This document shows positions 1 to 64,000 of a DNA stretch of 64,000 nt, in pieces. The notes below the pieces were generated by a model. It was given only the letters and a program-made list of their open reading frames with translations, was not told the origin of the DNA and ran no database searches. Where the stretch lies: contig NZ_AP023183.1 in NCBI RefSeq assembly GCF_013426915.1, positions 744,001-808,000 of the forward strand, given 5' to 3'. Each line of letters begins with the position of its first letter. The stretch's first letter is position 1. The stretch is from Paraburkholderia sp. PGU19. GTDB taxonomy: Bacteria; Pseudomonadota; Gammaproteobacteria; Burkholderiales; Burkholderiaceae. The position numbers and the translations under genes are program-made.

Positions 1-930
1 GAAGCTATACGGAACACGGCAGCGGGCCTCGATGCGCGGCTGGACGTCTCTCTAACTGTGCGCACCGTCGAGAAGGCACGCGGCGAAAACTCAGAGAACG
101 CCGCTCTGCGCGCCGAGTCACGCCGGTCCGCCCCCCTTCTTGGATTTCTGCGACGCGTATGGCAGGACGCTCGCCTTAACCATTGGTCTGCAGAAGCGCA
201 GCGCAACTGGGGCACGTGCAGCGCGCGGATCCTTGCTGTGCTCGGCGATGGGAAGATGAACGGGAAGCAGATTCAGGATGTCGTTCACGTCATGCGGCGT
301 TACGAAGAGAGTGAGCTCCCGATCATCAAGGCCGAGTTCGACGCCTTCCTCGGCCGCATTCACACGACGCCCACCACCTCGGATCGCGGAGTGATCATCG
401 CGGAGATAAAGGCGATCGACCCATCGAAATACGGTTTCGTCATTCGTCTGCGCCAGACGTTTGAAACGTTCTACGCATCGAAGACGTTGATCGAGAACGC
501 GGCCCGGTCTTTCCGGCATGCGTGGCCGATGATCGGCAAGCCGGAAGCACGCATCGTCGCTGTGCTCGTCGTTGAACGCACGAAGGACGGCAATCTGCGG
601 GCGATCGATCTCGCGCTGCAGCTTTGCAGCCGCTCGTTCATCGCCTGCGACTCGAGCTACGAGGTCGAGATGGCGAATCGTCTCGTCGGAGAACGCCGGC
701 GGTTCGACAAACCACTACGCCGCGACCAGTCGGACGACATGCTGCCCGACTTTCGCCTGACTGACACGGCGCGCCCAACCGCCATCGAGGTCTACGGCAT
801 GGAATCAAACGATGCCTACCGTGCGCGCAAGTTGCAGAAGCAGGCGCTGTACGCTTCACGCAATGAGCCATGCGTTGAATGGATACCGCCGTCGCCGCTC
901 TCCTCGGTCGCGCTGCCGTCGCCGACTTGA
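1..930 (+). CDS. DUF1173-like plasmid protein, 5' end outside window
   Basis: The frame is open from base 1 to the stop at 928-930, so the true start lies to the left; GTG 58 is only an internal candidate and would give 290 aa. Near the C-terminus it reads MLPDFRLTDTARPTAIEVYG, followed by a basic stretch (RARKLQK). A PDF followed by an acidic EVYG and then basic residues is what I associate with DUF1173 proteins of conjugative plasmids, and it recalls a PD-(D/E)xK nuclease core. No function is established for that family, and the link is from memory, without an alignment. The stop codon is embedded in the TTGACT box of the next promoter. Confidence 0.5.
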   Translation, partial: EAIRNTAAGLDARLDVSLTVRTVEKARGENSENAALRAESRRSAPLLGFLRRVWQDARLNHWSAEAQRNWGTCSARILAVLGDGKMNGKQIQDVVHVMRRYEESELPIIKAEFDAFLGRIHTTPTTSDRGVIIAEIKAIDPSKYGFVIRLRQTFETFYASKTLIENAARSFRHAWPMIGKPEARIVAVLVVERTKDGNLRAIDLALQLCSRSFIACDSSYEVEMANRLVGERRRFDKPLRRDQSDDMLPDFRLTDTARPTAIEVYGMESNDAYRARKLQKQALYASRNEPCVEWIPPSPLSSVALPSPT

Positions 931-953
931 CTTTCCGGCAATGTCGATAGGGT
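927..953 (+). promoter_or_regulatory. Promoter, CTTGACTT class with 15-nt spacer
   Basis: TTGACT (927-932), 15 nt, then TAGGGT (948-953). It lies 33 nt before the GTG of the next gene and belongs to a family of six similar boxes between 0.9 and 16 kb. Confidence 0.45.
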
Positions 954-985
954 GAGCAGACATAGCTCAAAACAGGACCGTCACA

Positions 986-1480
986 GTGGAATCTAACTCT
1001 TTCTTTCTTCAACGCGCAGTTGCGCGTGGTGCAGACTGGCACGTCAGTTACCCGGCACTCTGCATGGCAAGCTCGACGGACCCCGTCGACGAACGGCGCA
1101 AACAGATCGTCGTCGCGGCCGCGGACGACAATGGCGTGCGGATGGCCTTCTTCAGCTCACTCGGCGCCATTCTCGACTTTCAGGCGTCCTGGATAGAAAT
1201 GGATGCGGCCACGCGCGGCTGGTTGAACTTCACGACTCGCTGGAATCGCTGGTGGTTACCGGATGTGGCGGCACTTGGCAGCATCGAGCGCCACGCCAAC
1301 GCGCCAACCGACGTGCGGTTCGCTGCGAGCAACGGGCGCGTCGCTCGTCTGGACACGGACGGATTCCGTCGTTATCTCGACACCATCGAGCAGCATTACC
1401 GCCGCGACGAGACGATCTCCCGCACCCTTTTTCCACCCGACGCCGCTTCCGCGGTACAGTCGCTACCCACCGCCCCATAA
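986..1480 (+). CDS. Hypothetical protein (164 aa)
   Basis: A GTG-started frame placed directly behind a CTTGACTT promoter, with AGGA about 14 nt upstream of the start. The product is soluble, with no signal peptide or membrane segment, and is rich in Trp and Arg in its middle part (WLNFTTRWNRWWLPDV). No motif was recognised. Its position in a same-strand series of small genes separated by short gaps is typical of a conjugative-plasmid accessory region. The reading frame is credible from its length and the promoter; the function is unknown. Confidence 0.5.
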   Translation: MESNSFFLQRAVARGADWHVSYPALCMASSTDPVDERRKQIVVAAADDNGVRMAFFSSLGAILDFQASWIEMDAATRGWLNFTTRWNRWWLPDVAALGSIERHANAPTDVRFAASNGRVARLDTDGFRRYLDTIEQHYRRDETISRTLFPPDAASAVQSLPTAP

Positions 1481-1507
1481 ACCACTACCTTTACCAACCG
1501 GACGTGC

Positions 1508-1822
1508 ATGAGCAGTGTCATCCCGTTCGCGCGCCTGCGCGTCACCACCGACGAACGCACTCACCGGCCCGGTGAGTGCGACCATCACAACATCCGCCTG
1601 GACCCTCGCGGCGGAATCGTCACCTGCCGGGATTGCTCGGCCGCGCTCACGCCGTTCTGGGCACTCACTATGCTCGCCGACCAGTACGCCGTCGCTCTGG
1701 CTCACATAGAGCGGCTGGAGAGGCGGCTCGCGGATGCAGACGCGCGCATTCTCGACCTGTCGGCCGAGCTCGACGGCAATCACGCGAAAGAGCCATTAAA
1801 ACCAGCTCCAACCTTCCCTTGA
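1508..1822 (+). CDS. Small CxxC zinc-ribbon-like protein (104 aa)
   Basis: The product has a metal-binding look: CDHH at residues 24-27 and CRDC at 40-43, enough for one Cys/His zinc site. It is followed by a heptad-like helical stretch (IERLERRLADADARILDLSAEL) that should form a short coiled coil. This resembles small plasmid proteins of unknown role with a zinc knuckle and a dimerisation helix. It lies 27 nt after the previous gene, probably in the same transcript. The role is not known; nucleic-acid binding is an inference from the zinc site. Confidence 0.5.
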   Translation: MSSVIPFARLRVTTDERTHRPGECDHHNIRLDPRGGIVTCRDCSAALTPFWALTMLADQYAVALAHIERLERRLADADARILDLSAELDGNHAKEPLKPAPTFP

Positions 1823-1878
1823 CTGCGAGAGCCTTCATGCTCGAATGGTGTATCAGCTATCCCAAGGACGACACCACC

Positions 1879-2271
1879 ATGAAGCGCAACTTCCCCTGCG
1901 GACACTCGGGCAAAGGCAAGTACTGCCATACGTGCGTCGCCATCACCAAAGCCAAAGAAGCCGAGATGCTCGCAAGGCAGCATAAGCGTCTCGCCAAGGC
2001 AGAACTAGCCGCCGCCGATCCGATCGACCTGTCGTGCGTTGCGCATCTTCCATCGATTCAGAAAGAGGCTCGAATGGTCCTGGCGAAGGTGCGGGACGGT
2101 ACCCACCCCTGTGCGCTGAAGGGGAAACAGATTCGGTCCTCAAATGGCCAGGTCCTCTCTGTGCCCGTTGGATATGCCTACCGCCTGATGTTCGACTGCG
2201 AATCGTTGCGCCCGATACGTCTGCTATCTCACGAGGCATACAACCGGGCCGCCGACGCCCTGCGATCGTAA
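1879..2271 (+). CDS. Hypothetical Cys/His zinc-binding protein (130 aa)
   Basis: The ATG at 1879 is chosen because the N-terminus then begins MKRNFPCGHSGKGKYCHTC, a compact C-x-H-x6-C-x2-C zinc-binding cluster. The rest is helical and basic, ending in PIRLLSHEAYNRAADAL, with a RelE-like flavour that I cannot confirm. A TTGACT box lies at 1819-1824 but lacks a convincing -10. Family unknown; a nucleic-acid-associated zinc protein is plausible. Confidence 0.45.
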   Translation: MKRNFPCGHSGKGKYCHTCVAITKAKEAEMLARQHKRLAKAELAAADPIDLSCVAHLPSIQKEARMVLAKVRDGTHPCALKGKQIRSSNGQVLSVPVGYAYRLMFDCESLRPIRLLSHEAYNRAADALRS

Positions 2272-2368
2272 TCTGCCGCAATTGGTGCTTTTTCCTGTCG
2301 TTTTGTGCAGTGACGCCGGTCGGCGAACATTACAATCCAATATAAATACACTGACCTGCGGAAGCGCT

Positions 2369-3037
2369 ATGACTGATGAACTATTCCCCTGCGCACACTG
2401 TGGCGGCAACTGGACGTTCGGCTGGTCCCAACGAGTGATTGGGGGCCGCATCAGGCCTTCCACCGATTATCTGCAAATCAACTCCAGCACCGCCCCGGTG
2501 ATGAACGATATGGAGGCGCGATCGCTATCTGAGCCGCCAACCGAGAAACTGTGCTGCATCCTTTGCGATGACTGCGGGATGCAGACGCCGTGGATCCCCT
2601 TCACCGACAACAAGCACGCCGCGCTCGATGAAGCCGGAAAAATCTGGAACATGAGATTGAATCGACCGGCCGCTACGGAAGGCGATCTGCTTGATCTTGT
2701 CCGCAAGGAGATCTCGCCGGTCGACGCGCCGTACGTTCTTGATCTGCTCGCGCGGACAGCGGAGGACTGGGAGAAGCGCGGACCGGTCTTTTCAATGCTC
2801 GCTCAGAAGATCGTCGACGGGAAAATCACAACGCGCGACTTCTGGCCGATCGACCCGGTGCTGGAGGATGCCGCGCGTTACCGCACGCTGCAGCAGATGG
2901 CGCGCTTCGTCTACATCGATGGTGTGGCGTCCGTGCAGTTTCCGCGCATTCCGGCGACCGGCGATGACGAGGAGTGCTCGTTCGAGACACGCGTCTCGGC
3001 AGCCGTCGACGATCTCCCGGATCGCAACCGCTGGTGA
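2369..3037 (+). CDS. Lar-like zinc-ribbon protein with extra C-terminal domain (222 aa)
   Basis: The start at ATG 2369 gives MTDELFPCAHCGGNW, a CxxCGG knuckle; a second knuckle (CCILCDDCG) follows about 55 residues later, and then a Trp and a basic Asn/Arg-rich helix. That order (LxPCPFCG, CxxCG, helix with AxxxWN) is the layout of Lar-type restriction-alleviation proteins of phages and plasmids. The protein is about three times the usual Lar length: residues 95-222 form an added helical domain without a recognised motif. Antirestriction activity is a family-based guess. It is followed at once by a CTTGACTT promoter. Confidence 0.45.
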   Translation: MTDELFPCAHCGGNWTFGWSQRVIGGRIRPSTDYLQINSSTAPVMNDMEARSLSEPPTEKLCCILCDDCGMQTPWIPFTDNKHAALDEAGKIWNMRLNRPAATEGDLLDLVRKEISPVDAPYVLDLLARTAEDWEKRGPVFSMLAQKIVDGKITTRDFWPIDPVLEDAARYRTLQQMARFVYIDGVASVQFPRIPATGDDEECSFETRVSAAVDDLPDRNRW

Positions 3038-3038
3038 C

Positions 3039-3065
3039 TTGACTTCATGAGAGCGGCGTCATACT
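3039..3065 (+). promoter_or_regulatory. Promoter, CTTGACTT class with 15-nt spacer
   Basis: TTGACT (3039-3044), 15 nt, CATACT (3060-3065), placed 50 nt before the ATG of the 45-aa membrane protein. Confidence 0.45.
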
Positions 3066-3114
3066 GGAATCAACTCTCGCCGCACCGGTGAGCGAACAAC
3101 CTTCCGGAAAAAAT

Positions 3115-3252
3115 ATGTCACCTGTCGATTACATCCGCGCCGCGTACCGCCACCGTGAGAAGTTGATGCCGCAACTGCTTACGCTTCTCGCGATCAGCGC
3201 AATCATCACTTACCATGCACTGACCAGCCCGCTTCTGAAGCGGCTTTTCTAG
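3115..3252 (+). CDS. Single-pass membrane microprotein (45 aa)
   Basis: A short frame, MSPVDYIRAAYRHREKLM, followed by one hydrophobic segment (LLTLLAISAIITYHAL) and a basic tail. A GGAAAAAAT stretch precedes the ATG at 3115 and a CTTGACTT promoter lies 50 nt upstream, which supports real expression. It is the last gene before the left terminus of the bounded 29.6-kb block. Too short for family assignment. Confidence 0.5.
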   Translation: MSPVDYIRAAYRHREKLMPQLLTLLAISAIITYHALTSPLLKRLF

Positions 3253-3276
3253 CGGCAGCTCTCGTCCTGAGGTTCA

Positions 3277-3299
3277 CGTACACGTATAACGCGTTTTTC
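3277..3299 (+). repeat. Left outer terminal repeat of the 29.6-kb block (23 bp)
   Basis: CGTACACGTA followed by TAACGCGTTTTTC. The exact reverse complement occurs at 32851-32873. The inner half of the motif recurs inverted at 3378-3387 (TACGTGTACG), beside the 35-bp site. Confidence 0.85.
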
Positions 3300-3340
3300 G
3301 GCGCGAACTGCTAACCCGTTGTTTTTAAACCATCTTGATG

Positions 3341-3375
3341 TGTGTCGTTTATAGACCACCCCAATAAACGACACA
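3341..3375 (+). repeat. Left 35-bp palindromic site (candidate recombinase core site)
   Basis: Perfect 12-bp arms, TGTGTCGTTTAT (3341-3352) and ATAAACGACACA (3364-3375), flank the 11-nt spacer AGACCACCCCA. The same site, inverted, with one spacer change and a compensated arm change, lies at 32775-32809. Two inverted arms around a short asymmetric spacer is the layout of a tyrosine-recombinase core site; a regulator or centromere site is the alternative. Confidence 0.75.
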
Positions 3376-3476
3376 CTTACGTGTACGTCCTTCGACATCT
3401 GCGGGCAGGTAACCCACCGGAAGTATCGGCGTCGGGAGCACTTGCCGGCCCGCCAGTGAGCTTGGCGCTCGCCCCT

Positions 3477-4664
3477 TCAACGCTCGAGGAGCCGGTAGAG
3501 CGCCTGTCGTGAAACTCCTAAAGCTGCGGCCGCCCGAGACTTTATGCCGCCGGCCTGAGCGAGCGCTTCCACTGCCATATCCCGCGTGATCGAGCGTTTC
3601 TTTCGCGCATCCATCGCCGCATGCGTTGACAGATAAGCGTTCGCCTTAGTCGCGCGGCTGTGTCCAGCTGCCTGAACAATGCGCTGCATCGCAGCCTTGT
3701 GCGCCTCACGGTCTACCCGTTCCGTGGGTTGCTTGATCGGAGCCCGGACGCCAGTGATCCGCTCATACATTTGCTGTAGGTACTGATGGCGGAGACCGTG
3801 GCTCGTTACGCCTATACCCGCCTGAGTGACGCCGTGCTTTTTGAGCACGTGATAGTAGTGTTCACGCCATTGTTTTTTCGTGTATCCATGCGGGATTGTT
3901 GACCCGGTATAAGGGTTTGCAAGCGTCGCCGCTTCCTCTAGCACGGCGAGTTTGAGTTCTATCGGCACGACGCGCTCCCGGCCGCCTTTCGTGCCGCGGG
4001 TGACATTGAGCAAACTATCGTCACGCACAGCTTCCTCGGGCCGAAGAAGGAAGCTCTCTTCAACGCGCAGACCAAACGCCGCCTGGAGTTTCAGTTGCAC
4101 CGCCACGTTCGGGTGAGTGACGGCGATCTCGTTGATCTTGGCTTCAGCGTCGATTCCATTTCCTTCCCACGATTTGTCTTGCAGCGCGACGTACGAGCGC
4201 ACGAGGTTGTGCTGCTCGCGGTCGACATAATCGGCCAGCGTGCCGATCAGATTCGGCTTCTTCATCCACTCGCAGAGGGCCCGCAGATAGGTCAGCTTGT
4301 TCTCGATTGTCCCCCCGGTCTGTTTCGCATCGACCCAGAACTTGACGAGAAACTCGACATGCTTGTGCTTCAGTGAGTATGGGGATTGCAGCGCGAAGCC
4401 ATTCCGGCGCAACTCTTCAAACGACTTGCAGATCGCCAATGTCCGGCGCTCCTGCGTTTTTATCGAAAGCGGCTTCGCGCTGATTCTGGTCCGGCTATGG
4501 ACGCGATTCACGTTATCCAGAAGCAGCTGTTCCAATGCAGCCTTGAAGTCGGCAGCCAACCAGTAGTCGCGCAGCACCGCGCGCACGTTCAATATCGCTG
4601 ACACCCTGATGTCCCCATGCAAATCGCGCCGTGCAGCCATCGTTGCACAGCCACCTGTCCGCAC
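3477..4664 (-). CDS. Tyrosine recombinase with C-terminal HTH
   Basis: A site-specific integrase of 395 aa. Catalytic residues can be placed at R200 (AFGLRVEES), K226 (RGTKGGRER), H289 and R292 (SHGLRHQY), H335 (AGHSRATKAN) and nucleophile Y344 (NAYLST). Residues 40-165 look like the SAM-like core-binding domain. An unusual C-terminal extension, residues 363-395 (ALGVSRQALYRLLER), is a Fis-type helix-turn-helix. The gene stops 102 bp from the left 35-bp palindromic site and points towards it, as integrases often do relative to their attachment site. It is the only complete tyrosine recombinase in the window. I infer, but cannot show, that it acts on the two termini of the block. The ATG at 4664 is the longest option; M9 is also possible. 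Confidence 0.85.
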   Translation of the reverse strand: MRTGGCATMAARRDLHGDIRVSAILNVRAVLRDYWLAADFKAALEQLLLDNVNRVHSRTRISAKPLSIKTQERRTLAICKSFEELRRNGFALQSPYSLKHKHVEFLVKFWVDAKQTGGTIENKLTYLRALCEWMKKPNLIGTLADYVDREQHNLVRSYVALQDKSWEGNGIDAEAKINEIAVTHPNVAVQLKLQAAFGLRVEESFLLRPEEAVRDDSLLNVTRGTKGGRERVVPIELKLAVLEEAATLANPYTGSTIPHGYTKKQWREHYYHVLKKHGVTQAGIGVTSHGLRHQYLQQMYERITGVRAPIKQPTERVDREAHKAAMQRIVQAAGHSRATKANAYLSTHAAMDARKKRSITRDMAVEALAQAGGIKSRAAAALGVSRQALYRLLER

Positions 4665-5646
4665 GCCGCGGCGCGGGATACGTTTTCAACCTGACCGCTT
4701 CTGACGGTCGTCGTCGTTCGCACTGCGGGCGGGACGCCGGGAGCCTATCCCCTGCATCAACCTGACCGCGCTGCGCGTTGCGTTCCCCGCCGGGTACGGC
4801 CTTCCCGTCCTTTAGCGATTCCATTCGATCAGCCCCGCACGTGGAAGAGACGTGCATCGACTGTCCATCTGCTGCCTGCTGCGAGAGGCCGCGCTCACGC
4901 GCGATGCCTGCCTGCGATACCTGCTTTCCCTGCCATCACCGCACCGGATCTGCCTTTGCAGAGTCCATCGTCGTTGATCGGGGCCGCTGTCTCACAGGTT
5001 GGGCCGCAGCGCTCTTTCGCTCCGCGATCCCGACTCCGCCGACTGCTCTGGCTACCGTGCCGGCCTACGACACGCTTCGCGTGCCCGTGTGCGTCTGTCT
5101 ATCGACTCGCACGACTCTGGCCAAATGCCCGGCAATACTTTTTGCGCGCTTCTTTCTCCGGCTGCGCCCGCCGTTCGTCTTCCGTACAGGGATGTGTTCG
5201 CTTTGACCGCGACTACATACCCCCACCCCCAAGTCCGTTCAATCTGCCGCTGCGTGTCGGGCTTCATGTAACGGTCCCAGCTCCGTGTGCTGAAAGGGTG
5301 TGTCCATGCGTGTCTGAGTCGTCGCGCGCAGTGTCGGTAGTGTCCGACTGTCCGCTTTACACGTCACCTCATCGCGCAAATCTGGGCAAAACCGCCCGCT
5401 AACCCAATGGATATCGCGTGTCCGGGGTCCTCAGTGTGGACCATGGTGCATTTGATTTGATTCAGAAAAAGGCCGCGTCAGAATGCGGCCTGTGACAGGA
5501 AGGGTTTTCGCCAGGCAAAGCGATCCCTTCAATGGTGAAACTCGGAGGTCGATGCGCTGATCGCGCGGTGGGTAACGAAGAGAATAGCTGCGCTCGCCCC
5601 TCCCGAAATTGCTAAAGCTCCCTAAATGTTGCGAGCTTTAGCTTCC
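4665..5646. other. Gene-poor stretch between recombinase and parM locus
   Basis: About 1 kb without a convincing gene. Overlapping frames exist on both strands but are Cys/Arg/Pro-rich and lack ribosome binding sites. A GGCCGC/GCGGCC hairpin lies near 5470-5488, without a clear T tract. It should hold the promoter of the recombinase (leftward). Confidence 0.4.
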
Positions 5647-5673
5647 TTGACTTTGATCGTCAGCCGATAGAGT
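5647..5673 (+). promoter_or_regulatory. Promoter, CTTGACTT class, upstream of parM repeats
   Basis: TTGACT (5647-5652), 15 nt, TAGAGT (5668-5673). The parM centromere-like repeats begin 22 nt downstream, so the transcript would cross them. Confidence 0.45.
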
Positions 5674-5694
5674 TGGAACGTCACTCGCGGTTGT

Positions 5695-5836
5695 GGGGCC
5701 AACGTTGGCCCCAACTCGGCCCCAAGAGCAGAAGACGTCATTGCGGCAGCGACTCTTCGGCCCGTACTTGGCCCCAGCAGGGACCAAGAACAGAAGCCGT
5801 CATTGCGACAACGATCTTTGGCCCGTACTTGGCCCC
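5695..5836 (+). repeat. parC-like repeat array upstream of parM
   Basis: Three parts. A perfect 18-bp palindrome, GGGGCCAACGTTGGCCCC, lies at 5695-5712. Two direct repeats of 46-47 bp at 5729-5775 and 5791-5836 share CAGAAG, GTCATTGCG and GGCCCGTACTTGGCCCC. The TTGGCCCC core is found in the palindrome and at the end of each repeat. Repeats directly upstream of an actin-like parM gene are where type II plasmid centromeres and autoregulatory operators sit, so this is the likely DNA partner of the small protein encoded after parM. Confidence 0.65.
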
Positions 5837-5888
5837 TGCTGGGGCCGAACGCGCAGTGAACATTGATAGACAACTCTGGAGAGAGCCC

Positions 5889-6908
5889 ATGAAGGTATCG
5901 GTATTTGCAGTCGACGTCGGTTACGGCAATACGAAAAGCGCATTCCGTATGGGGTCGGACATTGCCACCCAAATGTTTCCCTCGGTGACGCCGATTGCGG
6001 TGAGCGAGGCAGTTTCGAGCTATGGACAAGGCGTGCTGCACGCGCGCAAGGTATTGCCGATCGAAGTGGACGGCGCGACATACGAGATTGGCCCAGGCGT
6101 TGAACTGTCCTCCGCATACGGCAATGCAGGTCGAACGCTATCGGAAGACTTCTGCCTCACGTCGAACTATGCAGCGCTACTCGGGGGATCTCTCCAATTT
6201 GCGGGCGTCACCGAGGTCGACCGCATGGTGCTGGGGCTCCCTGTTCACACCATCAACAAATATTCGGCGCATCTGCGCGATGCGTTCACCGGGACGCTCA
6301 ACTTTGGCCATGGCGATATCCGTGTTCACTCAGTAAAGGTAGTGCCGCAACCCCTAGGATCGCTCGTATCGTTCTCCGAGTACGGCGGTAGCCGCTTCGA
6401 TCGCGAAAACGCCCATCTGGTGATTGATGTGGGCTACTTCACGACTGACTGGGTGGTCGCTCACGGCTTCACGATGAATGACCGCCGCAGCGGCGGCGCT
6501 CCCGGTGGTGCATCTCAGGTCTACAAGAGCATTGCTTCGTTGATCGCAAAGAGCGAGAAGGAACCGGTCGATGACATCGAACGGATCGACAAGTGCCTGC
6601 GCGAGAAAAAGCCGCTCCTGTTCTACGGGAAGGATGTTGACCTTATCCCCTATCTGGAACAGTCGCAGGCCATCATCAATGCCACGGTCAAGGAAATGCA
6701 AAACCGTGTCGGCCGGACCGCGGATTTACGCTCGATCGTCCTCACCGGTGGTGGCGCTGCTCTGTACGAAGCCTCGATACGCGCCGCGTTTCCGCGCGTC
6801 AAACTCGACGTGCTCGACGCTCCCTGCTATGCCAATGCAAAGGGCTTCCTGATCGTTGGTGAGGCAACGCTTGCTCGCGAACGCAAACCGGTGGGAGTCG
6901 CTGCATGA
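5889..6908 (+). CDS. parM: ParM/StbA-like actin-type segregation ATPase
   Basis: 339 aa, preceded by GGAGAG eight nt before the ATG. The N-terminal phosphate-1 loop is VFAVDVGYGNTKSAF (Asp-x-Gly-x-Gly-Asn-Thr-Lys); the phosphate-2 loop is LVIDVGYFTTDWVV in the middle, and the adenosine motif is SIVLTGGGAALY near the C-terminus. These three are diagnostic of the actin/Hsp70 ATPase fold in plasmid ParM/StbA proteins, which polymerise to push plasmid copies apart. The length fits the family. The upstream repeats (5695-5836) and the overlapping downstream gene (ATGA at 6905-6908) complete a type II partition locus. PRTRC protein D is a related alternative name, but no other PRTRC genes are seen. 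Confidence 0.85.
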   Translation: MKVSVFAVDVGYGNTKSAFRMGSDIATQMFPSVTPIAVSEAVSSYGQGVLHARKVLPIEVDGATYEIGPGVELSSAYGNAGRTLSEDFCLTSNYAALLGGSLQFAGVTEVDRMVLGLPVHTINKYSAHLRDAFTGTLNFGHGDIRVHSVKVVPQPLGSLVSFSEYGGSRFDRENAHLVIDVGYFTTDWVVAHGFTMNDRRSGGAPGGASQVYKSIASLIAKSEKEPVDDIERIDKCLREKKPLLFYGKDVDLIPYLEQSQAIINATVKEMQNRVGRTADLRSIVLTGGGAALYEASIRAAFPRVKLDVLDAPCYANAKGFLIVGEATLARERKPVGVAA

Positions 6909-7096
6909 TTGGAAAGGCCGTGGTCAAAGTCACGCTCAATGAAGCGACGGACCCTGATCTTTTCGCCTTCATCAAACAGTTCGACAACGAGCGCATGCGC
7001 GCGGGCGCACTCAGGGCGCTCGCGCGAGCGGCGCTCAACGGAGGGACGCGAAACGTGTTGCATCCGGCGTTTCCGTGGAGCCGGTCATGCGCATGA
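6905..7096 (+). CDS. Small protein coupled to parM, candidate adaptor (63 aa)
   Basis: The start overlaps the parM stop as ATGA, so translation is probably coupled. The product is basic and helical (VKVTLNEATDPDLFAFIKQF, then NERMRAGALRALARAAL). The pattern of a short strand with alternating residues followed by two helices would suit a ribbon-helix-helix DNA binder like ParR, but I cannot prove it. In type II partition operons the gene after parM encodes the centromere-binding adaptor, so the position supports this role. The frame overlaps the next gene by 10 bp. Confidence 0.5.
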   Translation: MIGKAVVKVTLNEATDPDLFAFIKQFDNERMRAGALRALARAALNGGTRNVLHPAFPWSRSCA

Positions 7097-7290
7097 CCGA
7101 ACCGGCGACGCCCCAGCCGAAAACAGAAGTAGCAGATATGGTTGAGAGCGATCCCACACCGATCTTCTCTGTCGATGCTGCCCCGGCCACGGCGTCAGAA
7201 CCGCTCGAGTCCCGCGCTGCCGAGCCGGCGATCACCGGCACACGGCGTTTTAACACGGACGCTATCGCCGACCAGTTCGCCGACTTCTAG
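7087..7290 (+). CDS. Acidic, disordered small protein after parM locus (67 aa)
   Basis: ATG 7087 is preferred over GTG 7075 because GGAG lies at 7076-7079, about 7 nt upstream. The product is rich in Pro, Glu, Asp, Ala and Thr and is probably unstructured, with a final FNTDAIADQFADF that could form a short amphipathic peptide. It overlaps the end of the preceding gene. It could be the acidic partner of a split adaptor or an unrelated accessory; no family was recognised. Confidence 0.45.
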   Translation: MRMTEPATPQPKTEVADMVESDPTPIFSVDAAPATASEPLESRAAEPAITGTRRFNTDAIADQFADF

Positions 7291-7305
7291 TCGCGGCCGA
7301 TGTCC

Positions 7306-7332
7306 TTGACTTCGCGCCACATTTGCGAAGAT
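7306..7332 (+). promoter_or_regulatory. Promoter, CTTGACTT class with 15-nt spacer
   Basis: TTGACT (7306-7311), 15 nt, GAAGAT (7327-7332), 46 nt before the ATG of the first of two small membrane proteins. Confidence 0.45.
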
Positions 7333-7378
7333 AGGTCATCGGCCCGCAATAGAGGGCTTCACTAACGGAGTAGAAACG

Positions 7379-7531
7379 ATGGATCTCCTGCACGTACTCA
7401 CTAACGCGGACTGGACTCGGGCCGCGCGCTTTTGGCTCCTCGTCGCAGTCGGTGTTGCCCTGTGGGAATCGGCGTATCACCTCCGCAGCGCGGTGCTTTC
7501 GTGGCTTCGAAAGGATCGCGACCATGCTTGA
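7379..7531 (+). CDS. Single-pass membrane protein (50 aa)
   Basis: A short frame, MDLLHVLTNADWTRAARF, with one hydrophobic segment (FWLLVAVGVALW) and a basic end (SWLRKDRDHA). Its stop overlaps the start of the next gene by 8 bp, and a CTTGACTT promoter stands upstream, which together make it a real coupled pair. No family recognised. The pairing of a one-span and a two-span small protein suggests a membrane complex, such as entry exclusion or pilus assembly, but this is inference only. Confidence 0.5.
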   Translation: MDLLHVLTNADWTRAARFWLLVAVGVALWESAYHLRSAVLSWLRKDRDHA

Positions 7532-7763
7532 GAGATTCCGGGCTCTCGATCCGCTCGCACGGCGCGCGGTTATCGCCGTCGGCCTTGCGGGGTTGATGTT
7601 TATCGACCTACTCTTCCCGACCTGCGATGTCACGGTGTGGGTCTTTTTCATCTGCGGCACCGCCTTTCTTTGGGCGATCGGAATTCTTCGCCCATTCCTT
7701 ATCATGATGTACTACCTTCTGCGGACGGTGATCCGACTCAAGACGCGGCCGTGGTGGTGGTGA
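7524..7763 (+). CDS. Two-span small membrane protein (79 aa)
   Basis: Starts at ATG 7524 inside the end of the previous gene. Two hydrophobic segments are visible (AVIAVGLAGLMFIDLLFPT and VWVFFICGTAFLWAIGILRPF), followed by a basic and Trp-rich tail (RLKTRPWWW). A strong terminator follows 33 bp after the stop, so the two small genes form a closed transcription unit with the promoter at 7306. Function unknown. Confidence 0.55.
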   Translation: MLERFRALDPLARRAVIAVGLAGLMFIDLLFPTCDVTVWVFFICGTAFLWAIGILRPFLIMMYYLLRTVIRLKTRPWWW

Positions 7764-7795
7764 TAGAAGGACGAGCGGTCCGTACAGTCGAAAAA

Positions 7796-7820
7796 AAACC
7801 CGGCACGTAGCCGGGTTTGT
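7796..7820. terminator. Bidirectional rho-independent terminator
   Basis: CCCGGC-ACGTA-GCCGGG stem with A-rich sequence on the left and TTTGTCTTT on the right, between convergent genes ending at 7763 and 7836. Confidence 0.8.
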
Positions 7821-7835
7821 CTTTATGGGGTTGAG

Positions 7836-8057
7836 TCAATGCAACAAGGCAATAGCGTGAGTTCGACCCTGATGGCGAACGCAATAGGTCCACGCGTCAT
7901 CCAGATCCAGGCCGACCTTTTCGGGTTTCGTATTCACTGCCTGACGCCGGTCGATCACATCGTAAGCCTGCGCCTCCGACTTGCCGACCCGCACCGAACC
8001 GTTTTCAACACCCGAAGTAGCGACAATCTCAAACCGGCCAACAATCATCTTGAACAT
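7836..8057 (-). CDS. Hypothetical small protein (73 aa)
   Basis: The start at 8057 (MFKMIVGRFEIV) is chosen over the codon 12 nt upstream because GGAGAG lies directly before it. The predicted fold is mostly beta (FEIVATSGVENGSVRVG, then SEAQAYDVIDRR), with one acidic helix. No motif recognised. It is the last gene of the leftward group 11158-7836, whose largest member is the primase. Confidence 0.5.
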   Translation of the reverse strand: MFKMIVGRFEIVATSGVENGSVRVGKSEAQAYDVIDRRQAVNTKPEKVGLDLDDAWTYCVRHQGRTHAIALLH

Positions 8058-8160
8058 GCTTCTCTCCATGAGAAAGGCCCAGAGGGATTGCGGCCCCGGC
8101 GGGGACGAATCCCCACCGGGCGGTTAAGAACAACTACTGAGCGGACAAAGCCGCTGTCAA

Positions 8161-9243
8161 TCAGATGTGCAGCGCCTCGCGCGTGCTGCCGAGCCGCACA
8201 GGGACGGCTGGCCCGCGAGGCTTGCTACATGACGTCATCCATTCGTCCGCGAAGTCAGTCCCGCGAACCTTCGGGCGGTGAACGATGGCGGTATAGCCGT
8301 CGGCGCGAAGCCGTTTCGCAAGTGCCAGCGCATCAGCCATCCCAGGAGACTTTCGCGTCTTCGGATCAACCGCATCAAAATCCGCGAAGATGTGCACTAC
8401 GCGAATTCCATAGCCTTCAGGAACAACGAAGTCGGAAAGCAGCACACGGTTGAGGCAGTACCACACCGGCACGCCGAAAAGCATGTGTGCGCCGAGCACC
8501 GATTCCAGCCCTTCTCCCACGCCGATCTCGCCGTTGACGGGATCCATCAGCCGGACTGCGCCGCCGTTGAGTTTGTGCAGCGTCACGTCATTCATCTTTG
8601 AAGGCAGGACTTCGCCATCGTTAGTGATGATCGTTGCCTTCGCGGGCTTAGACCGATCAAGGAACGTCCTGTGAAGTGTGCCGAGGCGTCCATCGGGCAG
8701 CGTGAATCTGGCGAGAATGCCGGGCCACTTTCCAATGACCTTTTTTTCGTGCCGATATTCGAGCATTGCCAGACGGAGCGCCGGCGACGACGGAAGGTCG
8801 AGACCGGGCACTCGCGCACGCAGATACCTCGACACGAGATCGTCGTGCCCGTGCACCACGGCGCTGCTCCACATCGACTCCAGCCGCTTTCGGGCCCATG
8901 CCGGATCGGCCTTTCGACCGGGCGAGGGCGCAGTACCAGAAAATCGCGGCGTATCGCGCGCCGGCAACTGCCCGCCGTCGAGCTCGAGCATCAGCTCTCG
9001 AAAAGTGATCCCCGCTGCCTTGCAGATTAGCTCGAAGCCGTCGCCGGCCTTCATGCTTCCTTCATTGCACTTGCGGCACACCCAGTCGCCGCGGCCGCGC
9101 TTGTTGTCATATGTGAAGCGGTCGTTACCGCCGCAGATCGGACAAGGCGCGCCTTTTCCGGTCAATGAGGTTGCGGGCACTCCGTACTTCTGGAGCAACG
9201 CTACCCACTGTTCCGGGGACAGCTTCAGGTCCTTAACATTCAT
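8161..9243 (-). CDS. Zinc-ribbon/Toprim DNA primase
   Basis: 360 aa. An N-terminal primase zinc ribbon is formed by C34, C37 (CPICGG) and C56, C59 (CRKC). A Toprim catalytic domain follows at 238-335, with the conserved glutamate in VGEGLES (E244) and the aspartates in FADFD (287-290). This is the architecture of plasmid and phage P4-type primases that lack a helicase domain; conjugative plasmids use such enzymes to prime the transferred strand in the recipient or for replication. A GGAG precedes the ATG at 9243. It probably shares a transcript with the downstream 73-aa gene. The assignment to the fold is firm; the role in transfer is inferred. Confidence 0.85.
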   Translation of the reverse strand: MNVKDLKLSPEQWVALLQKYGVPATSLTGKGAPCPICGGNDRFTYDNKRGRGDWVCRKCNEGSMKAGDGFELICKAAGITFRELMLELDGGQLPARDTPRFSGTAPSPGRKADPAWARKRLESMWSSAVVHGHDDLVSRYLRARVPGLDLPSSPALRLAMLEYRHEKKVIGKWPGILARFTLPDGRLGTLHRTFLDRSKPAKATIITNDGEVLPSKMNDVTLHKLNGGAVRLMDPVNGEIGVGEGLESVLGAHMLFGVPVWYCLNRVLLSDFVVPEGYGIRVVHIFADFDAVDPKTRKSPGMADALALAKRLRADGYTAIVHRPKVRGTDFADEWMTSCSKPRGPAVPVRLGSTREALHI

Positions 9244-9303
9244 ATGTCACTCCAGTAGTGGTGTGGTTGAGGTCGATGCCTTTACAGGCGGTGAAACCGT
9301 TGC

Positions 9304-9349
9304 TCAGAAAAGCCGTCCGTCACGCGTAGGTCACGCGGAACGGCTTTTC
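9304..9349. terminator. Large inverted repeat, probable bidirectional terminator
   Basis: AGAAAAGCCGT on the left pairs with ACGGCTTTTCT on the right around a 24-nt centre. It lies between the gene ending at 9511 and the primase start at 9243, both leftward, so it separates two units. The 9350-9510 stretch shows nothing else. Confidence 0.6.
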
Positions 9350-9510
9350 TCAGCAAGGACGGGCGCTGCCGGTTGGAGTACTGAAAAATGCGAGGAAGAA
9401 AAACCCACACTTCGCGCCCAGCCACCCGTGAGGGATGGTCAAGGCAGCGAAGGTGAGCAGATACAGGAACAAAGGTGAGAGAGTTCGGGATCAGATGTTC
9501 TGAATGTCCA

Positions 9511-10290
9511 TCACGACTTCTTTTTGATAGACCACAGCCACTTGTCCCACAGGACTTGAGCGCCCGTTCCGTCAAGAATGGGCTCCCCGCGCGAATTGAC
9601 TGCAGGCACCTTCGTCTTGCCGAGTCGCCGGACTTCGACCCGATCACCAATGAGGCAGTGCGTCTCGGCGATTGCGTCACGCAGGCCTTCGCCCTGCAGC
9701 AGGCGGGTCTGTCCACGGTTCTCTAGCGTCAGGCAGAACGACTCGTAGGTCTTGCCGGGACGCTTTCCATCGGGGAACTCGCGCTCGCCCCACTCCGTTA
9801 TGACGCCGTAGTGCGGACGCTCCGTGCGATGCGGCCCCGACGCTTTCGTGGACGGCGCCAACGCTGGTGCCGCATTCTCGATCACGACCGGCGTGGTAGC
9901 TGCCTTGACTTGCACAGGTGCACGAGGACGCTCTGCCTCTGCGGCCTCACGCTCCCGGGCGACCGGCGAAGCCGCTGCCTTGATCGCCGCAGCGATCGCG
10001 TCCCTCAGCGGGCCGGGATGTTCGTCAACGACGGCCCAGTGAGGTTCGAGTGACGGTACGAGCTTCATGCCGACAGGCGTGTCGCGCAACTGGTAATCGA
10101 AGGCCGGGCGAAACTGAACGACTACATCGCCTTCGTCGCGGAACAGCCGCGCCTCGCCTGCGATAACGACCTGACGCTCGTTGCGGCCCCCTTGCCCTAC
10201 CACTACCGGTGCGGGCGCTGCCGGCGCTGATACTGGCTCCCGAAGGCCAAAGAGTCCGCTCAGGACTTTGCCGAATGTCGTTGCTGTCAT
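9511..10290 (-). CDS. Plasmid protein with relaxase/primase-associated C-terminal domain
   Basis: 259 aa. Residues 60-100 are a beta-rich segment; 110-150 are Ala/Pro-rich and probably a linker. The C-terminal 95 residues (GVITEWGEREFPDG, ESFCLTLENRGQTRLLQGEG, DRVEVRRLGKTKVP) match my memory of a small domain found at the C-terminus of plasmid relaxases and TraC-type primases, where it reads roughly 'YFVTLQ..G...IWGVGL.DAI..A....GD.V.L...G'. Here it stands alone, next to a primase. A binding role on DNA or on the transfer machinery is inference. A GGAG lies 6 nt before the ATG at 10290. Confidence 0.5.
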   Translation of the reverse strand: MTATTFGKVLSGLFGLREPVSAPAAPAPVVVGQGGRNERQVVIAGEARLFRDEGDVVVQFRPAFDYQLRDTPVGMKLVPSLEPHWAVVDEHPGPLRDAIAAAIKAAASPVAREREAAEAERPRAPVQVKAATTPVVIENAAPALAPSTKASGPHRTERPHYGVITEWGEREFPDGKRPGKTYESFCLTLENRGQTRLLQGEGLRDAIAETHCLIGDRVEVRRLGKTKVPAVNSRGEPILDGTGAQVLWDKWLWSIKKKS

Positions 10291-10301
10291 CTCCGGCTCT
10301 C

Positions 10302-10736
10302 CTACAGCAAGGAGCCGAAGCAGCTACGACGAACCTCTTCCATGTCCCGCCTGAGCAGCGGATTTTCCATGATGATGTCCTGCAGCGTATCGGTAGGGTA
10401 ACCACTGATCTCACATACGTAACGGTACGGCAGGGCGCCGTCCCAGAATTCCATCACCCAGCCAAGGGTTGCGCGATAGTCCTCCAAGTCGATCTTTTTA
10501 CAGTTTCGAATTCTCTCGCTGATCAGCGCACAGCAGTCCGCCAATGACTCGGGCATGTTGTCGCCCCGACGGCTGTCCCTCGCAAGGCTTACCAGTGCAT
10601 CGACCATCTTCTCGCGCACCGCTTCGCTCCAAAACTGTGGATCGGGCAACGGATCAGGCTTGAGGGGCGATCTAACAACGACCGGCAATTCGCCGCCGAA
10701 CATGTCGAGCTGCCATGCCGCGATTTCTGTTTCCAT
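10302..10736 (-). CDS. Hypothetical protein (144 aa)
   Basis: The start at 10736 (METEIAAWQLDMFGGELP) is chosen over the longer frame because CGGAGAAAT lies just upstream. The protein is acidic and helical, with conserved-looking DMFGGELPVV near the N-terminus, a short motif I have seen in small proteins of Burkholderia plasmids without known role. It ends 12 bp before the start of the next leftward gene, so the two are probably co-transcribed. Function unknown. Confidence 0.5.
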   Translation of the reverse strand: METEIAAWQLDMFGGELPVVVRSPLKPDPLPDPQFWSEAVREKMVDALVSLARDSRRGDNMPESLADCCALISERIRNCKKIDLEDYRATLGWVMEFWDGALPYRYVCEISGYPTDTLQDIIMENPLLRRDMEEVRRSCFGSLL

Positions 10737-10806
10737 GGGATTTCTCCGAGAAGCGGGAAACCCATGCCCCGCAACGGGAAGGGTTCCCGTTGGGGTGAAT
10801 TGCAAA

Positions 10807-10825
10807 GACGCCCTGGAAGGGCGTC
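10807..10825 (-). terminator. Hairpin after the 103-aa membrane protein
   Basis: GACGCCC-TGGAA-GGGCGTC, followed on the leftward strand by TTTG. It lies 22 bp beyond the stop at 10847. A second hairpin, AACGGGAAGGGTTCCCGTT, lies nearby at about 10776-10794. Confidence 0.5.
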
Positions 10826-10846
10826 CGTGCTGTTGAGGCGACTCGA

Positions 10847-11158
10847 CTATTCGTCGGTGCCGGTCTTAAGAGGAACAACGACAGGCGATTTCGCGTACTG
10901 TCGTTTGATAGGTGTTACAGCCGCCGTCGGGACCGCTTCGGCCTGAGGCTTGGCAGTCGTCGGCGTTGCCGGTGTTGTATCGCTCGTCTCTTTCTCGTCT
11001 TTCAACGCGTCGCGAATCGCTGATCTGATCCATTTAATCGCGAGGAAGCCGACAAAGAGTGCGGCGAAAAATGAATGTGCCGCGAGCCAAAGCGCAAAGC
11101 ACACAGCGAGAAACGACATGGGCGAACGAGTCGCCTTCATCAAGAACTGCTTCGGCAT
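10847..11158 (-). CDS. Two-span membrane protein with Pro/Thr-rich tail (103 aa)
   Basis: The start at 11158 (MPKQFLMKATRSPMSFL) is supported by GGAGAG six nt upstream. Two hydrophobic segments follow (FLAVCFALWLAAHSFFAALFV, read as two short spans or a hairpin). A soluble tail rich in Thr, Pro and Ala then ends in a basic patch (PIKRQYAKSPVV). The layout of a membrane anchor plus disordered tail is common in plasmid accessory proteins. No family recognised. Confidence 0.5.
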   Translation of the reverse strand: MPKQFLMKATRSPMSFLAVCFALWLAAHSFFAALFVGFLAIKWIRSAIRDALKDEKETSDTTPATPTTAKPQAEAVPTAAVTPIKRQYAKSPVVVPLKTGTDE

Positions 11159-11490
11159 TTCTCTCTCCAGAAAAATTAACGCACTAGGGGATGTCCAGGC
11201 TGGAAGGCACTGGACCGTTTCGATGCCCTTGTGAGCAGGGAAATCGGGCGCGCGGAGAGACGCTTTCCTCACGGCTCGGTTAAGACGTGACAAAAGCAGC
11301 TATCGGCGGAAGCGAACAGGGGATAGAGCGCGGCCGCATTACGTCACAGGGCCAACAAACTCGAGTCGATGCGTCCAAGACGCGGGATAAGAGTGACTTT
11401 ACGCATCGCCAGTCGACCCGGCGGCGGAAAAGCTTCAGAAAACAGGTGTGCTTTCGCCTTTGCAATACGAGTCCGGCGTCTTTCGCTTCC
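11159..11490. other. Intergenic region between divergent genes
   Basis: About 330 bp with no gene supported on either strand. It should contain the promoter of the leftward group (start 11158) and ends in the CTTGACTT promoter of the NERD gene. Confidence 0.4.
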
Positions 11491-11517
11491 TTGACTTCGA
11501 AATAGTCGTGTCAAGCT
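11491..11517 (+). promoter_or_regulatory. Promoter, CTTGACTT class with 15-nt spacer
   Basis: TTGACT (11491-11496), 15 nt, CAAGCT (11512-11517), 28 nt before the NERD gene. Confidence 0.4.
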
Positions 11518-11545
11518 GATCTCATCATCAACGCATGGGGCAGCA

Positions 11546-12220
11546 ATGTTTCTTGAGATTCTTCTGGGAGTTGCCGCGTGGCAAATCGTCGCTCGAAAAA
11601 AACGTCCGTCGTTTGGCGACCTGTTCCGGCGAAAACCCACGGACCGCAGCTCGGCGCTCGGAGAAGCAGGCGAAGCGAAAGCGCAGGCCGCGTTGCGTAA
11701 CAGCCTGACCGCTCTCTGCGGCGCTGACTACCATCTTTTCAACGGGCCGATCATTATTGAGCACGCGCCTGGCGCGGCCTTCCCCACCGCCGAGATTGAT
11801 CACCTCGCCGTTACCCCGTTTGGCATCTTCGTGTTCGAGACCAAGAATTGGTCGGGCTATATCAGTCCTGCCTCGGTTCCCGGCTTCCTGACGAGGACAG
11901 ATCGCGACGGCAAGGCAGAGGACCGCCGATCGCCGCTGGAGCAGAACCGGACGAAGGTCGCCTTTCTCCGCAGCCGCCTTCCCTCGCTGTGGCCCGCCGC
12001 CGGTGCAGGTTTGCTCGTGTCTGACGATGCACATCTCAGCCCCGCGCTCGATTCCGACCTTTTGTCTCTCAGCGACTTGCCGCACTGGCTGCGCGCGCGA
12101 CGCGACAGCTACGCTGGGATTCCATCCATCGACGTGCAGAAGGCTACCGAGGGAATCGCGGTTCTGATCGAAACGTCCCCTGCGGCGATGGACGCCCACC
12201 GCGCCCGGGTTGCGAGGTAA
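11546..12220 (+). CDS. NERD-domain (nuclease-related) protein
   Basis: 224 aa. A short hydrophobic N-terminus (FLEILLGVAAWQIVA) is followed by a NERD domain. G39-E-A-G begins the domain; the core is EIDHLAVTPFGIFVFETKNWSG with D85, E98 and K100 in the spacing of a PD-(D/E)xK nuclease active site (D-x12-E-x-K). A conserved QN follows (SPLEQNRTKVAFLR). NERD proteins are found on plasmids and in defence or DNA-processing settings, but few have been tested. The membrane-anchor-like N-terminus could place it at the inner membrane. Domain assignment is strong; the biological role is open. Confidence 0.8.
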   Translation: MFLEILLGVAAWQIVARKKRPSFGDLFRRKPTDRSSALGEAGEAKAQAALRNSLTALCGADYHLFNGPIIIEHAPGAAFPTAEIDHLAVTPFGIFVFETKNWSGYISPASVPGFLTRTDRDGKAEDRRSPLEQNRTKVAFLRSRLPSLWPAAGAGLLVSDDAHLSPALDSDLLSLSDLPHWLRARRDSYAGIPSIDVQKATEGIAVLIETSPAAMDAHRARVAR

Positions 12221-12263
12221 AACTTACCGCCTAGCATTAGAGTAATCGTTTTACAAATGTCAA

Positions 12264-12537
12264 ATGCCCCTAAATGTTTCAGAAATGAAACCGTTATCTA
12301 TAACTTCTGTTCTCGAAAACAGGGAGAGCCGGACCAGCCCTCCACCAAAAGACGGTGCGAAAACGTCGTCTTTCACAGGTTGGGCGCGAATTCAACGCGT
12401 TACTCTCTCTTACAAATTGCGTCAACGGCTTCGTCGACGAGTTCAAGGCCATCAGTGCACTGCTCCAGGCGTGTGAGACGGACCGCCTGTCACGCCCTAC
12501 GGTTAGCCGGCTTGGCCGGGCAATAGACAAACAATAA
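12264..12537 (+). other. Possible small frameshifted ORF
   Basis: One frame starts at ATG 12264 (MPLNVSEMKPLSITSVLENR); a second runs from GTG 12355 to 12537 and ends in ACETDRLSRPTVSRLGRAID. Both look protein-like in complementary halves, as if a single frameshift near 12390 split one gene of about 90 aa. The evidence is weak: either a decayed small regulator or no gene. Confidence 0.25.
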
Positions 12538-12630
12538 GTGAGTTAGCGAAGCAACGCTTCGATTTAGGGCGAATGCTCTTTTCAACGACGACAACGAGGG
12601 TGGTCGTCCTTTCAACTTCTGGAGAGAAGA

Positions 12631-13965
12631 ATGCAAAATGGCAAGACGTCCAGAACTGACCTGAGGCTTTCGAGCCGAGCGCCAGTTCACAGGATGGTTC
12701 CGACAAACACGTACCAAGACGACGACACGGCCTCAGCCGCGGATCTGGTCTCGTTCGATCCGATGACTGAGTTTGTCTTCAGTGTGCAAGACCCGAACGC
12801 AGTGACGCGCGACAGGATCGCGGCGGCCGCGCGCGAGATCTTTGGCTCGGGGCCCGAAGGCAGCGACTTCATCGCGAAGCTCGTTGAGCACATGCTGTCG
12901 GTTGCAGAGTCACGCGCGAAGATCATTCAGGAACTGATCATCCTCGGCGGCAACCTTCAGCAAATGGTCAACATGGCCATCACTCATCACACCGGTAAGG
13001 TCGGTGACACACTCACTGCGCGCCGGAAGGCAGCGCAACTCTGCTTTGACTTCTTCAAGGTGGTGCTGGGTATCACACAGCCCAGCGCTCGTGGCTACAT
13101 TCGCTGTCACCAACGATTTGCGGACGACGCTGAAGCGATCCGTATCTTCAGCTATGGGGAACTGAACCTGCTAGCCGCCAAAGACGTTACGGACGAGCAG
13201 ATCGACGCCATCAAGCTCAAGAAACGGGAAGCCGAAGAGCTTAAGGACCCCAGCAAGAAGATGACACGGGATGACGTCGAAAGGCTGCTGCGAGAGTTGC
13301 AGCTCAAGGACGAGCAAGTCGAAGACGCCGCCCGCGAACTGGAGAACATCCACGAAATACTTGAGGACCACAAGACGCAACTTGAGGTCACTGAGCGCGA
13401 GAGCCAGCACCTCAGGGAGCAGCTTGCCACTTACGAGCGTCATCTTGCCGAAAAAGAAAGCAGCATCTCCAACCTTCGCACCGCACTGACCGAGCGCACT
13501 TCCGGCTATCCGGCGATGGAGCAGGAACTGGCTGCCAAAAACAAAAAGCTCGAGGAGCTTTCGCAGCAACTTGTTGCTGCCCAGAATGCGCCAGCGAAAG
13601 TGGAAAAGGTCGAAGTTCCCGTTGAAACGCTTCCCGCAGGCTATCAAACAACCAAGCAAGCGGTGATGGAAGCGCTCGATGAACTCGAAGAGGCAAAGAG
13701 GAGGACGCAGGCCCTCAAAGACGAACAAGTCAACATCGAGGCGGAACTCAGGCGTCAGCAAGCCGAACTGATTGCCAACAAGGCAGTGCACACTTCTCTT
13801 GAAGCGCTGACCGCCGCCTGGGAGGACGTCAGCGGCAAGATGAGCTCGTTCCAACTGGCTGTGCTGGCATCCACGGATCCGAAGCAGTACGACCCCGCGC
13901 TTGAGGCCCTGGCTGCGCAACTGCGCAAGTATGTCGCCGAAATCGAAGCAGCGTTGCAACGGTAA
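12631..13965 (+). CDS. Long coiled-coil plasmid protein (444 aa)
   Basis: The start at 12631 follows GGAGAG. Residues 45-190 form a helical globular domain (ELIILGGNLQQMVN, KAAQLCFDFFKVVLG), and residues 200-395 are almost unbroken heptads rich in Glu, Lys, Gln and Leu, predicted as a long coiled coil (REAEELKDPSKKMTRDDVER onwards). The C-terminus is again globular. It resembles KfrA-type or SMC-like plasmid proteins in shape but not recognisably in sequence. It lies directly upstream of an FlhC-like regulator on the same strand, so the two may act together. A structural or nucleoid-like role on the plasmid is a guess. Confidence 0.6.
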   Translation: MQNGKTSRTDLRLSSRAPVHRMVPTNTYQDDDTASAADLVSFDPMTEFVFSVQDPNAVTRDRIAAAAREIFGSGPEGSDFIAKLVEHMLSVAESRAKIIQELIILGGNLQQMVNMAITHHTGKVGDTLTARRKAAQLCFDFFKVVLGITQPSARGYIRCHQRFADDAEAIRIFSYGELNLLAAKDVTDEQIDAIKLKKREAEELKDPSKKMTRDDVERLLRELQLKDEQVEDAARELENIHEILEDHKTQLEVTERESQHLREQLATYERHLAEKESSISNLRTALTERTSGYPAMEQELAAKNKKLEELSQQLVAAQNAPAKVEKVEVPVETLPAGYQTTKQAVMEALDELEEAKRRTQALKDEQVNIEAELRRQQAELIANKAVHTSLEALTAAWEDVSGKMSSFQLAVLASTDPKQYDPALEALAAQLRKYVAEIEAALQR

Positions 13966-14031
13966 TAGACCGATGCGATAGCGAATGGCGCCTTGGACCG
14001 GGCGCCGGATCAACACGAAGAATGAACAAAA

Positions 14032-15216
14032 ATGTCTACTGATAAAGCTCTCAGCACCGAAGCACGCAACGTACTGCTCACCCCGTGGTTGGCTGAAAAG
14101 ATCCAACGTACGAACTTTTCGCTTACCGACTTCATGTTCCTTGCGCTCGCCGGACATTCCGAGCTCGAAAGCATCTTTGGCGTCTCGCTCGCCAACATGG
14201 ACACCTTCCGGCAGCATGCCGCCGCGAAGGCAACGCTGATGAATCTCCCGTTTGTCGCGCTTGCTCCGGTGCTTGAAGATCCACGCGACTGGGAGACTTT
14301 CGTCGACGGCGCAATGGACTCACATAACGTCGAGAGGCTAACCAGAGAGATGCCGCGGGTGGATCAAATCACTAGCCGCGACATCTATCACTACAATCAG
14401 GCGTACGTCCAGCTGCTCAAGGACGTGTTGCACATGAACGTCGCCGCGATCCCTCTGCTCGGCATTTCCAGGGAACTTGCGTCGTATCTCAAAGGGCTGC
14501 CGATGGCGCGACTCGACAACGCGATCGGCGCAATCAAGTTCCCGTTGTTCCGGTGGCGTTTCCACGACGCGAATTTCTGGATGGAATTTAGCGCTGGCTG
14601 GCTTACCGAAGAGACCGTTGCGCACTACCTGATGCACACGTCGCCCGTCAGCACCGCATCGCTGCCTTATCAGAACGCCTGGACGGATCTGCGGCTTGAA
14701 CGCAGCGACAAGGAAGTTTTCGCCCGAATGATGATGGCACAAGGCTGCCGAGCTTCGACTGCGACAAATCTTTTCAACCTCAATCCGGGCAAGGCTCGAG
14801 CCACATATAAGCACATCCACGGCGTTAGCTCTCCCTGCGGATGCAACCCAACGTCGCTCACCTGGTATGTCGAACAATCGGTTCATCGGCTCCAGGCGAC
14901 GACATACGTGTGGTTGTACCGCAGCGCCCTGGACAACGGCGGAAATATTCCCGAAGCGCTGATTGCGGCGAACGACATCATGGCCAAGACGTTCGGCAAG
15001 AGTCTTGTGATTACCGCAGATCGCGGAAACCATCTGACGCGAGCGATGGCGCTCGACTCACGCCTCACGATGGCGGCCTGTCGCGGTTGCGGCACCGATT
15101 ATGTCCTGTCCAACGGCGAGGGAAAGATCGAACTGGCGAAAGACTTTAGCTGCCCCGGCTGCAACTACCTTCTCTCGCCAAAGAGCCAGGTGAGCAAGCG
15201 CAAGCAACCACATTAA
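14032..15216 (+). CDS. FlhC-like transcriptional regulator, enlarged (394 aa)
   Basis: The C-terminal part carries LTRAMALDSRLTMAACRGCG and SCPGC, giving a four-cysteine zinc site (C350, C353, C374, C377) in the same setting as the flagellar master regulator FlhC. FlhC is about 190 aa; here some 200 residues precede the FlhC-like part, so this could be an FlhD-plus-FlhC-like fusion or a duplicated helical domain. The presence of a flagellar-type regulator on a replicon with pilus genes suggests it controls the pilus/transfer operon or host motility; this is inference. It lies 66 bp after the coiled-coil gene. Confidence 0.6.
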   Translation: MSTDKALSTEARNVLLTPWLAEKIQRTNFSLTDFMFLALAGHSELESIFGVSLANMDTFRQHAAAKATLMNLPFVALAPVLEDPRDWETFVDGAMDSHNVERLTREMPRVDQITSRDIYHYNQAYVQLLKDVLHMNVAAIPLLGISRELASYLKGLPMARLDNAIGAIKFPLFRWRFHDANFWMEFSAGWLTEETVAHYLMHTSPVSTASLPYQNAWTDLRLERSDKEVFARMMMAQGCRASTATNLFNLNPGKARATYKHIHGVSSPCGCNPTSLTWYVEQSVHRLQATTYVWLYRSALDNGGNIPEALIAANDIMAKTFGKSLVITADRGNHLTRAMALDSRLTMAACRGCGTDYVLSNGEGKIELAKDFSCPGCNYLLSPKSQVSKRKQPH

Positions 15217-15229
15217 GGGAGGTCGCGCC

Positions 15230-15400
15230 ATGCATCAGGATTTCGCGGTTCAGATTGGGTTGGTGGTCTTTTCGCACGATGGCCGCGTCCAGTTCGGCTG
15301 GCGCGATATTGAAACTGGCGAATTCCACGCCGAAGCCGACGGCCAATGCATCCCGGGTGTGATCGGCGTAGTGGAGTTCACAGCGGACGTGATGCACTGA
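15230..15400 (+). CDS. Hypothetical small protein (56 aa)
   Basis: A GGGAGG box (15218-15223) stands just before ATG 15230, so this short frame is very likely translated. The product is mostly beta (FAVQIGLVVFSHDGRVQFGWRD), acidic, without Cys pairs or membrane segments. It sits 13 bp after the FlhC-like gene and 1 bp before the next gene, in one operon. Family unknown. Confidence 0.55.
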   Translation: MHQDFAVQIGLVVFSHDGRVQFGWRDIETGEFHAEADGQCIPGVIGVVEFTADVMH

Positions 15401-15401
15401 T

Positions 15402-15773
15402 ATGCAGGACTTCGCTTATCTTTTTGGCGACAGCGCCGCGGCGTGGCTCAGAGGCCGTGGCGACGCTCGCTTCCCGCACTACGAGCGCCATTACAGAACC
15501 GAGCGTCAGGCGATGCCCGAGACGTTCGACCTCGAAACAGCCAACGAACAATATGCGAAGCGGTGTGAGCAACGATCCGGCGCCCGATTATTGCGCGTGC
15601 TGGACAGCAAGGCGTTCAAACATCTGGTGTTCTTCCTCATTATGGCGTGGGGAGGATCACTGCTGCTCACAACGGTCGGCAAACAGCAACCCGCGATCGC
15701 GGGCACGGTGCTCGCCGCGCTTTTTATTGCGATCCGCATAAACCGACGGAAAAACCGCTCGGCACCCCAGTAG
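15402..15773 (+). CDS. Membrane protein with soluble N-terminal half (123 aa)
   Basis: The N-terminal 65 residues are polar (GDSAAAWLRGRGDARFPHYE, then TANEQYAKRCEQRSG). Two hydrophobic segments follow (HLVFFLIMAWGGSLLLTTV and AIAGTVLAALFIAI), with a basic C-terminal tail. The gene is packed 1 bp after the 56-aa gene and closes the operon begun at 12631 or 14032. No family recognised. Confidence 0.5.
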   Translation: MQDFAYLFGDSAAAWLRGRGDARFPHYERHYRTERQAMPETFDLETANEQYAKRCEQRSGARLLRVLDSKAFKHLVFFLIMAWGGSLLLTTVGKQQPAIAGTVLAALFIAIRINRRKNRSAPQ

Positions 15774-15894
15774 CAATCGGTTGCGCCTACGCAACGACAC
15801 TCTCGCCGCAACCGCTTACCGCTCTTTACAATGCCTTCGCACGCAAAATCTGAGGTAAGTATTCGCGCCTTCGAAGGTTTCGGCCGACGCTGCC

Positions 15895-15921
15895 TTGACT
15901 TTGGATTGCGCTCGATAAGAT
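15895..15921 (+). promoter_or_regulatory. Promoter, CTTGACTT class, best -10 of the set
   Basis: TTGACT (15895-15900), 15 nt, TAAGAT (15916-15921), 51 nt before the CAP-domain lipoprotein gene. Confidence 0.55.
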
Positions 15922-15972
15922 GAAATCAAGGTTGCGCGGGGGCGCGGCCACATTAAACACGAGGACCTAAGA

Positions 15973-16950
15973 ATGAAAAGCAGCAAACTCGCATTGACTT
16001 CGGTTTCTATCGCGGCAGCTATTGCTCTCGCAGCATGCGGTGGTGGCGGCGGTGGTGGCAGCAGCACGGCGGCGGCACCTTCGACGCCCGCGAGCAGCCC
16101 GACTGCGGGTAACTTGACCACGCCGCAGTACGCAGCCGACAGTGCCCAACTCGCCGCTTTCAATCTGTTGAACCAGCAACGCCAACAGTGCGGGTTCCCA
16201 GCCCTTCAAGACAACAGCCTGCTCGATCAGGCGGCCGTCGGGCACGCGCAGTATATGGGTCAAAACGGCGGCACCGTCACCGACGATGAGGTTTCCGGCA
16301 AGCCGGGGTTCATTGGTGTCTCGTATGTCGACCGTGCCGCCCATTTCGGCTATTCCGACTCGTTCATCGGCGGCGTAAGCGCGGGTTATTACACGAACGC
16401 AAAGCTGACGGAGACGCAGTACGGTCAGCAGTTGGTCTATGGCTGGCTGTCCGGTGTTTATCACATTGGCGTCGGTGTTTGGCCCGCATCGGCTATCGGC
16501 ATCGGTACAAACGAAACCACGTTCAACGGGTTCCCGGTCGTTCAAGGCTCGATGACACTCGCGCATCAGCAAACAATCCCGGGCAATATGCCGCTGACCT
16601 ATCCGTGCCAGGGTATCACTGGCGTTGCGTATAGCAGCGGCGGCGAAACGCCGACACCGCCGAACACGTCGGGCAACTGGGGTACGCCGATCGCGGTTGC
16701 AGGAAATGTCACCGACAAGGTAGTTCTCACTGCGGGGACCGTGACTGATACGTCCGGAACGGTCACGACGCTCCAGCTACTGAATTCGTCGACGGACCCG
16801 AACCATCTGGTCCTGGCGTACGAGGCAGTTGCATACCCTGCAACGCCGTTGCTGCCGAACACCACCTACACGGTATCGCTTACCGGAACAATCAACGGCA
16901 CAGCGTTCTCGCGCAGCTTCTCTTTCACCACGGGCAACATCATCGGCTGA
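15973..16950 (+). CDS. CAP/SCP-domain lipoprotein
   Basis: 325 aa. The N-terminus is a lipoprotein signal with lipobox LAAC (C22), followed by a Gly run and a Ser/Thr/Pro-rich linker. Residues 55-215 are a CAP (SCP/PR-1) domain: FNLLNQQRQQCGFPALQDN begins it, and LLDQAAVGHAQYMGQNG gives the conserved helix. The C-terminal 100 residues resemble a beta-sandwich (Ig-like) domain ending in SRSFSFTTG. Bacterial CAP proteins are secreted and bind lipids or cell-wall ligands. As a surface protein just before the pilus operon, on the opposite strand, it may help cell contact; that is inference. A strong terminator follows. Confidence 0.75.
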   Translation: MKSSKLALTSVSIAAAIALAACGGGGGGGSSTAAAPSTPASSPTAGNLTTPQYAADSAQLAAFNLLNQQRQQCGFPALQDNSLLDQAAVGHAQYMGQNGGTVTDDEVSGKPGFIGVSYVDRAAHFGYSDSFIGGVSAGYYTNAKLTETQYGQQLVYGWLSGVYHIGVGVWPASAIGIGTNETTFNGFPVVQGSMTLAHQQTIPGNMPLTYPCQGITGVAYSSGGETPTPPNTSGNWGTPIAVAGNVTDKVVLTAGTVTDTSGTVTTLQLLNSSTDPNHLVLAYEAVAYPATPLLPNTTYTVSLTGTINGTAFSRSFSFTTGNIIG

Positions 16951-16966
16951 CCGATCGATCACAGCG

Positions 16967-16998
16967 AAAAAAAAGCGCCTCGAAGGGCGCTTTTTTTT
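16967..16998. terminator. Strong bidirectional terminator
   Basis: A8, stem GCGCC-TCGAA-GGGCGC (one bulge), T8, placed between the convergent CAP gene and the end of the pilus operon; it touches the stop codon at 16997. Confidence 0.85.
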
Positions 16999-17641
16999 AG
17001 TGATTGCACTGGCCGCTGCTGGCAGAACTAGCCTGTGCCATGATTACTCCAACTACGTTTGAGCCATTGACGTAGCACGACGCACCGTAGTTGTTTCGGT
17101 CGTAGCAGGGTAGCGAGTAAGTCGGCCCATTGTAGGCACGCGTGAAAACGTTCGTGTACGCTGGAATGCCGTAGACCGAAGCCGCCTGTGCGGCAATCCG
17201 AGCGTTGGTTGGGTCTGTGAGATCATAAGCATTCCATGAGCCCGTCGCCGTGTAATCAGCCGGAATTTGTGCATTGCAAATGCTGCTTGGGTCTTTAGGT
17301 GCACTAGGTTGACACGAAAGCCCAACCCATGACGACCCGTTCCACGAGGGCGCTCCGTTCTGGTCATATCCGGACGGACAAGTCGGCGGCGGAGTATAGC
17401 TGCACTGTGGATCGCTGAACTTTGAACCGATCCAACGAGGCGGCGTGACCGTTATCCAGCCCGGGTCTGTCGAACACAAATTACCAGGCGTCTGGTAGGC
17501 GCGAGTCAGATGCGGAGTGCAGGTCGCGTCGTAGTAATTGGACGTGCAGACTACGGGGTTGCCGGCCATTGCAATGTTTGCAGATAGCACCGAGCAAAGA
17601 AGCGTTATCCGCATCGACGTTCGAGAAGTTTTCCTCTTCAT
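16997..17641 (-). CDS. Secreted Cys-rich protein at the end of the pilus operon
   Basis: The start at 17641 (MKRKTSRTSMRITLLCSVLS) gives a clear signal peptide ending near ANIAMA; a longer frame upstream would overlap pilV. The mature protein (about 185 aa) has about ten cysteines and Tyr/Pro/Gly-rich stretches (CSYTPPPTCPSGYDQNG, WNGSSWVGLSC) recalling the C-terminal receptor-binding part of PilV and other tip adhesins. It follows pilV by 12 bp. I suggest an accessory tip or adhesin subunit of the thin pilus; no family name can be given. Confidence 0.6.
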   Translation of the reverse strand: MKRKTSRTSMRITLLCSVLSANIAMAGNPVVCTSNYYDATCTPHLTRAYQTPGNLCSTDPGWITVTPPRWIGSKFSDPQCSYTPPPTCPSGYDQNGAPSWNGSSWVGLSCQPSAPKDPSSICNAQIPADYTATGSWNAYDLTDPTNARIAAQAASVYGIPAYTNVFTRAYNGPTYSLPCYDRNNYGASCYVNGSNVVGVIMAQASSASSGQCNH

Positions 17642-17652
17642 TTTTTTGTTTC

Positions 17653-18798
17653 TCAATATGAGCAATATGTTCCCGCGTAGGCCAACCCCGGGATGCCCGC
17701 GCCTGGCCCGTTTGTGATACGGACGATCCAGTAGGTCCCGTTGTCGTAGGCGTTGAAGTTCACGGAGGCAGACTGGTCCACGTACCAGTTCTGGGGAGTG
17801 AGTTCCACAATGGCGGTCCCGCCTGCTGGACACGACGGTTTCGCCACGATCCCGCCGTCGGAAACCGGGTTGTATCCCATACGCAGGACACGCCCGCCAT
17901 TTGGGAGCCAGATACCTGACTGACACGTCAATTGCTGTCCCGACCCATCGCTGTTGTTCGCGATCGCGCCATTCGGCGAACATGGACTGCGCGGAGAAGC
18001 GATGTTCCCTGCCTGAAGGGTGGTGGTCGACGTCACCGTGTTGCCCTTTATCGCGCCCGTTGCCGTCACACTCGCTGCCGTCACCGCCCCGCTCGCCTCG
18101 ATCGTCTGCGCCTTGATGTCGTTGACGTTTTTCAGACTGACGTTATTGACGTCCTGGTCGCCCGTCCATGTCACGCTGCCGTCGCGCCGGATATAGATCG
18201 AATTGCCGTCCGAATCAGGACCATTCGTGGCCATGATCGATGCGGCTTTCGATCCGAGCGGGTTCGGGGCGGTGAACGAACCATTGATGCCGGTGATAGT
18301 GCCGGGCGCCTGAGCATTCGAGTACCCGAACTGGCTCGTTCCAGCGAGCTTTGAACCCGCCACGGCGATCTGCGCGGCTCCCGCGATGTCTGCCTTTCCG
18401 CCCTTCAGTAGAGGCTGCGTCGGATACAGCGCAAACGAGACATGACAATTGCCCGCCGCTTGTGTGCAGCCCGCCGGCACCATCGTCATGGACACCGCAT
18501 ACCCGCCGCCCCAGAACGGGCCCATGCTGTGCGCCTGCTTGAGATTACCCGCCGTCTTAAGCTGGTCGACCGTTGGCGGCGTCAACGTGGCGTTGTTGCC
18601 TGACGCGGTGTATTGCGACAGAAGCGATGCAAAGTTGTCGGTGATCCAGCTATCGTAGGCTGTGACGAGCGTCGCTTCGTTCTGGCCTTCAACAGCAAGC
18701 ATCGTATCGCGCTTGTGCGCGACGTCTTCCTTGATGCCCTGCATCGTCAGAATCGCCGCGCCAAGCAGCACGAACATCATTTCGAGTAGGCTGCCCAT
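17653..18798 (-). CDS. pilV: PilV-like minor (tip) pilin
   Basis: 381 aa. A very short leader precedes a hydrophobic prepilin-type helix (LEMMFVLLGAAILTMQGI). A pilin-like domain with a disulphide pair (CTQAAGNC) follows. The C-terminal third is repetitive and Thr/Ala/Val-rich, ending in a Cys-containing module (CSPNGAIANNSDG, LTCQSGIWLPNGG) of the kind found in PilV adhesins of IncI plasmids. The start at 18798 lies 15 bp after the pilS stop. In R64, a shufflon switches this C-terminus; here no alternative 3' cassettes or inverted 19-bp repeats are seen, so the tip appears fixed. Confidence 0.8.
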   Translation of the reverse strand: MGSLLEMMFVLLGAAILTMQGIKEDVAHKRDTMLAVEGQNEATLVTAYDSWITDNFASLLSQYTASGNNATLTPPTVDQLKTAGNLKQAHSMGPFWGGGYAVSMTMVPAGCTQAAGNCHVSFALYPTQPLLKGGKADIAGAAQIAVAGSKLAGTSQFGYSNAQAPGTITGINGSFTAPNPLGSKAASIMATNGPDSDGNSIYIRRDGSVTWTGDQDVNNVSLKNVNDIKAQTIEASGAVTAASVTATGAIKGNTVTSTTTLQAGNIASPRSPCSPNGAIANNSDGSGQQLTCQSGIWLPNGGRVLRMGYNPVSDGGIVAKPSCPAGGTAIVELTPQNWYVDQSASVNFNAYDNGTYWIVRITNGPGAGIPGLAYAGTYCSY

Positions 18799-18813
18799 GG
18801 ACGCCTGGCCCGA

Positions 18814-19401
18814 TCACGTACGCGACGTATAAAGCTGCAGCGTCGCATACGCGCCCGCCGATTCACAGGCCGAGCCCGCCACGCTGCTGCTGAACGTCGT
18901 CGTTGGGCCTGACACAGTCGTAGCGCCAACAGCGACCTGCGAATACGTGTTGGTTAGCGCCGCGACACTCATCGCACAAACGGCAGTCGGCACCTGATAC
19001 GACATGATGATGGAGTCGTTGGCTGTGCTGAGCGAGCCAACCGAAATGGTCACCGGCTGGTTGAAGATGCCCTTCAACGACGACTTGTCGGATGCCAGCC
19101 GCGCACCGGCCGCATCAAATGCGCGGTTGGTCGCGAGCGTGGTCAACGTCTCCGCCCCAAAATCCGCGTCGTTCTGCGTCGCGTTCAGGATGCCCGTATG
19201 GAACATCTGCGCTTCGCTGGTGAACTGCGACGACTTGATGGTCGTATAAACGTACGCGCTACCCTTGATGACGGCGATCGCGAGCAGTGCCGCCCCCGCC
19301 ATGTATGCGCCTGCCTCGATGAGCGACAGTTCGCCGGACTGCTTCTTGAGCCGGCCGAACTTGATGAGACGCGCCCGGTTTGCCACCTTTTGCTGTTGCA
19401 T
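18814..19401 (-). CDS. pilS: PilS-like type IVB major pilin
   Basis: 195 aa. A positively charged leader of about 23 residues (KFGRLKKQSG) is followed by ELSLIEAGAYMAGAALLAIA, a prepilin helix with a glutamate near position 5. The C-terminal region contains two cysteines about 37 residues apart (CAMSVAAL and ACESAG), as in type IVB pilins with a disulphide-bonded loop. Type IVB pilins of IncI-type thin pili share this length. Processing needs a prepilin peptidase, which is not encoded in this operon. Confidence 0.8.
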   Translation of the reverse strand: MQQQKVANRARLIKFGRLKKQSGELSLIEAGAYMAGAALLAIAVIKGSAYVYTTIKSSQFTSEAQMFHTGILNATQNDADFGAETLTTLATNRAFDAAGARLASDKSSLKGIFNQPVTISVGSLSTANDSIIMSYQVPTAVCAMSVAALTNTYSQVAVGATTVSGPTTTFSSSVAGSACESAGAYATLQLYTSRT

Positions 19402-19466
19402 GGAATGTTCCCCGAAGATTATTTACATGCCGCGCCGTAACGGCCGCGATCCTATAGAAGTTGCAT

Positions 19467-20585
19467 TTATTGCGAGCCTGCCGAAGGAATGCCGCCACTC
19501 ATGTTCACGGCACCCGTCACCACATACGATCCGATACCGATGGTCATGAACACGACGACCGCGAAGCCGAGCAGCATGTAATGCGTGAGCCGCGCATTGC
19601 GCTTCACCGCCTCGACGACACGCGCGAGCGATTCGCGGCCAAGGGACTTGATGGCCGCCTCGAACTGGTCGCGCCCTGCGGCATCGGTGATCGTGTCAAC
19701 GATCATTTCCGAGAAGATGCCCGTGTCAAGGGCACGCATCGGTTGATCCGGCCGCTGCGTGAGGCGCTTGCTCATCGTGTTCAGGTGCCACCGCATCCAC
19801 GGATCGGCGCTCTTGGCGATCCGGTTGATCGCCGCGCGCAACGTCAGGTTCGATTCGAACAGACCGGCCAGCGAGACGATCAGCAAGGCGGCCCGCATGT
19901 CGCGCCGATTGCGCCACATCAGCGGAAACCGGTCGAACCGGTTGCGAAGCGGCCCCACCCAGCGCTTGAGGGTCCAGAAATAGCCTGCTATGAGGCTCGT
20001 GACGATTGATGCTGAGATCCACCAGTAGTCGTAGGCGAACGTGTCGATGTGGTAGAAGATCTGCCCGAAGTCTGGCCACTGTTCGAGCGGCTTGATCTCG
20101 ACAACCTGCGGATAAATCACCCCGCCGAACATCATGCAGAAGCCGTACAGATAGACGAGCAGGAACGTCGGGTAGGCAAGCTGCAGGGACGTCTGCGAAG
20201 ACAACGTGCGTTTTGCAAAGGCCGCCATCTCTGCCAGCTCGAAGCCTCGGATCACCGCGTCTTTCAACGTCGATTCGCCGGCAATGTCGAACAGCGTGTA
20301 CTCATCGCCGGGAATATACGGTCGTATCGCTGCGGAAAACGAGTCGCCCTTCACCAGGCGGGCGCGCACGCGCGCGAACACCTTCCACTCGATCCGGTTG
20401 CGCGCCCTGTTTCGCGTCTCATAAGTCTCCAGCCGCTCGCGCAGCGTCTCGACGTCACGCAGACCTTTCTTTTCGATATCGAGGCGCGTTTCCTTGTAGA
20501 AGGATTCACGCACGCTCTGGAAGCGCCAGCGCGCAAGGCGCATCTGCGTCGCTTCGGGAAGCATGGCTATCAACGAACTGAACAT
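19467..20585 (-). CDS. pilR: PilR-like inner-membrane platform protein (GspF family)
   Basis: 372 aa. The polypeptide shows two copies of the T2SSF helical domain (residues about 55-160 and 250-345), each followed by hydrophobic segments (LAYPTFLLVYLYGFCMMFGGVI and HYMLLGFAVVVFMTIGIGSYVV). This is the inner-membrane assembly platform that works with the PilQ ATPase. It is encoded directly downstream of pilQ (15-bp gap), in the standard order Q-R-S. The C-terminus ends shortly after the last membrane segment. Confidence 0.85.
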   Translation of the reverse strand: MFSSLIAMLPEATQMRLARWRFQSVRESFYKETRLDIEKKGLRDVETLRERLETYETRNRARNRIEWKVFARVRARLVKGDSFSAAIRPYIPGDEYTLFDIAGESTLKDAVIRGFELAEMAAFAKRTLSSQTSLQLAYPTFLLVYLYGFCMMFGGVIYPQVVEIKPLEQWPDFGQIFYHIDTFAYDYWWISASIVTSLIAGYFWTLKRWVGPLRNRFDRFPLMWRNRRDMRAALLIVSLAGLFESNLTLRAAINRIAKSADPWMRWHLNTMSKRLTQRPDQPMRALDTGIFSEMIVDTITDAAGRDQFEAAIKSLGRESLARVVEAVKRNARLTHYMLLGFAVVVFMTIGIGSYVVTGAVNMSGGIPSAGSQ

Positions 20586-20600
20586 TACGCACGGACCTCG

Positions 20601-22403
20601 TCACAGTTTCCCGTCAGCACCCGGCATCACGCGATATTGCGCGAAGGACTGCATCGAACGGTTGATGAATTGTGGGTCGATTTCGCCGCGCGAAGCCTTG
20701 AAAAGAGCGTGTTCATAGACCGTCTTTCCGGTCATGTCCTCGTTGTCGAAGCCTGTCGTACGCTCACTGCGCCATACGGCGCGTGCACCACGCCAGTCGC
20801 GCGTGGCGATACGCTCGCGGAACTCCTCTGTCGGACGGTAAAGCTCGGCGACCAGCGTCGGCCGCATCGTGCCCCCTGCCACCTTGCCGTCCCGTGCAAA
20901 CAGGCCATCCAGACGACAAGTCGGGCATCCAGCATGATTCCGGCACGCCATCTTCGATGTATCGAGGCCAAATTTCGAGCGCAGCAGTTCGAGATCCCGC
21001 TGAGGCATCACCTCTTCGGCGGGCAGCTTGCAGTCGTTGCACAGCGTCGGGACGAGCTTCTGGTTTCCGACCGCGTTGATGAAGCCCTCGGCGGCCAGTT
21101 CGTCGATCGGCAGCTGTAGCCGGCCACCCGCCATCCGCATTACCGCCGAGATGATGTCGCCCGCATGCAAGGAGAAACGGACCGGGTGCCCGGTCATTGC
21201 CAGTTCGGACACCAGGCCCATCACGACGCGGTCACGCACTTCCGAGATCGTCACGTCGTCCGGGTCCATCCGCATGAGCGTCCGGATCACTTCCGCATAC
21301 TTGCGGCTCGCCTCGTCGTCTGACTCGTCCGGCCGACGGATGATCGAGATCTCCGAGAGCCACGGCAACGGATATTCGGACGGCTCACTGACGGCGAACT
21401 GCTTCTTCAGTTCCCGGTCGGGAAGCATGTAGGAAAGTGCCCGTAGCAGCGTGGTCTTGCCCGAACCCGTCTCCCCGGTGAGCACCGTAATGCCCCCGCT
21501 GACATGATTCAGCGTCTCGATCAGCGCAAGCTGGCTCGGCGACAGCCCCATCTGGTCAGGCATCAGCACCGAGTAATTCTTGAAGTTGCCGTCAAGCAGA
21601 CGCAAACCAACGTCGTAACCGCCAACCGTCGACGCGGACTGCCATCGCAGGTTCACCGTGTCCCTGCCGAGGACCAGCGGAATCATGGCCGACTGCGGTG
21701 CGCTCGGCTGGAATGAGTTCCCCGAGTTCGTGTTCTTCTGAACGAGGTCCGAGTAGGCGGCAGACAGCGCCCGGCGCACCATGTTTTTCGGCAGCCGCCG
21801 ATAGGTATAAAGGTCACCGTTCACCCGAAAGCGCACTTCGACTTCCGACAGGAAGTCTCGCGGCTCGACGTGGACGTCGCTCGCTCCGTACGCGTGGGCA
21901 GCCTCGATAATGTCACGGAAGTTGCCAATGGCGCGTGATGCCTCGCGCTCCCCACCCTTGATGGCAACGTCACGCTTGCGCTCGTAGATGGCCGCGATGA
22001 CCTCTTCCGTCGCGATCATTTCTTCCTGCACAAGCAGGTCATGCGACGCGAGGTCTTTCAAAAAGGTCGCGAACTGTGCGCGTTCGCTAAAGCGCGCTGT
22101 CGTTGCGACGATCGCAATGCCTGGCTGAATTTCGACCGCAACAAATTCTTTGCGTACGGCCGCCGATACCCGGAGCACCGAGTCCGCATCGACCCCCGTG
22201 ATGACGCGCTTGTAGTCTGGTAGCGCCTCTGCGGAGACGAGCGTCGGCCTCCCGTTCAGCGCGCCTGTAGGACCGCTGTCATCGTCGTCATCGACGGAAG
22301 GAGGCAGGTTATCCATGGCCCGCTCGACGCGCGCGCTAGCGGGCGGGCGGCTCGCGTAACCAGGCGCGCTCGATTCTGCTTCGGTTGCGACCGGCGCAGT
22401 CAC
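20601..22403 (-). CDS. pilQ: PilQ-like assembly ATPase (GspE/VirB11 family)
   Basis: 600 aa. Walker A is GETGSGKT (310-317); the Asp box and Walker B region is MDPDDVTISEVRD (379-391); the His box is TGHPVRFSLHAGD (404-416). A tetracysteine zinc site may be formed by CNDC (455-458), C487 and CPTC (493-496). The N-terminal 50 residues are disordered. It powers pilus extension with PilR. The start overlaps the upstream stop as ATGA, so it is translationally coupled to the 219-aa gene. Only one such ATPase is present; no PilT-type retraction motor lies here. Confidence 0.9.
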   Translation of the reverse strand: MTAPVATEAESSAPGYASRPPASARVERAMDNLPPSVDDDDDSGPTGALNGRPTLVSAEALPDYKRVITGVDADSVLRVSAAVRKEFVAVEIQPGIAIVATTARFSERAQFATFLKDLASHDLLVQEEMIATEEVIAAIYERKRDVAIKGGEREASRAIGNFRDIIEAAHAYGASDVHVEPRDFLSEVEVRFRVNGDLYTYRRLPKNMVRRALSAAYSDLVQKNTNSGNSFQPSAPQSAMIPLVLGRDTVNLRWQSASTVGGYDVGLRLLDGNFKNYSVLMPDQMGLSPSQLALIETLNHVSGGITVLTGETGSGKTTLLRALSYMLPDRELKKQFAVSEPSEYPLPWLSEISIIRRPDESDDEASRKYAEVIRTLMRMDPDDVTISEVRDRVVMGLVSELAMTGHPVRFSLHAGDIISAVMRMAGGRLQLPIDELAAEGFINAVGNQKLVPTLCNDCKLPAEEVMPQRDLELLRSKFGLDTSKMACRNHAGCPTCRLDGLFARDGKVAGGTMRPTLVAELYRPTEEFRERIATRDWRGARAVWRSERTTGFDNEDMTGKTVYEHALFKASRGEIDPQFINRSMQSFAQYRVMPGADGKL

Positions 22404-23059
22404 TGGCTCGGGCCCCTCGCCGCAATCGCTGGCCGGTCGGCTCCTTCAGTGCTCGGAGTGTCAGCGCCCGGCGCGGCAGTGGACGCTGTCGGCGTTGGTG
22501 GCGAAAAAGGACGCGCAGGCACATCGTTCATTCCGGCGTCGGCGCGAGTCTGTTGCGCAAGCATGGCTTCCAGCTCGCGCAGTGCCCTGTCGCCTTCCGC
22601 GTAACGGTCGCCGAGACCGCTGACAACATCGCCCGCGTTCGCAGCGCTGTGATCGAGGTCGCTTTCGACAGACCGCGACATCGGTGCAGTTTGCGCACGC
22701 GCCGTCGGCTCCGCTGTGCGAGCCGTCTCGACCCGCGATGCTTCGTGCTGTCGCGCTGCCGTCTCCCGCTCCGCATGCGGCGCCGCTTCCACCGCGACAG
22801 ACTCAGTGAAATTCTCGACGTCCTCGATGTCGTCGCCCGACAGCTTGCGGCCGAGGAACGACACCGTCGGATTGATGGCGCGCGTCGGCTCTTGTGCACC
22901 GTGCTTCGTGCCTTTGACGAAGCTCGGCTCCTGCGCTACCCGTGTGGCTGACCCGCCGCCCTCGACAAAAGAAGCGGGTCGCACGCCACGCAGACGTTTC
23001 AGGAAACTGCCACCACCTGCCTGCTCTTCGTCCGGTTCGACTCCAGAAAAAAGGCCCAT
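22400..23059 (-). CDS. Disordered Ala/Glu/Thr-rich protein between pilP and pilQ (219 aa)
   Basis: The start at 23059 (MGLFSGVEPDEEQAGGG) follows the pilP stop by 4 bp and its own stop overlaps the pilQ start. Low sequence complexity, many Ala, Thr, Glu and Arg, with short hydrophobic patches (PTVSFLGRKLSGDDIED). It has no counterpart that I know in the R64 pil operon, where pilP and pilQ are adjacent. A linker or chaperone for the pilus motor is possible. I do not recognise the family. Confidence 0.55.
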   Translation of the reverse strand: MGLFSGVEPDEEQAGGGSFLKRLRGVRPASFVEGGGSATRVAQEPSFVKGTKHGAQEPTRAINPTVSFLGRKLSGDDIEDVENFTESVAVEAAPHAERETAARQHEASRVETARTAEPTARAQTAPMSRSVESDLDHSAANAGDVVSGLGDRYAEGDRALRELEAMLAQQTRADAGMNDVPARPFSPPTPTASTAAPGADTPSTEGADRPAIAARGPSQ

Positions 23060-23063
23060 TTGC

Positions 23064-23672
23064 TTACCTCGCGTTGAAAAGCACCGTTGTCGGACCCATA
23101 CCAGGGGCGCCCGGAGGCAGAGGGCCACCGAGATCCGTTACCGCGCGAACGGCAGCACTATCGCCCGTCGGGCCCGATCCCGTGTCGGGCGCGGATATGA
23201 CCTCCGACCACGTGCGCTTTCCTTCGGACACCGTGACGTGATACCCATCGACTCGCGTTACCACCCAGCCGTTGAGCAGCTTCGCGCCACGTGCTGCCGA
23301 GTAGATACCCCCCTGATAGTCGTACAGCACGTGCGCTCCGCTCATGTCGCTGTACGCGCCAACGAACGAGACGGGTGGGCTGACGCGGGCGGGAGGTCCT
23401 TGCCGTTTAGGCGGCTTGCTTGCGGCAGCGGAATGAGCATCGGGCGCTGGCGCCGGTGAATTCAGCGGCGCATTGAGTCCGACGCCCACCGAAGCAGCGC
23501 CCGCGGGAGGCTGTGTTCCATCCGCCTTGCGCATTGTGTTGACGAGGTTCTGACGCGCGAGCCCGTCAATGTCATCGAGCGTGAGGTGCTTTTCGTCTGC
23601 ATGCGCGAAGCCCGTCACGCATAGCAGGAAGAAAGATGCCGCCGTGCGACGGGCCGCGTTATTGGAGAACAT
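23064..23672 (-). CDS. pilP: PilP-like pilus assembly protein
   Basis: 202 aa. Signal peptide (FFLLCVTGFAHA), then LTLDDIDGLARQNLVNTMRK, a Pro/Ala-rich linker, and a beta-rich C-terminal domain (GAYSDMSGAHVLYDYQGGIY, GWVVTRVDGYHVTVSEGKRT). This is the layout of type IVB PilP, a periplasmic protein related to GspC/PilP-type connectors between the inner-membrane platform and the secretin. It overlaps the 3' end of pilO by 14 bp. The assignment rests on position and domain layout. Confidence 0.75.
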   Translation of the reverse strand: MFSNNAARRTAASFFLLCVTGFAHADEKHLTLDDIDGLARQNLVNTMRKADGTQPPAGAASVGVGLNAPLNSPAPAPDAHSAAASKPPKRQGPPARVSPPVSFVGAYSDMSGAHVLYDYQGGIYSAARGAKLLNGWVVTRVDGYHVTVSEGKRTWSEVISAPDTGSGPTGDSAAVRAVTDLGGPLPPGAPGMGPTTVLFNAR

Positions 23673-24942
23673 AGTATTTACCCTTCGCGGTGAAATGCAC
23701 GCCGGTGCCGTCTTCTTTCAGTTCGAGCTCAAGCGTGTCCAGAGACATGTTGTCCGGCAGCCGCGAGAGCAGCCGGCTTTGCCACATATAGCCTTCGATG
23801 CTCCAGTCACCCGACTGGACGAGCGGACCTTTCACCTCACCCGCAAGCGGCTGACGTGCGAGCAGACGCTGGGGCGGTCGGAGCGTGACCACATAGCCGT
23901 GACTCATCAGTTGGTCGGGCTTCGTCGACAGCCGTTGGGGATCGGTCTGAAGCTGCTTGATCAGCGCCTGTGCGGTCGGCCACTGCTTCGCCTGCGCAAG
24001 CGCGAGCTTTTGCACGCGCGGCACGGCCGGGCCCCTCGTCTGGAGCGACAGACCGCCCGCATCGAATACGACTGGCCGCATGTCGGCGGACGCGCGGGCG
24101 TCAAATTCCTTGAACGTGCCGCCCTCACGCTTGTAGGTGATCGAACAGCTGCCCGCCACGCCGCATGACGCCTTATGGAACTGCCAGCCCGCCATGTTCG
24201 TTTCCTGATTTCGGAAAATGTCGAACAGGGCAGGCGCAAGTGCCGATGCCATCGGAATCTGTCCGGCAAACGCCCGAGCGACCGCGGTCTGATAGTCCTG
24301 CATGTAGCTCGGCGGCGGCGCTGGCGGTGGCGGTGGCGGGCTGATATAGCTCATCGCCTCGCTCATACCGTAGATGAGCGCAACAGCAATCACCATCACC
24401 GGGATCGCCGTCGGCACCTTGACGGGCACCTTCCTGATCAGGCCAACGCTCTTGCCGCGCAGCAGTTCGCTCACGGCGAATGGTTCGTCGACGTCGCCGA
24501 GATCGGCGCCGTATCCGATCGTGACGAGATCGACGCGGTTTTTAGCGCACTCGTCTTCCCACGCGACACGTTTTGTCTCAAGCGTATGCAACGCAACGGT
24601 TTCGTCGACACGGACGGTACCGCGCACGACCAGCACCGCATGCACGCGCTGCCCGTCCTGGATCAGCACGAGCACGGCAGATTTGGTGCGCACACGCTCG
24701 AGCCCGGCGACGCGCGCGGCCGCCGAATACAACTTCACACCGCCCTTTCGCTCCACAGCGTCGGGCGCGCAGAAGCCCGCAACCGTCTCTTCCTTGCCCT
24801 TGAGTTCAACGTAGTGCGTCGCGTCGAGTTCTTGCGCATAGCGCCGTCGCTCGGCTGCCCCGCCCTTCGTCGCGTAGGCGCGCCACTCCAGGCCAAAGAC
24901 GAGCCTGGCCTTCTTTTCGTTGGGAATGGTCTCGAAATGCAT
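23659..24942 (-). CDS. pilO: PilO2-like type IVB pilus protein
   Basis: 427 aa from ATG 24942 (GTG 24945 is an alternative). The N-terminal 170 residues are cytoplasmic and beta-rich (ARLVFGLEWRAYATKGG). One membrane segment spans about 177-193 (TAIPVMVIAVALIYGMS), followed by a poly-Pro stretch (202-212). The periplasmic domain carries CGVAGSC and VRPVVFDAGG-like strands. This is the shape of PilO of IncI thin pili (a bitopic protein at the inner membrane). It lies between pilN and pilP as in R64. Confidence 0.75.
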   Translation of the reverse strand: MHFETIPNEKKARLVFGLEWRAYATKGGAAERRRYAQELDATHYVELKGKEETVAGFCAPDAVERKGGVKLYSAAARVAGLERVRTKSAVLVLIQDGQRVHAVLVVRGTVRVDETVALHTLETKRVAWEDECAKNRVDLVTIGYGADLGDVDEPFAVSELLRGKSVGLIRKVPVKVPTAIPVMVIAVALIYGMSEAMSYISPPPPPPAPPPSYMQDYQTAVARAFAGQIPMASALAPALFDIFRNQETNMAGWQFHKASCGVAGSCSITYKREGGTFKEFDARASADMRPVVFDAGGLSLQTRGPAVPRVQKLALAQAKQWPTAQALIKQLQTDPQRLSTKPDQLMSHGYVVTLRPPQRLLARQPLAGEVKGPLVQSGDWSIEGYMWQSRLLSRLPDNMSLDTLELELKEDGTGVHFTAKGKYYVLQ

Positions 24943-24950
24943 CACGCCGC

Positions 24951-26567
24951 TCACATCGACGGTACGACGGTCGCGGTCAGCATGATCACCTGGAACGTCT
25001 TCGCCTTGTTCCACGCACCACTGATGCCCAGGATACCGTTGTTGCTCGACCCGTCGTAGTTATTCGTAATCGCCCCATACATGACGACCGTCTGACCGTC
25101 AGCGAGCGCGATGGTCTGGTCATCCTTGCTGCCCACAATATCCGGCAGCTGGATCTGCTGGGCCGACTCGCCCGAACCGGTTCCGATGGTGGTGAATGGA
25201 CCATTCAGCTTGGAGTTGTCGCTCCAGTAGGACAGGATGATCTGGTTGTGATCGTTCACAGACGGCAGGATGTTCACGAAGTCACCGACCGTAACCGACC
25301 CCGGTTGCAGGCCCGGCACCCCGCCCGTCGTTCCGCTGATCGAGCCTGCCGATGGCGTGGTCGCCGCGAGGTAGCCCTTCGTCTCGAACGAGCCGATCGA
25401 CACGGGCAGACCATTAAGCGTCACCTTCGTCTGCGTGTTATCCGAGATTGTCTTGCCATACGTATTGACCGCACTGACGACAGCGTTCGTGCCCGTCAGG
25501 GGCGCGTTTGGCTGCAGGATCGACAGACCAACCTGGCCAGCTGCGGTCGCGAGCGTCGTCGGCGAGACGATGCTGATCGAGTACTTCTTCAGCCCGTCCG
25601 AGATCCGGTTAAAGACGATGTCTGCACTTACGCCAGCCTGCGAGCCGTCGTTGAGGGCGATCTGCAACGTACGCACACGAATCGCGACCTGGCGCGTGAA
25701 GACTGCGTTTTCGTGCTTGAGCACATCGCTCATCCGGTCGACTGCCTCCTTCGTATCGCGGACGGTGACCAGACGGGTCTGCGCATTGACCGTGATCTTG
25801 CCCAGCGGAGTTTTCAGGCTCTCCAGTTCCTTGGTGATCGACGCGATCTGGTCGAACGTGCCGTCCCGTCCCGTGGAGGTGATAGCCGAGAACGAACCGG
25901 TGTTCGCGCTGGTTGTACCCGTGCCATTAGCCTGTGAGCCCGTTGAGGTGTCGGTGCCCTTCGACATCGTTGACTTGATGCTCACTGCGCCCGGAATGGC
26001 GGCGATCTGGAAGGTGCGAGTTACGAACCGCGAGATATTGATCGTCGCACCATCGAAGCTCCACGCCAGACCGAGATCCTCTGTCAGGCTATGCAGGTAC
26101 TGGCCGATGCGCGCGTTTCCGGCCTGCCGGTAGACGGGTTCAACGGTGCCACTCGCGGACGGCAGCGGACCACGCGCCTGGCCGCCCGCCGTGCCCGAGG
26201 CCGTATCTATGAGCGAGTCGCGCGAGATGAACACGTCAGGGCTCAGGTGAACGGGATATCCCGTCGCATTCGACACCAGCGTTGCGATCTTCGTGATCGG
26301 GAGGTTCGCTGGCAGTGTGATGGTCTTTTCACGGAAGACAGCAGGCAGCGTAGCCTCATACGCGACTGGCACAAGCCGGTCGCCGAGGAACGCAGTCGGC
26401 ACATGTTCAACGAGCGGCATGGAGTCGCCGGTATTCGCCATCGCATGCGTGGCGTCACGCGTCGCCGCATCGTATGCGCCGTTGATGTCGGATTGCGAGA
26501 TCGCGCAACCCGTCAGCGCGGACGCCAGCAGAAGGGAAACAGCAGCCTGGAAACGGTTGATGCGCAT
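24951..26567 (-). CDS. pilN: PilN-like outer-membrane secretin lipoprotein
   Basis: 538 aa from ATG 26567; lipobox LTGC (C21). An N-domain region (ITKIATLVSNATGYPVHLSP, residues 90-110) is followed by Ser/Thr/Gly-rich spacers and a secretin domain in the last 200 residues (ETKGYLAATTPSAGS, GDFVNILPSVNDHNQIILSY, DDQTIALADGQTVVMYGAI). PilN secretins form the outer-membrane ring through which the thin pilus passes. Upstream lies the TcpQ-domain gene (5-bp gap) and downstream pilO (8-bp gap). Confidence 0.85.
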   Translation of the reverse strand: MRINRFQAAVSLLLASALTGCAISQSDINGAYDAATRDATHAMANTGDSMPLVEHVPTAFLGDRLVPVAYEATLPAVFREKTITLPANLPITKIATLVSNATGYPVHLSPDVFISRDSLIDTASGTAGGQARGPLPSASGTVEPVYRQAGNARIGQYLHSLTEDLGLAWSFDGATINISRFVTRTFQIAAIPGAVSIKSTMSKGTDTSTGSQANGTGTTSANTGSFSAITSTGRDGTFDQIASITKELESLKTPLGKITVNAQTRLVTVRDTKEAVDRMSDVLKHENAVFTRQVAIRVRTLQIALNDGSQAGVSADIVFNRISDGLKKYSISIVSPTTLATAAGQVGLSILQPNAPLTGTNAVVSAVNTYGKTISDNTQTKVTLNGLPVSIGSFETKGYLAATTPSAGSISGTTGGVPGLQPGSVTVGDFVNILPSVNDHNQIILSYWSDNSKLNGPFTTIGTGSGESAQQIQLPDIVGSKDDQTIALADGQTVVMYGAITNNYDGSSNNGILGISGAWNKAKTFQVIMLTATVVPSM

Positions 26568-26572
26568 CTTGT

Positions 26573-27196
26573 TTAATCCTGGCAGTTGGCTGCGCGTGCG
26601 ACCACGCGAATAACGTTGTTGGTGTGTACGCAAACGCGCGTGGGGGTGCGCATATGGTTCGTGGCTCGCATCACCTGCGTGAGGACAGCGTCAAAATCGC
26701 CGCTAAACGTCGCGTTGAATTCGAGCGGCAGGTCATCGTCGATCTTCCAGGCGAGCTGCCAGCCTTGCTGCTGTAGCCAGCGGTCAAGGGCGTTACGCAG
26801 ATTGATGTCCTGCGGCGTGATAGCGAACGACAGAACGCCAGCGGATGCAGGCGCCGGCGTTCCCGGCAGGACGACCGGCGTGACGGCAGTGGATGCGGGC
26901 GTTTGCAGTGCAGGAGCCGGCGGTTCGGGCGTGGAAGCCAGTACTGGCGGTAGCGATGCCTGCGACGAGGCAGTCCGAGCACCGGGACTGCCCGGGGGAG
27001 CGACCATCGCCAGCGTGGCAACAGGCGCTACCGGCGCCGTGGGTGCACCGAGCAACTGCCAGCCATCGCCTGAAGGCGGGGAAAGTTTTGACTGGGAAAA
27101 CGACGCGGTCGTAAACCCCGTCATTGCGAGCAGTGCCAGGAACTGCGCGACCAGCGAGGCGCGACGACGGGAGGGCATGATGATCATTTGCTTCAT
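26573..27196 (-). CDS. TcpQ-domain protein (PilL C-terminal type)
   Basis: 207 aa from 27196. A signal-like N-terminus (FLALLAMTGFTTASFS) is followed by a long Pro/Ala/Thr-rich linker (residues 40-125) and a C-terminal TcpQ domain of about 75 residues (ITPQDINLRNALDRWLQQQG, WQLAWKIDDDLPLEFNATFS, then TRVCVHTNNVIRVVARAANC). In IncI plasmids, PilL carries the same domain and acts with the PilN secretin, like TcpQ with TcpC. The two cysteines near the end could form a disulphide. It lies directly before pilN. Confidence 0.75.
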   Translation of the reverse strand: MKQMIIMPSRRRASLVAQFLALLAMTGFTTASFSQSKLSPPSGDGWQLLGAPTAPVAPVATLAMVAPPGSPGARTASSQASLPPVLASTPEPPAPALQTPASTAVTPVVLPGTPAPASAGVLSFAITPQDINLRNALDRWLQQQGWQLAWKIDDDLPLEFNATFSGDFDAVLTQVMRATNHMRTPTRVCVHTNNVIRVVARAANCQD

Positions 27197-27201
27197 GAGT
27201 T

Positions 27202-27630
27202 TCAGTGGGCCGCGCGCTGGATGCGCCGATAAATGTTGTTCGCGTACACCAGTTGCTTGTTGGTCGAGACGGCGTTGTACGCACCAACCGCCTTCCACGT
27301 CGGGCCGAACTGCCTGATGTTCGACGCAAGGATCCATGTACCGACGTAGCCGTTGACGCACGGGTTGAACAGGGACTCGCGCGTAATGCCGTAGCGCCTG
27401 AGCCTTGGAAGCCACGACGAGTTAATCTGCATCAGGCCAATGTCTTCCGAGCCATCCGTATTCACGTTGATCGCATTGCCGCGCATCCCTGACTCCTGTT
27501 GCGCGATCGCGCGAACCAGCATCACGTTGACGTGGTGATACTGCGCGGCATCATCGAGGCAATCGGCGAACGCCGGATGACTGCACATCAGGACAGGCAC
27601 CATGAGCTTCGCGACCGATCGGACCTTCAT
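27202..27630 (-). CDS. Lytic transglycosylase (PilT/VirB1 type)
   Basis: 142 aa with a signal peptide (LMVPVLMCSHPAFA). The SLT motifs are complete: catalytic E46 in AIAQQESGMRG, GLMQINSSW, and AYNAVS before the C-terminus. Small transglycosylases of this type open the peptidoglycan for pili and type IV secretion channels (PilT of R64, VirB1). The ATG overlaps the stop of the upstream VirB9-like gene (ATGA). Note that R64 PilT is a transglycosylase and not the retraction ATPase. Confidence 0.85.
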   Translation of the reverse strand: MKVRSVAKLMVPVLMCSHPAFADCLDDAAQYHHVNVMLVRAIAQQESGMRGNAINVNTDGSEDIGLMQINSSWLPRLRRYGITRESLFNPCVNGYVGTWILASNIRQFGPTWKAVGAYNAVSTNKQLVYANNIYRRIQRAAH

Positions 27631-28892
27631 GATTTCGGACGGTCGAAGAAGCGCACGTCATGCTTGCGCGTCACATTCACGACGTTGCCGTCCGCGTTCA
27701 CGATGAACTGGTCGGCAGTGCCGTTAAACTTGTAATAGCGCCCCTTCTGCTCGCCCGATCCCATGTGAGCGACATCCGACACCTTCACATTGCCGACGGT
27801 GTCCGCAAACTTGAAATAGGTCGATCCTTCCTTGTCGAACACGCCCTCGAGGCCAGCGCTGTTTTTCGGCTCAAAGACGTACACAAGGCCCGCGACGCGC
27901 GCGACCTCAACACTGTCCGAACCGTTCGACACCACGAACCGCTCTGCCCGGTTAAATGTCACGACATTGCTTGAGTCGTCCCATTTTGGCTTGAGGGAAT
28001 GCCCGTCCATGTCTCGAAAGACGAGCTCTTTTGCAGGCCTTTGTGAAAAGCGGATCTGGATGTGCGTGTCGTCGCCATCGCGGATCGCGATAGCCCCGAA
28101 CTTCACCGCCAGCCCGTCCTGGGATTGCGCCTTGTCGGAGACCCCCGTCGCACCACTCGCGACTGCGGCCGCGGCAGAATCCGGCAGGACGCTCGCCGTC
28201 TGCGTTTCCCCAACGATGGGATCAGCGGGCGTGGCGCTCGCGACATAGTTCACACCGGTCGACTTGACGGCTGCACGACGCAGAGTGACGTGGTGCGCGG
28301 TGAAATCGACGTCCGCATAGAGGTCCACAGCGCCGAGCAGGCGGTCGAGCGACTGCATCCAGTTCTCGCCATCGCGCGTCGCGAAGCTCTGCGCGTTCGT
28401 GAGGTCCACGTCCTTCTGCGCGGACCCGGTCCACCCCTGCGGCACGAGTGCCTTGACCATCTGGGCGAGCGGCAACGTTGCGGTCATCGGGCGCGTCGTC
28501 TCCAGCCGCGGGCGTGCGCCGATAAGCGCAAGGCGGTTCGAGAAGCCCGCGAAACCGGCGGGCATGTCACCCCTACGGTTGCCCCGCTCGGACGTAAAAC
28601 TGTTGGCCTTCTTCCAGCGCGCCGTTGCACTGGACCCACTGACCGAATATGAAATGACCTCGGGCGTGCCAGACACGACGATGTACGGGCCTTCAGTATG
28701 GCCGCCCTCAACCTTCAGGACCTGGCCCGCACGCGGTTGCAGGTATGTGTCGGTGCCATCGTTGAACACAAGCGCCGGGCGCTCGGTCATGTTGCCGTTG
28801 ATCTGGTAGTCGAAGTCGAGCGGATCGGTGCTCGCAGCCGACGCGGAGAGTGACAACACTGCCAGCGCGATAAAGGATAGCGTCTGCTTCAT
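27627..28892 (-). CDS. Second VirB9/TrbG/CagX-like protein, enlarged (421 aa)
   Basis: Signal peptide (FIALAVLSLSASA), then DFDYQINGNMTERPALVFND and TYLQPRAGQVLKVEGG, the repeat pattern (a PxxVFxDG strand followed by a YLQP turn) seen in VirB9/CagX C-terminal domains; another copy appears near the C-terminus (GVFDKEGSTYFKFAD). Residues 150-220 resemble a TcpQ-like domain (GTGSAQKDVDLTN, SLDRLLGAVDLYADVDF). It may therefore be a duplicated VirB9 module fused to a TcpQ domain, which would link the T4SS outer ring to the pilus secretin. Family link fair; role inferred. Confidence 0.6.
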   Translation of the reverse strand: MKQTLSFIALAVLSLSASAASTDPLDFDYQINGNMTERPALVFNDGTDTYLQPRAGQVLKVEGGHTEGPYIVVSGTPEVISYSVSGSSATARWKKANSFTSERGNRRGDMPAGFAGFSNRLALIGARPRLETTRPMTATLPLAQMVKALVPQGWTGSAQKDVDLTNAQSFATRDGENWMQSLDRLLGAVDLYADVDFTAHHVTLRRAAVKSTGVNYVASATPADPIVGETQTASVLPDSAAAAVASGATGVSDKAQSQDGLAVKFGAIAIRDGDDTHIQIRFSQRPAKELVFRDMDGHSLKPKWDDSSNVVTFNRAERFVVSNGSDSVEVARVAGLVYVFEPKNSAGLEGVFDKEGSTYFKFADTVGNVKVSDVAHMGSGEQKGRYYKFNGTADQFIVNADGNVVNVTRKHDVRFFDRPKS

Positions 28893-29695
28893 AAGCCGCG
28901 GTCGAGTTGGGTGAGATGCTGGATGAAGCGCGCGAGATACTCGCGGCCCGGTTGGGGATTGGCACTGTGGTAGTAAGCCACCGCCCTCACCGCCGAATTT
29001 GTCTTGCGATAGTTTTCTTTGAGGATGTCTTCGGCAACGCGAATGTTGGTGGCGGGGCCGAGCGCGTCCCACGGTGAACCAAACCGCTGCCGGTGATAGC
29101 ACCAATTCACCTGCATCAAACCAACGTCAAAGTCGCAACGGCCGTCGGCGATGAGAAATCGCACAGCCTTGTAAGCGTCCTCGCGTGTACGAAAGAAGAA
29201 GCCGCGACCCGCGACGTTCAGTGTCCAGGGCCAGGCGCGACCGTTGTACGCCGATTCATTCAGCGCGATACCCGCGAGGATCTTCGCGTCGACGCTTGTA
29301 TGCATGACGTCGAATGGTGTCTGCGCAGACGCACAGGCCCAGCCGCCACGGCGCTCGGTCAACGCGGCCTGCGCTTCGTCGTCAAGCACTGCTGGCTGCA
29401 GCCACCCATTGCGCACCAGTAACGCCTGCAGGCTTTCCGGTGCGCCATCAACGAGAACAGATGCGAAGCCACGTGACCCATGCGTGATGCTTTGCCCTCT
29501 CAGCGGTTGAGCCCATGTAAGGAAGCGCTGGAGGCCGCATGCGTACACGGGCCTGCCGGGAAGCTCCAGCACGGACCGCTCGCCGTGTTCTTCAACGACA
29601 AAGCGCGTCGGGCTGATCACCGTCTCGATCACTGCGGCACGCGCCGACGAGCACGCGGCCGTCAGCAGCAGCGCAGCGATGGCGCGCCTAGTCAT
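28889..29695 (-). CDS. Lytic transglycosylase with SNase-like N-terminal domain
   Basis: 268 aa. Signal peptide to about residue 20. Residues 21-122 resemble a staphylococcal-nuclease-like fold (VISPTRFVVEEHGERSVLEL, SLQALLVRNGWLQPAV, AALTERRGGWAC matches the usual 'A..ARRG.W' end), but catalytic Arg/Asp residues are not evident, so it is perhaps a binding domain. Residues 130-268 form an SLT domain: E147 in IALNESAYNG, DVGLMQVNWCYH, AVAYYHSAN. It overlaps both neighbours by a few bases (ATGA type). This second transglycosylase probably serves the T4SS channel. Confidence 0.75.
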   Translation of the reverse strand: MTRRAIAALLLTAACSSARAAVIETVISPTRFVVEEHGERSVLELPGRPVYACGLQRFLTWAQPLRGQSITHGSRGFASVLVDGAPESLQALLVRNGWLQPAVLDDEAQAALTERRGGWACASAQTPFDVMHTSVDAKILAGIALNESAYNGRAWPWTLNVAGRGFFFRTREDAYKAVRFLIADGRCDFDVGLMQVNWCYHRQRFGSPWDALGPATNIRVAEDILKENYRKTNSAVRAVAYYHSANPQPGREYLARFIQHLTQLDRGL

Positions 29696-30947
29696 GGTAC
29701 GGCTCCATCACGATGTCCTGCGTGACCTGCACCAGAAACTTTTCGCCGGGCTTGACCGTGATCGTCGGCGGGATGTTCTGGTTGCGTTGAAGCACGGCCT
29801 GGGCAGTCGTCGCGGCCACCTGCCCTGCGGTGCTCCCGGTGGTCGTTATGCCGATCGGGCTTGCCGTCGTGGAGGTCGTTGACCCATTGTCGAAGCTTTT
29901 CAGCAGTACAGCGGTGATGAAGCCCGCCCCGAAGATCGCCAGGAAGTGGTTGTTGACGTCGCCCGAGAATCCGGCGTACCCGTTCTGGTCAGCGCCCTGC
30001 ATGCCGTTCATCGGCACGCTCTTGCCGTTGGGTAGTCGCAGACTGGTCGACGCGACTAGCAGCCGCTCCTGACCGACCTTGATGTCGGAACTGTACGCGC
30101 CGTTGATAAACGATCCTTTCGGAATCATCAGGCAGTCGCCCCGCAGGCTGTCATACACATCTTCGTCCACCATCAGTGCGACGCGCCCCGGTTTGTCGGA
30201 GTTCAGACCTTCGACAGTCTTGACGTGAATGTTGTGCGGAGGAGTCAGCGTGCAGCCGCCAGCCTGTCCGTTGAATGTTGTGCGCTCGATGCCGCCCTGC
30301 CCTGCCGTTTCTTTCAGGAACGCCTTGTCGCGGTCTTCTGGTGCCTGGCCCTGTTTGCCCAGCGCGAGCGCCATCGCATCTGCCGGGTTCTGCGCAGTGG
30401 AAGCCGCTGCGGCGCGCGCCGCACGAAAATCGTCCAGAGTGGGAACGCCCGCAGGCGTGGCGGTTGCAGACTGATTTGAATTACGGGAGGCGCCAGACTG
30501 CTTGAAAACCGACGAGGTATAGATCGCGTCCTGCTTGTTGCTGGCGGCGAGAGCTGCTGTGTCGCCACCGCCCGACCCCACCTCGCGCTGGAAATCATTG
30601 CCGGTCAGCATCGGCTTTACCGTCGGACGCTGCGCCGCTGCTGCATCCGACGCGGCGCGCGCGGCCGCCTCAGCTGCAGCCGCCTCCTGCTGCTGCCTGA
30701 TCACCTTGTCGATGTCAGCGGTGCCTGCAGCGGGTACCTCCGTGCTGCTTTTAAGAGCCGTTGCCTTTTTCAGACGCGCTTCTTCCGCAGCCTGATCGCT
30801 CGCTTTCAGCTCGTAGTAGAAGCCCAGCGCGCCGATGATCAGTGCGGCCAGCAGCCCAATGCTCATGATGGCGTTGCGGGGCGTCTTGCCTTTAACGATC
30901 GCAGCCTGCTCGGCGTTGGGCGTCGCCTGTTCCGTCTTCTTGGCCAC
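29688..30947 (-). CDS. virB10: VirB10/TrbI-like T4SS core component
   Basis: 419 aa. A short cytoplasmic N-terminus, one membrane segment (IMSIGLLAALIIGALGFYY, residues about 27-46), a Glu/Ala coiled and Pro-rich region, and a C-terminal VirB10 beta-barrel domain: GCTLTPPHNIHVKTVEGL, VALMVDEDVYDSLRG, LMIPKGSFINGAY, ERLLVASTSLRLPNGKSVPM, then a hydrophobic antenna helix (FLAIFGAGFITAVLLKSF) and KPGEKFLVQVTQDIVM. VirB10 spans both membranes and transduces energy to the outer complex. It sits between virB9 and the transglycosylase gene. Confidence 0.9.
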   Translation of the reverse strand: MAKKTEQATPNAEQAAIVKGKTPRNAIMSIGLLAALIIGALGFYYELKASDQAAEEARLKKATALKSSTEVPAAGTADIDKVIRQQQEAAAAEAAARAASDAAAAQRPTVKPMLTGNDFQREVGSGGGDTAALAASNKQDAIYTSSVFKQSGASRNSNQSATATPAGVPTLDDFRAARAAAASTAQNPADAMALALGKQGQAPEDRDKAFLKETAGQGGIERTTFNGQAGGCTLTPPHNIHVKTVEGLNSDKPGRVALMVDEDVYDSLRGDCLMIPKGSFINGAYSSDIKVGQERLLVASTSLRLPNGKSVPMNGMQGADQNGYAGFSGDVNNHFLAIFGAGFITAVLLKSFDNGSTTSTTASPIGITTTGSTAGQVAATTAQAVLQRNQNIPPTITVKPGEKFLVQVTQDIVMEPYHD

Positions 30948-30949
30948 GA

Positions 30950-31840
30950 TCAGAACACTCCGAACACGCGCCGGCGCCCACGCATCACCGTCACCTCATC
31001 CTTGCCGGAAACGAGGACGATCTCGTCAGCGAGGCGCTGGAACACAAGGAAGTCACCGCGGCGGATAAAGTTGCCGACGACGCGATCGCCGTGATCCTTG
31101 TACATCGGCACCGGCCAGGTCTGCGCTTTGGCAGGCATGCGCATCCAGATCGAGTGACCGTCATCGAAGACGACTTCGGGCTTGAATTCGGCGCTACCGT
31201 CGACTGAGTAATCCCAGTTCAGCTTGTCGGGCGCAACGGTAATCGCTCCCGAATCGCCGCCGCGCTCTCCATTTGCGGAGCCGCGCCCTGCTCCGTTCCC
31301 ATCGTCGCGCGCGTCCGTCCGGGCCACCGGCGCGTGCGGATACTGGAAGCGCACCGTCTGATAGAAAAACCCGCCAGCTGGCGACGCGATGAGCGTGAAG
31401 TCATACTCGCGCCGGTTCGTCGTCAGGTGCAGCGTGTTGACGATGTCCGCCTCGTGCGGCTTGATGAACACGTGGTTCATCTTGTCGTCGTCGACCTCCC
31501 ACTGGATGCTGTCGCCCATAGCCGGATCGGCAATCAGCTTCTCGCCCGGCTCGAGCTCGATCGTCGTGAGTTTGAGCGGCGCGGTGAGCACGCGAAAAAT
31601 CTGGTCGCGGCTGTATGGGAAGACGCCGATGCGAGCGTCGCCTGGCATCGTGAGCGGGTCTGATCCACCGTTGAATGGATTAACCGGACTCATCGGGTCA
31701 CCGGCAATCATCGCGGCGTTGAACGAACCGTTCTCCGTAGGCTTTTTGGCGTTCGCCGCGGTCATCGGCAACGCTGTTGCCGCGAGCAGGACAAGTAGGC
31801 CGAGCGCCGGCCGCTGAAGTCTGAAAGTCATGCTGTTCAA
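30950..31840 (-). CDS. virB9: VirB9/TrbG-like T4SS core component
   Basis: 296 aa with a signal peptide (LVLLAATALPMTAANA). N-terminal VirB9 motif RIGVFPYSRDQIFRVLTAP; C-terminal domain NWDYSVDGSAEFKPEVVFDD, SIWMRMPAKAQTWPVPMY, VGNFIRRGDFLVFQRLADEI. The order and spacing match VirB9, which forms the outer ring with VirB7 and VirB10. A VirB7-type lipoprotein was not found; the gap to virB8 is an overlap (4 bp). A separate VirB9-like gene lies at 27627. Confidence 0.9.
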   Translation of the reverse strand: MNSMTFRLQRPALGLLVLLAATALPMTAANAKKPTENGSFNAAMIAGDPMSPVNPFNGGSDPLTMPGDARIGVFPYSRDQIFRVLTAPLKLTTIELEPGEKLIADPAMGDSIQWEVDDDKMNHVFIKPHEADIVNTLHLTTNRREYDFTLIASPAGGFFYQTVRFQYPHAPVARTDARDDGNGAGRGSANGERGGDSGAITVAPDKLNWDYSVDGSAEFKPEVVFDDGHSIWMRMPAKAQTWPVPMYKDHGDRVVGNFIRRGDFLVFQRLADEIVLVSGKDEVTVMRGRRRVFGVF

Positions 31841-32550
31841 GCTCCACCGGTCCGCTCAAGGCGGAAAAACGGAATATAGATGCCGAAGGGATTGGCGGTG
31901 AGTGCTGCGTCGGCCGTTGGCGCGACGATCTGATAGCGCAGGGTCAGCGCATACGACTTGACCTCTGGCTTGCCGGAAGCGCCTGCCTGAGAGGTCGTCG
32001 TTGTGAATTCAACGAGGACCGTCTGGTCCTCCAGCAGCGCGATGTTGCGCACGTTCACTTCGCGGATCAGCTTGGGATTGGCCGAGATCTGCTGGAAAGG
32101 AGCGTCCTCGCGCAGCCAGCTTTTGAACTGGTCTGTGGCCGCGCCGATCATCTGTGCCTTCACCGAGTTGATGTTCAGCGACATACGCGACGTCTGAAGG
32201 CTGTCGGTCAGCACCGGCTCGATCGTGAACCAGCGGACGGCCATGTCACGCATGCTCGTGCGCAAGGCCTGCGAGTCGGGCTTGTAGGCAACAAGCTCAG
32301 TCACCACCGGATGACCGCTGACGTCGGCCGAGACCCCGACCACGCGAGTAACGGAAGGCGGCGGCTGACGCGTCCAGACCGCTCCGGCCGCGACCGCAGC
32401 GCAGGCGAAAGCGATGAGCATCCAGCGGTTGCTCTCGACCTTGAGCCGCGTGCTGGTCTCGAAGATGACTTTCGATGGATCTTCTTCCTCGGCATACATG
32501 CCGGGGGCCGTGGATAGCGCGGCCTGCCGCTTGTTCCTGAAAATGCGCAT
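31837..32550 (-). CDS. virB8: VirB8/TrbF-like T4SS component
   Basis: 237 aa from ATG 32550, chosen for the AAGGG box just upstream. Cytoplasmic N-terminus of about 43 residues, one membrane segment (MLIAFACAAVAAGAVW), then a periplasmic VirB8 domain: MAVRWFTIEPVLTDSLQTSR, VKAQMIGAATDQFKSWLRE, YALTLRYQIVAPTADAALTA, PFGIYIPFFRLER. VirB8 nucleates T4SS assembly at the inner membrane. It is the first gene of the leftward operon, which runs from 32550 to 16997 with gaps of 66 bp or less. Confidence 0.9.
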   Translation of the reverse strand: MRIFRNKRQAALSTAPGMYAEEEDPSKVIFETSTRLKVESNRWMLIAFACAAVAAGAVWTRQPPPSVTRVVGVSADVSGHPVVTELVAYKPDSQALRTSMRDMAVRWFTIEPVLTDSLQTSRMSLNINSVKAQMIGAATDQFKSWLREDAPFQQISANPKLIREVNVRNIALLEDQTVLVEFTTTTSQAGASGKPEVKSYALTLRYQIVAPTADAALTANPFGIYIPFFRLERTGGA

Positions 32551-32677
32551 GGCAACCCTTGATGAATGGCTACCATTGAAACAATTTCTCACAGGCAATT
32601 TGCGGCAAAAGGCACAGAGTTTTAGCGGCCTTTTATGTTTGCCTCTTTTGCCGATTGATCCGGCCGAATTGCGGCGT

Positions 32678-32689
32678 GTAACGCGTTAC
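32678..32689. promoter_or_regulatory. Palindrome upstream of the VirB/pil operon, candidate operator
   Basis: GTAACGCGTTAC, a perfect 12-bp palindrome, 128 nt upstream of the virB8 start. It shares ACGCGTT with the terminal repeat at 32851. A repressor site is plausible but untested. Confidence 0.4.
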
Positions 32690-32774
32690 GGATCAAACCG
32701 CGGAAAGACCACCTTTTTTGATAGTCTTTTCGGATCCGCTGGCTGCCACGTTGCGCTATTGTACGTACAGTTAA

Positions 32775-32809
32775 TGTATCGTTTATTGCGGTGGTCTATA
32801 AACGATACA
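32775..32809 (-). repeat. Right 35-bp palindromic site
   Basis: Arms TGTATCGTTTAT (32775-32786) and ATAAACGATACA (32798-32809) around TGCGGTGGTCT. Read on the minus strand it equals the left site (3341-3375) except for one spacer base and a paired base change in the two arms. Confidence 0.75.
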
Positions 32810-32850
32810 CAAACCATAGCTGCATAATCAACGACTTAGCCACAAACAAT

Positions 32851-32873
32851 GAAAAACGCGTTATACGTGTACG
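32851..32873 (-). repeat. Right outer terminal repeat of the 29.6-kb block (23 bp)
   Basis: Exact reverse complement of 3277-3299. Its distance to the right 35-bp site is 41 nt (32810-32850), identical to the left end, and the 41-nt gaps are partly similar (GCTAA and CGTTG shared in register). Confidence 0.85.
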
Positions 32874-33077
32874 GGATCAGGAGAATTGCTTCACGTTCAA
32901 GGTGGCATTGATCTCCTCGAAGACCTCTCTCGCTGGCGTAGGGCTTGACGAGGCATAGTGTCCAGGCGCTAGCCCGGCAAGAAACCGACAAACGAAAGGC
33001 AACGGATTGGCGCGAGTTTTGGCTTCTTTTTTCCGGAGACTGAAGCTGCGTGCACTAACCGACGATCATGAGATTGA

Positions 33078-34535
33078 ATGACCGAAATGAGTAACGCGGC
33101 TATTAGTAGGACCAACAGCTTAGGTGACGACCCGCTGGCGCTCGCGGCTCTGTATCGTGCAGGGCTTGGGCTAAAATGGGGAAGCCAAGCGGAGGCAGCA
33201 GAGAGACTAACGAGCTTGGGCCCCCGCGTTCGCCGGGCACAGATTCAACAAGCGCTAGCTGTTTCGGCATTTCCTGACGAGATTTTGGCGCTGTTTTCCG
33301 ACGTTGGCATAGTGCACGAGACAGCCCGTCTACTCGTTCGCGCGAGGAATAAGAACGGTATCGCTTATCTAGTGAGTCGTGCTGCCCTCATTGATCCGGC
33401 TGGGAAGTCGCGTACTGAAATTTTGGCGCATCTATGCGGCACCCATCGCGCTTCCGGCTTTCGTGGAACATACAAGAGGGATAGCCCCTTGGCGCTGTAC
33501 AGGCGCTATCTCGAAGGCGTTCGGCTGAAAACATGGGCAACGATGCGCGAAGCTGCCGAGGTGATGGGCATCGCGCATTCGCGAATCGTGTCGGCATCGG
33601 CCGTGGCCAATCTACCCAATGAGCTAACGAGTGTTCTCCCGGGGGATTGCCTGACCTTTGAAATGGGGCGCGCCATTGCAGACTTGGTAGCCGTGCGAGG
33701 GGTTGAGGCAATCCGCAAAGAGGCGGTAGCTGCCCGGAAGGTGGTACCACAGCCGAGCCCGCAACGTATGCTGGCGCGTCTTATGGGAATCGACGCTTCA
33801 CAATTCCTTGCCAAGGTGCGGCGTGCGCCCGAGAGGCGCGGCCGACCGGGCCGTATATTCGTGGAGATACATCTCGACGCGTTGGATCCAGACAGTGAAT
33901 CGCGCCTTGAAACGCTCGTGGGCTGTCTGAACGTGGAGTTCGCAGGCCGCGTGGCGAACGCTAATAGCGTGGCAGGAGCCAGTAGCGGCATCGTTAAGCC
34001 ACGCGTAGATCCGCGCCGGCCGTATCTCGCTACGCAGCAGCAACGGCTTAACAGGCCAGCTCCTCTTTCCCGCCTTTCAACACCTCCGCACCTGTCCGGC
34101 TCTGTAGGATCGAACCGTGGCACTGCCATGCCTCCTGTTGGCGTTCACGACGATCGATCTGCGCTGGAGCATTGGCTGTCTGATTACCAGAACCCAACGA
34201 CTCGGAACAGATATCAAAACGAAGTCGAACGTTTGTTGTTGTGGGCCATTATCGCGAAGGGAAAGCCGCTGTCGAGCATTGATGTCATCGATGCCGACGA
34301 ATACATCAACCAGTTTGCCGTGGATCCTCAACCGCGATCTGTCTGGATAATGAAGGGGCGGCGCTCGCGCAATGAACCGACTTGGCGTCCCTTCCGTGGA
34401 CCGCTCTCGTACGAGAGCCGGCGGAAAGCGCTCGAAACGGTGAGGAAGTGCTTCGACGATCTGGTTTCGTATCAATACCTCGCTGCGAACCCGTTCGAAA
34501 CCGTTAGGATCGGTGCATCGTGCAGAACTACCTGA
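33078..34535 (+). CDS. ParB/KorB-like two-HTH protein fused to a recombinase core-binding domain
   Basis: 485 aa. Residues 13-275 are homologous to the product of 39924-40751 (DPLALAALYRAGLGLKW versus DPLHLAALYHAGYGVQW; PDEILALFSDVGIVHETAR versus PSEILAIFNQVGLVNRTAR). They contain two helix-turn-helix-like modules, ending in a small beta domain (RIFVEIHLDAL). After a Pro/Arg linker, residues 355-475 look like the SAM-like core-binding domain of a tyrosine recombinase (LEHWLSDYQNPTTRNRYQNE, LLWAIIAKGKPLSSIDVIDA, YLAANPFETVRI), but the catalytic domain is missing and the frame ends. It starts 205 bp outside the right terminus of the block. Probably a truncated recombinase with a novel N-terminal DNA-binding domain. 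Confidence 0.6.
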   Translation: MTEMSNAAISRTNSLGDDPLALAALYRAGLGLKWGSQAEAAERLTSLGPRVRRAQIQQALAVSAFPDEILALFSDVGIVHETARLLVRARNKNGIAYLVSRAALIDPAGKSRTEILAHLCGTHRASGFRGTYKRDSPLALYRRYLEGVRLKTWATMREAAEVMGIAHSRIVSASAVANLPNELTSVLPGDCLTFEMGRAIADLVAVRGVEAIRKEAVAARKVVPQPSPQRMLARLMGIDASQFLAKVRRAPERRGRPGRIFVEIHLDALDPDSESRLETLVGCLNVEFAGRVANANSVAGASSGIVKPRVDPRRPYLATQQQRLNRPAPLSRLSTPPHLSGSVGSNRGTAMPPVGVHDDRSALEHWLSDYQNPTTRNRYQNEVERLLLWAIIAKGKPLSSIDVIDADEYINQFAVDPQPRSVWIMKGRRSRNEPTWRPFRGPLSYESRRKALETVRKCFDDLVSYQYLAANPFETVRIGASCRTT

Positions 34536-34974
34536 GCGCATCGAGCTATGCCGCGGCCGCAGAATTGATCTGCATCGCCATACGGTTCTTTAATTGCTTC
34601 CTGCAACGGAAAGGTAGGCAATTCTGGGAGCATTTTCCGACCGTTACCTCGCCCACAGTGCTTCAAAGTACTCGCGACAGCCTTGGCGTCACGCAGCCGA
34701 CGGCGGCTCGGCTGCCGTCTCATGGATTTGCTGGCGACCGTCTACAGTTGCTGCAAACGTAAGACGCCCCGTCGGGTAATTCGAGATCAGATTGCCGATG
34801 TGGTATTCGACTATTTGCGATTGGCCGATGCCGGCGTCGACTGCTTCCTCATGTGTCGGTTCCGAGTCGTACCCGAAACTGAGAGTGAGGGTAAGCGGTT
34901 CTAAATGTGTAAACGCGGTTGTATATCTTAGAAACTGATCGGCCCACAAACGGCGCACGAACCCACGAATGACT
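34536..34974. other. Degraded sequence after the fusion gene
   Basis: Several short frames on both strands, none with a recognisable domain. It may be the remains of the missing recombinase catalytic domain, but the R, H-x-x-R and Tyr motifs are not visible. Confidence 0.3.
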
Positions 34975-35412
34975 GTTGAACCGCGCTCCCGAAGATCCTG
35001 TTCGATACAGCGTCCGCCGAGAACCGTATTACTAGCGGCGCCTTGCTTGCATCTGACTACGTTATTTCGCCCGTCTCGATGGACAAATTTTCGACCAAGT
35101 CAATTTCGTATCTGTCTGACGTACTAACGGAGATGCATGGCTGGTTTGACAGGAATCCTGAACTTATTATCGTTGGTAATTTTTTGACCCGAATCGCGTG
35201 CGCGTTATCGGTCAATTGATGACCGCTACCCAAACTTACAGCGTCTCTTGGCTGGACACCTCGATCCGTCGAAGCGATGACTTTACGAAAGAGCTCACAG
35301 ACAAGACTGATCTGATCTCCCGCTCATTCTTTCCAAACCGAACGGTCAGGCAGCCGCCGAACTTCGCCATAGTGCGGACGCGCTTCTAAAGCGGATGGCA
35401 CTTAGTGGGTGA
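34975..35412 (+). pseudogene. Decayed ParA-type ATPase, C-terminal half
   Basis: Read across frames, the sequence gives LPKILFDTASAENRITSGAL, LASDYVISPVSMDKFSTKSI, YLSDVLTEMHGWFDRNPELI, then after a shift FDPNRVRVIGQLMTATQTYS, SWLDTSIRRSDDFTKELTDK, and after a second shift AAAELRHSADALLKRMALSG. This is the C-terminal half of a ParA/Soj ATPase. The first shift is at a T6 run (35181-35186, expected T7), the second near 35333. The Walker A half is absent. With the ParB/KorB-like gene at 33078 it may be the relic of an extra partition system. Confidence 0.65.
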
Positions 35413-35541
35413 AAGTTTCGCAAAACCCACCTGATGTTAGCGCCGGTGTAAAAGCGACGCTAAACGACGGCGCAAGGCTGAGCGGTTCACTCAAGTACAA
35501 AGGGGCCGCGCGGGCCCCTTTCGTTGTATGCGCAGCGTTGA

Positions 35542-35757
35542 TCAGAACGGCGGGTCGTGCTCGTTGAACGGCGGCTCGCGTTGCCGGCGATCTTGGCGCA
35601 GGACCTGCTGCATGTCGGACAGATAGCGTGCGCAGATCACTTCACGCAGGTCGTCGAGCAGTTCAAACACGGCGAGCGCCTGTTCGGGCGTCCAGTCCGC
35701 GGGGACGATGAAGCTTAAGCCGCGGGTGCGGCCGGAAGGCAGCGGCGGGGCTTTCAT
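35542..35757 (-). CDS. IS21 accessory small protein (71 aa)
   Basis: The start overlaps the istB stop (ATGA at 35754-35757), so it is coupled to istB. The product has a Pro-rich N-terminus followed by an amphipathic helix (PEQALAVFELLDDLREVICA) and an acidic/basic tail. Small genes in this position occur in some IS21 elements of Burkholderia and relatives; no function has been shown to my knowledge. Because it lies inside the terminal repeats and is coupled, it belongs to the element and is not host cargo. Confidence 0.6.
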   Translation of the reverse strand: MKAPPLPSGRTRGLSFIVPADWTPEQALAVFELLDDLREVICARYLSDMQQVLRQDRRQREPPFNEHDPPF

Positions 35758-36527
35758 GAGGACTCGCCTCCTTTGGCGGATTTACCGGGACTGCGCTGGC
35801 GGGCGCGTTTTTCGGCCCGTTCACGCGCTTCCTTCAAGCGATACGATTCGCCTTCGATCGGGATGACCTCGGCGTGATGCACGAGGCGATCGACGAGCGA
35901 CACGACACAGGCGGCGTTCGGGAACACCTCGTGCCATTCGGCAAACGGTCGATTCGATGTAACGATGGTGCTGTTGTTCTGGTATCTCCGGCTGATCAGC
36001 TCGAACAGCAGATCGGCGTGGCGATTCGAGTACGAGAGGTAGCCGACCTCGTCGATTACAAGGACGTCGGGCGCAGCATAGCGATGCAGGCGCCGGCGCA
36101 GCGTTGAATCGCTATCGAGCGCAGCGAGTTCGCCCAGCATATTGCCGGCGGTGGTGAACAGCACCGTGTGTCCATGCACGAGTGCCTGATGCGCGACGTT
36201 CTTCGCCAGTGTCGACTTGCCCACGCCGTTTGGGCCGATGAGCACGACGTTCGCGGCGTCCTTCAGGAACCCGAGTGTCATCAGATCTTCGATGGCGCCG
36301 CGATCACACCGCGACGGCCAACTCCAGTCGAAGTCGCACAACGCCTTGAAGCCACCCAGATGCGCATCCTTGATGCGCCGCTCGAGTGATCGGCGCGCCC
36401 GTTCGTCTTCCTCCCACTGCACCAGCGGCGCGACCCACGGTTCATGCGCAACCTCGGGCCAGTGGGCAAGCAGCCCGTGCAAACGTAATTCCTGCGCACG
36501 CATACGTAATGATTCAAGCGAGCTCAT
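35754..36527 (-). CDS. istB: IstB, IS21 helper ATPase
   Basis: 257 aa from ATG 36527, preceded by a GGAGG box (36532-36536 on the plus strand as cctcc). Walker [10 protein letters not shown], Walker [11 protein letters not shown], sensor region [11 protein letters not shown]: the DnaA/IstB-type AAA+ ATPase that selects the target and activates IstA. The start lies inside the 3' end of istA (14-bp overlap), the usual coupling. All motifs are intact, so the element is potentially active. Confidence 0.95.
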
Positions 36528-38013
36528 CGGGACCTCCAGCAAGTTGATCGTAGGTATCGAGCCGGTGGGGTTGAACCGGCGCGTCCTTCTGGCGCACGTG
36601 CGGCGGTAGGCACACGGCCAGCGGCGGGGGTAATTGACGCGCTTCGCGACGGCGCTCCAGCGCCAGGCGCACGGCATTCGGGTGGGGCACACCGCTTTCG
36701 AGCGCATCGCCGATCGCGGCCTGCAATTGCGCGGCGCCGTAGCGATCGAGCATGCGCAGCAGCGCTGCCGTGATGGTGCCCAGGTTCGCACCGCGTTCGG
36801 CCGCGCGGCGCAGCAGATCCTGACTGGCGGGGGCGGCCCTGGCCAGGCGATCCATGCCACGATGATGGCGAGCCTCGCGTTTGACGCCGACGAGTGTCTC
36901 GATGTGAACCGGCTCTTCGATTTGCGCGCCGCGGTCGTAGCTGCGATCGTGACGCGCAATGACATCGGCACCGTCCAGCACGCGTACCTGCTCGAGATCG
37001 GCGCGTACCGTGAGCGTGCGCCGCACGTGCGTGTGCGGGATCGAGTAGTCGTTTAGATCGAAGCGTACATAGGGCGTCTTCCCGACCTTGACGGCGAGCG
37101 TTTCCTCAACAGGATACGGGTTCTGCGGTAGCGCAAGCAGCATCGGCTGCTCCTGGGCAAACGCCTGGCGCACACTGATCGCTCGATCCTCCGGGCACGG
37201 GCGATCGGCTGCCTGCGTGCGGCACCAGTGCTCGGCTTGCGCATTCAGATCGTCCAGATCGGTGAACTGCCTGGCCGCGAAGAACGCGTCGCGGACATGA
37301 CGAATTGCACGCTCGACGCGGCCCTTCTCGTTGCCGCGCGCAATCGCCACCGGTCTCGGTTCGAAGCGATAGTGCGCGGCGAAGGCGAGCAGCGTCGGGT
37401 GGAAACGAATGGCGTCCCCCTGGCGTTCGAGCACGGCGCTCTTGAGGTTATCGTAGAGGATGACCCTGCCGAGCCCGCCCCAGCGGGTGAAGGCGCCGAT
37501 ATGACCGCGCAGGAAGTTCTCCATGCGCGCGTCGAGGAAGAAGCGCAGATACAGGTCGCGCGAGTACGAGAGCACCATCACGAAGGCCATCAAGGGCCGG
37601 CGCGCGCGGCCAATTTGCAGGTGGCCGAAGTGCCCCCAGTCGCATTGCATCTGTTCGCCGGGCAAGGTGCGCAACCGCAGATACGCTTCGGCAGCCGGGC
37701 GTGGCCGATGCAGCGAGATCAGATGCCGGAAGTGCGTGGGGCCACCTTGATAGCCGCGCTCGCGCACCATGCCGTACAGGCGGCTGGCGGTAAGCGTTGG
37801 GTACTTCTCGAGCGTCTGGCGAATGAACGGCAGGTACGGCTCGATCATCGAAGAGCGCGGCGCCGGACCGTGGCGCGGTAGGCCAGCCTGTGCGAGCACA
37901 CGTTTGACAGTCCCGCGATGCACGTGCAGTTGCTGCGCGATCGTGCCGCAGCGCCACTTCTCGACGTGGTAGAGCCGCAGGATATGGGCTTCGAGTTCAG
38001 CGTCAATCGTCAC
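36514..38013 (-). CDS. istA: IstA, IS21 transposase
   Basis: 499 aa from GTG 38013, supported by GAGGAGG eight nt upstream. N-terminal HTH ([20 protein letters not shown]), then an RNase H-like DDE core ([41 protein letters not shown] give D, D and E), and a C-terminal beta domain. The GTG lies inside the last codons of the upstream zinc-finger gene (11-bp overlap), so the transposase is translationally coupled to that accessory gene. Confidence 0.95.
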
Positions 38014-38470
38014 CGTCAGAGCCTCCTCGGAATCGGTAGATGCAATGAGGAGCTCGACGGCGCAACGGGCCAAGGCGCACGAACGGCGAACAGGCACAGC
38101 CGCATAGGTGGCAATGCTTCGTCGCCGGTACCGAGGTTGTGACGCGACGATGAGTGCCAGCGGCGTGCATCGAGTCCGCTGGCAGTAGAGCACTGGGCGC
38201 CGTCGCAGGTGAACCGTGATGCGTCACTTTATTGCGTTGCGCCCGATAGCGACGGGCGCGCTGCGCATGGGCAAGACGCCCGCGGCGAGAGCGCTGGTAA
38301 CGTTGAGCCGCTTCGCGCAAGCTGGCGCGCCGGGCTGCTTGCGCACAGCCGCCGGCGCAATAGATCTGGCCTCGATCACATCGGCGGCAAATGAACACCT
38401 GCGTGCGGCAGCGGGCGCACAGGAAGAAACGGCCCGTGGGCAGCATGCCACCGGCATTGCCTTCGGTCAT
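38003..38470 (-). CDS. Zinc-finger accessory protein of the IS21 element (155 aa)
   Basis: The N-terminal part has [20 protein letters not shown] and [15 protein letters not shown]: three CxxC-type pairs that can bind zinc, followed by a basic helix ([20 protein letters not shown]), [16 protein letters not shown] and a second Cys cluster (HCHLCGCAC). A short zinc protein with this motif order is a known but uncharacterised companion of some proteobacterial IS21 elements. Its 3' end overlaps the istA start in another frame, which suggests that its translation sets istA expression. DNA or RNA binding is inferred. Confidence 0.65.
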
Positions 38471-38997
38471 CGGCGATCCCCGTAGAACGCCGAAGACAAT
38501 GCGATAGACAGGGGCGCACGAGCCGTGGAATACTGCGGCTGCACGCGCTCCTCTGTTAAGCCCCGTGGCTTTGCATTGCGACTTGTGTGGCGCGACTCCG
38601 GGGTGAACTTGGCGGTTTACCGGTGTCGCGCCAGTGGTTTCTTCGGCGCTGCGCCTTTCTACCGCAACCGCTCCCCGCCGTCATCCTCAACGCGCTTTGC
38701 GCGTCTGCACTCGCCCTACGGGCTCCTTACGACGCACAAAGCGTCATCGATACCCTGCTGTACGTGTTCCCCACACACTGCTCAACGAGAATAGGTCGTC
38801 TAACGGCTCAATTCCGAAACGCCGTCGTTTAGTGTCGGATTTAGACCGGCGTTCACACCTGACTATAATCGACTCGCAGGTTTAGGTTTCTTGCTGCCGG
38901 CGCCTCATCGGGCGCGCAACGCCAATTAGTCCAAGCTACAGTCAGCCGCTCTAGGAACGAACATGGACGACAAAGAGTTTTCCCCCGCCGTAATTTC

Positions 38998-39826
38998 GGC
39001 TCTGTCAACTTATCGAGACTGAGGCGGAAAGACGGCAGGAAAAAGCGTCCCTCAGAACACGTAGGACGGATTTTGGGTAACGTTGGTGAGTTCGCACCAG
39101 GCAACGAATCGCGCCGCGAGCTGTCTGCGATAGAGTGAAGCGCGCAGCAGATGCCGCTTGAGCGCGAAGTGTTGCCTGATCGGCCCGAAGCACGAGAGAA
39201 ATTTCTGTGTGCGTTTCGGGTCGCGAAAGCCGCGCATGCGACGCTCGCGTTCGCGCGTTGGTTGGTGGCTGTTCTCTGCGCGATTGTTCAGTCGGGCCGC
39301 TGGTTTGACGAACACGTGCTTCACGTTCGCAAGTTCCGGGATCTCCGCTTTTGCCGCCGGATAGCTGCGCAACTGATCGGTGACGATCTTGCGCGGTACC
39401 GGGCTCGAGCGCAGCACACGCTTGAAGAAACGTTTGGCCGCGGCTTTGTCGCGCCGCTTTTGTAGCAGGATGTCTAGTTCGGCGCCATGCTCGTCAACCG
39501 CACGCCACAGCAGGTGCGGTTCACCACGCAGCGCGACGAACATCTCGTCGAGGTGCCACGTGCTACCCGGCTTGCGTCGCGCAGCTTTGACCCGGTGAGC
39601 AAAGCCCTTGCCAAACTTATCGCACCAGCAACGGATTGTCTCGTATGTCACGGACACGCCCGCTCGAAGAGCAGTTATTCGATGTCGCGCAAGCTCAACT
39701 GAAAGCGGAAATACCAGCGCACAGCGCAACTGATGACCTCGGCTGGAAAACGGTGACCGTAATAGAGCGACTTCGATTTCTTCATCACGCCATCTTACGT
39801 GACCGGGCCATCAACCTGACAACGCC
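38998..39826 (-). mobile_element. IS6-family element, damaged
   Basis: About 829 bp. Candidate ends GGCTCTGTCAACTT (38998-39011) and, inverted, GGCGTTGTCAGGTT (39813-39826), 10 of 14 bases shared. No target duplication is visible. The single transposase gene is broken, so the copy is inactive unless complemented. Confidence 0.55.
39052..39785 (-). pseudogene. IS6-family transposase, broken near the N-terminus
   Basis: From ATG 39785 the frame reads MKKSKSLYYGHRFPAEVIS and QLSLRDIE, then TAA, and it shifts by one base before GVSVTYETIRCWCDKFGKGF. A G lost from GAGCGGGGCG explains the shift. The downstream part is intact with the DDE residues of the family (WHLDEMFVALRG, IVTDQLRSY, NRAENSHQPTRERE). 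The two lesions in one 30-bp stretch make this a pseudogene. Its 5' end lies about 140 bp before the start of the ParB/KorB-like gene. Confidence 0.85.
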
Positions 39827-39923
39827 CTTGGCGGGCATGGGACAGCCTGTTTCACGCGTCTTTTCAGTGCTTACGCCGAACAACTCCGTTAGACACTCCG
39901 TCCGTTACTCGCGAACCCGAACC

Positions 39924-40751
39924 ATGCACACCAAACGCACTATCGCCGACCCTCTCCATCTCGCGGCGCTTTATCACGCGGGGTATGGCGTTCAATGGAA
40001 TTCGTACAGAGAAGCAGCAACAGCGTTGGCGACCCGGTTCAAGATGAACATCGGTTTTGCGCGAATTCGCGAAGCAGTTGCGGTTTCCGAACTCCCATCA
40101 GAAATACTTGCGATTTTCAACCAAGTCGGGCTGGTCAATCGCACCGCGCGCAAACTCGTGAAAGCTGCGAAGACTGAGGGGGTGTCTACACTTGTTGCTC
40201 GCGCAAGGATAGTGGATTCATCGGGGAAGTCGCGGGCGACTCTAACGGCTGCACTTGTTTGCGGTGAGGTTGCTTTCGAACGATCGACGCGGCTCTACAA
40301 ACCTCTTTTGCTCGCGAAAACTTACAGCGATGGCCTGAAAGAGGGCGAGTGGGCGTCCGCAAAAGAGGCCGCAGAAACACTCGGGATCGACCGGCAGACC
40401 GTTGCTAAAGCGATTTCGATCGCTACGTTACCGCGCGAGGTGCTGGCATTGTTTCCCGACGTGGGAGTTAACTTGGGAGAGCGACTTGTTCATCTAACGA
40501 AGATCAGGGGGAGCGAGAAGATGAAAGCTCTCGCTATAGAAGCCAGTCGCACCATTCCAAGGCTATCTCAGGAAGAACTGATTGGCCATTTTGTTGGCCT
40601 GGCCCGCAATAAGGCCAAGGTAAATCTCCGGAAGTCGGGCGGCAATCTGGTTTTGGAGTACCACCTCGGACAGATCAACGAGGTGGCCGAATCAAAGATT
40701 TCTTTGATGGCTGCCTTGTTGAACGCTGAAATACCGACTCGACCGAAATAG
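39924..40751 (+). CDS. ParB/KorB-like DNA-binding protein beside the origin (275 aa)
   Basis: From ATG 39924 (MHTKRTIADPLHLAALYHAG). Homologous over its whole length to residues 13-285 of the fusion protein at 33078. Two helix-turn-helix-like modules are visible: EAATALATRFKMNIGFARIREAV and SAKEAAETLGIDRQTVAKAI, each followed by 'LP.E(I/V)LA(L/I)F..VG'. A small beta-alpha domain (GNLVLEYHLGQ) ends the protein. The internal repeat means each half may read one half-site. It stands next to repA, so a role in replication or copy control is possible. I do not know a family name. Confidence 0.6.
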   Translation: MHTKRTIADPLHLAALYHAGYGVQWNSYREAATALATRFKMNIGFARIREAVAVSELPSEILAIFNQVGLVNRTARKLVKAAKTEGVSTLVARARIVDSSGKSRATLTAALVCGEVAFERSTRLYKPLLLAKTYSDGLKEGEWASAKEAAETLGIDRQTVAKAISIATLPREVLALFPDVGVNLGERLVHLTKIRGSEKMKALAIEASRTIPRLSQEELIGHFVGLARNKAKVNLRKSGGNLVLEYHLGQINEVAESKISLMAALLNAEIPTRPK

Positions 40752-40967
40752 ACCACCGGCAGGTACGCATCTGGGCGCCATCAGCCGGGTCGGTCTCCAA
40801 ATCAAAAGGCGAAACGCGGAGGTGGATCCGCGACGCGGCCACCTTCAGCGGTGCACGAGACGCATGGTGATGAAACGGTCTGGATTAACGCAACGACCGT
40901 GAATGCGAGCTAGAGGGAGATCCATAAGCAGGTCTACAAGGTGCGGAGCCGAGTGCTCGCAAACCGT

Positions 40968-42362
40968 TTAAGCCTTCGCGGCGGCTTTCGCTTTGGTGCG
41001 CAGAAACACGAACGAGTAGAGCGCAAAGGATAGGTCCTTATGCGCCAGCACATCCGACTCGTGAATCGTCGCCGGGTTGAGCTTCACCCGCTTGATGGCC
41101 AGCTTACCGGCCGCGGAGGCGATAAAGGCACGCATGAAGTCCTTTTGCACCTTACCGTCCGCCTTGTGATACGCCTCACGACCGAGGTCGGCATTCTCGA
41201 CGGTCTGTGTTTTGCTGCGCTCCTCTGCCGCTGCGGTGCTTGCGGCGACGGCCGCTGTCGCCAGTTGCTTCGCGCTGGACTCCGCCCTCTCCTGCTCCTG
41301 CTGCTGTTGCTGTACTGTTAGCATTTTGCGGTCAGCGTCGGATAGCTTGTAGCCATCGGTGATAGCTTTTAGCAGGTACGCTCCCGGACTCTTCTTGACT
41401 TGGCCGGAGTCGACCTTGGTGCGGGTGTATTCGATTGCCTGGAGAATACGCTCATCCGACCACACAGCGCGGTTTTGCGAGATGGTGTTGAACTGCTTTT
41501 CGGTGAAGCCGAATTCGTTCTTCAGCGTCGTGTATATCTCTTGCGCGCCAAGCAGGCTGGCTCGAATGGCTCCAGCGGATTCCTTGCGCGTCAGCCTGAA
41601 ACGAATCCGGTCAATCTTTTTCGACTTCGGGCTCACGGTGCGAGTCTCGTAGCTCAGGTCGATGTCGGAGACTGCGTTAATCTGCTTAACCGCCTTGTCG
41701 AGGTTGTCGCGTTTGAAATACTTGAATTCGGTTGCAGTCGACGCAGCCTTCCCAGGCCAACCACGTACCACATCGACTTCGAACCACTCGGTTATGCCTT
41801 CTGCCACGTAACCGATGACGTGATCGTAAATGGCTCGAGCATAGGTAAGCGTGAAGGCAGAGGTGATTCGCAGGCTCAACCAGTGCGACTTCACCGGGTC
41901 CTTGATGTGCGGAATGAGCGGCTCAGGAACCGCAAAAGTGATGCGCCCTTTGTCGATACCGACGATACCGATTAGCTGTACGGACACCCACTTTTCGTCC
42001 TCCGCGGACGTGCTGCCAGGGGGCGAGGCCGAAACCTGAATCAAGGCTTTTTGAGCCTCGGACACGACCGTACGCAGGTGCTTGTAGTTGTAGCTGTCAT
42101 AACGCATGAGCCATCGGAAGTAGCTCAGCTCGACGTCATAGACCTTCGGGGTGGTCGGCTCCTGCGCCACGATGAAGTGCGCTGCGTCCAAGAGTCGCCT
42201 GGCTGTAATGCCCACATCGGTGATGTCGATAAAAACGTTGTTACGCTGATAGCCAATCTCCTTCGTCGATTCGTTGATTGGCGTGTCAGTGGCGAGCATC
42301 TCCTCGAACAGTTCAAACGACAGCTGGCGCGAGGTTGCGCGTGTCGTGATGTTGTTTGCCAT
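40968..42362 (-). CDS. repA: Replication initiator (Rep_3 superfamily)
   Basis: 464 aa. Tandem winged-helix region typical of Rep_3 initiators of Burkholderia plasmids and second chromosomes: SYFRWLMRYDSYNYKHLRTV (first domain), VSVQLIGIVGIDKGRITFAV, YARAIYDHVIGYVAEGITEW, FKYFKRDNLDKAVKQINAVS (second domain). The C-terminal 150 residues are Ala/Gln-rich with an extra helical domain. The gene is transcribed away from the iteron origin at 42411-43265, the normal arrangement. It binds the iterons and opens the origin, and is likely autoregulated by them. Confidence 0.85.
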   Translation of the reverse strand: MANNITTRATSRQLSFELFEEMLATDTPINESTKEIGYQRNNVFIDITDVGITARRLLDAAHFIVAQEPTTPKVYDVELSYFRWLMRYDSYNYKHLRTVVSEAQKALIQVSASPPGSTSAEDEKWVSVQLIGIVGIDKGRITFAVPEPLIPHIKDPVKSHWLSLRITSAFTLTYARAIYDHVIGYVAEGITEWFEVDVVRGWPGKAASTATEFKYFKRDNLDKAVKQINAVSDIDLSYETRTVSPKSKKIDRIRFRLTRKESAGAIRASLLGAQEIYTTLKNEFGFTEKQFNTISQNRAVWSDERILQAIEYTRTKVDSGQVKKSPGAYLLKAITDGYKLSDADRKMLTVQQQQQEQERAESSAKQLATAAVAASTAAAEERSKTQTVENADLGREAYHKADGKVQKDFMRAFIASAAGKLAIKRVKLNPATIHESDVLAHKDLSFALYSFVFLRTKAKAAAKA

Positions 42363-42410
42363 CGAGGATCCTGTCCCTAGTTGCCGGTCGCGCAGACTCT
42401 AACACGCGTA

Positions 42411-43265
42411 GGTGAGATGTCAAAACAAAAAGACTCACCATGAAACGGGGCGTTCCAACAATTTTCATCACCCACCATCAGTACGTGTGCATTCAACAAA
42501 TCTACTCACCTTCCCGCTGCTGGCGGTCGTGCTGATGGGCGGTTGTATGTTTTTCAAAGTCTTTTAAAAACGAAAACCAACGAACCAACAACAGAGAAAC
42601 CACAATCCATGTAAAAACAATGGGTTAGTTGCTTGTAGGTGAGCTGTTTTGTGCCTGAGGTGAGGACTTTTGTAGGCCGAAGGTGAGTAGAAATCCTTGG
42701 CTAGCGTGAGAAGTTTACCAGCGCCGGGTGAGTGATACTGTGGGCGCGGAGTGACGGTGAGCATTTTTGTTGAATGTTGCTTCCCTTCGCGGAGACCGTG
42801 ATCTGGCGGGGTTCTCCGCCGAAAATAGCTCGTAATGGGTGAGTTGTTTTGTTGGAGGATGGTGAGTGCTTTTGTGGCGCGGCGTACTTGAGAGTGCTCG
42901 ATTTATCGGCATGATCAGCACCAAGTCCCGCCGGACGGCCGTTTGCGGCGAGGGCATCTGTGGATAAGGCGATAGCGGGTTGATGATGGTGATTAATTTT
43001 GTAGGCAAGTGCAGTCGTCCCCTGCAGTCAACGCCAGTGTAACGCTTACTTTATGAGCTGCCGGAAGACTTCCGGCCAGGCTGCGGAGAACTCTCTGGGG
43101 CAAAAAGTGCCCGTTGCGCGCCGAGGCGATGTCCCGCGATGTGATGGTGAGAGGAATTGTTGAAAGACCCAGACTGGGCACGTCAACTGGCAGATTTCAA
43201 CAATTCTTCTCACCCACCTTCACCGCCCTGCTTCGACGTATTTTCAACAATTTCCCTCACCATCA
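42411..43265. repeat. Iteron-type replication origin
   Basis: At least fourteen GGTGAG cores in both orientations, for example 42411, 42434 (inverted), 42505 (inverted), 42638, 42659, 42682, 42727, 42756, two near 42838-42866, a GGTGAT variant at 42988, then 43146, 43209 (inverted) and 43256 (inverted). The fuller unit is GGTGAG, 3-5 nt, then TTTTGT, often with GG after it. The outer copies carry TTTCAACAAT instead. The 850-bp stretch has no gene and lies between repA and parA; a DnaA box is embedded at 42959. Confidence 0.8.
42959..42967 (-). promoter_or_regulatory. DnaA box
   Basis: TGTGGATAA, the complement of the consensus TTATCCACA, inside the iteron region. Confidence 0.7.
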
Positions 43266-43451
43266 AGTTTTCGGAATGCTTTCGCACGAGCCGGCAGTTC
43301 TGGCCCTTTCGTCGTGCTGTTCGATCTTTTTTCGTTGTTTTCCAGCGAGTTAGGCCGAGAATTTAAGAAACTAGCTAATGCGAGAGCGATTTTTTTAAAG
43401 TTTTCGAGTATTCTACGCTTCGTCCCGATTTCCGGTGAAAGTGTAAAAACT

Positions 43452-44657
43452 ATGTCTAAAGCCGAATTTCCCGCGATCACACGCAAAGTTCCTCTCGCGA
43501 AAATCGCTAAATTTGCGAAAAAACTGGACGGATTGACAGTCGAGTTGCGCGAGCAGATTCTCACGCCGAGGCCGCGAAAGGCACCGCCACACTTTACGAC
43601 TGCCGAAGTAGCAGATCTGTGCGGGCTCGACCGAACCAAGCTTCACTACCAAGCAACGCGGGAAGGAAGCACGTTGCCGCCGGGCGTTGCGCACGGCACG
43701 GGCCGTAGCCGCCTGTTCACCTTGGCCGAGGCGCGCACCTATGTACAACAGTTGTCGGAAATCTATCAGTCGCCGCTCGTGACCGGTCGCGAGGCCGACG
43801 GCAAGATTGTTCTAGTTGCCAACTTCAAGGGTGGGTCGACGAAGACTACGACGACGATGTGCATCTCTCAAGGGTTGTCGTTGCGCGGACGGAAAGTGCT
43901 CGTGGTTGACCTGGACCCGCAGGCCTCCCTGTCAGAACTATGCGGACTCTATGCCGAGAACGAGGTCGACGAGGATTCGACCGTTCTGCCTTTTATTTAT
44001 AACGAGGAGATGGAGGGTGGACTGGAGTCTGCCATCAAGGAAACTTATTGGGACGGCCTGGATGTTATTCCCGCACATCCATCGCTGTTCAGTGCTGAGT
44101 TCTTCATCCCCTCGATGCTGAAGACTCGCCCGAGCTATCAGTTTTGGGCAATCCTTCGGAAAGGCTTGGAGCCGCTGCGCAAGAAGTACGACTATATCAT
44201 TCTGGACACAGCTCCCTCCCTCTCCTACCTCACATTGAACGCGTTGATGGCTGCTGATTCGATGGTGATGCCCTTGGTGCCGGAGAGCCTGGACTTCATC
44301 AGCTCGGTATCGTTCTGGGGGCTGTTTTCGGATATTGCCGCGAACTTCATGGAGAAGGAGTCAGACAAGGTCTACGATTTCATCTCCGTGATTCTGTCGA
44401 AGGTGGATACAAGCCCGACGTCGTCAGCACCGATCGTTCGCTCGTGGACGCAACGCGCCTACGAAGACTGGCTGACCACGACCGAGATCCCGGCGAGTTC
44501 GGTGATGAGCAACGGTGCGCTCGCGCTCTCGACAGTGTTTGATCTTAGCAAATCCGACGGGGTCTCAAAGACGGTGCAGCGTGTACGCCAGCCACTGGTT
44601 GAATACTGCAGGTGGATTGACAACATGTATGTCGACGAATGGAGTCTCGCACAATGA
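43452..44657 (+). CDS. parA: ParA partition ATPase, type Ia
   Basis: 401 aa from ATG 43452. The N-terminal 110 residues include a MerR/HTH-like DNA-binding region (FTTAEVADLCGLDRTKLHYQ), the hallmark of type Ia ParA that represses its own promoter. Deviant Walker A is KGGSTKTT (126-133), Walker A' DLDPQASLS (153-161), Walker B YDYIILDTAPSLSY. With ParB and the parS sites downstream, it moves the replicon over the nucleoid. It is coupled to parB by an ATGA overlap. Confidence 0.95.
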   Translation: MSKAEFPAITRKVPLAKIAKFAKKLDGLTVELREQILTPRPRKAPPHFTTAEVADLCGLDRTKLHYQATREGSTLPPGVAHGTGRSRLFTLAEARTYVQQLSEIYQSPLVTGREADGKIVLVANFKGGSTKTTTTMCISQGLSLRGRKVLVVDLDPQASLSELCGLYAENEVDEDSTVLPFIYNEEMEGGLESAIKETYWDGLDVIPAHPSLFSAEFFIPSMLKTRPSYQFWAILRKGLEPLRKKYDYIILDTAPSLSYLTLNALMAADSMVMPLVPESLDFISSVSFWGLFSDIAANFMEKESDKVYDFISVILSKVDTSPTSSAPIVRSWTQRAYEDWLTTTEIPASSVMSNGALALSTVFDLSKSDGVSKTVQRVRQPLVEYCRWIDNMYVDEWSLAQ

Positions 44658-45643
44658 GCAGCATTCGCGACCGTATGGCTCTACAAACTGCCAACCTCCG
44701 GAAGACGTCCTCAATCTCCGACGAGGAGATGGACGCGACCAAGCACGTGGTCGAGAAGCCGAAGACAGGGCCTGGGATGGCAGGCGCCTTGGCAGCCGCA
44801 CAACTCAAAATTCAAGAGTTGGAAGCGAGTGGCGGCCAGGCAACGATTCCGGTTGCAGAGGTTGTGCCGAATCCGTGGCAACCGCGGCGGATTTTTGTCG
44901 AGGCCGAGCTTTCGGATCTTGCCGAGTCTATTCGCGAAAAGGGGTTGGTTCAGCCGGTGGCGGTGCGGCGCGTTGATTCTGGCTACCAGCTGGTCGCTGG
45001 TGAGCGGCGGTTGCGCGCGCACAAAATCTTGGGCATGGAGCAAATCAAGGCCGTAATAGTCGAGTGCTCCGATGAGGATATGGTTGTTCTCGCGTTGGTA
45101 GAGAACATCGGGCGGTCCAACCTAACCGACTATGAGATCGCGATTTCGCTTCGTCGTGCGGAAGCAGAGTTTCCGAATCGAAAGCGGCTTGCTGAGTCCC
45201 TCGGTATGTCGCGCACCGGGCTGTATCAATTTTTGGCGTTCGACAAGCTGCCCGATTTCATCAAGGAGCAATTGGACTTGCAGCCCGCGTTGCTTGGGTG
45301 CAACGCTGCAGAAGAAGTTGTGTCGGCTATCAAAAAGCATGGCGCTGCCGGTTTGGCTGCGGCAAAGGACTTGTGGTCGGATGTTGTCAAAGGAGAAATT
45401 CTTCAGGGCCGATATGCTGCCGCAATCGTAGCGCAGGCCACCCGTCAGGGTTCACGAGCGGAGGCCCGTGAGCGGAGCATCGCGAAGTTCTTTTCGGGCA
45501 AGGAACAGGCCGGTAGCATTACCAAGGACGTGAACTCGTTCACCGTAAAAATCAAGACCGGGTCGCTTAGCGAAGCTCAAGAGACTCGAATCCGGCAACT
45601 TATCAGTGAGCTGTACCGGGAAGAACCAAGCGCGCAGCAGTAA
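44654..45643 (+). CDS. parB: ParB centromere-binding protein
   Basis: 329 aa from ATG 44654. N-terminal ParB/Srx CTPase domain: NPWQPRRIF (73-81), GERRLRA (116-122, CTP-binding C-motif) and ENIGRSNLTDYE (150-161). HTH at about 178-197 (RLAESLGMSRTGLYQFL). Linker and C-terminal dimerisation domain follow. It would load on the GTGTC palindromes at 46235-46389. A terminator follows 18 bp after the stop, which closes the parAB operon. Confidence 0.95.
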   Translation: MSSIRDRMALQTANLRKTSSISDEEMDATKHVVEKPKTGPGMAGALAAAQLKIQELEASGGQATIPVAEVVPNPWQPRRIFVEAELSDLAESIREKGLVQPVAVRRVDSGYQLVAGERRLRAHKILGMEQIKAVIVECSDEDMVVLALVENIGRSNLTDYEIAISLRRAEAEFPNRKRLAESLGMSRTGLYQFLAFDKLPDFIKEQLDLQPALLGCNAAEEVVSAIKKHGAAGLAAAKDLWSDVVKGEILQGRYAAAIVAQATRQGSRAEARERSIAKFFSGKEQAGSITKDVNSFTVKIKTGSLSEAQETRIRQLISELYREEPSAQQ

Positions 45644-45648
45644 TCGAA

Positions 45649-45660
45649 CTCACCGGTGAG
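45649..45660. repeat. Head-to-head iteron cores
   Basis: CTCACCGGTGAG, a perfect palindrome made of two inverted GGTGAG iteron cores, between parB and its terminator, 2.4 kb from the main iteron cluster. Confidence 0.5.
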
Positions 45661-45661
45661 A

Positions 45662-45686
45662 AGCCCGCAACTTGCGGGTTTTTTTA
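45662..45686 (+). terminator. parAB terminator
   Basis: AGCCCGCAACTTGCGGGTT followed by a T run; stem CCCGCA/TGCGGG. Confidence 0.85.
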
Positions 45687-46234
45687 CGAGTGTGCCGAGC
45701 GTGCACACCAGCTTGGGGGTGAAAGTGGCCTATCAAGCCGGGTGGTGGTAAAGGAAGCGAAACGCAAGAGGGTCGTCGTGAGGCGAGGTCTGGAGGAAGC
45801 GTGTAGCAAAGCCACGACTTCACGAACAGAAACCAGATATGAGGCCTACCAGGCCGGACGAGCAAGCACGTGATTGCGAAGTCCATGACCCTCAAGGGTC
45901 TGGGTGGTAGATCTGGCGGGTGTGTGGTGAAGGCGCTGTGCTTACCTTCAGGAGGCTTGCCCGGTGTCCTAGAATCAGGACTGAGCAGCTCGCAAGGGTT
46001 GTTGATCGTCGTGCAGGAGTCAGCAGAAGGCATAGTAGGGCGGTGGTTATGCCTGAAGGCCTGAACCGAAAGGAGCGGCGAGTAAGCCGGAGAACTCGGC
46101 ATGGGAGCGCAGCAGAAAACGCATCGCCGTTTGAGCGTAGCAATATGAACACGACAGCGTCCTGAGAAGCCTTTAGCGTGCCGGCGAGGCTTTGACACGC
46201 CCAACCTCCAGACAGCGCCATGCCCACGTCGCGG
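45687..46234. other. Gene-free stretch between parB terminator and parS candidates
   Basis: About 550 bp. Frames on either strand are shadows without ribosome binding sites. It may belong to the centromere region; no repeat was spotted apart from the sites listed next. Confidence 0.35.
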
Positions 46235-46389
46235 GTGTCAGTAGTACCGACACTCCGGACCTTCTTGCGGTCTGACCCGCATCACACGCCTCGCGGGGGC
46301 ATCGAGGTGTCAGTATTACTGACACGCCTCCTGATATCCGCTGAACGGGAGGTCGCCAGAGTGTCAGTAGTACCGACACTCTGGCGACC
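46235..46389. repeat. parS candidate: three 19-bp palindromes
   Basis: GTGTCAGTAGTACCGACAC at 46235-46253, GTGTCAGTATTACTGACAC at 46307-46325 (a perfect palindrome about its centre) and GTGTCAGTAGTACCGACAC at 46361-46379. The third is embedded in a 39-bp palindrome (46351-46389), with outer arms GGTCGCCAGA and TCTGGCGACC. Clustered identical palindromes about 0.6 kb downstream of parB fit a parS centromere. The sequence differs from the chromosomal parS consensus I know for the group. Confidence 0.7.
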
Positions 46390-46826
46390 CATGTGCTCAT
46401 GAGGTCTGCAGGTCAGGCGTCGCCTGAACGAGAACAGGCTGAAACAAGGGGCCTGACTGTTTGGGAGAGACATTCAGTCTAATGGACGATGCGACGGAAG
46501 AACCGCCGAGCAGATCGAACGCCAGTGTCAATGGCCTCCAGTAATCCCGCCATCCTGGTGCAGTGCTGTCCGTCACTGGCTGCCATAGTGGGAACCTCAC
46601 TGCCCTTGCCGATACGCGTCTCCGCGGCGGCACGCAGGCCGGCGCGGCATCCGGCGCTGATTCGCCCATGCAACGCGGCGGCAGCTGCCTGCTGTCGTGA
46701 AAACCTAGCCGGAGAAGGCGATGTGCGCCGTTTGCCGCCCGTCGTGCGAGGGGAGTTGTCCGTCGATAGCAATCTGATTTGGGCGAGACGGTTGCGCGCA
46801 GCCTGCGGTCCGGCCGGTCGAGATGC
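46390..46826. other. Unassigned stretch between parS and decayed parDE
   Basis: A leftward frame through 46479-46949 has an Arg/Ala-rich product ending ARRFFRRIVH, but it overlaps the parD relic antisense and lacks a clear start. Probably not a gene, or a degraded one. Confidence 0.25.
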
Positions 46827-46982
46827 GCCGAGCGTAACACTTCCGTTTCCCTCGGCGAGCATTTTGCAGACTTGGTCGTAGGTCCGCTCAGGCCTATAGG
46901 CTCCGCAAGTGATGTCATGCGCGCCGGGCTGCGCCCGCTCGAAACGCACGAGACACAGGTGCGGGCGCTGCAGAAGCGTTGA
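46827..46982 (+). pseudogene. parD antitoxin relic
   Basis: Reads AERNTSVSLGEHFADLVVGP and SASDVMRAGLRPLETHETQV, clearly related to the intact ParD at 49038 (KNTSVSLGDHFAEFV, TASDVVRAGLRLLEEQEAKL). The start codon is gone, the segment between the two motifs has diverged (GPLRPIG), and the frame stops early after RALQKR. The matching toxin relic follows 84 bp later. Confidence 0.7.
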
Positions 46983-47066
46983 AGGTCGACGAGGTGTCGG
47001 AGATCCGATGCCGTTTCATGGCGAGGCGTTCCTTGTGCGCATGCGTGCCCCCGCACGGCGGTCCCG

Positions 47067-47258
47067 ATGGCCGTTAGGGTGCGACAGCTGGCCGAGTCCG
47101 ATCTCGAGGACTTCTGGCGCTACACGGCTACGCATTGGCCTCCCGGGCAGACCGACCGCTATCACAGCGACTTGATCGCAACTAGAACACGAGGGGCCGC
47201 ATATCGAGGAGGCCGGCCCTACCTGCCTTCTAGTGCGGCAGGATTCTCCGTGTTTTAG
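47067..47258 (+). pseudogene. parE toxin relic
   Basis: From ATG 47067: VRQLAESDLEDFWRYTATHW and QTDRYHSDL match the N-terminal third of ParE (SPAAELDLDDIWDYSAENWG, then QAERYIRMI in the intact copy). After about 35 residues the frame loses similarity and ends in SAAGFSVF. The C-terminal part of the toxin is missing, so it is inactive. Together with 46827-46982 this is a dead parDE module. Confidence 0.6.
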
Positions 47259-47949
47259 CGTGAGAAGACGGACACCACGCTAGGCGTGATCTAGGTCGCG
47301 CACCAGCGTATGGACGTCCGGCATCACCTCAGATCCGAATCACGGCGGGCGCAGGGCAGAATCGTCCTTGTTAATGCGGAGATTTCCACGGGGAAACCTG
47401 AAGAAAACCATTCCGACCTCCGTGTTGATCGCCGTGCTCGGCATCCACGGCCGCGATGAAGACGATCGTGGTCACGCTGCCTGATGCAAAGACGGAGCGC
47501 GACCGCGGCTACCAGGAGCGGATCGTGTTCTTCGGGGCGCCGCGCACGTCCGGCGGCTTCATTTACAACATCCGGATCTTGGCGACGATCTGATGGAGCG
47601 CCCGGCGGCGGACGCGACAGGCGAGCTGCAACTGCTCGAGGTCGGGGTTGGGGACGGACGCGACGCATTCCGCGCGCATCGACGACGTAGACCTGTTCGT
47701 GATGCTGGGCGTGCCCACGCGCAGCGCTTGGTCCCGCTGAGCGTACCCAGGAGGGCCTTGGTGCGGGTACGAGCATCGTGGTGACTACCCGGAGGAGGTG
47801 ATCGTCCGGCGTGAAGAAGGACACATGATCATCAAGGCGATTTTTCCCGCCGGCAGCACGGTGTGGGGCGGACGGTCGGAAGGATAATTGGTTGATGACT
47901 GATGCTTGATGCTTGATGCGATCTGGGTTACCCTGATAGAGACAATCGG
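47259..47949. other. Unassigned stretch with short conserved-looking frames
   Basis: A short frame near 47456 (MKTIVVTLPDAKTERDRGYQ, continuing to NIRILATI) and one at 47825 (MIIKAIFPAGSTVWGGRSEG) look protein-like but have no family that I recognise. Probably remains of displaced genes. The sequence GATGCTT is repeated in tandem near 47900. Confidence 0.3.
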
Positions 47950-47967
47950 ATGTCTATGGAAGCCCCC

Positions 47968-48198
47968 ATGCGAACCACCCTCGATATCGACGACGACGTA
48001 CTCGCCCTCGCACGCGCGCGTGCCGACCGCGAGCACGTGTCGATCGGCCGCATCATCTCGCAACTCGCGCGCGCAGCGCTGCAGCGTCCCGCAGTCGCTC
48101 CGGCCACGCGCAACGGCTTGCCGGTGCTGCCGAACGCGCGCACCGCGCGCACGGTCACGCCCGAAGTCGTCAACCAGCTGCGCGACGAGGCGCCCTGA
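47968..48198 (+). CDS. vapB: VapB-type antitoxin
   Basis: 76 aa from ATG 47968, with GGAAG eight nt upstream; ATG 47950 is an unlikely alternative. The N-terminus MRTTLDIDDDVLALARARAD is the ribbon-helix-helix signature of antitoxins paired with PIN toxins in Burkholderia; the C-terminus (TVTPEVVNQLRDEAP) is the toxin-neutralising tail. Its stop overlaps the toxin ATG as TGATG. As in other vapBC pairs, the antitoxin should repress the operon by binding DNA. Confidence 0.85.
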   Translation: MRTTLDIDDDVLALARARADREHVSIGRIISQLARAALQRPAVAPATRNGLPVLPNARTARTVTPEVVNQLRDEAP

Positions 48199-48629
48199 TG
48201 ACGTATCTGCTTGACGTCAACGTACTGATTGCGCTGCTCGACGCGGGCCACGTACAGCACGAGGCCGCGCACGAATGGTTCGGCCGGGCAGGGCACGCCG
48301 CTTGGGCGACCTGCCCGCTGACAGAAAACGGCGTGCTGCGCATCATCGGCAATCCGCGCTACCCGAACACGCTGGAGACGCCGGCCGCGGTCGCGCCGCT
48401 CGTCGCGCAGCTTCGAGCACATCCTGGCCACACCTTCTGGTCTGACGACCTGAGCATGCTCGATCCGGAGCACGTTGACCTGAGCCGCGTCCTCGCGACC
48501 GACCAGGTGACCGACACGTACCTGCTCGCCCTCGCGCGCCGCCATGGAGGGGCGCTGGCCACCTTCGACCGCCGGCTGGTCGCCGATGCGGTGCCCGACG
48601 GTGCGCGCCACCTCGAAGTCATTGGTTAA
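48198..48629 (+). CDS. vapC: VapC-type PIN-domain toxin
   Basis: 143 aa. PIN nuclease residues are present: D6 (YLLDVNVLIAL), E43 (LTENGVLRII), D102 and D106 (TDQVTDTYLLALA), D124 (ATFDRR). PIN toxins cleave RNA. The length and the motif spacing fit the TA subfamily with an MRTTLDI-type antitoxin. All acidic residues are intact, so it should be active. On a plasmid it acts as an addiction module. Confidence 0.9.
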   Translation: MTYLLDVNVLIALLDAGHVQHEAAHEWFGRAGHAAWATCPLTENGVLRIIGNPRYPNTLETPAAVAPLVAQLRAHPGHTFWSDDLSMLDPEHVDLSRVLATDQVTDTYLLALARRHGGALATFDRRLVADAVPDGARHLEVIG

Positions 48630-48641
48630 GGGAGCATTATC

Positions 48642-48705
48642 GGGCCGTAATGTCAAACGGCCCCGCACCCAGCCTGTTTCGACATTATGGGCCGTAATGT
48701 CAAAC
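48642..48705. repeat. Direct repeat GGGCCGTAATGTCAAAC
   Basis: Two exact 17-bp copies (48642-48658 and 48689-48705); the second also forms an inverted pair GACATTA/TAATGTC. Position right after vapC suggests the end of an inserted element. The stretch 48706-49037 contains no gene. Confidence 0.45.
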
Positions 48706-49037
48706 CGTCGGCGGGGCCACCGGTTCGTGCGTGAAACATCCCGCGTAAAACATTAGCACCGATAAATCATTGATTTAGCGCCATTTATTCGAGTGGTTTG
48801 TCGGATGTTTCACGGAAATTAAAGGGCACGGGCCTGCCGGCGCAACACCGGTGCATGTTGCAGCGCCGAATACACCAACATTTGCGAAAGCGTAGTGATT
48901 GTTACGTTATTTGTAACTTAGCCCCATCGTGGTGGGGAAGCGAAATCATCTTCGTGTACGTCGCGTGAAGGCGTTTTCGCGGCGGGCAGGCGGTTACCAA
49001 GAGTTGGTATAATAGACGCAGAAACCACGGGAGCCAC

Positions 49038-49283
49038 ATGATGGGCAAGAATACCTCCGTTTCGCTCGGCGACCACTTTGCCGAATTTGTCGAAGACCGC
49101 GTGCGGGCCGGGCGCTACAACACGGCGAGCGACGTGGTTCGGGCCGGCCTGCGCTTGCTGGAGGAACAGGAAGCAAAACTCGATGCCCTGCGCGTCGAAC
49201 TGGAGAAGGGCGAGCGTTCGGGTCCGTCCAGGCCGTTTGACTTCGATGCGTTTCTCGCACGCAAGAGGCAGTCCGCGACGTGA
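49038..49283 (+). CDS. parD: ParD-type antitoxin
   Basis: 81 aa (ATG 49038 or 49041; GGGAG precedes). KNTSVSLGDHFAEFVEDRVR and TASDVVRAGLRLLEEQEAKL form the ribbon-helix-helix of ParD; the tail FDFDAFLARKR binds the toxin. The stop overlaps the GTG start of parE. The intact partner of the relic at 46827. Confidence 0.9.
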   Translation: MMGKNTSVSLGDHFAEFVEDRVRAGRYNTASDVVRAGLRLLEEQEAKLDALRVELEKGERSGPSRPFDFDAFLARKRQSAT

Positions 49284-49579
49284 AGCAGTTTGTTCTTTCG
49301 CCGGCGGCCGAACTGGATCTCGATGATATCTGGGACTATTCGGCAGAGAACTGGGGGATCCGACAGGCAGAGCGCTATATCCGCATGATTCAGGACACGA
49401 TCATTGGATTGACTGACGGCACACAGCCGAGTCAGGCCGCCTCCCGCGTTCGACCGGGTTACCGCAGCGTGCTGGTCGGCACGCACATTCTGTTTTTCAA
49501 GGAGACCGATAGCCTGGTCGACGTCATCCGGATTCTGCACCAGCGGATGGATCCCTCTGAGCACCTGAGCGAGCACTAG
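49280..49579 (+). CDS. parE: ParE-type toxin
   Basis: 99 aa from GTG 49280, overlapping the parD stop. VLSPAAELDLDDIWDYSAEN and the strand pattern RPGYRSVLVGTHILFFKETD, VDVIRILHQRMD are the RelE/ParE fold; ParE toxins of this branch poison DNA gyrase. No lesion is seen. Codon GTG keeps toxin output low relative to ParD. The 49580-49806 stretch after it holds no gene. Confidence 0.9.
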   Translation: MKQFVLSPAAELDLDDIWDYSAENWGIRQAERYIRMIQDTIIGLTDGTQPSQAASRVRPGYRSVLVGTHILFFKETDSLVDVIRILHQRMDPSEHLSEH

Positions 49580-49806
49580 CTTCTTTTTCTTCCACTCGGC
49601 CCGCCGGGAAGACCAGAGCAACACATGATTGTCGTCGCGTCCTCCAAGCTGGACCGATGTGACGCAGATGAACGCGACAACGCGAGACCGGATTGCGCGC
49701 GCACTGGCTCGTAAAAAAAGCCCGCTCGATAAGCGCGCTTGTGCGCATTGATTGGGCGCACTGTGTCTTGCAGCTTCCTGAACGGACCCGACTCTCAGGC
49801 GTAGAC

Positions 49807-51384
49807 GAGAGTGTGCAGAAGTTGGGGAGGCTCCAAAGGGGGCCGTTCGGTGGCGGCGCCAGTTTCACTTCAGGTAGGCTTACCAGTCTCGCAACGGTGG
49901 GAGCTAGCCATGCGGTTGATCATCGAAGCAAGGTTGGTCGACGGAGACAGTGACACAGTCGAGGAGGGCGACGGAGTTCTGGCCGTCGTTGAGCGCCCTG
50001 ATTGCAGTATTGCTGAACTGGGCTTGTCTCTCGCGGAAGGGCGTTCGCTGCTGGCGAAGGTGCAGATCGAACTTGTTTCGAAACAGGTGCGGCGATGGCT
50101 CGCAGGCCAGACTCATTGTGAGAGCTGCGGTGCGGCCTTGAGGCATAAAGACAGTCGCTCGACCGTGCTGCGCACCGTCTACGGCAAAGTGACGCTGAAG
50201 AGTCCGCGGCTGTGGTCTTGCGCGTGCCAAGAGACTGCGCAGACGAAGCAGCGTGTGATCCACCCCTTGTCGAAGGCGCTGGCCAGGCGCGTCACCCCGG
50301 AGCTGGAATATCTGCAGGCGAAGTGGGCAGCTCATTTGCCCTACCGGCAGGCGACGAATATGCTCAAGGAAGTGCTACCGCTGGACAACGGCATCTCGTC
50401 GAGTGGCATCCGAGATCGGATTCTTGACCTTGGAAAACAGCTCGACGCTGAAATCGAGCGTGACATTGCGCAGCTGCCCCAGTCTGCCGCAGACGGACAG
50501 GTTCGCGAGTGCAGTCATGTCGCCGCCGTGAGCGTCGACTCGGCGTGGCTGCGCAATTGCGACCCCGGGGCAGACCCGGGCCGTCACGTGAACATCGTCG
50601 CGGGACGGGCGACGTTCACCGACGGTCCCCAAAACTGTATGCCTATGTGCACAAGGAAGTGACCTCGGCCGCAGCGCGACTCGATCAGTTCCTCAGCAGG
50701 AACGGTGTGGCGAGCGATGAACGCGTGACTGTAATCAGCGACGACGCCTCTGAGTTCGGGAAGACCGTTGAGGGAAGTCAGCTGGCGCGCGGCCGGATCC
50801 TCGACTGGTTTCATATCGCGATGAAGTTCAGGGCGGCGGAGCGTTCCGTATTCGGCAGCAAGATGATCGACTCGATGGAACGCGAATCGGTGGAGACCGA
50901 GATCATCCACGCCAAATGGCTGGTCTGGCATGGAAAGGGCCGCAAGGCGTTGGAGCGGATCAAGGCACTGGACAGTCAGCTCCTCGCAAGGCAGGGATAC
51001 GAATTCAATACATTGTGGTGGAATCTGAACACTGTCTCCAATTACCTGGAGAAGAACGCGGGCACGTTGGTCAACTACGGCGCCCGATATCGCAAGGGCC
51101 TGCCGATCAGCAGCAGCATCGCCGAGTCCGCGGTGAACCAGGTCGTCAGCTGCCGTATGGCCAAGAAGCGACAGATGCGCTCGACAGACGAAGGGGCACA
51201 TTGCATGGCACAGGTCAGGGTTGCGGTGTTAAACGGGGAATTCTCACCCCGTCGCATCTCGACATTCAAGACTGCCGACAGCGGTTACGGCAAATGCACC
51301 GGGCCAATGGACGCGACAGACCGAGCAGTCATGCAGTAAGTTCTGAAATCCTAACGAATCTCTCCCCAACTTTTGCACGCTCTC
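49807..51384 (+). mobile_element. ISKra4-like insertion sequence
   Basis: About 1.58 kb. Inverted ends of 23 bp with two mismatches: GAGAGTGTGCAGAAGTTGGG at 49807 and GAGAGCGTGCAAAAGTTGGG inverted at 51384. Contains one transposase in two frames. No target duplication is visible. Confidence 0.75.
49910..51339 (+). pseudogene. ISKra4-like transposase, split by one frameshift
   Basis: The first frame from ATG 49910 (MRLIIEARLVDGDSD) holds a zinc knuckle (CESCGAALRHKDS) and LYAYV-preceding core (VSVDSAWLRNCDPG). The second frame, entered near 50630, continues KLYAYVHKEVTSAAARLDQF, ISDDASEFGKTVEG, DWFHIAMKFRAAE and SSIAESAVNQVVSCRM, giving the DDE residues. The switch point reads TCCCCAAAAC, where a one-base slip restores a single protein. 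It could be a mutation or programmed frameshifting. The IS is otherwise intact. Confidence 0.8.
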
Positions 51385-52237
51385 TTGAGAGTGCAAATAA
51401 AGTTGTCACTACGGTATCTGGAACTCCCTCCATATAAGGAATCCGAATTGACATCTTTGTCTTGTTCTACGCGGCGGGGATCCAAAGTCACCGCTGCTTG
51501 GGAGGCAAGCGCTATAAGGGCGCGAACAAGTGTCAGCTCGGCCACGTTGCGCGCCACCCGCCCGAGCGTTAGGGTCGGTGAGTGAACGGTGCCGCCCGTC
51601 GAGCACAGGTCGGCCACGACGCTCGCGTCCCTCGGCCAGCGCTTCGCAAAGTTTTACCCGGCTTAGGCAAAGTCTTCGACCGCGGTCATTGGGCGAATTA
51701 CCGATTGCAAATCGTTGGCGTTCACTTCTCAGGTGAAAGGGCGCCCTGAGGGCAGCGACCTGGACTCCTACCACCTCGACGATCAGACCCCGCTACTTTT
51801 TCCTGATCGTGCGGCTGGTCCGATCCCATCTTGAGTGCCGGTCACCGCCTACTTAACCATCCCTTCCTAACGTTCAACTCCGACGGCATCCCGCCGACCG
51901 ACTTCCCTCAATTGACGGAGTTAACCCTGAGTTAGTCAATAGCGAAATCATTTGCTATTGACAACTTCTCGCTGCGCAACGACCATGTACTCCCCAACGC
52001 GAATTTCCTGGAGGCTCGCCGAACTAGCACCTCGTCTGGCCGCCTTTCTCGAAAGGTCGCCCCACCCGTCTATTGTTCATCGGTGTTGGCGTGAGCCGTC
52101 GAACTGGGGGGTCTGAATAATGTTCACCTAAAGAAGGAATAAACAGCTGGTCTATATATAGGATGACTAACGAGTTGGCTATGGTAATAACGAACGACAG
52201 CGCACAGGCTTCGAATCACAACTAGACGGAGACAGAT
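51385..52237. other. Non-coding stretch before the tannase gene
   Basis: About 850 bp. Arg/Ser-rich frames on both strands (for example 51409-51774 leftward) show no domain. An inverted GTCAATAGC/GCTATTGAC pair lies near 51935-51965, and an AT-rich section at 52100-52180 may hold the promoter of the next gene. Confidence 0.35.
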
Positions 52238-53863
52238 ATGCGACCCGAAACGATAGGTAACCAGCTGAAGGGCATTGCCCTTGCTATCGGAACCACCATC
52301 GTTCTATTTCACTTGAGCGGCTGCGGCGGTAGCGGTAGCTCCATACAGGCGACAACGCCGCCACCTGCTGGATCGGGCGGACCGACCGTTGCCGAATTGA
52401 CCACTAAGTGCGAGTCTCTGAGAGGACAAGTGATTGCCGGCGTGGCGGTGACTGCAACCAGCCGGGTGGGGCCGATCTCAGGCGTTAGCCCTGCAGGGAT
52501 TTGCAAGGTTTCTGGTACGAGAGCGCCATTCCTCGACATTGAGGTTGACGTGCCCGACAACTGGTCGGGGAGGTATTTTCAGAACGGCGGTGGCGGTTTC
52601 GACGGAACGATCTACACCGCGTACACGTTTGACACATCCAATACCATTACCGCGATTAATCCAACCATCACAAAGTACGGTGCCGTCTACGCTGCTTCGA
52701 ATGGTGGAAATCGGGCTGAGGTGCCGGCCGAGGCCGCACCTGCCGTTTGGCTGACTGGAACAACACAGGCTCACGCATCGATCACCGACTACGCATATCT
52801 GTCGATCGGGACAACAACAACGTTCGCGAAAGCCGTTATTAACGCGTTCTACGGAAAAGCGCCAACGAAGTCGTACTTTAACGGATGCTCAAACGGTGGC
52901 CGTGAAGGCTATATTGCGGCTCAACGGTGGCCGGATCAATTTGACGGTATCGTGGCGGGGTGCGAAACCGAAGACATGGCCGGACAAACAGCGAAATGGC
53001 TTCAGATCGGTGGGACGGCTGGTACCGCTGCGGCGCTGACAGACGCCCAATACACAGCTTCCTATCAGGCTGCGGTAGCGGCATGCGACTCTTCAGACGG
53101 GCTTGCTGACGGCTATCTGACGAATGCAGCAGCTTGCCACTTCAGTCCGGCGCTACTGCAATGTGGGTTGTCTACTGCCAACCCGCATCCCGCCCTCTGC
53201 CTGTCTGCGGCACAGGTGACCACGTTGCAGAAGTATTTGTCGCCAATGGCGCTCTCCGACGGTACCGTCATCTATAGCGGATTCAATTGGTCAGACTACT
53301 CAGCGTTTGGAGGGGCCTTCGGGTCGCTTGGTGGTGTCTATGCGTTCCTGGCGACAGGCGACCAGTCGTGGCTCACACCAGCGAGGCAGGCCACCTTTAA
53401 CCCCGACACCGATTACGGCATTATCGGCTTGGGCCTGAAGCAGATCGGCATCGACAACGACGTGCAATCGATCGCACAGTTCGTTGCTTCCGGGAAGAAG
53501 CTGATCTCGTGGCACGACATTGGCGATAACCTGCTGTCGCCAAACGAGCACGAGAGAAATGACGCGAGGACGACTGCAATCGCTCAAACGATCGGATTGT
53601 CTGATCCGACGACTAATACCAGGCTTTTCCTGGTACCTTCGAACACGCATGGCGCAGGGCAAGACGTCACGCAGATTGATTGGCCGGGTGCAATTATCAA
53701 GTGGGTAGAACAGGGGGAGGCGCCCACGCAACTGACTTACACTTTCCGAACGAGCGCAACTGCTTCACGCAGTCTGCCTGTCTGCCTTTATCCCAAGGCA
53801 CCGCATTACAATGGCAGCGGCGACATAACTTCCGCGACTAACTACACTTGCACATCAGCTTAA
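52238..53863 (+). CDS. Tannase/feruloyl-esterase family lipoprotein
   Basis: 541 aa. Lipobox LSGC (C29) after a hydrophobic segment. The tannase fold is shown by VPDNWSGRYFQNGGGGFDG, GCSNGGREGY with nucleophile S218 next to C217, WHDIGDNLLSP (acid residue), and SNTHGAGQD for the catalytic His. In the family a second Cys follows the His (HC) and pairs with the one before Ser; here it is Gly, so the CS-D-HC disulphide is incomplete. Substrates would be plant-type aromatic esters at the outer surface. It is isolated, with no co-oriented partner. Confidence 0.8.
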   Translation: MRPETIGNQLKGIALAIGTTIVLFHLSGCGGSGSSIQATTPPPAGSGGPTVAELTTKCESLRGQVIAGVAVTATSRVGPISGVSPAGICKVSGTRAPFLDIEVDVPDNWSGRYFQNGGGGFDGTIYTAYTFDTSNTITAINPTITKYGAVYAASNGGNRAEVPAEAAPAVWLTGTTQAHASITDYAYLSIGTTTTFAKAVINAFYGKAPTKSYFNGCSNGGREGYIAAQRWPDQFDGIVAGCETEDMAGQTAKWLQIGGTAGTAAALTDAQYTASYQAAVAACDSSDGLADGYLTNAAACHFSPALLQCGLSTANPHPALCLSAAQVTTLQKYLSPMALSDGTVIYSGFNWSDYSAFGGAFGSLGGVYAFLATGDQSWLTPARQATFNPDTDYGIIGLGLKQIGIDNDVQSIAQFVASGKKLISWHDIGDNLLSPNEHERNDARTTAIAQTIGLSDPTTNTRLFLVPSNTHGAGQDVTQIDWPGAIIKWVEQGEAPTQLTYTFRTSATASRSLPVCLYPKAPHYNGSGDITSATNYTCTSA

Positions 53864-54023
53864 CGCTTCAATAAGGTCAACTGGCAAGAACAGTTGCGCA
53901 AACATGGAAGGCCCGCGATCAGGGGCCTTCTTCTCGTCTTTGTCGGCGCATTGGGTAGTCGACGCGAAGAGCATCATGTGAGAAAAAGGCCGACAATGCA
54001 TTCGATCGAAAATGACGACGCTC

Positions 54024-54779
54024 TCAGTCTGGGGCCTTCCACGCGGAAAGCATTTCAAGGGCGTTGTCGTAGTTGCCGGTAGCCCGGGCAGTGCGGAAAA
54101 ATCTGGCGCGTTCCACGATGATTTCCTTCGGTGTGGGCTCTGCATGCAAAAGAGCGAGCGTCTCGTCAAGGAAATCTTCAAGGGGCATGGCCTGCTCGTC
54201 ACTTTCCTGACCGAACAACGTGGTGCGCACACCTGGGGGCGCCAACTCAATCACCTGCACGGGAGTGTCGGCGAGCTGGACGCGCAGGCCTTCGGTGAAC
54301 GCATGAACGGCTGCCTTGGTCGCGCTATAGGTCATCGCTATAGGGAAAGGAACAAACGCCAAAGAGGAACTGACATTGATGATGACGCTATCGGTTTTCC
54401 GGGCAAGTTGCGGCAAGAACGCATAGGTCATGCGAATGGTGCCCAGAAGGTTAATTGCGACCGACTCTTCCGCTGCTTTCAGTGAGTCCGGCTCCAAAAC
54501 GTTTTCTCTCAACATGATGCCGGCGTTGTTGATCACGACATTCAGGTCCGGGTAACGCGCGGCTGCCAGTTCGCTCGCCTGGACGATGGACTTGGCGTCC
54601 GCCACGTCGAGTTCAATGGCCTCAATACCCGGATGGTCGGTTGTGATCTGCTCAAGCAGCGCCTTGCGTCGGCCTGCGACGATAACCTTATTGCCCGCCT
54701 GATGGAAACGCAACGCTAGACCGAGCCCTATGCCCGCGGTGGATCCAGTGATGAGAATCGTATTGCCTGAGGTCTTCAT
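54024..54779 (-). CDS. Short-chain dehydrogenase (DltE-like SDR)
   Basis: 251 aa from 54779 (a start 36 bp upstream lies in the operator region). Cofactor motif TGSTAGIG (11-18), NNAG (84-87), and the catalytic Ser (SSS, 137-139), Y151 and K155 are all present (YSATK). An NAD(P)-dependent oxidoreductase. The last 50 residues resemble the DltE-type SDRs often found next to a TetR repressor. Divergent from the TetR gene at 54887, with both promoters over two palindromic operators; the natural inducer and substrate are unknown. Confidence 0.9.
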   Translation of the reverse strand: MKTSGNTILITGSTAGIGLGLALRFHQAGNKVIVAGRRKALLEQITTDHPGIEAIELDVADAKSIVQASELAAARYPDLNVVINNAGIMLRENVLEPDSLKAAEESVAINLLGTIRMTYAFLPQLARKTDSVIINVSSSLAFVPFPIAMTYSATKAAVHAFTEGLRVQLADTPVQVIELAPPGVRTTLFGQESDEQAMPLEDFLDETLALLHAEPTPKEIIVERARFFRTARATGNYDNALEMLSAWKAPD

Positions 54780-54814
54780 GTGTTTCTCCAGCTCGATGAG
54801 AGGGTAGAATGCCA

Positions 54815-54860
54815 AGCGGACAGTTGTCCGCTAAGGCGAAGAATACCGGACAACTGTCCG
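54815..54860. promoter_or_regulatory. Twin TetR-type operators
   Basis: Palindrome 1: AGCGGACA-GT-TGTCCGCT at 54815-54832. Palindrome 2: CGGACA-AC-TGTCCG at 54847-54860. The two are also arranged as an inverted pair, with GCCAAGCGGACA outside the first and TGTCCGTTTGGC outside the second. Spacing between centres is about 30 bp, three helical turns. Confidence 0.85.
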
Positions 54861-54886
54861 TTTGGCAAAACTTCTCGGGAGGAGAA

Positions 54887-55483
54887 ATGGCACAGCCACA
54901 AAAGAGCGACCGCCCCGCACGCGCTGACGCGCTGCAAAATCGCGAACGCATCCTGGCGGTTGCACTTGCTGAACTGACCGTTTCCGCAGACGTGCCGCTG
55001 AGCGCGATCGCCAGGAAGGCTGGCGTGGGGCAAGGAACTTTTTATCGTCACTTCCCGACGCGGGAGACATTGGTGATGGAGGTCTATCGCTACGAGATGT
55101 TGCAGGTCGCAAAGTTCGCAGAGCACCTGCTTCAGACGCGCCCGCCTGTCCAGGCGTTGCGGGAGTGGATGAATCGCCTTGCCGAATATTCCATGACCAA
55201 AGCTGGCCTGGCCAATGCAATGCGCGAGGTGTCGTTCATGCGGGACTGTGCCGGAAAAGCGGGCTATGCCCCCATAGTCGCTGCGGCCCAATTGCTGCTC
55301 GCGGCAAATGAGAAAGCTGGAACCATTCGCGCCGGCGTGACGACTGATGACTTCTTCCTGGCAACTGCTGGTATTTGGCAGATCAATTTCAAGGAAGAGT
55401 GGCGCCCCCGACTTGCGTGGCTGATCGACTTCGTTATGGCGGGGCTACGCGCGGGCGCGCCGCTAGAGCCTGATTCTCAGTAG
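54887..55483 (+). CDS. TetR/AcrR-family repressor
   Basis: 198 aa from ATG 54887, with GGGAGGAG just upstream. HTH at about residues 28-60 (SAIARKAGVGQGTFYRHFPT). The C-terminal ligand domain belongs to the class with SRDCAGKAGY-like and TAGIWQINF motifs. It should bind the twin operators at 54815-54860, repress its own gene and the divergent SDR, and be released by a small molecule. Its 3' end overlaps the convergent HxlR gene by 7 bp. Confidence 0.9.
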   Translation: MAQPQKSDRPARADALQNRERILAVALAELTVSADVPLSAIARKAGVGQGTFYRHFPTRETLVMEVYRYEMLQVAKFAEHLLQTRPPVQALREWMNRLAEYSMTKAGLANAMREVSFMRDCAGKAGYAPIVAAAQLLLAANEKAGTIRAGVTTDDFFLATAGIWQINFKEEWRPRLAWLIDFVMAGLRAGAPLEPDSQ

Positions 55484-55857
55484 GCGTTACGTTCGGCACG
55501 CTTGCGCCTCATCTCAGCCCACTCGATTAAAGCCTGCATGGACGGCCCAAGCGCGTATCCCATCTCGCAAAGTTCGTACTCTACCTTCGGCGGTACTTGT
55601 GGGTATACCGTTCGCCGCACGATACCGTCTTTCTCCAACTGCTTGAGCTGCTGAATCAGCATTTTCTGGTTGATGCCGTCAATCAGCTTCTCCAGATCGG
55701 AGAATCGAAGCGGGCCTTTTGCGGCAAACAGTTGGCAAATGATGACGATCTTCCACTTGCCCTCCAGAACCCGGAGGGCCTCCGTCGTCGCCTCCGCCCA
55801 TTCCAATCGCTTTTGGGGATCCTCGCAGTTCCATTCGCGCTCTTGAGACACAAACAC
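55477..55857 (-). CDS. HxlR-family transcriptional regulator
   Basis: 126 aa. HxlR winged-helix: VLEGKWKIVIICQLFAAKGP, RFSDLEKLIDGINQKMLIQQ, LKQLEKDGIVRRTVYPQVPP, KVEYELCEMGYALGPSMQAL. The N-terminal cysteine (C11) may serve redox sensing as in related regulators. It is divergent from the oxidoreductase at 55949, so it probably controls that gene. The 90-bp gap includes TACTTACTTTTTAGTGGGTA, a possible imperfect operator. Confidence 0.9.
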   Translation of the reverse strand: MFVSQEREWNCEDPQKRLEWAEATTEALRVLEGKWKIVIICQLFAAKGPLRFSDLEKLIDGINQKMLIQQLKQLEKDGIVRRTVYPQVPPKVEYELCEMGYALGPSMQALIEWAEMRRKRAERNAY

Positions 55858-55948
55858 CTCGGTATGCTACTTACTTTTTAGTGGGTACTTAACATTATCA
55901 CAGAAGCCAGCTAGAGTAGGCGTATTGTGCAACACCGAGGATACAGCT

Positions 55949-56710
55949 ATGAAAATCGGGATCATCGGAACAGGGAACATTGGCGCTTCCCTGGCCCGGA
56001 AGTTAAGCGCAGCAGGCCATGAAGTCCGCGTCGCGAACTCTCGCGGCGTGGATGGTGTCCGAGAATTCGCCGACGAGATCGGCGCGCAAGCCGTGGACGT
56101 GCGCGGCGCGGTCGATGGTGCCGAAGTCATCATTCTTTCGATCCCGTTGCCCGCCGTGCAGGCGCTTCCCGCGGACCTGTTCGATTCGGTAGCGGCTGAC
56201 GCCATCGTCATCGACACCGGCAACTACTATCCTGATATGCGCGACCCGCACATTCCAGAGATCGACGAAGGAATGCCCGAAAGCGTGTGGGTGTCACGGC
56301 AGATCGAGCGCCCTGTCATCAAGGCATTCAACAACGTGCTGGCATACACGCTCGCAGAGCTGGGCCAGCCGGAGGAGACGCCTGGCCGCCTCGCCGTCGC
56401 TGTGGCGGGGGATGACCTGCGCTCCAAGGGAATCGTGATGGAGCTTGTGAATCAGATGGGCTTCGATCCGGTCGATGCGGGCTCGCTCGCAGAATCCTGG
56501 CGCCAGCAGCCATCAACCCCCGCGTATTGCTGCGACTACGATGCGGATGCCACGCGCAAAGCGCTGGCTGCGGCGGCTCCTGGGATTGCGCCCAGGATAC
56601 GCGACCGGTTGCCGGAGGTTTTCGCCGGCCTCGGCCCCAGTCCCACCCACGCCGATATTGTCGCTGCAAACCGTGCAACCAACATCGTTGTAGGCAAACA
56701 GGCGTCCTGA
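55949..56710 (+). CDS. NADPH-binding oxidoreductase (F420-reductase-like)
   Basis: 253 aa from ATG 55949. Rossmann motif MKIGIIGTGNIGASLARKLS (G7, G9, G12), followed by AGHEVRVANSRG, and an acidic/hydrophobic middle (IVIDTGNYYPDMRDPHI). Members of this family were named after F420-dependent NADP reductases, but in Burkholderia F420 use is not expected; many are NADP-dependent reductases of unknown substrate. It forms a regulator-enzyme pair with HxlR, a common stress-response unit. Confidence 0.85.
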   Translation: MKIGIIGTGNIGASLARKLSAAGHEVRVANSRGVDGVREFADEIGAQAVDVRGAVDGAEVIILSIPLPAVQALPADLFDSVAADAIVIDTGNYYPDMRDPHIPEIDEGMPESVWVSRQIERPVIKAFNNVLAYTLAELGQPEETPGRLAVAVAGDDLRSKGIVMELVNQMGFDPVDAGSLAESWRQQPSTPAYCCDYDADATRKALAAAAPGIAPRIRDRLPEVFAGLGPSPTHADIVAANRATNIVVGKQAS

Positions 56711-57377
56711 GCGGGCTATTGGCATAGAGCACATATTGGGGAGGGGCCGTGGAAACACGGCGAGCAAAAAGATCGCCGGCGTGCATGTCGCGAATGACTA
56801 CGGTTTGCAGCCCGTGGACGGCTTATGTGTTCGCTGCGGAACGCCCACGCATCCTGAAATCGAGCGTGGCGCGATCGAGACGATCGATAGGTGCAGCATC
56901 GTAGCCAGATGGATAAGTGCTTTGGTTTGCATGAATCGGCGTCACGCGACGAACGACGGGATCTCATCGTAACGATAACGCAAGGTACCTGGGCGCCCGA
57001 GCGGAATCGCCGCTTTCGGGAATATCGAGGGACCGTTATGCGTCGGGAGTGCGCGTCGGCGACCGGCTGCTTTCAGGAAGCGGAACACCAATGACCGTAC
57101 ATGGACGCCCCCGGTTTTGCTAGGCTTTCAGTACGCGATGACTTGAAGGTAGATTGCAACCGTACATTCGGACTTTCGCTGCGGCTGCGCCGCTGTCCCT
57201 GATGGGTTTCGCTGGTCGGTTCCCCGTCGCTTTGACGCACTCGAAGGTGCTCGGTCACTGTCGGGCTTTGCCAACCACGGTCTAACCTTTACTGCCATCA
57301 CTTCATGATTGCCTAAGCAATCGGAGAGATCTTCTGCTTGCCCTTTGTGTGTTGCGTGCAGCTAACAGCCGGGCTGA
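56711..57377. other. Stretch without a supported gene
   Basis: About 670 bp between the oxidoreductase and the IS110 relic. Short frames on both strands lack domains. It may contain further decayed IS sequence (the IS110 element must have ended here). Confidence 0.3.
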
Positions 57378-57503
57378 CTAGGCGGCCGCGCTAGCGGGTA
57401 TGTAGTCAGCCCGGAATTCCCTATCGTGGGCCCACAGCGCCCCGACAGTTCGGGCAATCTTGTTGGCCAGCGCAACGGCCGCTACGTTGTGAGCGTCGCT
57501 GTA
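57378..57503 (-). pseudogene. IS110-family transposase, C-terminal relic
   Basis: Read leftward: HNVAAVALANKIARTVGALW, AHDREFRADYIP, then stop at 57378. The 'ALANK.AR..WAL' end is typical of IS110 transposases. Everything upstream of this is lost: the IS66 end begins about 7 bp away at 57510, so the IS66 insertion or a deletion cut it. Confidence 0.7.
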
Positions 57504-57509
57504 TCAGCT

Positions 57510-58200
57510 GTAACTGTCAGCGCATCCCGTCTTGAATGCACGTGAGCGCGGTGCGAAGGTGATGCCATCGTAACGACGGAGCAATGCGATGGACGACGCA
57601 ACGGGAGAGGCCGTACCGACGGGCGCGCGACGCCCCCGGTAAGGCGAAGCATTCTGGCGCGAGATGGTCATCGCGTGGACCACAAGCGGACTGGGCCTTC
57701 GACGTTTCTGTCGTGAGCAGGGGCTCGCCGTCAGTACCTTCGGCCTGTGGCGCAAGAAGCTCTCGAGCGAGCCACGTGCAGAGCCGCACCCTCTCGCGGT
57801 CACACCAGACGCGGCATTTATCGTTTCCCATCCGGACGCCGCACCAGCCACTCCTGCTCCACCGTCGACGGCGGACGCTTTGTCGCCTTCGCGTGACCGG
57901 GTGACGTTGTCGCTCGCCGGTGTTCGCATCGAGCTGACCGGTGCTCATGCCGAGCGCATCGTGCGTTTCGTGCTCGGACAGCTCGGCGGTAGCCGGTGCT
58001 GATCGCGGCCGATGTCCGTGCGTATATCTGCCGTGAGCCGGTCGACATGCGCAAATCCATCGACGGCCTGTCGTATCTGGTCGAACCACTGCTTGCCCAG
58101 AACCCTGTCTCCGGCAATCTGTTCGTGTTTGTCGGCCGGGACCGCTCGAAAGTCAAATGCCGATACTGGGATCGCACCGGCTTCGCGCTCTGGTACAACT
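57510..58200 (+). mobile_element. IS66-family element, left part only
   Basis: Begins GTAACTGTCAGCGCATCCCG, the usual IS66 terminal start, and carries tnpA and most of tnpB, but no tnpC and no right end. The break coincides with the recombinase-containing segment at 58200. Confidence 0.75.
57664..58002 (+). CDS. IS66 TnpA-like accessory protein
   Basis: 112 aa. LGLRRFCREQGLAVSTFGLW is the HTH of IS66 OrfA; the C-terminus (LAGVRIELTGAHAERIVRFV) is the standard strand-helix unit. Overlaps the tnpB start by 7 bp. The start codon may be ATG 57664; no strong ribosome binding site. Complete but useless without TnpC. Confidence 0.8.
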   Translation: MVIAWTTSGLGLRRFCREQGLAVSTFGLWRKKLSSEPRAEPHPLAVTPDAAFIVSHPDAAPATPAPPSTADALSPSRDRVTLSLAGVRIELTGAHAERIVRFVLGQLGGSRC

Positions 58201-58202
58201 AG
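57996..58202 (+). pseudogene. IS66 TnpB, truncated
   Basis: 68 codons: AADVRAYICREPVDMRKSID, GNLFVFVGRDRSKVKCRYWD, RTGFALWYN then stop. Normal TnpB is about 110-120 aa and continues 'WYKRLE.G.F'. The IS66 sequence is cut exactly after ALWY; foreign sequence provides Asn and the stop. Confidence 0.85.
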
Positions 58203-58233
58203 CTGGATTCATACTGCAACTCCTTTTCTTGGA

Positions 58234-59961
58234 TCAGAGTGTTTTGGATGCTGCACTCGCTCGCGCCGCTGTCGCGCGGTCAGTGAGTCGATCCCATCTG
58301 CTGCTGTGCTTCACAGGCAGGTGGGAATCCGGGACTTCATAGAGGAACGCATAATCGTTGTAGGCGTGTCGTTTGACAAGGCCGTATTCGACCCACCTGG
58401 TGAGTGTTGCTTCGTGGATGCCGAGTCGAGCTGCAGCCTCGAGTTTTGTGAGCATGCCGCGGTCGCGCAGTCTGTCGCGGCGGGATCGAAGTCCGTATCG
58501 CTGTGCGATGTATGAGACGCGCAGCGCGTCGAACCGAATGTTCGCCTTACCTGGACGGACACAACCGCCGGGACGGATGCCCCGATCATTAAGGAGCTGC
58601 GCAATCTGAGAGCATGTATGGTCATCGAGAAGCTTGTCGATGAGCTCGAGGACCTCTGGCTGGGTTTTGACCTGTTGTGCAGATGTTTTGGGATTCTGCG
58701 CCGTGAGGGTTTCAGTCTTGCCGGCCTTGAAGCGAACGTGAATCTTCGTTGTCCATTCGCCTGGAAGTTTGAGCAGTGTGACGTCCTCGACGATGTAGGC
58801 TAGCAGCCGCTTTCGCTCTCGATTCGCCAGCGATGGATCGCGCCAAAGAGTTTTGAAGTCCGCTGTCATTGCGATGAGCCGGTCGCGGATAGCGTCGTCG
58901 AGTATGAGACGCTCCTGCTGCTGGCTACGCTCCCTTTGTTCTCTCGCGTCGGCCAATATGCGCAGCTTGTCGTTCCATTCTTGCTCGAGTGTGTCGGCGA
59001 CCAGTCGGTTACTTGGGTCGACCAGCATGAATCGCCGTTGCGCAAGATCTGCATCGAACTGGGCGCGTTCGATAGCGCGCAAGCGTAATCGGTCGGCTTC
59101 ATCGTGACGCGCTTCGATTTCCCTGCGTATCTCCCATGCCAAATCAACGGCAGCCGGAGTCATCGACGCGACGACCAGTGCACCAACGGCTTCATCGATC
59201 GGTGCTCCGGCGATCGACTGGCAGGTTGGTTCTCCATGAGCACCTTGTGCCCGGTCGCAGACATACCAGGCTTCCTGTCGTCCGCGTCGCGTAGCGTATC
59301 GGAGCCGGAGGTGCCGGCCACAACGTCCGCAGACGGCGCGGCCCTGCATTAGAGCAGCTCCCTCGCGAGGTGGCGACGATCGCGCAACTTTGTACCCACG
59401 ACCATTCGTCTCCAGAACCGTAAGGTTCTGCTGGAACTGCTCCCACGTAATGTAACCAGGATGGGCGTCCGGGATACAGGCAAGCCAGTCATTGCGATCA
59501 CGCTTTCTCGGCACTTTCCGCCCGTCTGCAAGTTTGCGATAGTGCCTCCGGCCGTAGGCGTAAGCGCCTGCGTAGCGCGGATTGTTCAACATGCGAAGTG
59601 CCGTCGACGCAGTGAGGTGCTGGAAGACCAGGAACTTCGCGTTGCGCATACGGGATGGAAACAGGAGGCCTTCCTTCTTGAAGACCTTGACAGTCTGGCT
59701 GGCAGAGCCGACTCGCAAGAACGTCTCAAAGAAGTATGTGATGGTCTCTCTGACCTGGGAATCTGGGTCAAGCACTACGTTACCAAGGTCGTCATATACG
59801 AAGCCGGTCGGTAGCAGGCACCGATACTCGCCTCGATTCACCTTGTTCAGAATTCCACCTCGGAGTCGCGCTTTGAGAACATGGAGTTCGGCTTCACTCA
59901 TTGTTCCCTTGAGCCCAAGTAGGAGCCGATCATTGAAGCTTGCTGGCTCGTACGAGCACAC
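58234..59961 (-). pseudogene. Large serine recombinase lacking most of its catalytic domain
   Basis: The frame starts at a GTG (59961) or slightly upstream (VPAAQLAVEQGYQG), and reads FNDRLLLGLKGTMSEAELHV, the end of a resolvase domain. A recombinase domain (RMLNNPRYAGAYAYGRRHYR), a zinc ribbon (CGRCGRHLRLRYATRRGR, C about 25 residues later) and coiled coil follow, then a C-terminal HTH (KLEAAARLGIHEATLTRWVE). The N-terminal ~130 residues with the catalytic Ser and Arg residues are absent. The upstream break (about 60003) meets a different element. Inactive. Confidence 0.75.
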
Positions 59962-59999
59962 ACCTTGGTACCCCTGTTCAACTGCTAACTGGGCGGCCG

Positions 60000-60344
60000 G
60001 AACAGGTTACTGTCACTGATCCCACCCATCCGCTGTATGGCCGTACTTTTACTGTAGTGGCGCCAGCGAGCACGGTCGGCGCATCGGGTCAAGTCACCGT
60101 CGCTTATCGCGACGATATCCTGTTAAAGATTCCGGTGGTGGCGACATCCCTCCATCCGGCGTCTCCACGTCTGCCATCGAGCAAACTATCGGCCGATAGT
60201 GTCCGGGAACTGGTTCGCATAGCGAGAGAATTCGGATCGTCAAAAAAGCAAAAATCCACCTGGAATTTAAATAAGGAGTACTTAATAATAGAGAGGAATC
60301 ACGATTCGCAAAATCCGGTTGATGCCCCGAGGGACAAGCCATGA
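60000..60344 (+). CDS. DUF5372-like companion of serine recombinases, 5'-truncated
   Basis: Reads EQVTVTDPTHPLYGRTFTVV, ASGQVTVAYRDDILLKIPVV, SADSVRELVRIAREF. Short proteins beginning with TDPxHPLxGxxF occur directly before large serine recombinases in rhizobial and Burkholderia elements (Y4bD/DUF5372 type). The natural start is lost at the junction with the reversed recombinase; the open frame to the left is antisense to that gene. Its stop overlaps the next ATG (ATGA at 60341). Confidence 0.6.
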   Translation, partial: EQVTVTDPTHPLYGRTFTVVAPASTVGASGQVTVAYRDDILLKIPVVATSLHPASPRLPSSKLSADSVRELVRIAREFGSSKKQKSTWNLNKEYLIIERNHDSQNPVDAPRDKP

Positions 60345-60414
60345 CATCGGAACTCGTGACAGCCCGACATCTGTGCCGCAAGGCGATGATCTATATCCGG
60401 CATAATTCCGTGTA
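60341..60414 (+). pseudogene. N-terminal stub of a second serine recombinase
   Basis: MTSELVTARHLCRKAMIYIRHNSV then stop: the first strand of a resolvase domain ('KA.IYIRQS'), coupled to the DUF5372-like gene. The expected nucleophile-bearing RQSS is changed to RHNS and the frame ends at once, followed by poly-A. Confidence 0.6.
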
Positions 60415-60530
60415 AAAAAATATGGCCGAGTAGTTTCATCTTCGTCGCAAATGGTAACGTTTTCGTTCCATGGTGGTCGGCATTATCCTGACTCCTCTCA
60501 AGGTAATCTCGATTGGGAGGAACTCATCAT

Positions 60531-60670
60531 GGAGCCGTCATACACTCGCTCGTGGTCGTTGAGGTGTGTGCTAGAAGGGCCGCTCGCGCCCTATATCAGT
60601 TCCTTTACCAAATCGCTGGACGACCAAGGATTTGCTCCAGAGTCGAGCCGTGGGCAAACCCGATCCCCCG
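60531..60670 (+). pseudogene. Tyrosine-recombinase N-terminal fragment
   Basis: From ATG 60531: LAPYISSFTKSLDDQGFAPE resembles the core-binding domain of XerC/D-type integrases ('L..Y...F...L...GY'). GGGAGG stands 9-14 nt upstream. The frame runs into the IS3-type element at 60679, which interrupts it after about 45 residues. The 3' remainder is not seen beyond the IS. Confidence 0.5.
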
Positions 60671-60730
60671 GCGTCACACTAGTTGTCGCCTCTGAATTTT
60701 CATCATTTGAAGAGAACTCAGAGGTGCAGG

Positions 60731-61228
60731 TTGAAGACGAAACAGACGTATTCTGTAGAATTCAGAGAGCAGGCGCTGGCGAAGGCCCTGCAACGCGGCA
60801 ACCGCTCCGTAGGAGCGGTTGCCGCGGAACTGAACATGAATGTATTAACCTTGAGGAAGTGGATCCGGGTGTCTAACGCCGCAAGCCGCAATCCGGGCCC
60901 TAGCGATGCACGGCGCCCACAAGACTGGTCTCTGGAAGAGCGCCTGCTGGCCTTGCAACAGAGCCATGGACTGGATGAGGAAGCACTGAACGCGTGGTGT
61001 CGCGAACGGGGCCTGTTTGTCCATCATCTGACCCAGTGGCGTGCGCAGTTCTGCTCTGGCGACACCGTGAGCCCACGCGCCAACGCGCCGGAAGTGCGCG
61101 ATCTCAAACAGGCCAATGCGCAATTGCAGCGCGAGCTCAAGCGTAAGGACCGTGCGCTGGCGGAAGCGGCTGCGTTGCTGGTGCTCTCAAAAAAGTATCA
61201 GGCGCTGTTCGGGGACGAGGACGAATGA
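60731..61228 (+). CDS. IS3-family OrfA
   Basis: 165 aa from a TTG start at 60731 (LKTKQTYSVEFREQALAKAL), with GAGGTG before it. HTH motif SVGAVAAELNMNVLTLRKWI, a second HTH-like region (HGLDEEALNAWCRERGLFVH), and a C-terminal leucine-zipper-like helix (DLKQANAQLQRELKRKDRAL). Binds the terminal repeats. Its stop overlaps the OrfB ATG, so OrfB is made by coupling and not by the frameshift usual in IS3 elements. Confidence 0.85.
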   Translation: MKTKQTYSVEFREQALAKALQRGNRSVGAVAAELNMNVLTLRKWIRVSNAASRNPGPSDARRPQDWSLEERLLALQQSHGLDEEALNAWCRERGLFVHHLTQWRAQFCSGDTVSPRANAPEVRDLKQANAQLQRELKRKDRALAEAAALLVLSKKYQALFGDEDE

Positions 61229-62304
61229 CTTCTGCCGAACAGCGCGCGACATTGAAGGCTCTGATCGACGAGGCGATCGCAGCCGGGGCTCGCCAGGCAC
61301 GTGCGTGCGCCATGCTGGGGCTGAGCGCGCGCACCGTGCAGCGCTGGCAAGGCGCCGGTCCTGAAGCGGTGGACGGGCGCACCTTGCGCCGCCATGAGCC
61401 TGCCCACAAGCTGTCGGCCGATGAACGCGCCGAACTGCTGGCGGTGGCCAACTCTGCTGAATTCGCTCATCTGCCACCGAGCCAGATCGTGCCACGACTG
61501 GCCGACCAGCAACGCTACATTGCCTCGGAATCGACGTTTTACCGGGTGCTGCGCGAAGCGAACCAGCTCGCCCACCGGCGCAGCGAACGGCCGGCCCGCG
61601 CACGCAGCAAACCGCGCGCAGTCTGCGCCGACGCGCCGAACCAGCTGTATTCCTGGGACATTACTTACCTGCCGGCGACGATTCGTGGACAGTTTTTTTA
61701 TCTGTATCTGTTTCTCGATGTCTTCAGCCGCAAGATTGTCGGCTGGCAGGTCTATGCCGAGGAAAGCAGCGCGCTGGCCAGCGAAGTCCTCAGAGACCTT
61801 TGCGCACGCGAAGCGATACAGCCCGAACAGGTGATCCTGCACTCCGATAACGGCGGCCCGATGAAAGGCGCGACGATGCTCGCTACCCTCCAGGCGCTGG
61901 GCGTCATGCCGTCGCTCAGTCGCCCCGGCGTGAGCAACGACAACCCGTATTCCGAGTCGCTGTTCAAGACCCTGAAGTACCGGCCTGCCTATCCTCTCAA
62001 GGCGTTCGATACCCTGTTCGCCGCGCGCACCTGGGTGGGCGCGCTGGTGCGCTGGTACAACGAGGAGCATCGTCACAGCGCGATCCGGTTCGTGACGCCG
62101 GCGCAACGTCATGCCAACCTCGATCAGGACATTCTGTTTCGACGCGCTGCGCTTTACCAGGCGGCAAGGCAGCGCAAACCACTCCGATGGAAAGGCCCCG
62201 CCCGCAACTGGCAGCGCGTTGACACCGTGCATCTGAATCCCGATCGCATCGATAACCCGAGCGTCACACCACAACGTCGCAACCAGGAGAGAAAAGCCGC
62301 CTGA
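61225..62304 (+). CDS. IS3-family transposase OrfB
   Basis: 359 aa. HTH region (ACAMLGLSARTVQRWQGAG), then the rve core: D in YSWDITYLPATI, D in ILHSDNGGPM, E in NPYSESLFKTLKY with K seven residues after E. Full length, without lesions. Start ATG 61225 overlaps the orfA stop. Confidence 0.95.
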   Translation: MTSAEQRATLKALIDEAIAAGARQARACAMLGLSARTVQRWQGAGPEAVDGRTLRRHEPAHKLSADERAELLAVANSAEFAHLPPSQIVPRLADQQRYIASESTFYRVLREANQLAHRRSERPARARSKPRAVCADAPNQLYSWDITYLPATIRGQFFYLYLFLDVFSRKIVGWQVYAEESSALASEVLRDLCAREAIQPEQVILHSDNGGPMKGATMLATLQALGVMPSLSRPGVSNDNPYSESLFKTLKYRPAYPLKAFDTLFAARTWVGALVRWYNEEHRHSAIRFVTPAQRHANLDQDILFRRAALYQAARQRKPLRWKGPARNWQRVDTVHLNPDRIDNPSVTPQRRNQERKAA

Positions 62305-62431
62305 TATTTATTCGTTGAGGCGACAACTAGCTTGAAAATTTCCGCGATTGGCTGCTGATTTTAGCCGTTGGCTCAAGCAAACACATGCTGTTTTACCAGC
62401 GATTACGGACGTGCATATAGCGAGCTATCTA

Positions 62432-63912
62432 GTTGGGCCTGAACAAAGCGGAGGACCTTGCGCGACGTGGCTTCGGGGTTGAATTGGCGTTGTGGAAATT
62501 GCAGGGACCTGGCATATTAAAGCCTAAATCCTGCAAATCCTGCGAGGTGCGGATGGGTCCGAAGACGCCTGTGACTGAAGGAGATTTCTTCCGGCAACCG
62601 CTGCGCGAACAGATCAATCTGAAGCATCCGCTGGTACGGCTGACCGAGCTGATCAACTGGGATCGTTTGGGCGTCGCGATGAGCGAGAGCTTCGTGTCGC
62701 GCAAGGGGCGACCGGCGACATCACCCAGGCTGATCGCCGGGCTGCTGTATCTGCAGCACGCATTTGACCTGTCCGACGAAGAGGTCGTCTGGCAGTGGGT
62801 GGAAAACCCGTATTGGCAGGTGTTCACCGGCGAAACGTACCTGCAGACCGAGCCGCCGATCGACCCGTCGAGCCTGACGCGCTGGCGCAAGCGGCTGGGC
62901 GAGGCCGGCATTGAAGAGCTGCTGGCCGAGACGATCGAAGCAGCCAAACGTGCCGGCGTGATCAAGGCCTCGAGTGTGAAGCGCGTGATCGTAGACACTA
63001 CGGTCATGCAGAAGGCGATTGCCCATCCAACCGATTCACGGTTGCTTGAACGGTGTCGCGAACATCTGGTGAAGGCGGCCGCACGGCATGGCCTGAAGCT
63101 GCGGCAGAACTACAACCGCGAGGCGCCGCACCTGGCGCGTCAGATTGGCCGTTACGCACATGCGAAGCAGTACAAGCGCATGAAGAAAGTGTTGCGTACG
63201 CTGCGCTCGCGGGTGGGTCGGGTGATGCGTGACGTGGAGCGGCAGCTTGGCACGCTCGCCGATGGTAGCCGCGCGGCCCTGCAGGAACTGATTGGGCGCA
63301 CGAAGCGCATCCTGTCGCAAAAGACAAAGGACAAAAACAAGCTCTACGCATTGCACGCACCAGAAGTCGAGTGTCTGGCCAAGGGCAAGGCACGCACACC
63401 CTACGAGTTCGGCGTGAAGGTGTCGATCACGACGACGCACAAGGAGGGCCTGGTCGTTGGCATGCGCTCAATGCCAGGCAATCCGTACGACGGGCACACG
63501 CTCGCTGAGGCGCTGGAGCAGGCGGCAATCCTGTGTGACGCTACGCCGGAGGTCGCCATCGTCGACCGTGGCTACAAGGGCGTGGACATCGAAGGTGTGA
63601 AGATCTACCACCCGGGCCTGCGGCGAGGCATCACGCGAGGATTGCGGGCGATGATCAGACGGCGCAGCGCGATCGAGCCAGCTATCGGCCACATGAAGAC
63701 CGACGGGAAGCTCGACCGGAACTGGCTAAAGGGGACGCTCGGCGACGCGATGCATGCGGTGCTGTGCGGCGCAGGCCACAATCTGCGGATGATCTTCAGG
63801 AAGCTGCGGCTTTTTTGCACCGTCGTTCTTGTCGCGTTGTTCGTTTCTGTCGATCAGACAACGCCCGTCGCCTGACGCCGACGACGGACAAAACGCTTTA
63901 TTCAGGGCTGAC
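62432..63912 (+). mobile_element. IS5-family insertion sequence, intact
   Basis: 1481 bp. Ends GTTGGGCCTGAACAAAGCG and, inverted, GTCAGCCCTGAATAAAGCG. Flanked by an exact 6-bp repeat TATCTA (62426-62431 and 63913-63918), a probable target duplication. One transposase gene. Confidence 0.85.
62553..63875 (+). CDS. IS5-family transposase
   Basis: 440 aa from ATG 62553 (MGPKTPVTEGDFFRQPLREQ). An N-terminal helical domain (DUF772 type: RPATSPRLIAGLLYLQHAFD, VWQWVENPYWQVFTGE) is followed by the DDE core: D in VIVDTTVMQKAI, D in AIVDRGYKGV, E in SAIEPAIGHMKTDGKL. A long insertion (residues 210-310) of helical sequence separates the first two acids, as in the IS5 subgroup with large transposases. 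Intact. Confidence 0.95.
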   Translation: MGPKTPVTEGDFFRQPLREQINLKHPLVRLTELINWDRLGVAMSESFVSRKGRPATSPRLIAGLLYLQHAFDLSDEEVVWQWVENPYWQVFTGETYLQTEPPIDPSSLTRWRKRLGEAGIEELLAETIEAAKRAGVIKASSVKRVIVDTTVMQKAIAHPTDSRLLERCREHLVKAAARHGLKLRQNYNREAPHLARQIGRYAHAKQYKRMKKVLRTLRSRVGRVMRDVERQLGTLADGSRAALQELIGRTKRILSQKTKDKNKLYALHAPEVECLAKGKARTPYEFGVKVSITTTHKEGLVVGMRSMPGNPYDGHTLAEALEQAAILCDATPEVAIVDRGYKGVDIEGVKIYHPGLRRGITRGLRAMIRRRSAIEPAIGHMKTDGKLDRNWLKGTLGDAMHAVLCGAGHNLRMIFRKLRLFCTVVLVALFVSVDQTTPVA

Positions 63913-64000
63913 TATCTACGTTATCGGGCTCGTCATCGATGTCCCAGATCATGCGACACCTACGTATTGAAACGGTTGCTGGATTTTCTGCGCCAACAGG

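Follow-up and report, generated by a model that had tools for sequence, protein, structure and literature searches.

On many large plasmids of Paraburkholderia and Caballeronia, two composite sites, mirror images of each other and about 30 kb apart, enclose a run of plasmid genes with a tyrosine recombinase at one end and a pilus/T4SS operon at the other. The question they raise is whether they are the ends of a mobile or invertible unit, transcriptional operators, or docking sites for a DNA-binding protein. The sequence analysed, referred to below as the window, is 64,000 nucleotides long and corresponds to positions 744001-808000 of the 852,821-base contig C5. The answer favoured here, at a probability of roughly 0.4, is that the left (L) and right (R) sites are plasmid-specific composite docking sites that serve as bridging sites of a P1-parS-like kind, with L probably also serving the recombinase.

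Geometry and copy number of the sites

The components of the two sites in the window are as follows.
3277..3299, plus strand: left outer accessory repeat, 23 bp; operator half-palindrome AACGCGTT at 3288-3295, with GTACACGTA before it
3312..3324, minus strand: left IHF-like site, separating operator from core and differing from WATCAANNNNTTR by 1 mismatch
3341..3375, plus strand: L core palindrome, 12+11+12, TGTGTCGTTTAT-AGACCACCCCA-ATAAACGACACA
3379..3387, plus strand: ACGTGTACG, inverted partner of the GTACACGT element, just inward of L (found by eye)
32679..32688, plus strand: operator copy TAACGCGTTA, ~80 bp upstream of virB8
32775..32809, minus strand: R core palindrome, 12+11+12, mirrored relative to L, TGTATCGTTTAT-AGACCACCGCA-ATAAACGATACA
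32826..32838, plus strand: right IHF-like site, 0 mismatches
32851..32873, minus strand: right outer accessory repeat (the operator), 23 bp, mirror of the left repeat

As the earlier note had described, the 23-bp repeats are exact reverse complements, each lies 41 nt from its 35-bp site, and both 35-bp sites consist of perfect 12-bp palindromic arms with 11-nt spacers; the arms of L and R differ by one compensated pair and their spacers by one base. The compensated change is thus real, but the selection that the note read from it need not follow, because template switching can perfect a palindrome; the argument for constraint depends on other plasmids. Perfect 12+11+12 palindromes number three in the window (L, R and a third at 46353 beside parB) and none in 20 mononucleotide shuffles, and the L/R pair tops the window's inverted-repeat list. 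With up to 3 mismatches allowed, the 35-bp site occurs in the whole 11.2-Mb genome only as the L and R copies. No RNA-family matches were found at either site.

A plasmid backbone between the sites

Two genes stand next to the sites.
3477..4664, minus strand: tyrosine recombinase (Integrase_1) with a C-terminal Fis-like HTH_8, by profile and alignment
31837..32598, minus strand: virB8, first gene of the pilus/T4SS operon, which reaches down to about 17000

The recombinase, parM (PRTRC D), primase and pilus/T4SS genes previously recognized in this block are all present, the 29.6-kb run comprising tyrosine recombinase, PRTRC-D/ParM, primase, NERD and FlhC-like genes, then the pilus and VirB8/9/10 operon. 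Identical gene order is found on plasmids of Paraburkholderia, Caballeronia, Burkholderia and Cupriavidus, including pMOL28, and in 16 plasmids the integrase end and virB8 are 28-42 kb apart. On the left flank, a 45-aa ORF runs on past the left 'terminus' in all 15 plasmids that carry the mirrored pair, the P. sabiae copy, a weak and cut match, being placed instead by a separate comparison. Because the genes are collinear in relatives, the left 'end' is no junction, and the block is plasmid backbone.

The mirrored pair and its joint turnover

The 23-bp motif matches 13 of 144 genomes of the genus. Via this motif an inverted pair is found in five (G000, G023, G083, G139 and G143), and the matches in G006, G065, G070 and G141 look like chance, since no core adjoins them. 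A collection-wide pattern scan returned 31 stretches, one of them from P. diazotrophica.

In P. caledonica and P. sabiae, both equivalent places hold a different sequence of like architecture. The sequence 3' of the integrase gene was therefore set against that preceding virB8, read as its reverse complement. By this test 15 of 29 plasmids carry a mirrored pair, L adjoining the integrase gene at its 3' end and R lying ahead of virB8 (10 of 16 in a first set and 5 of 13 in a second, for which 15 had been attempted). Positive scores ranged from 18 to 72, against maxima of 13-17 in the shuffles of each test; G422 (score 17, equal to its own shuffle maximum) and G298 (17 vs 16) were counted as negatives. 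Dropped from the counts were G024:C92 and G339, in which VirB8 was not found where sought, and G453, G282, G276:C102, G450:C45 and G429, whose contigs were too short for R.

Site sequences turn over between plasmids, and L and R stay matched within a plasmid. In 13 of the 15 pairs (one of them a tie) L matches the R of its own plasmid best, and the summed own-pair score exceeds that of all 20000 permutations; the exceptions are G083 and G434b, whose L scores higher with the R of a close relative. Caballeronia sp. NK8 carries two such plasmids in one cell, pNK84 and G434:C5, and their sites do not match each other (cross scores of 14 and 16, against own scores of 41 and 55).

Composite anatomy across plasmids

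Sequence comparison also establishes a common anatomy, in which each copy runs from an outer operator through a gap of 44-68 nt to an inner core. The operator is a short palindrome that recurs at the virB8 promoter and upstream of a DUF1173 operon and, on pIII, additionally upstream of a virB11-like operon. With up to 1 mismatch to the IHF consensus allowed, an IHF-like site was located in 21 of 29 gaps (G398_L, for which the gap location is missing, is omitted), compared with a shuffle mean of 1.64 and maximum of 6. Its placement is regular: 19 of the 21 share a strand and have an offset of 16 in gaps of 44-45 nt or of 23-27 in longer ones. Among 16 further composites, which are L-only, R-only or mixed and in some cases near copies of one another, 12 have such a site (shuffle mean 0.92, maximum 4).

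Core spacers, tabulated for 12 pairs with arms set by hand (G354, G374 and G434b are absent from this table), are 11-21 nt long. In 10 of the 12 pairs the L spacer is unlike the R spacer in sequence or length, and in 3 the lengths differ. The whole spacer is identical in the other 2, although a shorter overlap could still match elsewhere; these 2 are G257 and G398, in which core and spacer alike are the same in L and R.

Sites occurring singly

The earlier note had expected its reading to fail if sites stood singly and unlinked to the block, or mapped as binding sites of a regulator or partition protein. This is borne out in part: sites do stand singly, and R accompanies a partition-type gene. 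L occurs alone in G026, G121, G076 and G422; of these, G026 (P. dioscoreae, plasmid pIII) and G121 (PREW-6R) keep the left site with no VirB8 match. As far as the assemblies show, R occurs alone in G049, G073, G140, G030, G020 and C. grimmiae p3. No integrase match was found in the R-bearing G073, G140 and G030; an integrase fragment is present in G020, and in G049 a distant integrase lies on a different contig. A partition-type DNA-binding gene accompanies R in every case examined (weaker or partial tandem-HTH matches, e.g. in G101 and G063, and some further matches being left aside) except G100 and the mixed plasmid of G369. In G100, R is a chromosomal remnant without a tandem ParB-type gene; plasmid integration at R was considered there and set aside, this being merely a remnant with other sequence alongside. 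In G369, the L and R composites are unlike each other.

The tandem ParB-type HTH protein

Just beyond R lies the gene for a candidate site-binding protein, and a second gene of related type is found further on.
33078..34535, plus strand: tandem ParB-type HTH protein, 485 aa
39591..40751, plus strand: second tandem-HTH gene, P. sabiae type, beside rep/parAB

Association of the first gene with the pair is close: a clear tandem ParB-type HTH gene is present with all 15 pair plasmids, and among 14 non-pair plasmids two have diverged or broken homologues and twelve have none. The gene is not adjacent to parA, parAB being at 43314-45643. A tandem ParB-type fold is predicted for its product, in which modelled residues 134-281 are SopB/ParB/KorB-like and residues 358-476 resemble the core-binding domain of XerD and lambda Int; no catalytic recombinase domain was found in the 485 residues. 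The HTH_ParB profile scores above cut-off in two orthologues and below it in the window's own protein. This protein is the putative cognate of the sites.

Other candidates fared less well, and no operator-binding protein was found among the integrase HTH_8, the gene divergent from the DUF1173 operon and ten pIII genes. The last helix of the integrase HTH_8 (SRQALYRLL) is almost constant while operators vary, the DUF1173-divergent gene has no Pfam family that could be found, and no HTH family was found in the ten small pIII genes. For the core, an FlhDC-like regulator (14032-15216; FlhC E 1.6e-5 and FlhD 0.0042, both below cut-off) was considered because FlhDC boxes are long-spacer inverted repeats; it was set aside, having no match in the 80 kb of G143 searched, where the pair is present.

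Bridging, recombination or regulation

Bridging of L and R best accounts for their mirrored placement, their joint turnover and their association with the ParB-type gene. In the mechanism proposed, IHF would fold the DNA so that the tandem ParB-type HTH protein could hold two different motifs at once, and this protein probably bridges L and R, closing a loop of ~30 kb. R is the mirror copy set before the virB8 pilus/T4SS operon, whose promoter, on sequence comparison, bears the same operator as L and R. L, which adjoins the integrase gene at its 3' end, is probably also a site for the recombinase, for example in dimer resolution, as its place next to that gene suggests, and its persistence there without R. 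Against bridging stands the persistence of intact L composites in the four L-only genomes, which have no tandem ParB-type gene anywhere. This, the unlike composites of G369, the gene-less R of G100, the extra L modules of PREW-6R and the history of the integrase (below) speak against one protein as sole binder of the sites. A fuller version, in which the partition/recombinase-core-binding fusion bridges two parS-like sites, locks, licenses or blocks the recombinase and loops the pilus/T4SS operon, with plasmid-specific codes separating co-residents, is rather doubtful; if true, a single DNA-protein assembly would couple segregation, recombination and conjugation.

The likeness to lox- or dif-type sites with accessory sites that had been proposed for these sequences extends to the palindromic core, the accessory part with its IHF-like site and the recombinase beside L, and stops short of a fixed short spacing, an identical overlap between partners and a recombinant configuration. 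It is unlikely that L and R are true recombinase sites and the 29.6-kb block is invertible under control of the accessory site and IHF. An integrase does adjoin every L composite seen (that of G369 has an internal stop), core, IHF-like site and outer site together resemble an attachment-type site, and the equal cores and spacers of G257 and G398 would suit exchange. Yet none of the 15 pair plasmids, as assembled, is inverted relative to the left flank, which speaks against the suggested inversion of the whole block; the spacers are mostly unlike; and R is present in genomes with no integrase match. Moreover, in the window, G023 and G083 a marker base is common to both arms of a site and is not swapped between L and R, so that L-L arms are of one variant and R-R arms of another in three species, a pattern that L x R recombination would tend to mix. 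Because the spacers mostly differ and synteny is conserved, we infer that L and R do not normally exchange strands with each other; inversion could in principle occur, G257 and G398 with their identical spacers being the most plausible cases.

Could the sites be transcriptional operators and nothing else, R controlling virB8 and L controlling the integrase, for example through antisense transcription? The recurrence of the outer motif at the virB8 promoter and before the DUF1173 and pIII virB11-like operons is in keeping with this, as is the constant position of R upstream of virB8. L, however, lies between convergent 3' ends where no gene start is annotated; the surroundings of L and R yielded no sigma-70-like promoter, and two terminator-like matches lie near L. 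Regulation would also leave unexplained why L must match R, and this account is improbable. Still less probable is that the system serves multimer resolution, L (and redundantly R) resolving dimers via the integrase with operator and IHF as a topological filter, in the manner of XerCD/cer. Such a role would accord with L adjoining the recombinase and persisting without a VirB8 match or ParB-type gene in G026 and G121, but it would need no mirrored, co-varying second copy, and R stands in genomes without an integrase match. As for termini of a transposing or excising element, a possibility raised by the mirror symmetry and length of the repeats, conserved flanks in all 15 pair plasmids already refute it at the left end, and it is very improbable overall, since gene order continues across that 'end' in relatives with and without the sites, the block holds a constant place in one backbone and the sites are also found singly.

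Relation to known systems and significance

Sites of the parS, cer and att kinds are already known. P1 parS is described as consisting of two different repeats placed asymmetrically around an IHF site (PMC5016525). The bridging sites favoured here are like those of P1/P7 in having two unlike motifs asymmetric about an IHF site, and also in their ParB-type HTH protein. They differ in that two mirrored copies lie 30 kb apart, one beside a recombinase gene and another at a T4SS promoter, that the ParB-type gene is outside the parA operon, and that the protein of this clade has a C-terminal recombinase-like domain. Specificity of P1/P7 parS changes between relatives, a further point of likeness. 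The KorB/OB network of RK2 (IncP) differs, as core palindrome and IHF-like site occur here only twice. XerCD/cer and phage att sites combine a palindromic core, accessory sites, IHF and an adjacent tyrosine recombinase, all of which have counterparts here, whereas the present sites have long and variable arm spacing, mostly unlike partner spacers and recombinase-free copies. The yeast 2-micron plasmid, with its Flp recombinase and two inverted FRT sites, shares the inverted arrangement on a plasmid with a site-specific recombinase; in contrast, no inverted isomer was seen here, L and R are mostly unlike and the sites are composite.

No description of these sites or of the tandem-HTH protein was found in the open-licence literature. 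To our knowledge, a mirrored, co-evolving, IHF-containing pair that spans a plasmid backbone, together with a centromere-HTH/recombinase-core-binding fusion, is a new variant. At least 15 environmental Burkholderiaceae plasmids carry a co-evolving docking-site pair that is invisible to annotation. If L and R do bridge, nature would here offer a two-site system that folds a plasmid over a long range. The protein of the window, as modelled, unites DNA binding of the partition and recombinase types in a single polypeptide. As site types and candidate proteins form a natural series, specificity, incompatibility and bridging are open to direct test.

The integrase and the left site

Judged by eye in the alignment, the catalytic residues of the integrase are complete. 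On the integrase tree, beta-type sites require three changes. In the beta-type G076 and G024, the last ~50 integrase residues are caledonica-like (90-92%, vs 68-83% to the window) and most of the remainder is window-like. L adjoins this caledonica-like end, so that hitch-hiking explains the L type most simply, but the integrase may set it. PREW-6R has two additional L modules, and an integrase 3' fragment comes after each of them.

Replication module beside R

The replication module adjoining R, the right-hand of the two mirrored composite sites, appears to have been swapped: in window 39591–45643, rep and parAB show 93–95 % identity to P. sabiae and are accompanied by a second tandem ParB-type HTH gene, likewise of the sabiae type, whereas the block between L and R is of another type. 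The two tandem-HTH genes flank, one on each side, an IS21-like element (IstA/IstB; window 35435–38857) with 38-nt inverted ends. Directly downstream of parB are three copies of a 24-nt repeat, GTGTCAGTAnTACyGACAC (window 46235–46384), the third of which lies within a perfect 35-bp palindrome at 46353; these repeats are probably parS for the plasmid's own parAB. The stretch directly after parB (window 45772–46061) also matches two domains of group II introns, RF02001 and RF01998.

Related loci in other genomes

In two genomes with the mirrored L/R pair (locus L129 in G139 and L122 in G143), a full-length phage-type integrase of 700 aa adjoins the tandem-HTH gene, and the C-terminal domain of the tandem-HTH protein is similar to the core-binding domain of this neighbouring integrase. 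The PREW-6R plasmid (locus L034), perhaps a fused plasmid, has two extra, nearly identical L modules, at 19035 and 29641, which lie in direct orientation with ~10.6 kb between them and carry the 45-aa ORF as well as integrase 3' fragments.
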